Positions 1-64,000 of a stretch of DNA of 64,000 nucleotides are shown here, piece by piece. The DNA is taken from contig CM057144.1 of the NCBI GenBank assembly GCA_029964075.1, positions 2,317,281 to 2,381,280 of the forward strand, in the 5' to 3' direction. Position 1 is the stretch's first letter; each line of letters opens with the position of its first letter. The notes below the pieces were generated by a model, which ran no database searches, was not told the origin of the DNA, and worked only from the letters and a program-made list of their open reading frames with translations. Source of the DNA: Patiria pectinifera. Lineage: Eukaryota; Echinodermata; Asteroidea; Valvatida; Asterinidae. Both the position numbers and the translations under genes were made by a program.

Positions 1-240
1 TCGAAAACCTGACCGAAATCTAACGTCCGTATATAGTCAAATTATGACGTCAGTCTGACCGTAGTTTGACTGGTTAAATGGACGTCGACAGGACGTCGCG
101 GTTGAAGTTATTTAGACGTCGAAAAATGACCACATTATAACGTCTGTGTGAGGTCAAAATTGACGTCTATCTGACCGTCGTAATAACGTCATTTTAACGT
201 TCGGATTTCATGGTTGAAGTTATGTCAGTACATGGTTGCA
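1..240. repeat. ACGTC-rich dispersed repeat fragment
   Basis: The stretch is dense in ACGTC, TGACCGT and GGTTGAAGTTAT words, the same vocabulary as the large tandem array at 2265-3730. It is probably the left part of the same mobile or satellite family, cut by the window edge and by the MITE that follows. No coding potential is visible. Confidence 0.6.
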
Positions 241-262
241 AATGTAAATTTTGTAGACATTG

Positions 263-436
263 AACACTGTTATTTCGGTTGTGTAAAAATCAAACGGTTG
301 TGTACTATATGAACCTAGCAACCTGTTGTGTAAACTGTTGTTTACACAACAGTGTAAACATATTACACAACTTGTTCATTTTTTTTACAAACTGGTTGGC
401 TAGGTTCGTATAGTACACAACCGAAATAACAGTGTT
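263..436. repeat. Foldback MITE-like element
   Basis: The left arm AACACTGTTATTTCGGTTGTG (263-283) is matched by its exact reverse complement at 416-436. The inner arms around GAACCTAGC and GCTAGGTTC also pair, and the centre holds a smaller palindrome (GTTGTGTAAAC and GTTTACACAAC). This is the structure of a short non-autonomous DNA transposon. It sits inside the ACGTC-rich repeat, so it is probably the younger insertion. Confidence 0.75.
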
Positions 437-439
437 AAC

Positions 440-2240
440 TTTTCTAACGTTAGTTAATAGTCAAAATAGTGGCGTCAGCCTGACAGGTTTAAATAATGTG
501 AATTATACGCTTCAAATGTTCAATGTTGATGGGCCGATCAATTTTGACATCAGATTTCATTACCACAATTCAACTTAATTTGGACATGAAATAAAAAAAA
601 ATAGACGTCGGTCTGAGCCTTTGAATCAAACACTGAATCGCAACCAACACAGACATGATCTCTAATCTCTTTTGTGAATATTTGTGCAGGTATAGAAGAC
701 ATCAGGCGGTCGATGTTGATCCTGATGGTGCATGGCGCCACGTAAAGTAGGGCTTAGGTAGTGTATTCGTCTCCCTCAACTGACCAAAGCAGAGAACTGG
801 AAAAGGGTGAAAAATGAACAACATTGTCAATTTTCTTGAATACCAACACATTTTTTAAATAATGGTGACTCGTAAATAATTAAAACAAAACAGATTCCTT
901 GAAGTGCAGCAGCAGTTTAATTTTCAGAAATCCGAAAAAAGTATTAAAAATAATTCTTATGAAGAAGACAAGTCGAAGCATAGGCCAATTTTAAGTCTAA
1001 TGGGCAATTTCATGCGATTCTAAGAAACGAATATTACTGAAATTAATTAATGAAAAATTTAAAATTGAAAGCACCGAAACTTTCTTAATAATTACCAAAA
1101 AATAATTAACATTTATTTAGCGCTTCCTACGCCGTGTTTCTAAGCGCTTTGGAAAGACCATAACAAACCAATTATTATAGTAAATACTGGTATTAACAAA
1201 ACATGACATAGAGTACACAACAAAAGAAAAGTGACATAATGTATCGTCATACATGTATGATTCCCAAACTCTGAACACTTTCAAAACTAAATTGAAAACG
1301 TATCTGTATCAAAATATCTGTATCAAAATAAAAGAGACATTCCGATCGTTTGAGTTAGGCCGGATGCGGAATATTTTGCGGTGCAGTTAAATTCATAATA
1401 AATTTAATATTCTAAATCTTTAATCAACAGAGTACGTGTGGGAAACTCATCTCATGTTGAGATATGCTTTAAAATGACCACATTTTTCCTAGGCCTAAAT
1501 AAAGATAGGACATGGTGATGATGGAAAGCGGGCAGAACATGCATGACTGCTGATAAATTTGGATTTTCTACTTCTTCAATGTTTAAATAAAGGGCACCGT
1601 TAGTGTAACTTTCTTTTTAAAAAATGAAATGATAATAGCATCCAACATGTCTAGTCTAATAACTTTCTACAATGAAGTTAAGGTACTTTCCATGGAATTT
1701 TAATGTTACAACTGACATGACTGATAGGGAACATAATATAGATATAATAAAGATACAATTTCAAAACTATTGACCTTCAAAGAAATTGCAAATCCCTAAC
1801 TCGGAAACATTTGCGTTTGAAACTTACCATTTTCAGACATTGCAAAATCAGATCATCTTGATTGCGGTTCAATCGAAATCTTGACTTGTGCTTGTCCTAT
1901 ACATCTTGATGTCGTATCTTGACTTGAAGTTAAGATCAGGGGTGGGAACATCTCCAATGTGTACAGTACTCCATCGCAGAACCAAATCTTGACAATATTG
2001 TTGAAAGGTGCACAAAACTTGTTCATTTTGGGCCAATATGTCTCTTCCCAAAGCTGCTTCAGTTGTGACTGTTGTTTTAACGGATATTCAAACTGGCCAG
2101 AGTCGTACAGTAGTGGAGTTCGTTGGAATGCAAGAGGTCACACACAGGGCATACATATGCTTATATGTGTACGTACGTTTGGGCTATACGGTTTTTGCGC
2201 GCGCGGCACTTGGCTCTGGGCCAAGACAATTATAATTGGC
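440..2240. other. Non-coding stretch, no gene recognised
   Basis: From 440 to about 620 there are more ACGTC-type words. The rest is AT-rich DNA with scattered stops in all frames and no recognisable exon of the local gene family. A short TTTAGCGCTTCC/TAAGCGCTTTGGAAAG motif near 1118-1155 resembles SINE tails common in marine invertebrates but is too short to call. Confidence 0.5.
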
Positions 2241-2264
2241 GCGCGCCGCGGCTAAGTGGAAAAG

Positions 2265-3730
2265 TCGTCAAAACGGACGATATATTTTAGTTGAAACAAT
2301 GATGATAACGACCGGACATCAATTTTATAACCATCAGCTAGCTGACCACAATTCAACGTCTTTTTTAGTCATTCAAATTAATAAGGCGTTCGATAATTTC
2401 GTTTGGGAATTACGACGTTGCACATGCATGCATTCTTTAATGACTTTCTTATTTTATTAAGTGAAAAACGGACGGTATATTTTGGTCGAAACCATGACAC
2501 ACTATCGACGTTATGTAAATAACCAACGGCCGACCACAATTCAACGTCATTTTTGAGTTGCTGAAAAGACGTCAGAAAACGGACGTTATATTTTGGGTAA
2601 AACCATGACATAACGATATTGTAACCATCTACTGACCAGAAATTAACGTCGTTAATTGATTCGTTGAAATGACGTTAGAAAACGGACGTAATATCATGGT
2701 TGAAAACATGACCTAATATACGACGTCAAATGTTATAACCAGCAGCCGACCACAATTCAACGTCGCTTTTTAAGATGTTGAAATGACGTCAGATAATGGA
2801 CGTTGTGTTTTGGTTGAAAGCATGACATAAGTATGACGTCAGTTATTTTAACCAACAGCCGACCACAATACAACGTCGATTTTGAGTCATTTGAACGACG
2901 TTAGAAAACGAACGTAATATCATGGTTGAAAACATGACTTAATAACGACGTCAAATATTATAACCAGCAGCCGACCACAATACAACGTCATTTTTGAGTC
3001 GCTGAAAAGACGTCAGAGAACGGACGTTATATTTTAGGTAAAACCGTGACTTAATAATGACGTTAAATATTTTAACCATCAAACAACCAAAAGTCAACGT
3101 CGTTATTTGATTCGTTGACACGACGTTTGAAAACGGACGTAAGATCATGGTTAAAAATATGACCAAATAACAACGTCATATATTATAACCAGCAGCCGAC
3201 CATAATTCAACGTCACATTTTGAGTCGTTGAAAAAACGTAAAAAACGGACGTTGCATTTTAGTTAAAAGCATGACATAAGTACGACGTCGGATACTATAA
3301 CCAACGGCCAACCACAATTCAACGTCGTTTTGGGGGTTGTTGAAACGACGTTAGAAAGCAAACGTCATATCTTGGTTGAAAACATGACGTAATTGCGACG
3401 TCGCAAAAGGAAACACAAAAATAACAATAATACAACGTTGTTTTTCAGGCCGTTGTAAAGACGTTGACAAAACAACGTCATACCATGGTTGAAATTACGT
3501 TTGGTAATATTCCCGACCAAATTCCAACTACATTTCGACGTTGTTGTTATGTAAAATTCTGACGTTAAATTGTCGACACTAAAGCAACGTCCGGCAGACG
3601 TTATAATGACAACGTTGTCTTTTGGTCGACTAAAACAACGTTGATTTTCGGTTATGTATGGTTGATCCGACGTTGCGACCATAATTCAACCGTTAAACAA
3701 CGTCAGTCTGACGGTCGGTGCCTGCTGGGT
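2265..3730. repeat. Degenerate ~112-bp tandem array (ACGTC satellite)
   Basis: The word AAAACGGACG or a close variant recurs near 2463, 2576, 2678, 2793, 2904, 3017, 3130, 3242 and 3355, with spacings of about 102 to 115 bases. Each unit carries the same order of motifs: a GGACGT word, TTGGTTGAAA, CATGAC, ACGACGTCA, AACCA-CAGCCGACCACAAT, TCAACGTC, then a GAAA-GACGT word. The array ends near 3700-3730 with ACGTCAGTCTGACGG and GTGCCTGCTGGG. Copies differ enough to suggest age. It could be a satellite or the internal array of a non-autonomous element; no terminal structure decides this. Confidence 0.8.
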
Positions 3731-5559
3731 ATGACAAACCACTCAAATGATTCCTGGAGAGATAGTAAAGAGAAGCGACTGGGCGAAGTCTACACGCATA
3801 GTAGGCTGGTACCCGGGTTGCTATTCAAATCCACAACGATATCATTATTGTTCACAGGTTCACAAGTTCATTGCGCTGAATACAGGTCTAATCCGGGTTA
3901 TGTATTCGCACCCACTATTTACACGAACAAGAAATACTTTAGCATTGGAGTTGTGGTGTCATGACATTAGCTGTGTAAAAGAAGTGGCAAGTACAAGCAT
4001 ACATTCACTGTGTGGACTTCTGAACAACAGATGTCCACATAAACCAGTTTTGTACTTTGTGTGGACTTGCCCACGTCCACACAAGGTTTCCCCGGCCTCT
4101 CTGGAAAACAAGTTAAAAGGCATTTTTTGGGGTTAGGTAATTTATCCGTCGCAAAATGAAGAGAAACACTCAAGGGAATCATGGTAAAATAAAAACTTGG
4201 TTGAAAAAGTTTTCACAGCGTGAGTAATGAGTTTTTTTCACAGGTTTTCCAAACTTAACTACACGAAAACAAATGAATGTCCACACTTTAGGTATGCATC
4301 ACGTTCGTTTTTTTTTTGTCAGGAGCAAAATCTTGATTTCTGCCTAATATCCGGCACGTCATGAAACGTTGTGCACTTTTTTGATGTATATACATACGAA
4401 TAGTCAAGAGAATATATTGTTAATTAACAGGCATCGATAAATGCGCCCTTTTCATGAACACAATCAAAAATATTGAGTATATACACTTGGAATTCCCCCT
4501 TAATCACCTGTGATGAGTAACTTCGATGACTTCATTTTTAATTCTTTAAGCATTAAAAGAAATATATCATGAAACATTCCTGAATTTTTATGTTTGAATG
4601 CATGCAATTGTCACACATGTTTATAAACACAATATTGCTATATCACTTTGTAAACATATGTTTGGAAGCTAAACATATATATATGTTCAACTCGATCCTA
4701 AACATCAATGTTCAATTGCTAAACACTATCCATCCTTACTCTTAACATGTTATGTTTTTAAACTTGTTTATGAACTGATACCAAGAACGTGTTTAGAAAA
4801 GTGTATAATTGCTAAACACACTATAGTTTTGTAGCGCGTAGTTGTGGGTTGTTTCCCCTCAAAATAATACAGGGGAATGAGAAAAATATAACTATATCGA
4901 TTCCAAGGTTTGCATGCAGTCAGCATAGGTTTTAGTTGCATCATATGAAGCGAAATGTGTCGTCCCGGAAAGAACCCGTGTATGGACGGTAAGTTTGGAC
5001 ATATATAGGCTAAGCCTTATATCTGCCTGTGTCGGTTGTCATAAGACCGACAAAAACCTGCAGGCTCCGCGCCACATCGCTATACACTGCAATTCTCCAA
5101 CAAACACCCCGACCTCCAACGGCATAGAGAGTAAACACAAAGACGCTTTTATAAGTGCTTTGTGATTTTCGTACAGGTACTCAAAACATGTGACCCAGTT
5201 ATACCCGGGTCACAGGGATTTTTTGCATAAATATGCAGCCTACAATACTGAACGAACCCGCCTGACTCAATTTCACCTTGAACGCAGGTCACGCCGCAAC
5301 TGAATATAGCTTTTCATATCGTGTGTGATGTTTGGGGCAGAAATACACAGGATAATATAGTGCGCATACTACAATAGTGCATTCACATGTACATGTACAT
5401 GTACATGTACATGAACTATACGTGCAGGTAGATTAATGCAATATACGTGTATATCTACGTACATGTCGTACAGGTATTTCAGGAGGAAGTGAAAGTACGT
5501 GCACGGCTTCAGTTGTTGCGGGTATTTTTTTGAGAAGGGATTGCTACCTGCAACTCGCC
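3731..5559. other. Intergenic region upstream of gene A
   Basis: No exon was recognised. About 4620-4830 is AT-rich with recurring GCTAAACA and AAACATAT words that can fold. A perfect ACATGT run lies at about 5385-5414. The distal promoter block shared by genes C to H was not found here, so gene A is probably controlled differently. Confidence 0.5.
5385..5414. repeat. ACATGT microsatellite
   Basis: About five tandem copies of the self-complementary hexamer ACATGT. Similar short runs recur elsewhere in the window (for example near 27100-27120). It has no evident function. Confidence 0.85.
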
Positions 5560-8500
5560 ATGATGACTTGCTCCCGATCATTTTTGCTTTGCCTCGAGGT
5601 GTACATTGGTAAGTAGAGGAATTTCATTCCCCAGTCCATCTCCGTTTGGCTGGCGAAGAGCATGTCCCTCAAAAAAATTCCATTGATGGGAACACAACAC
5701 CTGTCTCGTTTTTCTGGCTGAATCGGTTCGCTTTTATGACGGAGTAGCCTACACTAAAATTGCTGAATTGCTGAAACTGGGTTTTTCAGTCAACAGTCAA
5801 ATGTTTCATGATTGTTATATTTGTATAAGCCACCGATATCTGCCATTGCTGTTCCGTCCACGAAACCAATATTAGGATAATAAATTATGTTAATTTATTA
5901 GATGAATGAAGTGTGTACAGAATGCATCGTTGCGCATGTATTCCCGACACGTATCTAAACCAAGTCAATTATACTGGAGCACGGACTGAAAATTTGTACT
6001 GAATATCAAAGTGGTTAAAGCCAGAGATCCGCAGCCATTGATAAATGATATCCATTCGATAAAAGTCCTTTCGTGGAAATTCAGCACGATTTGTGTTCTA
6101 ATGAAACTTGAAAATTTAGGGAAGTAGTTTTAGCAATGCATATTTACACGGTTTTGGTCAAGTCGCGAGCGAGATCAGTAAGGGAATGTGAAGACAGAGA
6201 ATGAAAACGAGCAATTCCATTCTTGAAAGGGAGAATACAGGAAATATTCGTGAAACTGACAATCAAAAACAAGTCAACCAAGGGACTCAGAAACAAAGAA
6301 AAGAGAAATTTTGCTGAGGGATAAACTAAAGCTAGGAGGAAAAATCTGAGTAACAGGGTATTGAATTATGATCCGTTTCTTCCTGAATGTTTGTATATGG
6401 TGCATTTTAAATGTATGAAACAACAGTGTCAGTTACATCATGAAAGGTGAGCATCAGATATGGCATTGCTACCTTGATCGCAACCATATAGCCATAGACT
6501 GAGGACTGTTCGGCATTAATTTCAAAATACAAACTACTACCTCTCTCAACCTGTGTGTTAACGCATTTCTATGTAGAAATCTTTGTTTAAAATGATAAAC
6601 GAAATTTCAACGTCTTTCAGTTAAGTAAGAACCATGAGTGTCTTCAAACCTGCTCTAGGAGAACCTTTTGGAAATCGGTCACATTCAAGGAAGTTTAATT
6701 TACACAGTTTATAAATGACTTGTCCTAATCACGCATATATATTGTAAAGAATGACGTTTTCAAGGGCGGATCCAGGGGGGGGCCAAAGGGGGCCATGCCC
6801 CCCCCCCAAACGAAACCAATTTTTTTTTTATGTGACATCGCAATAAAGGCAGGCAATGAGTACGCCACCATCTTTTCCTCAAAAAACATTGGTTAAAGTG
6901 GTCAGAAATTGCCTCAGATCGCACCACAGACCATCTAGAATCCAAAAAGATTTCGGGGCCCTTAAGCGGGCCCCGAACTCCACGCCGTAATTTTTTTGAC
7001 CCACTTTTTTGGGGGACCAAAAGTTTTTTTGGCCTCCCAAAAAATTGTTTTCTGGATCCGCACTTTGACGTTTTCGAAATGCCGACGCGTCGTAGCAATT
7101 ATGTTCTTGCAGTGACTCCATTGCACGTGAAACTTTCACTTGCCCAGGAGAAGCTTTTGTAAAGTGCTGGCTAATTGTTTAAAAGTTTTTACGATCATCG
7201 CGATCATTTTGCTTAACGTGGATTCCCGCCATTCTTTTCTGGATGGTAATGTTTGTTTAACTGTTTTAAATAGATTGTTATGACGGCTCTCTTAATACCC
7301 CAAACAGGTGTTACCTGCGAGGTTGGCATTAGGACTGTGAGTGCCGTTACAACCCCTTCCACGGATGGGACTACACCCGTGATGACGACCCATTCTGCAA
7401 CCACGCCTCTTGCAACTGCCACCACGAGCGTTCCCTTGACCACCCAGGCCCCTAAAGGTACAACCCCAGAAGCTGGCCAAACAACTGGCATGACGCCTGG
7501 GAACCAGACCTTCACCACAGCCGTGGCCGGCAACTCTACCGAGAACACAACGGGTTCGACCGCCGGGCCAACTACCGCAGTCCCCCCGCCTGATACCCCA
7601 AGGTAAAACTGCGCCTCACTCATCCCCACTAGCGTTGTACTTCTAACATATTTCCTGAACTTCTCAGCTTATTGGATACATTTTTTGGTATGGCCAGTGA
7701 CCTGGGGTCGATCCTTGGGGTCAGCGTTTCAGTGTGTGCACGACCCGTGCGCACAAAATGTACGTATTTGCTGATGGCAGGTGACCTACACTTCGAAAAC
7801 ACTCTAGTTGTATTTGATTAGAAGGCAGTCAAACCGGTTACACACCTTTGTTCCGACACACTTATGTTGCGATACCCCTATGTTCCGACACTTCTGTGCT
7901 CCGTCTACACATGCTCCTATCCCTAACCCTAGCCCTCACCCTATTAACCCCTAAGCCAATCAGTAGTTTTAAATGGGAGCTACCTACTGGTCCCCATTTT
8001 GTAGGGGGCTGGGAAACAGTCTATCGCTTCATAGGCGCATATTCCGCTTTCGGCCACAGCCAACTTGGTCCCAACCACAGCCGACAAAATAGTCGACTAC
8101 ACTGGTCCAAACCGTGGCCTACTGAAGTTTAAAATTGCGCTTGAAATTGCGAATTGCTGCGCTTGCACCGAGGATTGGATGCGTCGGGGAAACACAGTCC
8201 GAAATGCAATCTAATGGATGAAGCGATTTGCGCATCTCTGTACCTCAGGGGCTGGCCTATAGCTTTCAAAACTGTCATCGTGATCCCGCATATTGAAACA
8301 GCCTTGCTTGTCATCCCCTGCAGAAGTGCTGTCCAAGCTAACGTTTTAGAGTGTTTTCCTCATACAGGTTCCAAGTCAACAATTCTGATGGCGAAGCTTG
8401 CATGTTGCTGAACTTCAACGCAACGTTGACAGTGAAATATCCGACGAATAACATGGGGGTAAGTGCATTGCTGTTGCATTTCCTGGTTGCCAAGACTTCC

Positions 8501-11500
8501 TTTAATTGTTATACATTGGGGAATATGATGGGCGGGGTCGGGGTCGGGTCGGGTCGGATTGGGCATGCAGGTTCGGGTTATAGATAGGCTGGGCTGGGCT
8601 GGGCTGAGCTGGCCTGGAATGGAATGGAATGGAATGGAATGAAACGGAATGGAATGGAAAGCAATGGAATGGAGAGGAATGGAATGGAAAGGAATGGAAT
8701 GGAATGGAATGGAATGGAATGGAATGGAATGGAATGGAATGGAATGAAACGGAATGGAATGGAAAGGAATGGAATGGAATGGAATGGAATGGAATGGAAT
8801 GGAATTGAATGGAATTGATTCGAGATTGGGTTAGATTGCGCAGGTTTTGGTTTGGATGCATCGGGTTGGGCTGGGTTGGGTTGGGCAGGTTTGAGGCATT
8901 CTTTTATTGGTCGGGAATTACGTTGGGTTGGGTATGCATGGGTTGTGTTAAACTGGACTTGGTTAGGTGGTTTGGGTTGGGTTGGGTTGGTGGGGTGGGG
9001 TGGGGTTGGGTGAGATTAGATTTAGTTGGGTTTGGGTGGAGTTAGGTGGTTGGGCTTGGTTCGATTCGGTGGGGTTTGGGTTTGCTTGGGCTCAGTTGGG
9101 TTAAGTTAGGTCGAGTTAATTGCGTTGAATTTGGTTTGGCTGGGTTGGGGAAAGATTGTCATTTATCAATCGTGAGCGATCACAGTGGCTATTCTCCTTC
9201 CGCTCCAGGTCCAAACAGCTAGGATTCCTATCATGAATTCAAACTATACAGTGGGATCATGCAACAACGGGACTCTGAGAAACTTCACCCTGTATTATCC
9301 AAGCAACAACACGTATTGTGCTTTCCTGACCCTGTTTTTCAACATGACTAGCAACACAACATACTACAACCGTGAAGGACTTTATCTTCGCTACATAGAG
9401 CCTTGCTTCCTGCCGGATGCAACCCAATACAGTATGTGTTTAATTTCCTAAACGTTTTTCAGCTCTAATGGCAACAAAGCTTTTAAATCTCACTGTCCCA
9501 TCCCCCACAAAAGAAATTGACCAAACCACCCTAACTCACCCATAAAACTGTAAGTACCAAATTGTAACTATCAAAAAAAGGAAACAAAGTACAAAACAAA
9601 AAATGTTTGTATGCGCTACGAATTTAGGAGTTAGGGGGCTTCCATTACACCTGTCACTATAAATCACACCGCCTCTGGTCCTGTGTCATTTTTTACGAGG
9701 CTCAGAGCGTTCGAGTGAGGATACAATTGCATTATGAAGGTCACTATTATTTTGCATTGTGACTTTAGCAAAATAGGAAATTCATATTTCAATTAACATC
9801 ACACCAAGTGAGTAACTGTATAATGTCATGCAAGACTTTCATGTAAGACCGCCAGAGCTTATCGTGCATTCGCATTTGTGTTTGTTTTAATAGTTCGATG
9901 TTCTGTTTTTTTATTGTAATATTACGGAATGCATTCCCAGTGGCTAGTGCTATATGGAAAAGCTTATAGTAAGACGGGAGAATGTTGTTCACTGAATTAA
10001 ACCAGTTTGTGTTCTTCTATACATGTATTTCATTTTAATGAATTGAAAAAAAACCTTTTTGTCTTTGTTTGTTCGTTGCAGATACTGTCACCGGAGGTCA
10101 CTTTAGTCCATCATATAGTGAGTTTTAATATTGCATGAAAAACACCAAGTGTTGACATGCAAAACCATGTCCCCTACATACTAAATACTGATGTTTATTA
10201 AATAACTGACATAAAGATCCTTGTCGTCTGATTGATGGAGCTAACATCACGAGACATTCATTATTACTCCCATTCACGCTCGTGTAGCAAGAAGGTTTTA
10301 TGAAATACGGACTCATTGGTGGTATTGCGCATGCTCATGCATAGATAACTGGGAGACCGGTCACGTGAGAAGGCTAATAACCAATAAAAGGGGAAGAGAT
10401 TTTTATACGAGTCTAATTTTCATTTGACACTGGGCGGAAAAAAATCCCATTCGCCCATGATGAAGAGGATTTATTATAGAATTGACATGCAGATTCTTGT
10501 CATTTGATTGGTGGAACTCACATCACGTGACATTCGTTATTGCTCCCATTCACGCCACGGGGCTAAAAAAACAAACCGTTCGCCCATGGAGACTGGGAAA
10601 TGCTATTAAACAGGCTTCTAAATTTTTGTTCCATGGCACGGTATTTGTGTGCAAATGTATATGCCAGTATGCGCGTTCAGCGTTGCGCAGAGCGCTTATT
10701 GTTCCAATGAGCCAGCGCTACAGAGTTGGGGTCAAACATTTTCGTGAAGAGTGGTTTGGAAGAGAGAAATACATTTTCCACCAATTTTCTATTGAAATAA
10801 AAGGTCAAATTTATCAAATGACAAGGATCTGTATGTCATTTATATAAAACAAATATTGAGTGGCTTAAGATTGTGAAATGGGAGGAATATTATCGCTCGG
10901 TAAAATCTGGACTTTCCCAGTTCACTCGGCTTCGACTCGTGTAATGGAAAAGTCCAGATTTTACCCTGCGATAATATTCCTCCCATTCCACTCTGAGCCA
11001 CGCAATATTAATAAACATGTATGAAAGTGTAGAAAATGTTAAAGCGACAATGGCATGAATTTGCACCGTAACCTATCTTGTGCAAATGTTCATTCCTCCG
11101 AAATGTATAGAAACGATGAGTAATCCTTGTTTTTTTAATGTACATTGCTTTTTTCAAACATTGAAAATGTTCCATACTTTTTTTCTGACAACTGAGGGCG
11201 CTGTTGCCGTGATGCCACTTTAGGTATCCTTTCTTCTGTTAAGGTGTTTTCCCAATTTGAACTCCTCAAATTTTGCTCATTGACAATGCGCAAGCACTGT
11301 GGATTAATCAATGTGTCCATTGACGCACGGTCGTGTTCTGAAACAACACCGAATCACCAAGAGTATTTCAATATGTTTGTTGGACGGTTTATGTGTTTGT
11401 TATTTATTTGTTTGTTTACAATTCATAGATGGGACCGTTGGCAAGAGCTTCAGGTGTCAGTCCATATCACAAAGTTCCAAAAAGCTTGGTCTGACCCTTG

Positions 11501-12452
11501 TGTTGGACGACGTCTTGATTCAACCTTTCGCTCAGAGTTCAGTGGACAAGGGAAGCTACGGCGAGAGTAAGTTGACAATTCAACATTTCACATTCACATT
11601 TCACACTTTCACATTTCAAACGAAATTGAAATTTTGAAATTGAAATTTGGAGTTTGTTTTGAAATTGAAATTTTGAAATCGAAATTTTGACATTTCAATC
11701 TCAATCGAACGAAGTGTTTGTAATTATTCAAAAGTAGCTAGCAGATAAAGCGGTAACACGTCTGTCCTATCAAGCAGAAGGGCGTCCGAATCATCAGCTT
11801 TCAGACAGCGTTCAGTGGACACTGCGTATGCATATTGGGTAGATGATGGGCAAAAACCCATCGATGAATAGCACTGAGGCATTTTGCGTCATGCCTTGTT
11901 TACCTGTATTGTGCGCTTACGAATTGGAGCCTCTGGGGACAAGAGCTAGCAATTTATCATAGAAAGGAGTACATGTAAACAAAATGACGTGGTGCCGTTA
12001 TGTTTATGGTCTATTGACACATCTCCTCGGCGACAATTTTATCATACAAACGGTAAAAAAAAATATTGCACATTGTACAGAATGACGCAAGTAATGAAGA
12101 TCAGCTAGCTTTGATTTTCCAAGTGTGGTACCTTCACTGACTTGAGAACAACCATTTAACGGATAGCAGAACTCTAGTGACGTTAGTCTTTTCCCATTTC
12201 TATGTTCTGTGAAATTAAACAGTTGAAACCTGTCCCAAGGCTCTACCAACTACACCGGTCCCCTCGACTCCGAAGCCCCATCCCCCGACCAAGCCCAGCC
12301 CCAGCAACGCGGGGAAGATTGCCGGAATCGTCATCGGCGTAGTGGCCGTTGTGGGCACCATCGTCGCCATAGCCGTGTACGTGGTGCGGAAGCGGCGGTA
12401 CAAGCCAGTAACCTACGGCAACCTCCTCGAGGATCCTCCTCGCGCCATATAG
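5560..12452 (+). CDS. Gene A: divergent CD68/LAMP-like mucin membrane protein
   Basis: Seven exons proposed: 5560-5608, 7308-7602, 8368-8458, 9209-9431, 10082-10117, 11429-11566 and 12223-12452, all with GT-AG borders and matching phases, giving about 353 residues. Exon 1 (MMTCSRSFLLCLEVYIG) is a weak signal peptide chosen because its donor and phase match genes C to H; it and the 36-base microexon are the least certain parts. Exon 2 is Thr/Pro-rich but has no 11-residue repeats. The LAMP domain shows NNSDGEACML, then GTVGKSFRCQ, VLIQPFAQ and GSYGES. Exon 6 has IETC, a Pro-rich stalk, a transmembrane helix with GIVIG, KRRYKP and the sorting motif YGNL. Exon 4 has two cysteines (TYCAF, EPCFL) absent from the paralogues, so an extra disulfide is possible. 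It is the most divergent complete copy, perhaps an older lineage. Family call firm, exact role unknown. Confidence 0.8.
6767..7067. repeat. Non-autonomous foldback element in gene A intron 1
   Basis: GCGGATCCAG at the left end is matched by CTGGATCCGC at the right end, with runs of G and C next to each (GGGGGGGCC and GGGGGACC). This is a MITE-like family; degenerate relatives lie at 47395-47500 and 48725-49125. It has no coding content of its own. Confidence 0.65.
8612..8816. repeat. GGAAT pentanucleotide satellite
   Basis: About 40 copies of GGAAT with occasional GAAAC, GAAAG and GAGAG variants, in gene A intron 3. The motif is the same as that of the human satellite II/III core, although nothing here implies a common origin. 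It gives spurious long open frames on both strands. Confidence 0.95.
8817..9150. repeat. Degenerate GGGTT/GGGCT G-rich tract
   Basis: The strand is rich in GGGTTGGGTTGGG and GGTGGGGTGGGG runs, following directly on the GGAAT satellite and also preceded by GGGCTGGGCTGGG. Several windows have four or more GGG runs, so G-quadruplex formation in DNA or pre-mRNA is possible. Confidence 0.75.
10120..10580. repeat. Dispersed repeat, two half-copies
   Basis: The stretch around 10198-10276 (GACATAAAGATCCTTGTCG, then TCATTATTACTCCCATTCAC) recurs in degenerate form around 10475-10555 (GACATGCAGATTCTTGTCA, then TCGTTATTGCTCCCATTCAC). The intervening 10295-10400 is matched in reverse complement at about 55420-55530 (TATTGCGCATGCTCATGCAT). 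This marks a mobile repeat present in introns and intergenic DNA. Confidence 0.7.
10852..11009. repeat. Long inverted repeat (foldback element)
   Basis: The left arm AATATTGAGTGGCTTAAG, then AATGGGAGGAATATTATCGC and TAAAATCTGGACTTT, is mirrored by AAAGTCCAGATTTTA, GCGATAATATTCCTCCCATT and GAGCCACGCAATATT. The loop is about 30 bases. It is a MITE-like hairpin in gene A between the microexon and exon 5 of the LAMP domain. Confidence 0.8.
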
Positions 12453-12455
12453 ACT

Positions 12456-12613
12456 AATAGACCGCTTGCAGATGCGTTCGATAATCGACGCGCGAAGGCG
12501 CGCGACGCCATGTTGTGGGACAGGCGTATATCTATCCATGCACATTTTGTCCCATAACATGGCGTCGTGCACCTTGGCGCGTCAATTATCGACGCGTCTG
12601 CAAGCGGTCTATT
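12456..12613. repeat. Foldback element abutting the gene A stop codon
   Basis: AATAGACCGCTTGCAGATGC at the left is mirrored by GCGTCTGCAAGCGGTCTATT at the right, with inner arms GCGACGCCATGTT and AACATGGCGTCG. The left arm begins four bases after the TAG of gene A, so the element forms the start of that gene's 3' untranslated region unless the transcript ends earlier. Confidence 0.8.
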
Positions 12614-12615
12614 CG

Positions 12616-12806
12616 TCGAGGTAGAACCACGTCCGCGCGCGAGCCTCACGCGTGCAACACGCGTGCCACACGCGTGCCACACGCGTGCCACATGCGCGCC
12701 GCACGCGTTCTTAAAGACGAGGCGCACGCGCATTTTGGTTACCCCATTGGTCGAAGGGGCTCGAGTTGCGTGCTACTAGTTTAGCGCGAACGTGGTTCCA
12801 CCTCAA
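12616..12806. repeat. GC-rich inverted-repeat element with GCGTGCCACAC minisatellite
   Basis: GAGGTAGAACCACG near 12618 is mirrored by CGTGGTTCCACCTC near 12791. Inside are about four direct copies of an ACGCGTGCCAC-type unit (12645-12710). It directly follows the previous foldback element. Confidence 0.7.
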
Positions 12807-15158
12807 AAAAAGGTTCCTTATCTTGGTCGCTGAATCATTCTGTAGAACAGTGTAATCCCGGCAACTTTAATATACAGAGCATAGTCTTGAGCAAAAGAGG
12901 GCAGTACATGTATACTACGCCATAGTGGGGGTACAAGCAGACGAGAACAAAGTTTACTGACAAACGTTTACATTTTACTATAATTGTAAAGTACATTTTT
13001 ATAATCTTTAAAGCGGAATATAATTGAGTTATTACGTTTATATATGAGATCAAGACGAAAACAAAACCACAGAATTACGAACACAAGTTTAAAAGGAAGG
13101 TTTTACGCATTTTATTCTCTGAGTTTAAATAATGTTAAAATATTTTAAGATTTGAGTATTTTTAGATTTTCGTTGGGAATTTACTTTGCACATAACTGTG
13201 TATTTAGAAATATATATGAATGCACACAGAGCTTTACCATTTTAGATCGTTAAAAAAATGAAAATGATGACAGTGGAAAGTGTTCCATAGCTCTGTCTTT
13301 CATTGGTGTATATTTCATAATTTCCACTATCAGTAATTAAGTAGTTTAAATGGCACTGCCCCAACCGCGTCTACGTACGGAACAGTACAGCACAATGAGT
13401 GCGCGCATACAGCCTATAATACTCAGTGTGGCCCCCCGTAATGGCGGACGCATTGTGCCAGCCGTTGCCCAGGGAGCTGTCATAGAGCGGTTTTTTTTTG
13501 TGTATGAGATTAGTGTTTAGAATTCATGGGATATTTTGAGACGGGACGTGCATGTCAAAGGCTGTTTCCAGACCTTGGCCTTGTCCCAGCTGCGGCTTGG
13601 CTTGGGTGTCGAATGTGCTGGGGTGTTAAATAGTTAACCGAAACCTAAGCTGATGCAAAGCCGTGAATTGGGGAAACCCATAAGTTCGTTTAAAAATACA
13701 CAGGTTATAGTATGGTACCTAGACGTTCACATACACTATTAAAGCGAGAGGTAATTTTGGCAGTACTCTAAAGATTTCGATACTTGACTGAAGAACCGTA
13801 TTCACCTCGTTTTAAAAGTACAGCACTTATTGGGTTGCAATTAATATTCAAGAACTGCCGGCACATTTAAAAGCACTGAAATGATACGATTTTGAGTTTT
13901 TATGACGTTCTTCGCTTTATAAATATTTAGCGTTAACTTGAAACATGGAGGCTTCTTTACTGTTCTCTGCATTGCTGAACGGCTGAAATAGTAGATCTAT
14001 CAGTGTATCTTTTCTGGTTTTCTTAAGATTATATACGTTAATCAAGAACGGTCGATTTTGGTATGTTTATGGAGAGATCACGGTTGTCTTGAAGTGTGTT
14101 TGTCAGACAGGTCGACCTTTGACCTCAGGAACGAACATTTGTGACTGAAATGTTATTCAGAATTTTTCAATTTTGTCCGTAGTTTCTATTCTGGAGTTTC
14201 CCACTTCGCTCTGTCTTCTAGAGAGAATTACTATAAACACTTCATTAATTTTGAAACATGTTTCTCTATCCGAAGTTTGTTTAAAAATGGTTGAACGATA
14301 GTTGAACATTTTAAGTTGTAACATTTTCTTCGTGAATGCTTCAATGGTAGTTAAAGGCTACAGACCAACTAAACGTGAATATTTTGGTTTTGGGTCGGTT
14401 GTATAATTTGTTAGTTCCCTTAAAGGATTTTCTTTCTTCATATTTTGTTTGTAGATTTCAAAAACATTTCAAGTTCAATAAAATAACTATGCAGCTTTAA
14501 GATTGTGTTTACGTCGGCCGTATTCAGTGTATAACATAACGAGTAGCTGACGTAATTAGTGTTGAAAAACATACTTGGTTGAAAGATAGTAAGGGGACTA
14601 AACTCCCTGTAAAATTATTATTTAAGGCATGCTGTCATTTTGAAGAAATCAACGAAAGAAGGCCTTTCCAACAATGCGTCCGTTAGTAGTTCGGGGTTTT
14701 TTATTCGGCGAAGCGCGCACAGGCGTTGACACGACGCACACGCGCGCGCGATTGCTATAATTCGTCGGATCAGTACGCCACATCGCGTTGCTGCAATCGG
14801 CTCAGTGAGAACGTGTCTCGGACGCTGAATTCAGGCCCATTTCAAAACCCGATTCAGCAAATTTTGATTTGAAATGGAGATCCTAGATCGTTGTTTTTCT
14901 CGAAATATACAGCTGAAGCTGAGCTGAAACTTCATCAGGTTAGTTGTTCAGCACCCTTCTTTAGATTTTGAGCACTATTGTTGCTTCAAACGAACAAAAT
15001 GCACCAATTACAAATGATGGACTTTACCTTTATACAAACAATACCAATGTATGGAGAACCATGATCACCCGATTTGATCCAATAGTTTTTGTTCAAGAGC
15101 CTTTTTGTGAAACAAAGTTGATATTTATTCTAAAATTATTGTCCATGCATTGATACAG
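12807..15158. other. Region between gene A and recognised gene B exons
   Basis: The missing first two exons of gene B should lie here, but I found no Thr/Pro-rich exon and no signal-peptide exon with a usable phase-1 donor. The DNA is AT-rich with a short GC-rich patch at 14705-14830. The shared promoter block was not seen. Confidence 0.45.
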
Positions 15159-17977
15159 GTGTTTTGAGTCTCAAGGTAGTGGAAGTTTGCCGTTCCTTTT
15201 TTGTGGGCGACCCTGTATACAATGTTATTACACTTCAAGAAACAAGGTGCTACAAGATGTAATTAAGATTGGACGACTCTTTGTCTTACAAATTCAGTTT
15301 TTAATCCTTTGATTGCAGCAGATTTGGCATTCAAACCATTGTAATATATAATAGTAACCGGAAATCTGTTGGTTCACAGACACTTCGAACGACCATCCCT
15401 GTGTCGTACAACGCCCGTGCACTCGGATATTGTGGCACCTCCGAGAGGAAGTTTATAATTGGTCGAAATAGCGCCACGCCTCCTATTAACTCGAGGGCTG
15501 CGATCACGTTCATTTTCCATCAGCCCACTGAAACGACGTATTCACTGTGGAAGCTTTTGGGTAGCTGGTATTACGAAGAGCCGTTCTTCGACAAGGATGC
15601 AGTAATGTATGGTGAGTTTCTTTTTAAAAATGTAGCCAATCTGAGAATCTTATAATTTGTGCTACGGGGGCTTTGAATTCTATGCATAATTATGTTTTAG
15701 TCAGCAGCCATTTTCGCTGGAATTATGTTGCGGTAATTCAGTAACAATTCAGTGGGGAAGTGTGGCCTAGCGGTTAGGGTTCGTGACTCATGATCAGATG
15801 GTCAGGGGTTCGAATCCAGCTGCTGGCCATACGTTGTGTCCTTGGGCAAGGCACTTTATCCCCACTTGCCTCTCTCTCCACCCAGGAGTATAAATGGGTA
15901 CCGGCATTAGCTTGGGAGTAACCTGCGATGGACTGGCATCCTGTCCAGGGGGAATAGAAATATTCTCAGTCGTTTCATGCCACTGAAACCGGAGATAAAC
16001 GCCGGCCTAATGGGCCATATAGGCTCGGGGCAGACTTTACTTTTACTTGAATTCAGTAACAACTGATGTACAACCATTCTTGTGGAATGAATTTACTGTG
16101 GATTCATAACATTAATGGCATGCACCGTGCTCCGAACGAGAAGCGGCTGGTGCCACTGTGATTGAATTGGGGCCGTGTGGAAGAAAACAATTACATGTGA
16201 TGTCAAAGATGTGAGCCCTCAGGCACACTTCTTATAACTACCCCAAATACCCAGAAGTTTATCCATCAGCTTGGATCCCAATTTCACAAACTCTGACGAA
16301 CTGACTAAGAATTCATTAAGGCCCGTGTGTTGCTGTATGGATTTTTCACGAGAGGGTCCTATTCGAAATAATATGAAACGGCAACATTTGAATCGGAATC
16401 TCTGGCAACAGAATTTATGATATACGAGACTACAAAATCCGAATTTGTCTATGTTTACTGAAAATGTATAGCATCCGCTGTGCTAAAACCTCAGCATGTT
16501 TGTGCACCCGACTCAGGTAAACTTGGTACCCTTGAGATGGACATGAACCTGATAAGCGGCACCGTGGGGAAGACGTTCAAGTGCCACGAGGTGGGCTATT
16601 CATGGACTATCAAAGAAACTGGAATGGAGGGGGTTTTTGTGTTCAAAAAACTCATCATGTTTCAGCCTTATGCCGACTTTTCAAAAGACAAGGGGAGCTT
16701 TGGAGAAGGTTAGTATTACCTAATAGTGGGTATTCTCTTCTGACCTAGAACTGCATGTCCCCTTCTCCAGCGCGTCGTGTGCCTGGCTATGGGCTTGCTT
16801 CGCCCAATGTCCTTGACAATATACTTCTCTCCTCATAAGTTCGGCTCTGTGTCGTTCTTGGGCATCAGACTTTCCTTCTACTTTCTAGTACCAACATTTA
16901 GAAGTGCAGTCGTACTTTGGCGGTAGTCGTGCATTCTTAAACACAATGCCTAATCCATTGTTCATCTCCTACCTATAACTTCATCCCTCATCCTAACATA
17001 ATATGGTCAGTTGTCCGTTTTGTCGTCTCTCTGACTTCAAGTTCTATTATCTTCATTTCTTCTCATTTCTTCTCATGTCGTCCCCCGTTTCATTCTCTCA
17101 TCTCCTCTCAACTCTTCTTGTCTAATCTGCAACCATCTTGCCTCATCCCGCTACTTTTCCTCTTCTCATCCTTTCTCTCCCTGTCATAGCAAATATAAGT
17201 ACTTTAATCTAGGCTCTGTCTTGTTTGGATCATTTTACACTTTCTTTTACGCTTTTCTACTGCACAGTGTACAGGGTGTTTCAATTAATTAATATGCGGC
17301 TCAGTTATGATAGAGGAAAACCCGTGTCTATCACAAGTCAGGCTACAAACATGTGTTAAACAATGACATCTTTGTCTCAGTTCGTGAATGGTGTCACTTG
17401 ACTGGAAATTTATCGGGAAATGAATATTGATTTGTGATTGACTGAGGTTAGTTGAAATGAAGGCCCATTCAATTCAGAGACAAAATTGTGTTTTGTCCCA
17501 ACTAATTTCTTAACTTATCGAGTTGACAGAGTTGCTGGGAACCAGCATTTCTGGGAGGATTGTGGAGTATAAAGGATGGTCGGACATAAGGACATTTTAT
17601 TCATTTCGTTGGCTGATGACTTGTCATCGACACGGCATTGTGATTACTTGATTGCAACTCCACTGGCCTTTTAAGCATCAAAACTGAATGTTGTTCTGTT
17701 CTCTTGTTTGTTTGTTTGAACAGTGGAAGATTGCGACCGACCCAAAACGACCGGCATGCCGCCCTCTACGGCGTTCCCGACCACTCGTTTCCTCCCCACT
17801 AAGCCAAGCAGTATCAACGTTGGCATGATTGTCGGTATAGTCGTCGGCACCTTTGCACTAGCCGTGATAGTCACCGGTCTTGCCTGCTACTTTGTGAGGA
17901 GGGCCAAGAAGAAAAAAGAAGTACATGTACCCTACGAACAGATCGTCAATAGTTCAGTGCCAACATTGGAGTGCTAA
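15159..17977 (+). CDS. Gene B: divergent LAMP-like membrane protein, 5' exons not found
   Basis: Four exons: 15159-15246, 15380-15611, 16517-16708 and 17724-17977. The first is exactly 88 bases, phase 2 to 0, as in genes C to H, although its sequence keeps only G-S, Y, T and N landmarks, so it rests mainly on splice signals and length. Exon 4 ends WYYEEPFFDKDAVMYG. Exon 5 contains GTVGKTFKCHEVG, IMFQPYADFSK and GSFGEG. Exon 6 has VEDC, a stalk, a helix with GIVVG, a very basic RRAKKKKE stretch and PYEQI, a YxxPhi motif like the LAMP2-type GYEQF, then ends in Cys. The signal peptide and mucin exons were not found, so it is either a gene with unrecognisable first exons or a 5'-truncated copy. 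Intron 4 contains a SINE. Confidence 0.75.
15748..16049 (+). mobile_element. tRNA-derived SINE with 13-bp target-site duplication
   Basis: The head carries pol III boxes: TGGCCTAGCGG (box A) and GGTTCGAATCC (box B). The body (CTTGGGCAAGGCACTTTATC, GGACTGGCATCCTGTCCAGG) is typical of marine invertebrate SINEs. The 13-base direct repeat AATTCAGTAACAA flanks it exactly at 15735-15747 and 16050-16062. The perfect duplication implies recent insertion into gene B intron 4. Confidence 0.9.
16709..17723 (+). other. Gene B intron 5
   Basis: This is an intron of about 1 kb with a pyrimidine-rich tract at 17030-17190 (repeated TTCTTCTCAT and CTCATC words). ACAGGGTGTTTCAATTAATT near 17270 resembles the end of a DNA transposon. 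No exon is seen in it. Confidence 0.5.
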
Positions 17978-18235
17978 TGGTCTCCTTTAATGCACATCAA
18001 ATTAGCCGAAATCGACTCAGGATCCTCGAAGACCCCAACTTCGATACCAACTTCAATCAAAAACATAACTCTAAATGGATCCTTCGAAATGGTCTATTAA
18101 GGAATAAGTATCTGTGTGCCTACCCACACACGCATCTTTGTAAACATCAGTAATCGTGGACCCCCTATAATGTTGTCCCTTACCCTCATGCCTTTGTTTG
18201 GACTCTAAACTTTTTAGCAAAGCTCCTGTTGGTTT

Positions 18236-18360
18236 GGTACATTGGCCCTGCTCTTCTTTCTGTCTGCGCACTTAAACCTTGACCTATACACCGGCTGTAT
18301 TTACTGTTGAGATAAAACTTCAAACAAGGTGTGAGTGGAACAACCTTTAGCTTTGCATTT
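18236..18360 (-). promoter_or_regulatory. Orphan copy of the shared distal promoter block
   Basis: Read on the minus strand it contains GTTGTTCCACTCACACCTTG, TTATCTCAACAGTAAATACA, GGTTTAAGTGCGCAGACAG and GGCCAATGT. This is the distal promoter block found upstream of genes C to H. No minus-strand gene follows at lower coordinates; plus-strand gene B ends only about 260 bases away. It is therefore a promoter remnant without its gene. Confidence 0.75.
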
Positions 18361-19871
18361 ATGTTCATAATCACTGATATCGCTTTATTAATCAAACAGA
18401 ACTATAAAAGTGCATTTATGTATAGTTACGATTTTGGACAATTGTGACGTGAGCAGTGCGCGTGATCGATCGTAACCGTTCTTTATTCATAATCTTCGTA
18501 CTGAACAGTAGCAAACAAGGCCTCTTTGTGAGAAAAAGTCACAAATTCAATTATAACTTGAGCATTCCACTTGATCATACCAGCTCAGTACCAAAGGAAT
18601 TTTAATCAATAGCCAGATTACAATTGGCGTCCGGGGGATGGAAAACTTTTTTTCTGTAATATTCCCTACGTTCAAACATTACCAGCTTGTGACTTTAGGT
18701 TGCGCTGTTCATTGACAAAAGCAAAAGATAGAACTTATCCATTAACAGAACCATAGTTAAATAACCATGTCAATTTTGTTTATTCAATATTGAAAATTGT
18801 ATAATTCAAATGGTCGAAATATCAGTCTTTAAAAGAATTTTGAAAAGTATGCATGGCATGCACAAGAAATTAAATTTAAGCTATACTTTAAATCTCGAAA
18901 ACAAGAGTTACTTATCAGTGAAAATACAGGACGATTTCAGCAATGAATAAAAAATGCATATGTAGCCAACTGCAATGTATACGGCTACAGCTGGATTGAT
19001 CGATGAGGCGTATTTAAAAAAAAAAAAGTCCCATTTTTACTACACGTTCCTTGTTAAACTTAATGTTCTGATTGGTTTAATTCAAATCACTGATTGGTGA
19101 AGACAAGAAATATATTCAGAATTGTCTTAAGCACTGACATGGGTCTGAAGGTCTGAAGATCTGAACCTTGGAAGATTTCACAAAGGAAGGTTTCGCTTCG
19201 AAAAATAACAGCAATTCATTCACAATTTCTACTTACTAATTTCTACTTCCTAAACTGTTCATTAATTTTGTTTATGAGAACAAAAATTGCGTATTAGAAA
19301 CGAGGCTGAAAATTAACCCCTCGAGATGAGCTTGTAAATGCCGTCACTGTCCTGGTGCTCAGTGATTCGTTTCGTTTGACGTTACTGCACGGAAACCAGC
19401 AAAGTGTCATGCTGCTAGACTGGTTCCCGCCATTTACAACGTTTGAGACAAGAGTTGGCCATTTTTGTCGAGTTCCCTAAATGTATTTCATTAATTGTTA
19501 ACTGTTGAATGGGATGGCGCCAGACTATTTATGTAGGCTTAATGCAGATATATTTACTGTCATTTTTTATAAATCTGGCTTTAAACCTTAGGGAACTTTT
19601 AATTAAAAAATTTAAATTATTCATTGAAGCAAAGTGGAATTAATCAGTATTTAACTTGATTTTATTTCTCTACACTTGAAAATCCAAAATTCAAGATGTT
19701 ACCTCACTCTCAATCCAATATGGCCGACTCGTGAATAAGGCCCATGGGGACAATGCGAATTGGTTAAATGTCGCTCTCTTTGTGAATACATGTAGGGCCT
19801 ATTATTATTCATTTATTAAGTAGTAAAAGGTTAATGCCTGAATCAATGATCGAATTTCAGGAGATGTTTTG
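18361..19871. repeat. Duplicated flank, paralogous to 25190-28397
   Basis: Several landmarks match in order: ATTGTGACGTGAGCAGTGCGC, AACCGTTCTTTA, GTTCTGATTGGTT, CACTGATTGGTGAAGACAA, AACCCCTCGAGATGAG, CTGGTGCTCAGTGATTCGTT and GTCATGCTGCTAGACTGG. In both places the stretch lies between a minus-strand promoter block and the last exon of a minus-strand gene. No gene is seen inside. Confidence 0.75.
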
Positions 19872-24896
<5,025 letters not shown>

Positions 24897-25190
24897 CCTG
24901 CACATTGGGTGGTGTTTCCTAATCGAGAATAGAGTCTGACAGAAAGAGAACGAAATTGAATTCTGTGCAATGCGCACCGTGTATAGAAAAATACCTATTG
25001 GTTATAGTGTTGCGCAGCACTGAGGGCGGTCTATAAAGGCCTATTGCCCAATTATGTGCCGACATTGGACCCGGTCTTCTGTCCGTCTACGCACTTAAAC
25101 CTTGATCTATACACCTGTTGTATTTACTGTTGAGATAACCTTAAACAAGGCATAAGTGGAACAGCCTTCAGCTATGCATTTTAGCTCACA
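24897..25190 (-). promoter_or_regulatory. Gene C promoter and leader
   Basis: Reading away from the gene on the minus strand, the leader CGATTAGGAAACACCACCCA precedes GTGCAGGATGAA. Further upstream are two TTGCGCAR-like sites (near 24966 and 25008), a TATA-like CTTTATAG (25031-25038), then CCAATGTCGG, GGTTTAAGTGCG, CAGTAAATACAACA and TTATCTCAA. All are shared with genes F to H in the same order. Factor names are inferred from consensus words only. Confidence 0.75.
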
Positions 25191-28100
25191 TTCACCGATA
25201 CCACTTTAGAATGAAAACAAATATGATTAAAGAAGTGCAATCTTCTTATCAACGTTTATCAATCAAACAGAACTATAACACTGTATTATGGATAGCCCTA
25301 GTTTCGTTTTTGGACAATGCATCAATTGTGACGTGAGCAGTGCGCATGATCATAACCGTTCTTTACTTATAAACTGCGTACTTAACAGTAGAACGAGGCT
25401 CTGTGTGAGTATTTGTCAATTTTCCTAAGGTTAAAACATAAACGCCTTAATTGTGACGTTAGGTGGCGCTGTTCATGACACAAACCAAGGTGTGTGCATG
25501 GATTGTAGATTTGAATGTAACCAATCAAATTTTAATAAGGGGTTGCACAGTCCGTGGGACATTTGTAATTTTATTTCATACTCAATTCTTAAAAAAGAAA
25601 GAAAGATGGAACTACTTTCCAAATTGAATAGTTTACTAACAATTGTTTTGTAAATTTCATAATTAAAATGGTCGAATGCTCGTTTTTCGAATTTGAAAAA
25701 CGTTCACGATACACGAAATTTTAATTAAATTGTACAGTAAATTTGGAAAACAAGAACTACCTATTAGTGAAATTACAGGATAATTACAGCAATGAATAAG
25801 AGAAAAATACATATGTAGCCGACTAAATTGCTATAGCTTGGTTGAGTGATGAGGTGCATACAAAACGGCCCATTGTACAATCACACTTTCTTCGTAAACT
25901 TAAGGTTCTGATTGGTTAAACTCCAAGTCACTGATTGGTGAAGACAAAATATCAAGAATTGTAGTAAAATACACTGATGTGGTCTAACCGTCTTGTGGAG
26001 ATAAGAATTTCGTGCTTCTTTGGCTCTCGTGGCGCGCCATACCACATCGCTCTCGTGGCGCGCCATACCACATCGCGTGTCAGATTGGTGGAGACAATTA
26101 ATTATCCATAATCGTAGTGAAATACACCGATGTGGGTCTAACCGTCTGAAGATCTGAAGTTTGGAAGATTTTACAAGGGAAGGTGTCCCAACGGAATATT
26201 GGAAGGAGGTTTTGCTGAAATACAATACAAAATAAATTATTCCAAGAAATTAATGAACTTTTCACCAAAAAAAAACCTTGAAGTAAATAAATAAATCACA
26301 ATATAATATATGTTGCAGAACAGTATTACACAGTATAATAAACCACAAAAACCTTTGGCAGATGGTTTCACAATCTAGAGAGTGAGTCAACAGAAAAGGA
26401 AACCAAATTGTGCCCCTATTTAAAAAAAAAAAAATCTGCATGTAGCGTTTTCAAAATTTAGTATATGAAAGCCCAATTAATAAGCTTTCTTTTGTCGAAT
26501 GAATCATTCTCCTCGCCCTTGTACTTTTCCAATCATGGAATTTTGAACACAAATCTGTTTTTTAACCCGGTCTATTTAAGTATAAATGAAACCATGTCGT
26601 TTTCTGAAAATGATATCAGAACAACCTCCGACGTAGCCAAGTATATAGAGGGCAGGGCAAGACTTTAAACTCTGGACATTGTAAAGCATAATTTTTTTAA
26701 CAGTGGAAGCAGCAGATTTTTGCATAAAATATTATGATAAGTGTAAGTCATCATTGTTATGAGAGTGTTATTCTGTGGTTGTTTTTATTGGTATGTGAAT
26801 AGCTTTCGTTTTGCTGAAATATCAACTACCTTGTGATCCGTGGACAAAGTTTAAAAATAAAAAAAAATAAAAAAACAGTGTTGGTGTTCAAAGTTCCATA
26901 ACTGGAAAAGTACAAGTATAACTGGAAGAGCGATTTGAATGATTCTTGTACTAAAAGAAAGCTTATTAATTGGGCTTTTATATCCTAGATTTGGCAAGCG
27001 CTACATGCAAAACTTCTATATTAAAAAACCCAAACAAACAAACAAAATAGGGGATACCATTTGGGTTTCCTTTTTTTTACTCACCCGGTACATGTAGGCC
27101 TACATGTACATGTACATGTGAGTGTATTTCAGTATAGGAATGCCCCTACAAGCTTCGGTGTTTTAAAATCATGTCTCCATCTTACAATGTACTACTCTTT
27201 GATCTAGGCCTAATGATGCTTTTATTTTGCTTTTGATGGTAATAAATGTTATTGAAATTGAAACCAAAACGAATGACACAGCATGGGTTGATCCACTAAA
27301 ATGTCTTTAGCATAAGGTGATGCGAAAAATTACTTACTACGCCGCGGTGATGATGATCTACAAACTCTTCATCTGTTTATTACATTACATGTAACTAACT
27401 AGAAATTACTTTAATTAATGAACTTAATTATGGGATGATTTTGAGGGATACTTTTACAGAATTAAGATAACTAACTTTATAATCAACGATGGATTTTTTT
27501 AGCAACAGCAACTTTAAGTATGAATAACACCCTCAACTGGCAACAACTACACTACGGTGTCCCTAAGTGGCCAAGTGCATGCTGTCCGCTACAACATAAA
27601 CTGCAACATATTTTGTTGTTTTCTGTGCGTCAGTGTTGAACATTATTATGTACTGCAACATTACTTGTCAAAACTTGTTGGAACGCCAACTCTACCCCGA
27701 ATCAATGTGTATTTAATTACACAGAAAACGTCACTTACCTTGTATTGAATCATTTGCATGTTCAAAAGTCTTGCACATTAAATCAGTGTTTGTTTTTGTG
27801 GTGTCTGGGGTAAAAGCAAAATCAAGTTGTACTATCATCGTGGCGTACGAATCCAAAACACGGTTTGTGTTGGTTTTTTTTCAATCTTATCCAGCCAATA
27901 TGTAATATCACAAAACCTTTTAATATCAGCAAAATGGAAAACGGGAGAATATTTTTGAAGAGGAGTGGAAGTAATACTTTAAGTCGAACTTAAATGCACT
28001 TTAATGCACTTTGTAAAATCAAAAAACACCAAGTACACGATATAAATCCATTACTTGCTACTGCTGTACCGAATCAGGATACAGGAAGCAAATTTCCCGA

Positions 28101-28397
28101 CCAGGGGTTACTATTGGAAACGAGGTTGAAATTAAAATAACCCCTCGAGATGAGGTTGTAAAAACCGTTGCTTTCCTGGTGCTCAGTGATTCGTTGCGTG
28201 TGACGGTACCGCATTGAAACCAGCGAAGTGTCATGCTGCTAGACTGGTTCCCGCCATTAACAACGTTTGAGACCCTATAGGTGACAATAGTGAATTGGTT
28301 AAATGGTGCTCTCTTTGTAAATATTGTTAGCATTATTGTATAAGTCATATAATAATTGAATACGTGAATTAATGATCGAATTTCAGGGGCTGTTTTG
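25191..28397. other. Intergenic flank between genes C and D
   Basis: It is collinear in patches with 18361-19871, with extra DNA that includes the MITE at 26378-27095. The part just below 28398 (CTGAAATT, GATCATTAATT on the minus strand) is the conserved start of the 3' untranslated region shared by genes C, D and E. No exon was seen. Confidence 0.6.
26378..27095. repeat. Diverged copy of the GTGAGTAAA foldback MITE
   Basis: The ends GAGTGAGTCAACAG and TTTTTACTCACCCGGTAC, with inner words AATAAGCTTTCTTTTGTCG and AAAAGAAAGCTTATTAATTG, form the arms. The word GATCCGTGGACAAAG is shared with the copies in genes C and H. The centre has been enlarged by unrelated sequence. Confidence 0.65.
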
Positions 28398-31300
28398 CTA
28401 ATCTTGGAGGTTACCGTAGGCGACCTCCTTCATCCGCCGCTTCCTGACCACGAACACGGCGATTCCAACGACGATGGTGATAAAGGCCAACACACCGATG
28501 ACTATGCCGGCGATCATGCCCCCGTTGCTGGGGCTGGGCTTGGAGGGGGGATGAGGGGACACCGTGGCCGTGGTCGGCTCCATGGTCGTCGGGTTTGTAT
28601 TACACTCTTCCACTGCTACACACACAAAAACAGGCTTGAACGATTAATTTTCTTTCTCATCACTTTCTCAAGCGGCCGATTTCATAAAACTTCGATTTGG
28701 GCACACAAATTTACTGGGAACAAACCAAAGCAGGCCTTGGCAATGAAAGGAGTGAAATGCATGTGCTGCAAGTCTTCACAACATAGCATTAAATGATCTA
28801 CACTGTTTTACTGGTATTGTGTGCAATTCTTCTGAAATAAAGGGGTATAACTAGACTCCCCTTCTCGTTCAAGCTGCAACTGCCAGTGTGCATTTAGTAG
28901 TTTACTACTGACCTCTTTTGGGTCAAGCTGTGTTTAATCATTCTAGAATATACCGTCTTTTTTTGCTTACCATCACCGAATGTGCCGTTGGCAAGGTTCG
29001 CGAATGGCTGCAGCATCACGTGATCCAGAATGATCGTCATAGGTACGGGTTTGCTGGTCAGTTTCAGCGTCTGGCAGCTAAAAGTCTTCCCCATTGTGCC
29101 CGTGTCCACCTCCACAGCTCCAAACGCACGTGTTCCTGGTATCAAATGTTGGAGAAGGCGAGCAGAAACATTGGCTTAAAGTTATGGACTATTTTTGAGT
29201 GGTGGAATAAACCTGGCCTCTCGAAAAGTTAACTACCGCCAAAAAAGGTAGTAAAATCAGGAATGAATTTTTTTTAAAGTCATTTGCATGGTCAAGACAG
29301 GGTAGGGGTCGGTGAAGTCAACCAAGAGAACCTCTTGAAAGTTCCCATTCAAGGACGACCGAAGACTCCGATCAACCATTACAATAGGCTTGTAAAAAGC
29401 TAACAAACTACCAAGAACAAATGGGGACGCTGCAATGCCGCCATTGTTTTAGGTACAAACAGACTTGAAAATGGAGGTTACATAGATGCTACAGTTTACA
29501 TTCTCCTGAGCAACCAAAAATTTAATTTTACAATCTTCAACTTTGAATTTAGATACAAGTAAAGTTTATACTAAACTGCTTCAATAAACGGGATTGTTCA
29601 AGCGTTGGTACCCAGAAGAAAAGTGCCACAGCGCCCTCCTTCGCTCAGAATTATTATAGTATATTGCATGCAGTTTTTGCAGTATCAGCAGGAGCGACCA
29701 CATAAGCACTGCACCTGAATGCGCTGTCACTTACCGTAGTTAACGGTGTCGCGTGGGAAAAACGGCTCAGTATACGTCCAGTCGCCCGTAATAAGGGCAT
29801 TCAAACCGTAGGGCGGCCGGCCAAATATACCAAACTGGAAATCCAGTGACACAATACCAATCACATTGGAGTCTGGTACCGGATACTTTGCACGAACACC
29901 AAAGTACCTCGGCACTACATCCTCGCAAGACGAAAATGTGGTCCAATTGGCTTCCATCCCGTTGATTTTCCCACCTATGGGAAGCGTGGCTTCGCCTGAC
30001 TGTAGGAAACGAATAAGAACAAACTGTCATATAGAGATAACAACGCAAAGAAAACAATACCAGCCAACCCTATATTTTCAGGCCTGTCGCCCGCTGTGAA
30101 AAATTCGAAAAGCTCGCGGAGGTTAAACACATATAAAGCACGTTAGAGTAGCTCACCCAGATCGACTTGGGTAAAGGTAGACGGGTTATCCACGAAAGCC
30201 GGGCTAATCACACGCTAGACCGCGGGCTATCACGTGATATCCGTAGCCGCAGTCGTAGCCACTGACAAAACGCCCGTTTGGTGTTAGGTCTTCGCTTGAG
30301 ATTTACTGCTCTTCAGTCAATATTGCATCACTCAAAAGTCGTACTGAACTTAATGATTAATTACTTAAAACTTCAAATAAATTTAATTTTTGGGTCCACT
30401 TGACATTTCTGCTGTCCGGCCGCCATATTTGTCAGTTTCTTGGGATGAACAACGCATGCGTGTGACGTATTTCCACCACTGACTCTGCTTACGAGCAGGG
30501 TCTGTGGTGGCTGACCCGAATTTATAGCCCAGAGAATGACGACAGTTAATCAAACGGCACGGGGCTGACCCGTGACGACCCGGGTGAGCTAAACGAACGC
30601 ACCCAAAGTATGATTTCTGTAAAGTTGTAGCCGCAAAGCCATAGTGTTAATAGGTCTTTCCAAGTTTTCTTCTATCTTTATTTTGTGAAAGATGCACCCA
30701 CCTTATCGTTCGTCCTGTTATATTTTACTTTCAGTGTTGCGTTGAAGACGAACAACATGCAGACCTCACTGCCATTCTTAAACTCGTAACTGCAACGAAA
30801 ACGTGAACATTGGGAATAAACTTATTTACTGTGTCTTCCGTAGTACCCCCTCACCGGTTGAATAAAGAGGCTGGTTGTCAGTCGTTAACGCTGCAGACCG
30901 TGCCTGTAAATAAACTGCCACAGGTCCCAGTGATAACACGCCCACCAAATTCAGAACACATTACTAACACGTCTCCAAGTTGTTTGAGTCACACAATAAA
31001 TTAAAGCTTATTTTATCATAATCATTTTATTTTACAAACCATCAACTTTATGGCGGATAAAATGTTTAAACATCGGAAAAGTTCAACCAATTCGTAACTT
31101 GGAATCTGGCTGCAATTCTGAAACAACATTGGTCAGTCCACTTCGTGTTTTCAGTGATCTGGAAATTTAATGGTTGACGGATTCTGAGGCACGGAACAGT
31201 CCCTGTTCCCCTTTATAATGTTCCAACTTTACTAAAATTTCCGATCCCCTTTTTTATTTGCCCTGCAACCTAAAAAGTTTCTGATAATCACGTCCCAAAT

Positions 31301-32890
31301 TGACCGAAGTTTAACTTAGTAAGAACCCAGGTTACCTTTATGTAACCTGTCGTCGAATGTGGTCGACTTCACCCAGAGTATTGAACCTGTCTTCGAGTTT
31401 GTCAATGCCTTCATGCCTTTACGCATGGGGACCAGACTTCAAACGAAGTCCAGTAATTTACTTACCTGGGTATGACATTTTCTGGTTCAGGAACGGTTGT
31501 GGGCACCGATGTAGTTGTACCAGCAGTTGAACCGGTTGCATTGGATGTGGTGTTAGCAGCCGCTGCGGTGGTGTGGGCCGGGGACTTGGTGGTGTTGCCG
31601 GGCGTGTGGTGAGCGGTTGTCTTCGGCACACGAGGAGTTGTCTCAGAAATAGTTGTGGGTTCACTATGGGTCGTGTTCGGTGCAGTAGTGGGGTGACTAT
31701 GGGTCGTGTTCGGTGTAGTAGTGGGGTGACTATGGGTAGCATTTCCGGGCGTGTGATGCGCAGTTGTCATCGGCACATGAGGAGTTGTCATAGGAACAGT
31801 GGTCGGGTGGCTGTGGGTCGTCCTCGGTGCTGTAGTGGGATGAGTATGGGTCATCGTCGGTGAGGTAGTGGGTTGACGCTGGGTCGTCTTTGGTGCAGTA
31901 TGGGTCGTCTTCGGTGCAGTTTGGGTCGTCTTCGTAGTGGGGTTAGTATTGGTCATCTTTGGCGCAGTAGTAGGTTGATTATTGGTCGTTGTCGGTGTGG
32001 CGATTGTGGGGACACTAAGGGTCTTTTTTGGTGTAGCTGTTGGGGAGAGTGTTGTTGTAGATGCCACAGTGATTGCTGCAGGTGGAGAGAAACGAGCAAA
32101 TATAAGAATAATAATAATAATATCGGAGTCTTATATAGCACATCTACCAACAATTAGGTACTCAAGGCGCTGGAAATTATGTCTATTATTAAAGACAGGT
32201 ACATGAAGTTTATGAGAAATATGAGCTCCATTATGTAGCACCTTATAAGGGTTTACAAGGTGCTGCGGCGCTCATTGCAGTCACTGCCAGATACACCGGG
32301 GCAAACCCCTTCTCTTAGCGATAAGTCAGTTCTTTAACCTACATTACACAACACACGGGACTTACGTCCCATGCGAAGGACGAAGCAATAATGGTAAAGT
32401 GCCTTGCTCAAGAGCACAAGCACCATGTTCCCACGGTCGGGAACCCATGTACCACGGCACACGAGTCGAACACCGTAACCATTGGACCACAGCACCTCTA
32501 ATTAAATAATCACTTAATTTAAGGGGGAAAACAGAGTATAGGTGAGCAGAAGGCATTGAAAGCAAGGGCCACTTAAAGTGACGACTACAGTGAACAAGAA
32601 AGAGATAAGGAATTCTAGAGATACACGAATTAATTGATAAGTTTGCTTTATCATATCAACTATTAACAAAAATCGCAGTAAGTGTGGTAGTGTGGATAAA
32701 CTTCTGTATACGTCATGTAAGCAGTCACGCCTGCACGTCTCGATTTAGAAAATAATCGACCACAAAGGCTACCACGTCATGCATTTAGCCCTGGCATGTT
32801 AGTGTGTAAATCGAAAGTCTGAAAATGTAGACTCTTGGGAACCTTACCTGCGGTCACCACCAGGAAAAGGCAAAGAACAGACGCATTCAT
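28398..32890 (-). CDS. Gene D: CD68/LAMP-like mucin membrane protein
   Basis: Six minus-strand exons: 32848-32890, 31466-32075, 30702-30789, 29735-29999, 28971-29135 and 28398-28612, joining in frame to about 461 residues. Signal peptide MNASVLCLFLVVTAG. The mucin exon is the least regular of the array and contains the PHVP/PRVP-TTAHHTPGN module twice. The LAMP domain has NGSEVCMLFVFNATLKVKY, SSCEDVVPRYF, WTYTEPFFPRDTVNYG, GTMGKTFSCQTLKL, DHVMLQPFANL and VEECNTN, so all four cysteines are kept. The helix contains GIVIG and the tail ends AYGNLQD, identical to gene C. It is the closest relative of C (exon 4 nearly identical) and is divergent from E, with about 830 bases between start codons. 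Role inferred as for gene C. Confidence 0.93.
32120..32505 (-). mobile_element. tRNA-derived SINE in gene D intron 1
   Basis: Read on the minus strand it starts GAGGTGCTGTGGTCCAATGG (box A-like), with GGGTTCCCGACC as a box B-like word, then CTTGAGCAAGGCACTTTACC, ATTATTGCTTCGTCCTTCGC and TTATCGCTAAGAGAAGGGG. It ends with a TACTCAAGGCGCTGG-type tail, here read on the plus strand. The body matches the SINE at 22313-22560. Confidence 0.75.
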
Positions 32891-33145
32891 CCTGCACGTT
32901 GGGAGGTGTTTTGTGACCAAGAATAGAGACCAAATCCAGGCGTGTCGGATACTGCGCAATGCGCAACTTGGAAAGAAATGACAATTTGTGCTATATTTCA
33001 GCTTGTTGCGCAGTCGCTGCATGCATTGGAATTGTTTACTATCTCGGCTGTGCGTTTAGACTTTAGTCTGTACCCACTTCGTGTGTTGACTATGGAGATA
33101 ATCAACACGTAGGGCATAAGTCAACAACCCCACCGCAGTGCAATA
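32891..33145 (-). promoter_or_regulatory. Gene D promoter and leader
   Basis: On the minus strand the leader CACCTCCCAACGTGCAGG precedes the ATG. CTGCGCAA lies at 32952-32959, and another TTGCGCAG-like word near 33004. Farther up, GTCTAAACGCACAG and GATTATCTCC correspond in order to the block of the other genes. It is more diverged than those of C, F, G and H. Confidence 0.6.
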
Positions 33146-33284
33146 AAAGTGTGTTACACTTACGTAAACAAAGACATTAATAATTAAAACAGCTAGGATT
33201 CATGTCAGTCAGAAAAAAATGGACTTCCTAAAGTCACAACCCACATTTAAAAAAATGGATTCAGTGAATGTTTCATCATGGAGT

Positions 33285-33360
33285 TTTACAGGTAGAAAAT
33301 AATGGTTTGCACAAATTTGCACAAATTTACAGGTAGAAAATAATGGTTTGCACAAATTTA
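33285..33360. repeat. Short tandem duplication in the D/E divergent interval
   Basis: TTTACAGGTAGAAAATAATG, followed by GTTTGCACAAATT, occurs twice in direct succession. It is a simple recent duplication with no known function. Confidence 0.9.
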
Positions 33361-33439
33361 TTCGTAAATGGTTTCACAGCGCCACCTCTGAAGCTGGTCT
33401 AAGGGTGAAAAAGCCGGATGCAGTACTGTTGTGCCTTTA

Positions 33440-33722
33440 AACTGCTGCGTACTGATTATATAGGCATATCTTAATGAAAACAACACGACACTGAGAGGAC
33501 CAAAGTCTAAGTGAGCAATACAGTAAAATAATTCCCAAATATATCGCGGTGTGTGGTAAAAAACTACAGCGATTGTGAAACAGTTTGAAGTCGCACAGGC
33601 ATATTCCTTTGTGTAGGTTTACACGGTGAACACTGAACAGAATCTGACATTGTGCTGTGGAAGTCAGACACGCCCGAATTTCGTCCCAATTCTCGATTCG
33701 GAAACACTACCCATAGTACAGG
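33440..33722 (+). promoter_or_regulatory. Gene E promoter and leader
   Basis: The leader GAATTTCGTCCCAATTCTCG followed by ATTCGGAAACACTACCCA lies directly before the ATG, as in F, G and H. GACCAAAGTCTAAGTGAGCA corresponds to GATCAAAGTTTAAGTGCGCA of the distal block, and TATCTTAATGAAAACAACAC to its GATA/forkhead-like part. The TTGCGCAR sites are not recognisable here. E keeps a decayed version of the shared promoter. Confidence 0.6.
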
Positions 33723-36700
33723 ATGAATGTGTCTGCTCTTTGCCTTCTCCTCGTGGTTGCCGGAGGTAAGATGTTTTCATGGTCTTTTATGTGTCTATTG
33801 TTAAAGTTCCTTAACAAAACGCATTGATTTTGACCCAACTTGAAAGGCATGGAGTTTATGTATCCAACATAATTATGGTAGAATAGGGATTTTTTTTTCG
33901 GTGAAAGCCCCATGTGTGACAACTCAACGTATCAGAAAATATCACCCAGTACCACCTAAAGAGTCTGTTTTGGAAAAAAAAAACCACGGTACCGTTCTTC
34001 CGATCCGAGATATGTTGCGGTGAACTGACCATTATATTCAACACTTATTTTCAAAACTGCCAAAGCTTTGAAAGAACACAACTGAACTTTGGTGAGATTT
34101 TTTGGTTTTACTTGGTTCGATTTATTACCTAGTTTTGAAATATTTCTTTCCGTAGCAATGACATTGGGGTCCGCAACACCAGACCCGAAAACGACTACCC
34201 CTCGACACCAAACAGCCGCGCCAACAACAACCCATAGTGAACCCACTACTGCACCAAACACGACCCATAGTCACCCCACTACTGCACCGAACACGACCCA
34301 TAGTCACCCCACTACTGCACCGAACACGACCCATAGTCACCCCACTACTGCACCGAACACGACGCATAGTCACCCCACTACTGCACCGAACACGACCCAT
34401 AGTCACCCCACTACTGCACCGAACACGACCCATAGTCACCCCACTACTGCACCGAACACGACCCATAGTCACCCCACTACTGCACCGAACACGACCCATA
34501 GTCACCCCACTACTGCACCGAACACGACCCATAGTCACCCCACTACTGCACCGAACACGACCCATAGTCACCCCACTACTACACCGAACACGACCCATAG
34601 TGAACCCACAACTATTTCTGAGACAACTCCTCGTGTGCCGAAGACAACCGCTCACCACACGCCCGGCAACACCACCAAGAACCCGGCCCATACCACCGCT
34701 GCGGCTGGTAATACCACATCCAATGCAACCGGTTCAACTGTTCGTACAACTACACCGGCAGGCACTACCATTCCTAAACCAGAAAATGTTATACCCAGGT
34801 AAGTACTAGACTTCAGTCAAGTCGTTTCCCGCCCCTGATATTAAAAACCATGACAGCCGCTTACACTGAGCTGATACGGATTGCTCAGTTAGATGTTATG
34901 GTTTCTCATAGCCCTATCGCCGTTTGCGAGTTAGCCACGCCCCTTAGACAAACTTTTGGAATTGTTTACGTTACGTTTTGTTTGTCTCAGATTTTGCGCG
35001 CCCCGCGTCCATGTTTTGCATATCACGTAATTGGACAATATTTCACGAGCTGCGTTCATGCGATTCTATACTGCGATAGGTTAAATTAAAATCACCCTCC
35101 GGTCAATGTTGTCGCTAGTGCCCACAGGGTTCAAAGATGTCATGTTGGAGATCTTGATGTACATGTCAGGGTTGTTTTTAGTCACTCCTCATTTCAGAAT
35201 TCGGAAAACTTATTATAAGAAAGACATCTTCTATAATGTTTCATGTTGTAATTCCGTTGCAGTTACCAGGTTAAGAATGGCAGCGAAGTCTGCATGTTGT
35301 TCGTCTTCAACGCAACACTGAAAATAAAATATGAAACCACAGACAATGAGGTGGGTGAGTTTGCTAGTGGTTTACATAATAACGGTATGTCATCAAGGTA
35401 TCAGATCCATGTGGAAAAAAATAACATTACACATTAAACAAGGAGGTGCAATCGTGTATTGTCGTGTATAGGCTGGTCTTAAACGGATGCTAACTTTTCC
35501 AGTGTCACATGAAATTCGGACTCCTATGAAATCCGGTGCATTTTACTGCTTTATTGGCTCACAATCTTCGCCTAGGCATGATTAATACTGCCATCGACCC
35601 ATTATTTCATAGTCCTAAATTCACATTTGTGCCGGCCCCGCTGCGTTCTGCGCTGCATCGCACAGTATGCGCAACGCGCGCGCCAATCGCCATATAAGGA
35701 GTTGTTAACCACTTTTTGCGACAGGGAAATTGCATAATATAACTAAAGGGGTGTTTCGAAAAACATGAAGTAAAATTGTTGAACAAAATCGCTGGAAATT
35801 TATAATGTTTGACTTTTTTTACTTTTGGACCAATCAATTTTGATTTTTTGACTGAAAAAGTTTAATGACTGGGAATAAGTATGCCTTTGACCAGTATTAG
35901 AGACCAAGTTTAAGCGGCTCAGATAAATATCACCCATCCAGACTCCCACCGGTCTTAAACATATTGTTTAAAATCGGCTAATTGTAAGCACACGTATTTG
36001 TGTACGTCTGCTTTTTAAAATTTATGTTAAGGATAATACACAAGGAGCGCGCCGTTCGCGCACAACCGAGTGTAATAACCGATACTTAACACCCTCCAAG
36101 TATTCTTCACTATTACTTGAACGAAAACCTTTGTACATTTTTATTGTGGAATTAGTTAATCAGTGGGAAAAATCGTTTTTATTTACGAGAACCTAACAAA
36201 GACGTCGCATCATTGATATATTTTTGTCCATTAGTCACATTTAAAGCATTTAAAAAAAAAAACGGCAGTCGTCGAGCTGTCACAATAGCCTGAACTGATT
36301 AATGAGATGAGCTATGGATCAAAAGATCCCCGGTTCGGATTCTGCTATGTCCATTATTCCGAAGATTTTTGCTCTGCTCCAGCTTCATCGATATGTGACC
36401 AGGGTTTTAGATAAATTGTTGTTTCGTCTCACTTCCTGAGAAACATTATCGTGAGTCACTTGTTTCTACCGCTGGCAGAAAGATCAATTCTGCATTCTGT
36501 GCCTTCCTCCTTTTCTTCATGAAAAGGACAAGAAATTAATTAATAAAGGGGCTATATTTTACCCTTGTCACAGATAGTTTTGATTGAAGAGAGAAAGGGA
36601 GAAAAAACCTAAGTGTCTTGCTGTGATTCTATGAAATTCCTGAATTATTCGTATGTGACTTGACCCACCTACGGGGACAAGTGTGCGTAAGATGGCGAGT

Positions 36701-39700
36701 GGTGTGCCATGCATGCTACACCCGTGCAAAAAAAATGTCCAGGGAAAAAATAGTCTGACGTCACAGGAGGGTGTTAACTATAGCTACTTTTTCGAACTAT
36801 GATCGTTCTATTGCTTTTGATTTATTTCTGTAGACCGGCGTGGCCACAATTCCCGTTGGCGGAAATGTCAACAGGACAGGCATTGAGTGGACATTTGACG
36901 CATATTGCGAGGAGGAGTTGATGAGGTTTTTCAGACTGTCTGGAAGCTTTGCTGTACCAAACTCCAATGCGACTGGTTATGCGTCTTTGGTTTTCCAATT
37001 CGGCATAACCTCTCTGGATAAGCAGCACTACGGTTTGGGTCTCCTGACTGCCAGCTGGTCGTATCTCGAGCCGTTCTTCCCGCGAAATGTAAAGAACTAC
37101 GGTAAGACTCTCGGTACTCCTTTCCATTAAAAACAGTAATTCTACGGCCTAAAAATACTGGAGTTTATCTGTGTTTGCTCGTGGCGAGTTTGGCAGATTA
37201 ATGATGGTGCTCATAAAGTCTGATGGAGGTCTTTCATCTTCTTTGAACTTGAGGTTTTTGTTTGTGGACTTCTCAGACCCCTCTCCTTAATAATGTTTGG
37301 TAGGCCTGTAAAACCACAGTCACACATTCACGGTTGGAGCTACACTGTTAAAAATTGCGTTATTTAACAGTTGTTTTTCTGATGAAATTTCTGTAATTTT
37401 ACAGTAGATGTTACTGTTTTCGGATTTTTCTGTAAATCTACAAATGTGTTCCTGCCTACGTACAGTTTTCTCCATTCCTCTGTTTGGTTACGGAATATTC
37501 GCTGTTAAACTAAAATTCTGTGCACGCACAAGGAACATCATGTTTTGAACAAGCCCCCCGTTTCGACTCTGTTAGAACACAGTCACATCGCTGTCGGTCA
37601 ACAGAGAATCATCTTTTTTGTACAGGGTTCGGCCGTATCGCGTGATTTTTCCCTGGTAGGCGGTAGTAGTGCAACGTTACTGTGGCATAAACGCTGAAGG
37701 GTACCAGTATGTTGTCAAGGAAGGCGCGCGCGGGAGTCGGACTATACAGTACCATACAACTTCCCGTTGCGTCGGGCGTACCGTGAGTGTGATATTGTAG
37801 CATCTTGGAGCAAATTTACTAATCCGTTTCTGCTTACATGTTTGTATTTGTGTTGTAAATGACTATCATTCTCAAGGAGAAGCGCTATATAGAAGCGGTT
37901 TCAGTTTGTAAGCCTGACTTTGTCAACGACAACATCAGTTGAAAGTTGCCTGGTTGTCATTGCAGCATGACTCGCCGTAAGCCAACGTGCAAGCATCTAC
38001 ATTCGAACCTTCACGAGCTTTATCGATAGCACCGACATTACATGACGTGTTACAAGTATCTGCATGTGATGTACGTTCATTATACGAGAATATCTGTGGA
38101 CTGAAGCTCACACAGGACCTGTCATTCGCAATCCCCGATACAAACATGAACACTTTGTCGTTTATCGGCCCCCATTAATAATCACCGTTTAACAAAAACA
38201 ACCTTTTGTTCAGTGACAGAGAGTTGTTAGGGAACAAACAAAAACAGCGAATCTGCTGTTAGGTTACAAAATGACAACACTTAATCATCTGTTGCAAAAC
38301 AGTAGAATCTCCTGTAAATGAACAATATCAAATAAAGTAGAATCTGCTGTTAATATACAGAGAAAAAAGAAACAGTAGAATATACTGTGCAAAAACAGTA
38401 ACTCCTGTAATGCCAATTGACAATAGAATCAACTGTTAATGAACAGAGATTTTTTTAACAGTGTATGAATATTGACGGTTTACCAAGAATCAATCGATCA
38501 CGATGAACCGTCGAGATTCGTGGAGAAATCGACTTTCTAAGAATGCACTGCGGTTCAGGACGGAGAGCCACGACAGTCCTAAGGTTGCTCTACGATAATA
38601 CCACGGTTTGTCAAGAGTACGGACGGATTGTTGAAGAATATTGACGGTAAAGGCTACGAATAATGACGTTAACGCCACGGTTGTCTGCGATTGAGCCACG
38701 GTTGACAAATGTTCTCCTACGAATAAAGCATACATATTCGTATTACAACCTTAGCAGACTCCTAGCATATCCGGGCATATCCGTAGGACATTCGTAGCAA
38801 ATTTGTAGAGATTTCTACCACGAATGTGATACGAATCTCCAACTTAGTACGAATAGCCACGAATAACACTACGAATTAGTACGGTTGTCCTACGGATGTC
38901 CCCCGTTTGAACTTCGAATTGATTTTCATGACGATTCACCTCCGTAGTCCCTCCACGAATACCCAAGGAAGACGACGGATAACCACGCAGGGACTAAGGA
39001 TGAATACGGTACTTTCACGGTTTACCACGAATAAACTGTGGATATCCGTAGCTCCAAGCCGTGAACGTGTAAATTGGGCTCTACATTAATAACAAAACTA
39101 TCAAGACAAACTGACGTTGGTTTGTATATATAATTTAGAGGCGAAGGTCAGATCACTTTGAGTTATGACAGATCAGTATTACTAAACTATAGTTTTTAAA
39201 AGGTCAATGTTTTAACTGACGTTTCTGCTTTCTTACCGCTACATTTTTTGAACAGGAGGAAATGAGTGGGGAGGTTACCTCCAAGTGTACACGAGCACAA
39301 CGGGGACGACGTTTGGGTGCCAGACCCTCTATCTGACCAGTCCCAAGAAAAATTTGACAATCATTCTGGATCACGTGATGTTACAGCCTTACGCGAACCG
39401 TGCCAACGGCTCATTTGGTGACGGTAAGTAACAACAACACAGTTACCGTAAGGTAAACCTTGCGAAGCACCAAGCAGGTCTTTAGTACCAAAATAAGGCA
39501 CTGTTACTGCAACTTTCGCAGAGACCAACCAACTAAATTTACTCCCAAACTTCGGAATTGCGGACAAACTGATAGGCCCCTAAGTAGATCACTTTTGAAA
39601 ATAATTATAAGCAGAAAGGTCACACGATAGTTGAGGGGTCCATGAGATGGATTTTTTCTCGAAGAAGCACATTATGTGCAACTTTCTACAACTCTTAAAG

Positions 39701-40540
39701 TTTCCAAAAACTATTTGACATCCATTTTTGGTTAACTTTATTCAAAAGTGCACTTCTTTAAACATTTCAGGACAGCAGTCCTTTTCCGGACAACTGAGGG
39801 CGCTGGTGACGTTCAGTTAAGGGGTTTTCTGTTCGAAATTGTGAACCCAACAATATTGCTAATTGAAATCATTTGTGAGAAAAGTTTGCTAATAACTGCC
39901 CTACTGGCACAACAACGAATCGCCAAAGAACAAAACATATTACGACGACAAGACTATTGATGCTGAAATGGCTGTACCATTGAGGTTCCTGCCTGAAACA
40001 ATATCACACTTTTGCTCAATAATATGGAAATTCGCATCAGCATAAAAACCAAAAAGGCACCAAAACACCCTTGCAAATAGCAAAACGATAATTGCAAATA
40101 ATGTTTGTTGAGAAGCACAGGTGCATTTTCAAGGATGGCATTAAAAAAATACATTGCATGGAGCTTTAAGTCCTTTCCTTGCAATGTCATATTTTGGTTT
40201 AATTGTTCACAGCAACGTGCCGAAAAACTCCGTGAAATCAAATGCTTGAGAAAGTGATGAAAAAAAAAAACAATTCAATTCACGCCTGTGTTTTTCCCTT
40301 GTTGCAGTGGAGGAGTGCAAGACAAACCCGACGACCATGGAACCGGCCACCTCAACGTTCCCTCATCCCCCCACCAAGCCCAGCCCCAACAACGGGGGCA
40401 TGATCGCCGGCATAGTCATCGGTGTGTTGGCCTTTATCGCACTCATCGTTGGAATCGCCGTGTTCGTGGTCAGGAAGCGGAGGATGAAGGAAGCAGCCTA
40501 CGGCCACCTCGACGAGGAACACAAGGATTACGTTCACTAG
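33723..40540 (+). CDS. Gene E: CD68/LAMP-like mucin membrane protein with longest repeat array
   Basis: Six exons: 33723-33765, 34156-34798, 35263-35350, 36834-37101, 39256-39423 and 40308-40540, joining in frame to about 480 residues. Signal peptide MNVSALCLLLVVAG. The mucin exon has about twelve 11-residue units, most reading HSHPTTAPNTT and almost identical in DNA. The LAMP domain has NGSEVCMLFVFNATLKIKY, TIPVGGNVNRTG, YCEEELMR, WSYLEPFFPRNVKNYG, GTTFGCQTLYL, DHVMLQPYANR and VEECKTN, with all four cysteines. After the GIVIG helix the tail reads RKRRMKEAAYGHL and then eleven more residues with a second tyrosine (DYVH), so the YxxPhi motif is internal, unlike C and D. Intron 4 holds a ~1.1-kb MITE and a second repeat field. 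Confidence 0.93.
34225..34620 (+). repeat. 33-bp mucin tandem repeat of gene E
   Basis: About twelve head-to-tail units of 33 bases. The central ten or so differ at only a handful of positions, including silent ones, which points to very recent expansion or homogenisation. The first and last units carry Glu instead of His (HSEPTT), as if the array grew from within. Confidence 0.95.
34870..35095. repeat. Dispersed repeat shared with 55555-55765
   Basis: AGCCACGCCCCTTAGACAA, TTTTGTTTGTCTCAGAT, a GCGTCCATGTTTTGCAT word, GGACAATATTTCACGAGCTG and GCGATTCTATAC all recur in the same order downstream of gene G. It lies in gene E intron 2. Confidence 0.75.
37341..38465. mobile_element. Non-autonomous DNA transposon in gene E intron 4
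   Basis: The terminal inverted repeats CACTGTTAAAAA and TTTTTAACAGTG are each bordered by TA (37341-37342 and 38464-38465), as expected for TA-targeting Tc1/mariner-like insertion. The last ~250 bases carry repeated ACAGTAGAATC and CTGTTAATATACAG-like words, and the first ~100 their complements. I saw no transposase. Confidence 0.75.
38470..39090. repeat. Degenerate repeat field rich in CCACGGTT and ACGAAT words
   Basis: Short words (GACGGTTTACCA, CCACGGTTGTC, CTACGAATAA, CACGAATAAC, CGTAGGACATTCGTAG) recur on both strands at irregular spacing. In texture it is like the ACGTC array at the left end, but with a different core word. No period is obvious by eye. Confidence 0.55.
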
Positions 40541-42789
40541 CTCAGCGTTGGTTTAGACAGGGAATCTAAATGATGATTTGCAAATCAGCCACTGAAATTT
40601 GATCATTAATTTACGTACCATGTATCAACTTACTTTGAAAATCAATTCACGTATTCACTATACTACACTCAACCAAAAAAGAAAGTCCCCCCCCCCCATA
40701 CGTTTTTGTTTATCTCCAAAACTACTGGGCACCTCTCGCTCAAATAGCAACTAATCAGTACAGAAATCACTTAGCAATCCAGCCATACTCTTTGTTACAA
40801 TCGGTCAATTTGTGTGACATTATCGGCTGGTGATACGTTATCAGTTAGTTACTACATTATCAGTTGTAACACTCTTAATTTGACCAAAAGAAGTAATAAT
40901 TTGAACGAAATTATGCCATTTGACAATGATACCAAAAAAAATTGCACTTTTGTACACGTGCAAGTTAAAATTGAACATTTCGTCTCTAACGCAATCTTCC
41001 AACAACAAAAAATCTTCAAAAAATAATTTCAAATTCCTTTACTGAACCTCGAAGAACATGAACCTCGAAGAAGATAAAAAGACATAAGTAACCAATTCGC
41101 TGGTCCCTATCGGTCTTAAACATCGTATAATGGCGGGAACCAGTCTAGCAGAATGACACTTCGCTGGTTTTCGTGCGTTACCGTCACACGTAACGAATCG
41201 CTGAGCACCAAGTGACCTCCGCCTGTCTTTTGCTCTTTATTTTACTACTGAGAGAGTAGGCCTGCCTATTCGCAAAATACATATACCGGTACACATTTTT
41301 GGGGGTCAAATTGGCGCTCCAACAAATCTTGAGCAGTAAGTAGCTGTACATATTTTAATTCTCAACATTAACGCAGAGGAAGCAACAGAGAGGCTGACAC
41401 ATGATTCTTTTCCTGGCAGAATTGACGCATAACAACAATTAATTTGTTGTTCATTACTTTTCACTATAATGCAGTTTTGTTAGCCAACCATTGCAAATTT
41501 TGGATTGTTACTTGTGCCGTATATTGGCTTTCAAAATTCTCAACGCAAGTTATATTAACGAATGAAAGTTGAAGCTTAATATTTATCTGAAGAATAATAT
41601 TAATCTTACTCTGTATATAAGAGAAAAGAACTGGTAATTAATATTCCCATATTTCTTTCTATGTGTTTTCACTACTATGCAATTGTAAACTTGTATTGTT
41701 CTTCTCTATGCCGTTTAATAGTTTTCGAAATTCTTAACTCAAGTTATATATTAACAAATGAAAACTTAAGGTTTTGGTAATTATAATAATTGAGATATAG
41801 AACATTACTTTGTATGATTAAAGAAAACAATTTGCTATTTACTCTTCTAATTTGTGTTTTTCAAGAGAATAAAAGCTCCGTCTTTTGTTTTTGCTAGAAT
41901 ATATTATGGAATAATAATATAAATGTCATATAGAACCCGTCCAACCCTTATTAAAATCTGTTAGATTGAATGCAAAACAATCTGTACGCATAAGTTTAGA
42001 TCATGAACAGCGCTGGCTATAGCGTCACTGGTGGTCGTCCGGAAAATTACCCGACAGTTTTTTTTTACATCATAATAATTACCCTGGATTGGACATTTGG
42101 GAGACATCCCCGTAGACTTGTGGACACAATTAATCAAACTTAAATGTGCCCTAACCCAATATTCCCTTCTCCTTTTTCCATGAATTTCGGTATACTTACT
42201 AATTAGACCACGAGCAACAAATATAATCTAATTTTGCGACATTAAAATTGTGCCTCTAAAGGTGGGCTGTGACATTAGGGAGACAAAAAAATGTCTCCCT
42301 AATGACCGATATCTCCCATCTTGCGAAGAAATTACGATAACGTGTCTTCTTAGTGGTACCTTAACACGTATACATTTTTGTAGCAATTCTCGCACAGATG
42401 CCCGTGTTCATCACGGTTACGCTGGTAAGTATTCGCTGATAAAATGGAAAGAATTTTGTTTGTCACGATCACGCGACCAGGCCTACTCACGTCACAACCG
42501 ATGCAATGTGTAAAAACGAAACTAGACCTAAAAATAAATCCACTTGATAGTTCTGTTTGTTTGATAAACGATAGGCCGATTCCACTTCACGTGTTAACGT
42601 GTGATCACTCCGAATGTGTGGTTGCGCACAAACTTCCTCAGCCAAACAATTTCTTGCGACACAAATAAAACTTCTTCTGCCTTAGTTTTTAAACCCACCC
42701 CGGCTTTTAAGCCAGAAAGGGGGAGATTGCGACGGTGTATTCCTTCTGCGGGTCCGTGTACACGCAATGAGAGCATTGTGTGTCCGTGT
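40541..42789. other. Intergenic region after gene E
   Basis: The start (TGAAATTTGATCATTAATTT) matches the 3' flanks of C and D. The stretch 41100-41220 (GGCGGGAACCAGTCTAGCAG, GGTTTTCGTGCGTTACCGTC) also matches their flanks in the same gene-relative orientation, so the duplication unit extended past the stop codon. The rest is AT-rich with no exon recognised. Confidence 0.6.
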
Positions 42790-43125
42790 GTTCCATGTTG
42801 GTTAGGTTAACTGTTTAGTGCTGTCACGTGAAAAGTCAGACCTCCATCAACTGAACTTGTTGACAATAATGTTTGGCTATAGGGGGACTTCATATGACCT
42901 GAGATTTTGAATGTCAAAGGTCATCTAGGGGTCAAAAGAGGTCATTGTTGGTTTTGGTTAAGTAAACTGCAAAGTGTTGTCATATGCAAAGTCAGACTTC
43001 ACTCTCAACCAAACTTTGTAACAATAATCTTTGGGTAGGGGGACTTCAGATGACTTGAGACATTTGAGGTCAAGGGTCATTTAGGGGTCGAATGAGGTCA
43101 TTTTTGATTTTGGTTGGGTACACTG
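42790..43125. repeat. ~155-bp tandem repeat with AGGTCA-type half-sites
   Basis: Two copies and part of a third of a unit containing GGTTAAGTAAACTGC, a CAAAGTCAGACTTC word, GGGGGACTTCAGATGAC, GGTCATTTAGGGGTC and GAGGTCATTTTTG. It contains GGGTCAAAAGAGGTCA (a DR4 arrangement) and AGGTCAAGGGTCA (a DR1 arrangement). It ends about 390 bases before the gene F start codon. Confidence 0.75.
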
Positions 43126-43214
43126 CTTACTATAACTGATTGTATAAATACTGCCATCATGCCAGGGGGATGCGCAAGCTTTATTCTTAAGTGGTATTGG
43201 TGATTGGGAGCTTA

Positions 43215-43511
43215 AATAAATAGGTTGTTCCACTTACGCCTTGTCTAACGTTATCTCAACAGTAAATACAACATGTGTACAGATCAAAGTTTAAGTGCGC
43301 AGACAGAAAAAATACCATGTCCAATGTCGGTACAGAAGTGAGCAATAATAGCATACACGCCTACAGCGATGCCCAACACGTACTCTGAAAACTAGGTCTT
43401 TTTTTGTATGCGGTGCGCGTTGCGCAGTGTTCAATTTCGTTTCTGTAAGTTATTAGACAAGCCCGAATTTCGTCTCTATTCTCGATTAGGAAACACTACC
43501 CAACGTGCAGG
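43215..43511 (+). promoter_or_regulatory. Gene F promoter and leader
   Basis: In order: TTGTTCCACTTACGCCTTG, TTATCTCAACAGTAAATACA, GATCAAAGTTTAAGTGCGCA, GTCCAATGTCGGTACAGAA, TTGCGCAG at 43420-43427, then GCCCGAATTTCGTCTC, TCTCGATTAGGAAACACTAC and GTGCAGGATGAA. This is the best preserved example of the shared block. AGTAAATA is forkhead-like, TTATCT GATA-like and TTGCGCAG close to the C/EBP palindrome; these identities are inferred. Confidence 0.8.
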
Positions 43512-46500
43512 ATGAATTCGTCTGTTCTTTGCCTTTTTCTCCTGGTAGCTGGAGGTAAGAGATATCTTAAAGTCTATCGAAGAGATTTTTCTCCTTATTT
43601 TGCAACAACATGTTTACCTGAATGCTGTTTATTCAGGGTGATCAATTTTGTTTAATATCTAAATTTACTTCACAGCGACGACTCTGGCATTGGCAACAAC
43701 GCCTGCACACACTACCGGTAATAAAGCAACCACGGCAAAAGCGACGGCCCATACCACCACTGAAAGACCGAAGACGACCCATAGTCAGCCCACCACCGCG
43801 CCGAAGACGACCCATAGTCGCCCAACCACAGCACAAAAGACGACCCATAGTCAGCCCACCACCGCACGAAAGACTACCCATAGTCAGCCCACCACCGCAC
43901 CGAAGACGACCCACAGTCAACCCACCACTGCTCCAAAGACGACCCATAGTCAGCCCACCACTGCTCCAAAGACGACCCATAGTCAGCCCACCACCGCACC
44001 GAAGACGACCCATAGTCACCCCACCACCGCACAGAAGACGACCCATACCCGCCCCACAACTGCACAGAAGACAACCGCTAGCCACACGCCCGGAAAAACC
44101 ACCAAAACCCCAACCCATACCACCGCTGCGTCTGCTAATACCACATCCAATGCAACTGGTTCAACTGTTGGTCCAAAAACACCGGAGCTCACAACAGTTC
44201 CCGGACCAGAAAATATTATACCCACGTAAGTTAAAGTGGGTGTATACGTGCTGTTGGGGTGTGGCACCTTGAAAAAATAGATATTTAAAATTGAAGTGAT
44301 AATTTCCTAGCATTAGTTATGAGTTTTTAAATGAGACATCGGACGAAAACAAATCGCCCTATGACAAGTAATCAATTACTTTTTTCCAACTTTTGAATTA
44401 GGAGCGGGACGCTCCTAATTCAGCTGAAGTCAGCAGGACCTAGTGTGCCCATCACTTTTGTGACAAAGTGCGGTTTATGAATAATAATTTCAACAGCTGT
44501 TCATATTGTGTGTACAAAAATGTTCGTGTACACCGGAAGTGTATACACGTACACAGCTAGTGTAGTACCATCGGACAACGCAATGCATGAATGACATGGA
44601 AGACGTGGAGAACCAATGAGTGTAAAAGACATATCAGAGATTATGATAGATAGAACGTATGAACTGAAGTGTAGCCACGCTGGTCTGGCTGCATGTATGT
44701 ATGCCTATTATACCTGATCGCGCAGGAGTGTCGCGACCCAGCCTCGATTATCGCGTAGCCGTACCAGGCGAATACAAAACGCGTGATTCCAAAATTAACA
44801 TTTTGCATGTATACATGACTTGTATATAGCTTGAAAACGTCACTAGATATGAATATTTTTAGAATTTCACTCAAATTAACACATATCGCGCCCTGGTCAA
44901 ATTCGTCGTTCATGCTCACAGGGTTCGACGATGTCTTTTGGGGGTTTCTGACATTCAGAAACCATTCTTAGTCACTGCTCCACTCGGATTTCGGAAAACC
45001 TGCACAATAAAAAAAATATCTTCTATAATTCTTTACGTTGAAATTCCGTTGCAGTTACCAGCTCAAGAATGGCAGCGAGGTCTGCATGTTGTTCGTCTTC
45101 AACGCAACATTGACAATCAAATATGAAACTACAAACAATCAGGTGGGCAATTTTGGTAGTTGTCTCCACGACCACGATATGTCCTCAAAATTCTCACATC
45201 TATTTGAAAAAAAAATTTACGTTTTAAACAAGGAAGTACAACCATGTACCGGTACCCATAATCTCATTATATACATCTAGACTGGTCCTTGGTACCATTC
45301 TAAAAATACGGGGACCGGTAGCTAGTTCCCTTTAAAACAACTGATTGGATCACCTAGCGTTTGCGCAACATCACTGTTTACTTTTAAAAACGATATTAGC
45401 AGCTTTGTGCATGGATGACATTTGAAAACATGGCTATCAAAAACTCACTCACTTTAAACGAGTACCGGTTTTTTAAAATCGTGTCTCCACGAAGGCAACT
45501 CTCAAGCACTTTACCTGCATAGGCATGATAGGTTTCAAATCCTGAAAAGTGGTGCTCCTCCCTTAATTGATGGTTGCCAGAGATACTTTTGAATTCAGCA
45601 AAAATTGAAGCTCATCACCACACAAACTGCACGTTAGTGATAAAACCTTGTTGTCATTTTGCATTAGGCTGGTTCTGTGCTGCAAATGTTGTTGTGATGT
45701 TGCATTCAGGAGGCGGGAATCAGACCAATGTCAGTCCTGCTTATAATTTGAATACATAAGAAAGAAAACAACCTAGAGAATTTGGGGTTACGTGCTTGCT
45801 ACCTGTCTCAGCTTTTGAAGTCCGAAAGACAATGGAGGGACAGGGAACCAGTCTATATTATACATCATATTTTATGGACAGTGCCCTCAAGCGTCGAATA
45901 GCCCTGAGCCTGCTTTTCGAATTTTCGAGGGCCATGGGTTCCCATCATGAAAAGATCAGTTTTGTACGTCTGGGTGTTTTTTGTAACTTCTTTGTACATA
46001 ATGTAGTTAGTTTTTTTTCTAACATTTGGTCGTTCTATTGTTTGTTTTCTGTAGACCGGCGTTGCCACAATTCCCATTGGCGGAAATATCAACGGGACGG
46101 ACACTGAGTGGACCCTGAAGTCAATATGTAGGGGTGATGCATACAGGTATTTCCAACTTGCTGCAGGCTATGCTGTACCTAACTCCAGTGCGACTGGTTA
46201 TTCGTCCTTGGATTTCAAATTCGGCATGATCCACCCGGATAAGCCCTTCTACAGTTTAAGGATCCTGAATGCCACCTGGTCGTATTTCGAGCCGTTCTTC
46301 CCACGAGATGTAAAGAACTACGGTAAGTCACTCCGCGTTAGTTTCCATGTAAAAGCTGTGCACGTCTGTGGCCTTAAAACTAGAACTGAGATTTACCTGT
46401 GCTTCCTCGTTGGTATAGATCTTTTGCCTTCCCTCTTCCAAAAGACCGAGGACTAAAACAAGCCTAGCCCAGCTTAATGGTGGAGATCAGCATAGATCTC

Positions 46501-48560
46501 AACTGGGCATGACATATGAATCAAGTCACAAGCAAAGCCAATAAAGTCCTGGGTCTTCTGAAGAGAAACACTCACTCATGCATCATTATGAGATCCTCAT
46601 CACAACACCACCAAGGCATCTCTTGAGGAAATCCAACACCGAGCTGCTTGGTCAAAAATGACTGTAGCAGGACATCAAGTGTCACAAATAATATCATTAT
46701 GCTGTCATGCATGCTTCAATGGGAACCTGTCAAAAGTCGTCACACCAACCCACGCTTTATCTTCAAGTTCACAACATAACTCCATCAAATGTCAAAGGTC
46801 GTCAGAACATTCTAGACTGCAAACCGGGCCCAATATCTTAGAAACTCCACCATTCAACAAAAACTGTTACCAGCATTAATTTTACCCGAGAACGGGGGTA
46901 ACATGTACAACATGATTTATACATGAATTTGACGGTGCTACTAAATTAGTTTTGAAAAGGTCAATGTTTGAGCTGACGTTTCTGCTTTCTTAATACCGCT
47001 ACACTTTTTTTACACAGGAGAAGAAGTGTGGGCAGCTAACGCATCTGTGTACGCAGGCACGATGGGGAAGACGTTTGGGTGCCCGACCCTCAAAGTCAAA
47101 CTGACCAGTAATCCAAAGCTAGATGCGTCGATCATTCTGGATCACGTGATGTTACAGCCTTACGCGGACCATGCCAACGGTACATTTGGTGACGGTAAGT
47201 AAGAACAACAACACGGTTACCATGAGGTTAACCTTGCTGAGCACCAAACAGGTCTTCCAAAATAAGGCCCTGTAGTTACAATTTTAACAGCAACATGCCC
47301 GTCTCAAAAAAGGGCAGCCATTGCGTACACCATCCACAAAACTCAACAAAAGCAATACATGTGCACCCTTTCCCTTGCTTTTCAGATTAAAATTTGTGGC
47401 GTAAAATTTTTGGACCCACTTTTTGGGGAACACCACATTTTTTGCCCCCCCCCCCCTTCAATAAAATAATAATAATAAATGTATTCTGGATCCGGCCTTT
47501 ATTTAATAGAGACCAACATACTACATTTACTTCCAAACCAACAGTTGTAGACAAACTTGATGAGCAGATCACCCTTGGAAATATGAGCATGAAGGGTCAC
47601 GCGAAAGTTACAGGGTTCATAGTTTAACGATGCAATTTTTCTTTGGAACACATTATGCGCAACTATCTACTTCTCTTAAATGTATAGAAACTGTTTGACA
47701 TCCCTTGCTGGTTAATTTTATTGAAAAGTGCACTTCTTTAGACATTTAAAATTGTTCAGCTTTTATTGGACAACCGAGGGTGCTGTTGATGTGATATCTC
47801 AGGAAGACACTGTTCAGTTTAAGGGTTTTCTGTTCAAATTGTGAACCAAGAAAATGCTCGTTGAAAACATTTATGAGAAACGTTTCCTCACGGGCTTCCT
47901 GCCATGTTCTACCACAACATCGAATCGCCAAAGAAAAGAGCAACTAACGACAAAACAACAACAATTCTGGCAAATGTTGCAATAGCTGTAACATTAAAGT
48001 TTCTGCCTGAAACGAGATCACACGTTTACTCATGAATATGGAAATTCGCATTAGCATGAAAAACCAAAATACCCTTCCAAAACGGCAAAACGATAATTTA
48101 AAATAAGGTTAAAAAGGTGCATTTCAAGGCTTGTATTTAACAAAAAAATACATTGCGTGGGCCATTTAAAGTCTTTTCCTTGCCATGTCATATTTTGGTG
48201 TGTTCCCAGCCAATGTTTGTGCAAAGAACTCAGTGAAATCAGCCCTTGAGAAAATGCTGAGAAAATCAATTCAATACACGCCCGTGTTTTCCCCTTGTTA
48301 CAGTGGAAGAGTGTACTAAGCCAAACCCGACGACCATGGAGCCGACCACAGCCAACGCGACCATGGCCACTACGGCGTTCCCTCATCCCCCCACCAAGCC
48401 CAGCCCCAACAACGGGGGTATGATCGCCGGCATAGTCATCGGTGTGTTGGTCTTTGTCGTCCTCATCATTGGAATCGCCATGTTCGTGGTCAGGAAGCGG
48501 AGGATGAAGGAAGCAGCCTACGGCCACCTCGACGAAGATCACAAGGATTACGTTCACTAG
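43512..48560 (+). CDS. Gene F: CD68/LAMP-like mucin membrane protein
   Basis: Six exons: 43512-43554, 43676-44225, 45055-45142, 46055-46322, 47018-47194 and 48304-48560, joining in frame to about 460 residues. Signal peptide MNSSVLCLFLLVAG. Nine mucin repeats, mostly HSQPTTAPKTT. The LAMP domain has NGSEVCMLFVFNATLTIKY, TIPIGGNINGTD, SICRGDAYR, WSYFEPFFPRDVKNYG, GTMGKTFGCPT, DHVMLQPYADH and VEECTKPN, with all four cysteines. The exon 2 donor is CCCAC-GTAAGT, giving Thr instead of Arg at the junction. The tail is RKRRMKEAAYGHLDEDHKDYVH, as in E. E and F are the closest pair in exon 4. AATAAA at 48600-48605, 40 bases after the stop, is a plausible polyadenylation signal. Confidence 0.93.
43776..44075 (+). 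repeat. 33-bp mucin tandem repeat of gene F
   Basis: There are nine units. The residue after Ser is Gln in six, Arg in two and His in one, and the residue before Lys is Pro, Gln or Arg. It is more diverged than the array in E. Confidence 0.9.
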
Positions 48561-50734
48561 CTCGGCGTCTGAAGAGGAAGGAATTCTACAGTCTCGGACA
48601 ATAAAATGGCCCCTGATTCTTGTTATAATTGAAAGCGCTTTTAATAGACGAAGTGCGCGAGTTTAAGAGATGCTTTGTTCATCCCAGGAATGTATACCTA
48701 TATATAATATTCTAATCCCAGCAGAGGCGGATCAAGGAATTTTCGCATGGGATGTTTTCAACATGAACAAAATCTGAAATGTAGACAGGGTTGTTTTTTT
48801 TCTCCGGAAACTTGACCTCCGAAAATCAATAGGTGGGGTGGGGTGGGAGGGGGGCTCGTACAATACTTTCAATGGGGGCGCTGTTCAAAGCCGACGATTA
48901 TTAACACTATATCATTACAGAAATATGTACAAATACCCCTAGCCAAGCTGGCTCTGTCCTTATTTTGTGCACAGGCAGACATTATTACCAGTATATTTGT
49001 TTTTAGATTTTTTTTTACCAGTATAGTATTTTCAAGGAATTTCTATTAAAAAAAATTTGGACAGAGCTGGGGGTGGGGTGGGGGGTTTGACACCCCCCCC
49101 CCCTCAGTGGATCCGCGCCTGCCCAGACTAAAAAAATATTCTGAGGTCAGGTATCCGCCACTGCTAAAAATTAGCATGATGGCCATTTCTCAAAGCTCGG
49201 TTTCGTGTCCGATTTAGCTTTATCGTTAACAGCTTTTGATGTTCCGATCAAATAAAAACAAGAAATTGCTTCATATCAAACACTTTGATATTTCTACAAG
49301 AAATCATTGACTAATGTGGACTTGGAATCTTCAAAGTTAGGGACCCAGGTAGCAGGCGAAGACGAAATGAAAAAAAACCCGAGTTTTGGATGTTAACCGT
49401 CGTCAGATTCAAAATAGTGCCCGTAGCAAAGCTCGCCCCTCCTACGATCCGAGTGCACACTTGATGCACAAAGTCGTCATTGAATTTCAAGTTTTTGAGA
49501 GCAAGCAATACATATATGAACTCATTTTTTTTTAATCAGCATGGCAGGTAAATACAACCTATTTTATATCCGGAAAAAAACCCGTGCGATATCCGAGAGT
49601 GTCGACGAAATGCATTCGGTAAACTTCGGACATTTTCGGAAACGGGAGGAATTCCACCCGTTTGATCACGTGACATCGGCGGCTGCCTGACCTAATGATC
49701 GTCAGAAATAGTCAGAATCATTTGGTCTGGGAACCAGACTAATAACATTCAAATTATCAACATTGATATAGTGAAAAGAAGTTGTAAATATTAGGCTTAT
49801 GAAACTATTTTGATCGAGAAGTCCGACTATGAAATTTAGTATTTGAAAATTTTGTATTAATTCTGCAATTATAACATGTATACAACCGCTTTAGGTAATA
49901 TGGAAAGATTTAACATTACATTACTATAATCAGATGCTATGCGTTAAGTGGATTTCCAGAAATTAAAAAAAAAATTGCATTTGTCGCCTTAACTTTTAAA
50001 GTGCCTTAGTAGTGGCGGCTCAAGTCTCGTGTGCTTATTTAAAGGACAGAAAACTGAAGAAAAAAAATTAATTTATATAAATCTGTGAACAATTTTAGTT
50101 ATTTAATTTTTCATGTTTGAAATTATGGAAAACATTTGACAATATTCTTGAAAACACATGAAATGCTTGCAATCGTTGACTCAGTTGCTGTTGACATAAT
50201 TACCGGTAGTTATTATTGTATTGAAGTTTGCGGGCATCTGATTCAGGAATTAAGGTCAAAGGCGTAGCCAGCCCAGACGGGGGAGGGTATATTTACTCCC
50301 TTCCCCACCCCACCCCTAATATTTGTTGAAAGGTCTGCCTTTTTGCATTTAAGTGCCCATTTTTTTCACCGACATTTACCCCTCCCCCAAATATTTGTAG
50401 AGAGTGTCATGTTGTTGTTTTTTAAATCAATCAGGTGCCTTTTTTAATTATAAGTGCCTTTTTTCGAATTTCTTGCGATCGTTGACAATTGTATCTCCAT
50501 GAAAAGCGGAATCTATTATCAGACAGTGCGCATTATCGTCCGGTTTGAACAGCGCCCCCATTGGAATATGGTACAGCCCCCCCCCCCCTTTATTTCACAA
50601 AGGCCAAAAAAGCAGGAGAAAAATCCCTGTCTTCTATTCAGCACGGTTGTGCGAGCGCCCTGTTTACTATTTACCTAAACGGTAAAAACTGTTTACCCCC
50701 TCCCAATAAACACGACCTTGCTACGCCTATGAAG
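48561..50734. other. Intergenic region between F and G with two MITE-like elements
   Basis: Element one, about 48725-49125, starts AGAGGCGGATCAAGG and ends CAGTGGATCCGCGCCTG. Element two, about 50260-50735, starts AAGGCGTAGCCAG and ends CTTGCTACGCCTATG, with G- and C-runs near each end. A related fragment in reverse orientation is at 51190-51350 in gene G intron 1. No exon is seen between 49130 and 50250. Confidence 0.6.
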
Positions 50735-51004
50735 GTTATCTCAGCAGTAAATAAGCATGAGTCAATAAGCATGGGTTGAGATCAAAGTTTAAGTGTGCAG
50801 AAAGAACAGGTCCAATGTCGGTACAAAATTGAGAAAGAAGCCTATAGACCGACCACAGTGACTGCGTTTTAACAATCTGAAACCACTCAGGTATCTTTCG
50901 GTACAAGGTGTGCGTTGCGCAGTGTTCAATTTCGTTCTGTGCTAATCAGACAAGCCCGAATTTCGTCTCTATTCTTGATTAGGAAACACTACCCAACGTG
51001 CAGG
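50735..51004 (+). promoter_or_regulatory. Gene G promoter and leader
   Basis: CTCAGCAGTAAATAAGCATG, GATCAAAGTTTAAGTGTGCA, GGTCCAATGTCGGTACA, CCTATAGACCGACCACAG, TTGCGCAG at 50915-50922, then GCCCGAATTTCGTCTC, TTGATTAGGAAACACTACCC and GTGCAGGATGAA. The order and spacing follow gene F. Confidence 0.78.
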
Positions 51005-54000
51005 ATGAATGCGTCTGTTGTTTTCCTTTTCCTCGTGGTAGCTGGAGGTAAGAGATATCGAAAGATCCTAGCTAGATTTTCATCATAGTCACAAAAGACA
51101 GTATTTTACAGGCAACTAGGAGGTCAACCATGATGCACTACAAGCTTAAGGAACTCATGGGTATAGAAAAAAATACTTTTCTTGGAGGGCTGGCGTAGCA
51201 AGGTATTTTTTATTGGGAGGGTAAAAAGTTTGTGAAAAGGGCACTCGCACATCCGTGCTGAAATTTACACAAGTGGGTTTTTTTTCCGGACACTTCGTAA
51301 AGTCAAAAAGTGGGGGGGGGGGAGGTTGGAGGAGGGGACTGGTACCAGCTTCTAATAACAACATGTTTAACTGAATGTTTTTCTTCTCCAGTACGACGAT
51401 CGACGGAGGGTATAATTATGAAGACATTCAAAGCACGCAATTATCTCGTACGTACGTCATGATATTACGTACGTTCTACGTAGTCTAAATATTACGCACG
51501 CACGTGATAATATTACATATACTCACGTGATACAACATACGTACGTTAACTTTCTTACGTATCTTGTACGTACGCGATAATATTACGTACGCACTTCACA
51601 ATATTACGTACGTGCGCAATACGAAGCAAAAATCTGGATGTTCCCTATCTTTCTTGGGTTTTTTGGTAGGTCATAGATTGTATCATGTTAACTTTACTTT
51701 TTCTTTTCTTCTTATACGTTAAATTTCAAATATTATCCTTTTTGTTTTACAGTTTACATGATTACTTTAAGTTTTTATCTTTAATTTATTTCTTTTAAGT
51801 TTCTATAGTATTTTATACGGGAAGTGGTTCAATTTCAATATTATAATAATAATATGTGTCTTCTTAATACAGAGTTCGCGTTTTGTTTAAATATCAAAAT
51901 TTAATTTATAGGGGCGACACTGACATTGTCAGCAACAACACCGACTGGCCCCACGACCCAACGTTCCACTACCAAAGCACAAAAGACGACCCATAGTCTT
52001 CCCACCACCGCACCGAAGACGACCCATAGTCGGCCCACCACCGCACCAAAGACGACCCATAGTCAGCCCACCACCGCACCGAAGACGACCCATACTCAGC
52101 CCACCACCTCACCAAAGACGACCGCTAGCCACACGCCCGAAAAACCAACCGAAACCCCGGCCGATACCACCGCTGCGGATGCTAATACGACATCCAATGC
52201 AACCGGTTCAACTGTTGGTGCCACTACACCGGCAAGCACTACCCGACCTGGACCAGAAAAGGTTATACCAAGGTATAAAGTGTCCATGAAGTTAATTTTT
52301 CGGAAGAACAAACGTTGTGCAACTTTCTTCTCCTCATAAATGTATGCAAACGCTTTTGACATCCCTTTATATTGGTTACTTTTATTGAAAAGCGCACATC
52401 TTCAAACATTTCCATGCTTTCGAGATAACTGAGGGCACTGTTGCTGTGGTGTTATTTCAGTAAGACGCTGTTCAGCTTTGCGTTTTCTGTTCAAATTATG
52501 AACCCCAAAAATTGCCTATTGAAAATAATTGCCAGAAAAAAAACAGCGGAATACCAAAGAAAAGAACATTTACGACAGCGCAATAACTAAAATTCTGTCT
52601 AATTTGGATGCTGAGAGCTCTGTAACATTTAGGTTTATGCCTGAAATGACATCAAACTTTTGCTCATGAATATGGAAATTTTCTTCAGCATAAAAACCGA
52701 AAAAAAGGCACATAAAGACCCTGGAACATGGCAAAACGAAAATTTAAAATAAGGTTAATTGGAACACACGTATGCACATATGCCTGAAGTGACATCACAA
52801 TTTTACTCATGAATATGGAAATTTTCAACATAAAAACCAGAAAGGCACAAAAACACCCTGAAACATGGCGAAACGAAAATTTAAAATAAGGTTAAGTGGG
52901 ACACACGGATGCATTTCCAAGGAATGCATTTTACAACATTTCATTGCATAAGTCATTTAAAGAACTTTTGGTTGGTATGAGACGTAACTTCAGCTAATTC
53001 GTCTAAGACTTAGGAAGCACCCTGGTTTTTCCGGGGGAAAATAACTGCTATAAAAAAAAATTAGGGTTATGAAATGTAACTAGTCATGCAAATGTTCTCG
53101 AGACCAAACGTTTCATTATTACGAAGAAGTTCAATCAAAATAAAAAAAATGACTTTCGCCAAATAATATTTCTGTCATGAATACCCTGAGTGATGTATTT
53201 TCGTTTTCGTATGTGCAGTATATATATAAGCTTGGGGATTTTCTGAATGACGTTCGTTTAAGACTAATTCGGGTTTTGGGTGGTTTTTTTTTATATATCT
53301 GTTAAAATCTTGTTTCAGCTACCAGTTTGAGAATGGCAGCGAGGTTATGATGTTGTTCGTCCTGAACGCAACGCTGAAAGTTAGATACAACACCACAAAC
53401 AATGAGGTGAGTGGCCATTTTTTATTGAACTCCTTACTGAATGTGTTTGGACAAACAGCGCCATCTACCCTTCATGCACGGAGCCAATAGGTGTCATCAG
53501 GATTAGTACATATACATTATAATGGAAAAAAAATTTGGTAAACACATACACCACCACTCCTGTAATCGCAGGTGCCAAGATGCTTGTTGTTGGTTCAAGA
53601 CGGGGGTATCAATTAATGAATAACATTATAAATCGCTGGTGTCACTTTAATTTACGTTTTTAGCCCATCAGCCTGGGGGTTTTGGTCGGTATCAAAATGA
53701 GGGGAATAATGGTCATTGTTATTTCTGGCAAGGTATGCACCCCTGTTGTTGGGAAATATGTGATAACATTGCAGCGGTGGCAGCTTTTTGCATGCTATCA
53801 CTTTTTCAAAAAAAAATGGCAGCCAAAAAATGCTTGTTACCACATATAATTAATCCTGTTCAAGCATATTGGCGGCCGTTTTGAAGAAAAACAATTAAAA
53901 GTTCCCTCATATTTCCCTCATTTCGATCTTGCTTTGTGCAGACTGGCGAGGTCACTATTCCCTTTGGCGGGAAAATCAACGCAACGGGAGTCGAGTGGAC

Positions 54001-55360
54001 TACAAATGGATCGGGTTGGACCCCCGATGATGTTCTTAGGGATTTTAGAATCGTGACATATTTTGATGTGCCGGATTCCAATTCAACCCGTGGTTTCTTG
54101 GGGTTGTGGCTCGATTTCCAGAGGAGCTTTCCGGGGCCAAACGTCCCAAAGTATCCCCTTTACAACCTTACTGTAACCGCCCTCTGGGGTTATTACGAAC
54201 CGATCTTCCCGGGAGATGTAGTGGACTACGGTAAGTTTTGAGCATCTCGTTGTTATTGAAGATTACATGAGGTCGTACCAAGTTTGTGTAACATGTGATA
54301 TCCTCAATGATAAGGTGATGTACCAAATTGAAAAACTAACTTACTGTACGCAATATACGACTAAGACTTGGTCAGGAACACTTCTATGGGAAGTGTTCCT
54401 GAAAAAAAACCTGTTAAATAGCAAATCCGGTGTAAGGTGATATGAACCGGCCTTGACTCGTCTTATATTCCGCAATATTTTGGCATGATATCTCAACTGT
54501 AATAAATGGCACCTCAAGAACTCAATATATTTAAAAAAAAAAAAAAAATTGGGGGGGGGGGGGGTTACTAAACTGCTTGAGCGTCTATTCACCGTTTCTT
54601 ATTCATATTTCTCCATCTTGTAAACAGGGACAGATGGATCCGCAGGGGTGCTGAATTTGTACACGGGTACAATAGGAAAGGCGTACAGGTGCGCAAACTG
54701 GACGATCACTAAAGGACCGGCAACTATCATTATGGATCACGTGATGTTACAGCCTTTTGCGGACTATGCAAATGGAACTTTCGGCGATGGTAAGGTCCCC
54801 TCCCCCCCCCCCCCCCCCCCAAAAGAAAAACACCAAAGGTCTCACGTTTATGGATATCGCTAAAGTACAAGTCGAGGCCACTCAAAGTTGTGGGCAATAA
54901 CTTAGAAAGAACAGTAGAAAATAAGTCATAGTGAAAGTAAGTACATGTTCTCATTCATGTTTTGGATTGTCAAATTATAGGGAGGAAGGAAGCACGATCC
55001 AGGAGTTACAAAGACAGTCGCCCACTAGACAAAATATCTAGACAGTTAATTTTTACTCAGAAATTATATTGTGCTAGGCAGTTTAATGAAATCCACTCCT
55101 AACCCCTTCTTTTTATTTTTTTTACAGAAGTGGAAGACTGTATGGAAAGCCCGACGACTATGACAACGCCTCATCCCCCCACCAAGCCCAGCCCCAACAA
55201 CGCGGGCATGATCGCCGGCATAGTCATCGGTGTGTTGGCCTTTATTGCCCTCATCTTAGGGATCGCCGTGTACGTGGTCAGGAAGCGGAGGGTGAAAGAG
55301 GTGTCTTATGGTAGCTTGGAAAGTGAAACGGCACGATTTTCACTAGATCAGCATCAGTAG
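51005..55360 (+). CDS. Gene G: CD68/LAMP-like mucin membrane protein, short mucin, lost disulfide
   Basis: Six exons: 51005-51047, 51912-52272, 53319-53406, 53942-54230, 54628-54789 and 55128-55360, joining in frame to about 391 residues, the shortest of C to H. Signal peptide MNASVVFLFLVVAG. Only four mucin repeats. In exon 3 the usual EVC is EVM, and in exon 4 the usual Cys position is Trp (GSGWTPDD), so the first LAMP disulfide is gone. The second pair stays (GKAYRCANW, VEDCMES). Exon 4 is longer than in C to F by an insert around RSFPGPNVPKYPLYN. After the GIVIG helix the tail RKRRVKEVSYGSL has a unique extension ending DQHQ. Paired with H by exon 3 to 5 sequence. Confidence 0.92.
51440..51620. 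repeat. ACGTACG / AATATTAC repeat field in gene G intron 1
   Basis: About six degenerate units of a TACGTACG word followed by a TGATAATATTACG word, rich in CpG and self-complementary. It is probably a small satellite. No coding content. Confidence 0.7.
52280..52960. repeat. Inserted repeat in gene G intron 2, shared with other introns
   Basis: GATAACTGAGGGCACTGTTG, GACGCTGTTCAGCTTTGCG, CTCATGAATATGGAAATTTT and AACATGGCAAAACGAAAATT match sequence in intron 5 of E (39640-40160) and F (47640-48110). A shorter match lies in gene A near 11090-11225. Gene H intron 2 lacks it but aligns on both sides. Its last third is itself duplicated in tandem (about 52640-52760 and 52790-52910). Confidence 0.75.
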
Positions 55361-57069
55361 AGTGAGGATATCTACGGTCTTGGACATTTTGATAAAACGG
55401 TGTCAAATGAAAATCGGACTCTTTTTCCCTTTTATTGGTTAAACCCTCTCACGTGACCGGTCCCTCTCCAAATTATCCATGCATGAGCATGCGCAATACC
55501 ACCAATGAGTCCGTATTTCATAAAACCCAAATTCATGCTACACCGGCACCGAATCGCAGTTTGCGAGTAAACCACGCCCCTTAGACAACCCTATGGAATT
55601 GTGTACTTTTACTTTTGTTTGTATCAGAATATGCGCGTTCCGCGTCCATTTGTTCATCATGTGATTGGACAATATTTCACAAGCTGCGTTGACGCGATTT
55701 TACCTGTCGATGTTAAAGTCGAACTGAGACTTTATTTCCAGATAATAACGCGGGATATATATGGGGGGGTGTTAGAGCAGGAGGGTCGCATTATTTTTAA
55801 GGAATTTCTATGAAAATATTTTTTGATAGAGCTGGGGGGGGTTAACCCATAAGCCCCCCCCCCCCTTTTTTAATTGAAAGCACTTTTAAAAGACGTAGCG
55901 CGTGAACTACAGAGGGCGTTGTTCATCCCAGGATTGAATGCGTGTACATACAATTCCAATTATCAGAACTGATATAGTGAAAAGATTTAGTACAATAAGA
56001 GGCTTACTTTCTTCTCTGTATTTTTTACGACTTGGAGCAAAGTACACGCCCCTTTGGATAAGTCCGATCTTGTACATTGAGGGCCTAAATTGCAACATTT
56101 CGTACCATTATTTTGGCAGCTTTTTGTTCAAAAAATGTTAATGATCAGAAATTTGAGATTTATTATGACTGATTAATACAGAATCGCCAAGCACAATTTA
56201 AATATGAATTTTTGCCGAATAAATTTCAAGAAGTTCTTTTGATCAGATTTGTAAATTTGTATTATTGACTTAAATCTTTGCTTTTTTTGAAAGAACAAAA
56301 TATTTACCGCTACTGAGATGCTGTATGTAAAGTGTAATTCCATGAATTAAATTTTAGGGGAAAATACATCAGCTGCAATTTGAAAGGGATGATAGTCGAG
56401 GCCATATGATCTCGTGGGTTATGTTAAGGCAGTGCAAACTTGAGAAAGGCTGAATCTGTATAAATCTGCGATCAAGAGCTGTGATTTAATTGTACATAAT
56501 ATTTCTAATAAAGAACGATTTTGATGACATTGACAGCAGATGAAATGGTGGCAGTTGTTGATTTACTGTAGGCGTTGTTTTTGGTGCTGGCTTCTAATAC
56601 CGGTGCATGTATAGGATTCCAAGTGAAATGAACAACACATTATGTCTGCTAAAGCACAGGTGGTTCGATCATATCTAAGTCGAACCCGATCTGAGCCAAT
56701 TATTGTAAGAACAAATACAAGAGAACTGTCGCCACCAGGATGCAGAGGATATACTCAACGGACAATGTGACTTGCTCATCCATGCCACCCTGGTCCAAAA
56801 GGACGCATGCTACTAGGACGTATCAACAGCGAGCAGACGAGCGTATGGGCGCAGTGATAGCGCAGCGGCAGCGACTATAGATCGAGTAATGGGCTTGACA
56901 GGGGCGCATAGAGAGCGAGTTGAACGCATCGTAAGCGCGCGAAGAGCACAGTATGAGCGTAGCTTGAGCTTCTTTGAAACAGAAAGTTGTCATTTTCGTC
57001 CTCGCTGCGATTGTTAAATTTATGGGGAGGAAATGGTCGCCGTAAGGTCTCCTATGAGAGCGCATATAA
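55361..57069. repeat. Intergenic unit after gene G, paralogous to 62880-63904
   Basis: It contains dispersed repeats (55420-55530 inverted relative to gene A; 55555-55765 shared with gene E) and a long stretch from about 56425 matching downstream of H: GCAGTGCAAACTTGAGAAAG, TGAAATGGTGGCAGTTGTTG, AACTGTCGCCACCAGGATGC and GGACAATGTGACTTGCTCAT. The last ~270 bases are a CpG-rich insert (GACGTATCAACAGCGAGCAG to TATAATGTGACAGGCCCT) lying just before the promoter block. No exon is seen. Confidence 0.75.
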
Positions 57070-57333
57070 TGTGACAGGCCCTCAGTAAATACACCACGTG
57101 TACATGTATAGATCAAAGGTTAAGTGCGCATACAGAAACAGCAGGTCCAATGTCGGTACAGAATTGAGCAATATAGGCCTTTATATAGACCGACCACAGC
57201 TACTGCGCAACACTCTGAAAACCACACAAGTATTTGTCGGTACACGGCGTACATTGCGCAGTATTCTGTTTAGCTCCTTGTCAGACAAGCCCGAATTTCT
57301 TATTTTCGATTCGGAAACTACTCAACTTGCAGG
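57070..57333 (+). promoter_or_regulatory. Gene H promoter and leader
   Basis: CAGTAAATACACCACG, GATCAAAGGTTAAGTGCGCA, GGTCCAATGTCGGTACAGAA, a TATA-like TTATATAG at 57181-57188, CTGCGCAA at 57203-57210, TTGCGCAG at 57254-57261, then GCCCGAATTTC and GTTCGGAAACTACT-like leader sequence. The GATA-like part present in F has been replaced by the CpG-rich insert upstream. Confidence 0.78.
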
Positions 57334-60300
57334 ATGAATGCGTCTGTTCTTTGCCTTTTCCTTCTGGTAGCTGGAGGTAAGATGTTTCGAAGAGTCTAGT
57401 CGGATTATTCTCCTTAATGGCCGAGTCACATGAGGCAATTGTAGTGCAACTGGCTAGCAGGCAATCCAATGTACTACAAACTTTGGGAACCCTTTAGGGT
57501 ACTACTACTACTGGAAAGAATTATTTTTTTCCCGTCAATATACCAACATTCTTCGGGTTTCGAGGAATGTTGATATTGTTGGAGGAAAGGAAAGTAATTC
57601 ATTCTCGGGACTCCACTCGGAAACAAATCTTCGTTTTATTCTTGGAGTATTACAAATTCGCCACTTGTGACGAAACGCTTGAATTTGGTGCAACATATTA
57701 TTCCAGGGGAGTTTAATATTGGGGTCAGCATTTTGCTGCGGGTGTTCGAGCCTGTTATATACAGGATGAGTAAAAAAACAAAAACCCAAATGTCGGGACT
57801 ATTGTTGTAGTGAATATCTGCATGTAGCACTTTCACAATCTAGAGTATAAAACTCAATTCATAAGCTTTCTTTTAGTAGAAGAATCATTCAAATCACTCA
57901 TGTACTTGTCAAGTTACGGAATTTTAAACACAACCACCGTTTTCAATTAGTTCTGTCCACGGATCACAAAAAAGTGCGATTTTTTAGCAAAACGAAAACC
58001 ATTCACACACATCCCTGTGTGATTTGTTTTCATTTTGCTAAAAGAACACTTACCTTTTTGTGATCCGTGGACAGAATTTTAAAAAGGTGGTTGTGTTTAA
58101 AATTCCGTAACTTAAAAATATTACATGAGTGATTTGAACGATTCTTGTACTAAAAGAAAGCTTATGAATTGGGATTTCGTATCTCACATTTTGAAAGTGC
58201 TTCATGCAGAACTTCACTAAAACGGGTCTCAACATTCGGGTTTCGGGTTTTTTTTTAATTTACTCACCCTGTACACTAAATGAGACCCGACATACCTTAA
58301 CCAGACTAAAGTTGACTAGCTTCACAGTGACAGGTTGAATTTATTATTCCAAGACACAAGTGATAGGATTTTCAAAGTTCTGACTGTCCATAAATGTCAA
58401 AGCACTCTAAGCACAAAATGTACTTTTGTGGCCTCCTGCTAGACTTTGTCACGGAGTTCAAATATTTCTGGATTAATACAAAATAAACCCTAATTTCCCA
58501 CTGCCCAAACTAGACAAACAGTGGATATATAACAAATCTATGTGTTGTGCCTGTGAAATGGATGTCCTTACGCAGTTACATAATTTTCTTTTATGTAGTT
58601 TCTTATGTCCCGGAGTGTAAGTCGGTTTGAACATTGCCACTTGCCAAAATGGCTGTCATATAAGGTACTGCAATAATTCACTGGGTAGCCCTAATGTATG
58701 GTGATCGTACAGGACAGGTAACCGTCGCACTGAAAATAGAAAAATGAACTAAATGAGGCAGAATCTGACATTGAATTCCGTAGGTGAAACTCTCATTTTG
58801 ATGAGTTCCTTGTTTCAGGCATGGAGGAAGGAATAAACAAAACCCTCCGACGCAGAGCCCTGTTGTGGACTTAATTTTGTTAACTACCTTAATAAAAAAA
58901 ATTCCAACCAATTCTGGTGATCTTCCATCTAATCCTAGCCAGAGACATCCACTACGGATATATGCAGTCACCTTTAGCGTGTGACCCCGGGTTAGGCAAA
59001 TCTGAGCCCGACAACCTGGGCTGCCCATATACACGTGCACAAAACAAGGTCACTTGCGGGTAGCCAAGTGCACGACTTGACCACAGACTATGTATACAAC
59101 ATCTGTTTCCTGTCAATGACCTCCTTATTTATGGTCTACAGGCATGTCGAGATTGTGTACATATAGATACAGTGTTGTGTAGCTTCCTATGCTCAAACCA
59201 ATACAAGGCGCTAAATATCTAGGTCCCCGGAGGGACCCGTTACTGTAAGCGTGTTAGTAAATGGGCTTGGCTGCGTCGGAGGGTTGAAACGTTATGCGTT
59301 GGTAATAAAACCATTTTCACACTGAAGTACTCGAACGATCACGAACATTATGCGAGTTATACGGCAACGTAGGCTATTCGGAAAGGTTCGGAAACGAACG
59401 GGATCGTGCCCGTTTCATGATCACGTGAAGGTGGCCCCTCGTGACCAACGATTTAAGTCAGAGCATATACGTGGGAACAAGATTAGGATTGACGTCAACG
59501 ATCAGCAGACAATGATCATGGTGCACTATTGACCTCGCGCGTACATACTAACTGTCTTCTCTGAGGGCGCCATGCAACACCAACGATACGGGCGAACGAC
59601 TCGATACCAAACTCCAAATGAGGGCCAGGGGATGATTTAAAAAAACTGTTTCCTATCTCAGTTTGTTTACTTTGATAGACCCAATGAGAAATTTTAGACA
59701 CAGGAAGAATATTTGGGTGTTGCTTCAGAAATGAAAATGAATGATTTCAGAGCCTTAATTTTGTGCACGATTTGTTTTCTGTCTTTGGACCCATCTTTGT
59801 GAACAAAAACAATCAGTCCGTATTTTGGAACATTTGAACTGAATGCTAGTCATTCGGGGTTCCTTTTGTTGCGTTTCAAATTTAATTTATAGCGACGACA
59901 ATGACATTGGCAACAACGCCTACCCCTAAAACAACCGTCCATACCACTGCTGAACGTCCAACCACAGTTTCAAAGACGACCCATAGTCACCCCACTACCG
60001 CACCAAAGACGACCCATAGTCACCCCACTACTGCACCAAAGACGACCCATAGTCAGCCAACTACAGCACCAAAGACGACCCAAAGTCACCCAACTACTGC
60101 TGCAAAAACGACCCATAGTCGCCCCACTACTGCACCGAAGACGACCCATAGTCAGCCCACCACTGCACCGAAGACGACCCATAGTCAGCCCACCACTGCA
60201 CCGAAGACGACCCATAGTCGCCCCACCACTGCACCGAAGACGACCCATAGTCGCCCCACCACCGCACCGAAGACGACCGCTTACCACACGCCCGGAAACA

Positions 60301-62189
60301 CAACCGAAACCCCGACCCCTACCACCGCTGTGGTCGCTAATACCACATCCAATGAAACCGGTTCAACTGTTCGTACAACTACACCGGCAGGCACTACCAT
60401 TCCTAGACCAGAAAATGTTATACCCAGGTATGTTAAGTACTTGTGTTCGGCAGTAGACGTAACTTTAGCTAAATCCTTTAAGACCTTAATACCAAACACC
60501 CTGTCCTACTGAGAAAAAAAAATTGATAAATTGAATTTGTTTGGTAGGGTTATGCAATGGAACTGGTCATCCAAAAGATCGCGAGTCGAAAGATTTTATT
60601 ATTTCGAAGATTTATACATGTGTTGCAGTTCAAAAAACAGAAACAACTTTCACATTGTACGTCTGTCATGAATAGCCTGAGTAATGCATTCTCGTATTCA
60701 CACATGCTGAATATAAGCTTGAGGGCGTTTTTGAATGACGTCACTTTAAGCCTTTTCGTTTTTTTAGGTTCTACATATCTGTTCAAATTTCGTTTCAGTT
60801 ATCAGTTTAAGAATGGCAGCGAGGTGATGATGTTGTTCGTCCTGAACGCAACGCTGAAAATTAGATACAACACCACAAACAATGAGGTGAGTGGCCCTAT
60901 GTTTTATAATTACTGATTGTGTTTTTTAGGGGAGACGTTATAATAAGCGTTCAATGCCATTCTATAACAGGGCAAACAGAGCAATCTATAGTTCATACAT
61001 TGGTTTTCCCTAATATATGGTCTGGTTTGTTTTTGCAGACTGGCGAGGCTGTTATTCCCATCGGCGGGAAAATCAACGGAACGGAAGTCGAGTGGAATAC
61101 TAGTTTATCGAGATGGTCTGACGACGGAACACTCAGGTGGTTCAGGATTCTAACATATTTTAACGTGCCGGATTCCAACTCAAGCAGGGGTATGATGGGG
61201 TTGTGGCTCGATTTCCAACGGATATATCCCTGGCCAAACGTCCCAAAGTATCCTCTTTACAACTGTAGTGTGTTTCCCCTTTGGACGTATTCCGAACCGC
61301 TCTTCCCTAGAGATGTAGTGAACTACGGTAAGTTTCAAGGTCTTTTTTTGGGGGGGGGGGCATTGAATTAAGTCCCAGAAGTTTGCGTAGACTGTGATAC
61401 TGTGATAACTCGAAAATATATGATTGTGCGCAATGTTCCATTTTCCATTTGTTAACAGGAAAACAGGACTCCGCGAGGTTATTCAATGTGTACACGAGTA
61501 GAAGGGGAAGGACGTACAGCTGCTCAAACTGGACACTCACGGCAGGACCGGTGACAATCATTATGGATCACGTGAAATTACAGCCTTACGCAAACTTTGC
61601 AAATGGCACTTTCGGCAATGGTAAGGCCCCTCCACACCCCCCCCCCCCCAAAAAAACCGAAAATAAATAAATAAATCAGTCACATCGCTGAAACTTAACA
61701 CAAGACCACTGAAAATGTATCGGCTATTAATTTTAAAGAACAAGGGAAAATTTGAATAAATCACAGTGATAGATTTAGGTTTGATTGTCAAATTATAGAG
61801 AGGAATGAAGCAGGATTCAGGAGGACAGTCATCCCTTGACGAATATCTAGACATTTTATTTTTACTTGGAAATTATTTCGCACCAGACAGTTGACTCGAC
61901 ACCTGATCTGTAATGTTTCTTTACAGGAATAGACGACTGTATGGGAAACCCAACGACTATGGAGCCGACGACCATGAAGCCGGCTACAGCCAACGCGACC
62001 ATGGCCACCACGGCGTTCCCTACCAAGCCCAGCCCCAACAACGGGGGTATGATCGCCGGCATAGTCATCGGTGTGTTGGTCTTTGTCGTCCTCATCCTTG
62101 GAATCGCCGTGTTCGTGGTCAGGAAGCGGAGGATGAAGGAAGCACCCTACGGCCACCTGGACGAAGAACACAAGGATTACGTTCACTAG
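57334..62189 (+). CDS. Gene H: CD68/LAMP-like mucin membrane protein, lost disulfide
   Basis: Six exons: 57334-57376, 59893-60427, 60799-60886, 61039-61327, 61459-61620 and 61927-62189, joining in frame to 459 residues. Signal peptide MNASVLCLFLLVAG; mucin to about residue 190 with nine HS-H/Q/R-PTTAPKTT units; LAMP domain about 193-380; helix about 414-437; tail 438-459. As in G, exon 3 has EVMML instead of EVCML and exon 4 has SRWSDDG where others have Cys. The second pair remains (GRTYSCSNW, IDDCMGN). Exon 4 shares the long insert with G (IYPWPNVPKYPLYN). The tail RKRRMKEAPYGHL plus DEEHKDYVH is like E and F rather than G, so exon 6 and exons 3 to 5 have different nearest relatives. AATAAA lies near 62400. 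Confidence 0.93.
57760..58274. repeat. Well-preserved foldback MITE in gene H intron 1
   Basis: TACAGGATGAGTAAA at the left is mirrored by TTTACTCACCCTGTA at the right. The arms pair along most of the length (AAAACTCAATTCATAAGCTT with AAGCTTATGAATTGGGATTT) around a central TCACACACATCCCTGTGTGA palindrome. It is the best copy of the family also seen in gene C and between C and D. Confidence 0.85.
59970..60275 (+). repeat. 33-bp mucin tandem repeat of gene H
   Basis: There are nine units. The residue after Ser is His, Gln or Arg in an irregular order, while PTTAPKTT is nearly constant. One unit has Gln in place of the first His. Confidence 0.9.
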
Positions 62190-63904
62190 ATCAGCGTTGG
62201 TTAAGAGAGGAAAGCTGCAGGCTTGGACATTTTACACGGTCAGTGGGTAGTTCCCACAGCTGCTGCTTTTGTACAGTCCCGCTACCACACAAAGGCTGTG
62301 CAGTCATGCGGGACACTTGCTCTTGGTGTGTGTGGATCGAGGAATGTCCCCATTATAACCCGTCCTTAAAGGGAAAATACAACATTTGCGAGCATCGAAA
62401 AATAAAACTACCAAGTTTTTACAAAATACCTTACTAGGATGCTGGTAATGACAGTGTAAAGCATCCTGTAAAATTAGGGCACCTGGTGTGAAGTCATTTT
62501 CAAGAAAATTGTATTTTTGTACATATTTCCAGCGGTGGTCGGCCGACCAGCGTTGGAAAAACCTAACTATTTGTCAACCACTGCTCCAAATGTACCATTT
62601 TTTCAGTCCAAATTTTGTTTGCTATTGGTTACATGTTCCTGAACGGGTGCAGGCCAGCTAGACTGGTTCCCTTACCTTACAATTTTTTCGGCATCTATAA
62701 ATTGATCCACTTCATCTTCAGTTGAGTCAGGGAACCAGACTACTTGAACATTTGTCTTTTTTCTTGGTTTTCCAGCATTTTCGAACACAAAACTTCACAC
62801 ATGTCAGTGTAACAACATTTGATCTATTATACCAGCCTTTCAAATAGCTCATTTCTGAAAGTTACAGCAAAAGCTTAAGGGGTTATTAAGGCAGTGCAAA
62901 CTTGAGAAAGGCTGAATGGGTATAAATCTGACGATCAAGTGCTGTGATTTAATTATACATAATATTTCTAATAAAGAACATTTTTTATGACACTGACAGC
63001 AGATGAAATGGTGGCAGTTGTTGACTTACTGTAGGCGTTGTTTTGGAGGCAGGTTTCTAATACCGGTGGTTATTGTATAGGATTACCAAGTGAAATGAAC
63101 AACACATTATGTCCGCTATTAAAGCACAGGTGGTTTGATTTGAAGTCGAACTCGATCTGAGCCAATTATTGTAAGAACAAATACAAGAGAACTGTCGCCG
63201 CCAGGATGCAGAGGATACTCAACGGACAATGTGACTTGCTCATCCATGCCACCCTGGTCCAAAAACCACTCCCTCTAGTGTTCCTCGTCAGTCGTAATTC
63301 GCGGGTCTTAATAGTCTCCGATGAGCGCAAAGGTCTTTGAACATGCTCAAAACAATCGCAACACCTCTGCGCTCTGGCCAGGGCGCCGTAATGACGCAAC
63401 TCGGGCGCTGTGCGAGCGTGAATCGTGCGGCATGGCATTGAGGCAGCTTAGGCGCAAGGCTGTCGACCTAGTCTTCATGAGAAGGTAACTCGACTGCGAT
63501 GAACTTGTAGAATAATTTTTTTTAACTGGACTTTGTATTGACCGTTTATTTGATCGTGGTATTTATGCAGTGCAAGTGACGTCACATGAGCGTATTTTGG
63601 TCGAATAGAGAGCGCGACGCGAGCTACTAGGACGTATCAACAGCGAGCAGAGCGTAGTGTAGGCGCAGTGACAGCGCAGCGGCAGCGAATAGATCGAGTA
63701 ATTGGGCTTGACAGGGGCGCATAGAGAGGGAGTTGAACGCATCGTAAGCGCGGGAAGAGCACAGTATGAGCGTAGCTTGAGCTTCTTTGAGACAGAAGGG
63801 TTGTAATTTTATTGCGTCCTCGCTGCGATTGTTAAATTTATTGGGGGGGAAATGTTCGCCGTAAGGTCTCCTACGAGAGCGCATATAATGTGACAGGCCC
63901 TTTA
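62190..63904. repeat. Intergenic unit after gene H, second copy of the G-H spacer
   Basis: From about 62885 it follows the spacer after gene G nearly base for base to about 63260, then has about 365 extra bases (63262-63627) and rejoins it at CTACTAGGACGTATCAAC, running to GTGACAGGCCC. The extra stretch is either an insertion here or sequence deleted from the earlier copy. No exon is seen. Confidence 0.8.
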
Positions 63905-64000
63905 ACGTACAGTAAATACACCACGCATATAGATGAAAGGTTAAGTGCGCATACAAAAGCAGCAGGTCCAATGTCGGTACAGAATTGAGCAATATAGGCC
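63905..64000 (+). promoter_or_regulatory. Start of a ninth promoter block, cut by window edge
   Basis: ACAGTAAATACACCACG, GAAAGGTTAAGTGCGCATAC, GGTCCAATGTCGGTACAGAA and TTGAGCAATATAGGCC match gene H 57085-57180 in order. In H the start codon lies about 150 bases after the matching end point, so the next gene's first exon should begin shortly past this window. Confidence 0.8.

Follow-up and report, generated by a model that had tools for sequence, protein, structure and literature searches.

Eight LAMP-type gene units, designated A to H, lie in the window, the 64,000-nt stretch of Patiria pectinifera DNA analysed here, and a ninth gene, I, follows just beyond its right edge. We hypothesize, with a confidence a little short of even, that this array may encode diversifying endolysosomal or phagosomal mucin receptors whose role, expression and ligand are putative; the array itself, the exon plan, the repeats and the LAMP fold (two orthologues modelled) are read from sequence or model. 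All eight units were recovered by exon-level tblastn (strands A +, B +, C −, D −, E +, F +, G + and H +), in agreement with the tandem array put forward in a preliminary description. Its further proposals, that the array runs on past the window and that a ninth promoter lies at the right edge, were also borne out: the promoter is that of gene I, which is complete at window-relative positions 64159-70609. The first base of its exon 1 (64159, equal to G000:C16:2381439, + strand) is located 159 bases beyond the edge, and its 5' flank within the window (63616..64000, + strand) shows 91% similarity to the flank preceding gene H. About 100 bp upstream of exon 1 are common to genes C–I. No LAMP gene besides I was found in 100 kb of flank (40 kb left, 60 kb right), and a further full LAMP copy past I was rejected, as only a promoter-like relic is present at window-relative 73.9 kb. 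Elsewhere in the same genome, outside the array, a canonical mucin-LAMP pair with C-terminal YGNL is located on C17.

In the rebuilt models, genes C–H consist of six exons each, with phases 1,2,0,1,1 and lengths of 43, 361–643, 88, 265–289, 159–177 and 215–263 nt in order. Genes C (24896-24854, 24605-23996, 23068-22981, 22286-22022, 20992-20834, 20104-19872; − strand; 465 aa) and D (32890-32848, 32075-31466, 30789-30702, 29999-29735, 29135-28971, 28612-28398; − strand; 461 aa) both carry the tail VAYGNLQD. The remaining four are on the + strand: E (33723-33765, 34156-34798, 35263-35350, 36834-37101, 39256-39423, 40308-40540; 480 aa), F (43512-43554, 43676-44225, 45055-45142, 46055-46322, 47018-47194, 48304-48560; 460 aa), G (51005-51047, 51912-52272, 53319-53406, 53942-54230, 54628-54789, 55128-55360; 391 aa; tail VSYGSLESETARFSLDQHQ) and H (57334-57376, 59893-60427, 60799-60886, 61039-61327, 61459-61620, 61927-62189; 459 aa). 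Gene A (5560..12452, + strand) has seven exons with GT-AG borders and phases 1,2,0,1,1,1 (5560-5608, 7308-7602, 8368-8458, 9209-9431, 10082-10117, 11429-11566, 12223-12452), one of them an additional 36-nt exon relative to the C–H plan, and its open frame of 353 aa contains a LAMP domain with six cysteines and the tail VTYGNLLEDPPRAI. Gene B is divergent and partial (15319..17977, + strand): only its last three exons, the LAMP exons 15319-15611, 16517-16708 and 17724-17977, can be joined into an open frame (tail ...VPYEQIVNSSVPTLEC), the first of these begins in a phase unlike that of exon 4 of the other genes, and scans upstream of them found no signal-type or mucin exon. The single exon plan proposed earlier is thus exact in six of the eight genes (C–H) and nearly so in A, and is unproven for B. 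Homologues were returned from Patiria and Acanthaster, which led to the rejection of amphioxus as the source and places the DNA in a sea star near P. miniata. The exon joins are backed by NCBI P. miniata protein models that align at 84–96% over almost the full length; as paired here, the partners are P0006 for A (90%), P0002 for C (84.5%), P0001 for F, P0005 for G (96%) and P0003 for H, the last of which starts at H residue 18, inside the mucin exon.

The models of A and C–I share the order signal peptide, Thr/Pro mucin, single LAMP domain, helix and YxxPhi tail, the last four of which the preliminary description had named; the mucin of B was not located. Every complete gene would accordingly yield a type I glycoprotein with a Thr/Pro mucin of variable length and one LAMP domain. 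The mucin repeat unit of C–I is 11 residues long, gene E carrying 11.6 units of 33 nt with 97% matches, and mucin length differs among the array copies. A YGxL motif is found in all eight complete genes (A, C–I), 9–10 residues from the start of RKRR, and reads YGHL in H; the corresponding motif of B is YEQI. In each of the eight complete tails residues continue past YxxPhi, and the Gly that precedes the Tyr in the GYxxPhi of vertebrate LAMPs is replaced by A, S, T or P. For LAMP1, localisation is reported to require only the Tyr, with the Gly influencing routing (excerpted text of PMC9221867). As in LAMP1 and CD68, the putative YxxPhi signal would engage clathrin adaptors, so that proteins at the cell surface are carried to the membranes of endosomes, lysosomes or phagosomes.

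The same tails could instead belong to inhibitory or signalling receptors at the cell surface. By the usual definitions of the ITIM and Grb2 pYxN patterns, the V-x-Y-G-N/S-L tails of A, C, D and G, four of the eight complete genes, fit ITIM, YGNL fits the Grb2 pattern, and I/V-S-Y-G-N-L tails are present in Acanthaster P0004, P0007 and P0008 and in P. miniata P0009. However, this pattern is short and already accounted for by YxxPhi, phosphorylation is hypothetical, and P0008 and P0009, both over the Pfam LAMP cut-off, have YGNL at the C-terminus, like lysosomal signals. The tails of E, F, H and I (A-x-Y-G-H-L...KDYVH) do not match ITIM, and an array of this kind would combine two signalling classes; we regard the signalling-receptor reading as improbable.

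A membrane-proximal LAMP beta-prism domain is supported by profile search and comparison of predicted models. When a profile of the family was compared with solved chains, human LAMP1 was the top match (E 6.7e-7), the second match, 9gos_A (E 0.00035), covering stalk and helix only, and the structures predicted for the orthologues of F and H have LAMP1/2/3 as their best structural matches. A PDB search with the single sequence F returned only chance-level matches (best E 0.29). Against the Pfam LAMP profile (PF01299, cut-off 27.2 bits) the LAMP assignment fared unevenly: one of the eight window genes, A, exceeded the cut-off with 30.7 bits, C, D, E and F gave partial matches below it (12.8, 13.8, 18.7 and 16.4 bits, respectively), and no LAMP match was obtained for B, G and H. 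P. miniata P0001 bears a precomputed PF01299.24 label, yet scores 17.0 bits with version.22, and searching the genome directly with PF01299 is uninformative, since neither the genome nor any of the 14 controls yielded a match. By alignment, A, C, D, E and F have cysteines at all four LAMP disulfide places, with predicted pairing, plus two extra in A and one in C. Genes G, H and I keep the second pair and lack both cysteines of the first disulfide, an absence that is a new observation; H and I each have one other cysteine. Since the LAMP-exon tree places G, H and I with E, F, C and D, we regard them as derived relatives in which a defining feature has been lost.

Of 21 gene pairs, 18 show lower divergence in exon 6, which encodes stalk, helix and tail, than in their LAMP exons; the exceptions are G-H, G-I and H-I. 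This lower divergence is a new observation. The exon lies at 61927..62189 (+ strand, YGHL tail) in H, and its equivalents at 20104-19872 in C, 28612-28398 in D, 40308-40540 in E, 48304-48560 in F and 55128-55360 in G. Gene conversion may hold it alike, giving the copies one sorting device, a claim based on the contrast in dS and on bootstraps, not on a topology test; as a tree conflict, conversion is unsupported, since with p-AU 0.35 the exon-6 tree does not reject that of the LAMP exons. GC3 is higher in exon 6 (0.66–0.83 versus 0.56–0.64), so a reduced dS there could stem from constraint on codons as well.

The outer domain changes in a different manner. Genes H and I, one of 21 pairs and chosen as the youngest, differ at 15 LAMP codons, all by replacement and none silently, and the changes are concentrated in two patches. 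By strand count, patch 1 of H (61090..61227, + strand; LAMP codons 47–92, exon 4) comprises S5, S6 and the loop between S4 and S5, and patch 2 (61461..61493, + strand; LAMP codons 127–137, start of exon 5) the start of S8. Differences between F, C and G and their orthologues cluster in the same two patches, and this clustering, together with that of the H-I replacements, is a new observation. The tail motif, the low exon-6 divergence and the clustered amino-acid changes likewise come from sequence or model. Within-exon tests are weak (p 0.041, 0.018), and patch enrichment in C-D is not significant (14/49 versus 21/124, p 0.096). Between H and I, divergence is 1.3–1.9% in introns 2–4 but reaches 10.8% in intron 1 (267/2463) and 7.2% in intron 5 (22/306), so that the two genes form a mosaic and the outcome of an intron test varies with the introns chosen. 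A conversion tract could have introduced some of the H-I changes, and H and I could be alleles set in series by the assembly.

A substantial minority probability is given to ordinary lysosomal glycocalyx proteins that were multiplied in tandem; the patches would then be surface regions of redundant copies under relaxed constraint, and a variable ligand would not exist. Consistent with this, H-I is the only one of the 21 pairs whose dN/dS across the LAMP exons is not below 1, pN/pS of patch 1 in the four other pairs tested is 0.42 in G-H, 0.57 in G-I, 0.97 in E-F and 0.43 in C-D, mucin length is not constant between copies, and the canonical C17 genes with their C-terminal YGNL mean that the array copies could be redundant. 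Relaxed constraint, however, predicts similar silent and replacement rates, which the H-I differences do not show, and five patch sites occur in three states among H, I and P0003. Mucin repeats and clustered replacements would suit reproductive or epithelial-coat mucins, such as gamete or egg-coat proteins, too, their fast change arising from mating conflict and not from immunity; the LAMP domain and YxxPhi tail, though, constitute an endolysosomal layout, and we consider this very improbable.

Similar membrane anchors combined with fast-changing outer-domain patches hint at varied recognition or phagosome-coat proteins. The phagocyte or endolysosomal receptors suggested in the preliminary description are thus a plausible, putative reading. 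For the favoured endolysosomal or phagosomal receptors, changing selection would act on one sheet of the LAMP domain, which probably contacts a varying partner, be it the surface of a microbe, cargo of the phagosome or a further glycoprotein of the host. Copies with differing outer domains would share one anchor and sorting module, and phagocytic cells are their most likely site. A more specific version, in which sea stars turned the LAMP domain, elsewhere a conserved module of the lysosomal coat, to variable recognition and, through anchor conversion and diversifying selection on one sheet, acquired a repertoire of receptors for phagosomes or uptake, seems rather unlikely. Jointly with that version, and just as tentatively, loss of the sheet-linking disulfide might have partly freed the diversifying sheet.

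LAMPs are lysosome coat proteins, with LAMP1–4 found across all vertebrates (excerpted text of PMC9221867), and crystallographers have compared the LAMP fold to the Ig domain (excerpted text of PMC3409847). If our explanation is correct, a clustered, fast-changing echinoderm LAMP array would show that this fold can act as a diversifying recognition unit. The array would supply candidates for the markers and receptors of echinoderm phagocytes, and a natural experiment on the faces through which the LAMP domain contacts its partners. Should the patches turn out to be neutral, it would still document a CD68-like layout that arose independently outside vertebrates. No echinoderm LAMP array was found among the matches listed by a full-text search of open-licence literature (titles and abstract starts), and 'LAMP' and 'CD68' were absent from the main text of the echinoderm papers searched by term.

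Vertebrate CD68 (macrosialin), a synonym of LAMP4, has a mucin stretch and a short YxxPhi tail. It resembles the array proteins in its mucin, one membrane-proximal LAMP domain, helix and short YxxPhi tail, and differs from the array with its nine tandem genes, 11-residue mucin repeat (C–I), fast-changing patches and, in G, H and I, missing first-disulfide cysteines. The LAMP domain of CD68 also adjoins the helix (excerpted text of PMC3409847). The layout is thus CD68-like, but the CD68 identity suggested previously was not upheld: LAMP1–4 are described as derived from one gene through two vertebrate genome duplications (excerpted text of PMC9221867), so the array genes are at most co-orthologues of the whole LAMP family. 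CD68 orthology is rejected solely on this published history, by which, as excerpted, the array is a sea-star tandem expansion independent of CD68 (PMC9221867). LAMP1, LAMP2 and DC-LAMP (LAMP3) share the fold of the F and H orthologue models, LAMP1 being the top solved-chain match; however, LAMP1 and LAMP2 have two LAMP domains and GYxxPhi, whereas the array proteins have one domain and no Gly before the Tyr, and their eight complete tails extend past YxxPhi. The SpTransformer genes of sea urchins are clustered, repeat-bearing and fast-diversifying echinoderm genes that, to our knowledge, encode neither a LAMP domain nor a helix or sorting tail; the likeness is in working principle only, and no homology is claimed. 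The canonical sea-star mucin-LAMPs (Patiria P0009, Acanthaster P0008 and the C17 pair) have the tail core YGNL in common with the array, and the LAMP part of the C17 pair is divided into the same kind of exons. In contrast to the array genes, these canonical genes lie outside the array and have six cysteines and a tail that stops at YGNL.

Exon-level searching of this stretch (C16:2317281-2381280 of a 613.5 Mb genome) bears out the eight related LAMP-type genes of the preliminary description, which lie from left to right in the order A+, B+, C-, D-, E+, F+, G+ and H+, and whose nearest public proteins, in a homologue search, come first from the bat star Patiria miniata and second from Acanthaster planci. 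The common exon plan proposed for all eight holds for C-H, each with six exons (phases 1,2,0,1,1) for a signal peptide (43 nt), a mucin region (361-643 nt), the LAMP domain (three exons) and the stalk, helix and tail (one exon); gene A has an additional 36-nt exon, and for B a joined open frame was obtained for the last three exons only. Genes A, C, F, G and H each pair with an NCBI protein model of P. miniata at 84-96% identity along nearly the full length; the pairs were matched by eye, and B, D and E were without an assigned partner among the proteins returned. Of the 33-nt arrays listed, the mucin repeat of gene E (window 34230-34613; 11.6 copies, 97% matches) has the highest proportion of matches. 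Non-coding tandem repeats are a 225-base unit in 3.4 copies left of the array (window 2641-3402), TGGAA repeats within a gene A intron (8615-8815) and, in gene C, an AT run that separates exon 4 from exon 5 (21647-21805).

As predicted, the array continues past the window, with a complete ninth gene, I, at window-relative 64159-70609. H and I form a tandem duplicate with a unit of about 6-7 kb; in the longer blocks the similarity between the two is 91% on the 5' side and, on the 3' side, 94-97%. At window-relative 73.91-73.99 kb a promoter-like array stretch, in which 85 bp match at 79% and to which no first exon belongs, is perhaps the trace of a decayed tenth copy. In a search that scores the best candidates, the genome as assembled holds at least 14 LAMP-type loci, nine of them in the array. 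The others include an inverted canonical mucin-LAMP pair, about 97% alike and both ending in VSYGNL (C17:3.324-3.327 and 3.389-3.392 Mb), which is either a real duplicate or, as it may be, an assembly artefact; a single gene on C14; and two divergent loci on the minus strand of C16, one at 8.126 Mb and one, based on weak matches, at 8.134 Mb, whose tails read close to SYSGL and SYKSL.

Membership of the LAMP family was checked with the Pfam LAMP profile, which places gene A above the cut-off (30.7 bits) and matches C-F partially and under it, whereas B, G and H gave zero matches. Against solved chains, human LAMP1 is the best match both of the array family profile (E 6.7e-7) and of the canonical sea-star profile (E 5.4e-16). 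Among the 997 and 999 chains aligned with the structures predicted for the orthologues of F and H, LAMP1, LAMP2 and LAMP3 entries outrank the rest, the H-type model being less certain (pLDDT 38-90 in the LAMP blocks). By cysteine positions, the four LAMP cysteines are kept in A and C-F, and both residues of the first pair are lost in G, H and I. PMC3409847 describes the family's pair of disulfide bonds as completely conserved, the first connecting the two sheets in DC-LAMP.

Changes in the LAMP domain cluster in patch 1 (LAMP codons 47-92, exon 4) and patch 2 (127-137, start of exon 5), which were fixed on the H-I pair before orthologue and paralogue differences were tested. Exon 3 is identical between H and I, and all 15 changed codons, within codons 49-87 and 129-135, are replacements (replacement versus silent, p 0.041; simulation, p 0.018). 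Compared with introns 2-4 (11 of 654 bases) the replacements give p 0.0036, an outcome that hangs on intron choice, and H-I is a mosaic since introns 1 and 5 differ by 10.8% and 7.2%. H and I could instead be alleles set in series by the assembly, making the replacement excess allelic, though on its 3' side the duplication gives way to sequence that is not alike. For F, C and G, orthologue differences are also denser in the patches (p 0.003, 0.015 and 0.035, respectively). H and I versus P0003, the P. miniata model paired with H, give p 8.6e-7, a value not independent of the patch definition, and six of the nine further P0003 differences where H equals I lie in patches (p 0.009). Among paralogues, patch density gives p 0.0007 for E-F and 0.096 for C-D. 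Other pairs have pN/pS of 0.42-0.97 in patch 1 and 0.73-2.06 at the start of exon 5, so the density may partly reflect weak constraint; redundant copies under relaxed constraint are the main rival to a receptor role for the array. The F-orthologue model has 11 strands, as many as S1-S11 of DC-LAMP in PMC3409847, and by strand count the changed sites would occupy the S4-S5 loop, S5, S6 and the start of S8, on the back sheet; S8 is part of the flexible S7-S8 hairpin.

The stalk-helix-tail exon, exon 6, has lower dS than the LAMP exons in 18 of the 21 pairs among C-I (exceptions: G-H, G-I and H-I), with ranges, H-I aside, of 0.12-0.59 versus 0.26-1.92, and higher GC3. In 500/500 bootstraps the exon 6 copies of both H and I lie nearer F than G, and their LAMP exons do so in 0/500, a crossing which suggests that an E/F-type exon 6 was converted into the H/I lineage; in a topology test of exon 6 alone the LAMP tree was not rejected (p-AU 0.35). 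By eye, exon 6 of P0002, the P. miniata orthologue of gene C, is a mosaic of a D-like first half and a second half like P0001 (paired with F), with the tail YGHLDEEHKDYVH at the place of YGNLQD in gene C; it could reflect either conversion between genes or a wrongly joined protein model.

YxxPhi follows RKRR in each of the eight complete genes (A, C-I), as YGNL, YGHL or YGSL, with residues continuing beyond it and in no case a Gly before the Tyr. The ITIM pattern fits four of these tails (A, C, D and G) and not those of E, F, H and I. At about 2.4050-2.4065 Mb of C16, right of the window (window-relative 87.7-89.2 kb), lies a transmembrane mucin gene in which no LAMP domain was seen; after a signal-type exon it encodes TTKPTTAP-type repeats over several hundred residues, then a helix and a tail ending in GYENLS, a LAMP-like GYxxPhi.

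The array, the fold, the motif and the clustering of changes are evident from sequence or models, and the products of these genes are most likely endolysosomal or phagosomal mucin receptors, for which we infer sorting, conversion and a ligand. Such receptors would have one anchor and sorting exon in common, and one sheet of the LAMP domain would vary between them. The likeness to CD68 noted earlier stands for layout, which the sea-star genes share, but not for identity: because LAMP1-4 descend, according to PMC9221867, from one gene via two vertebrate genome duplications, the sea-star array is read, on this published history, as an expansion independent of CD68.
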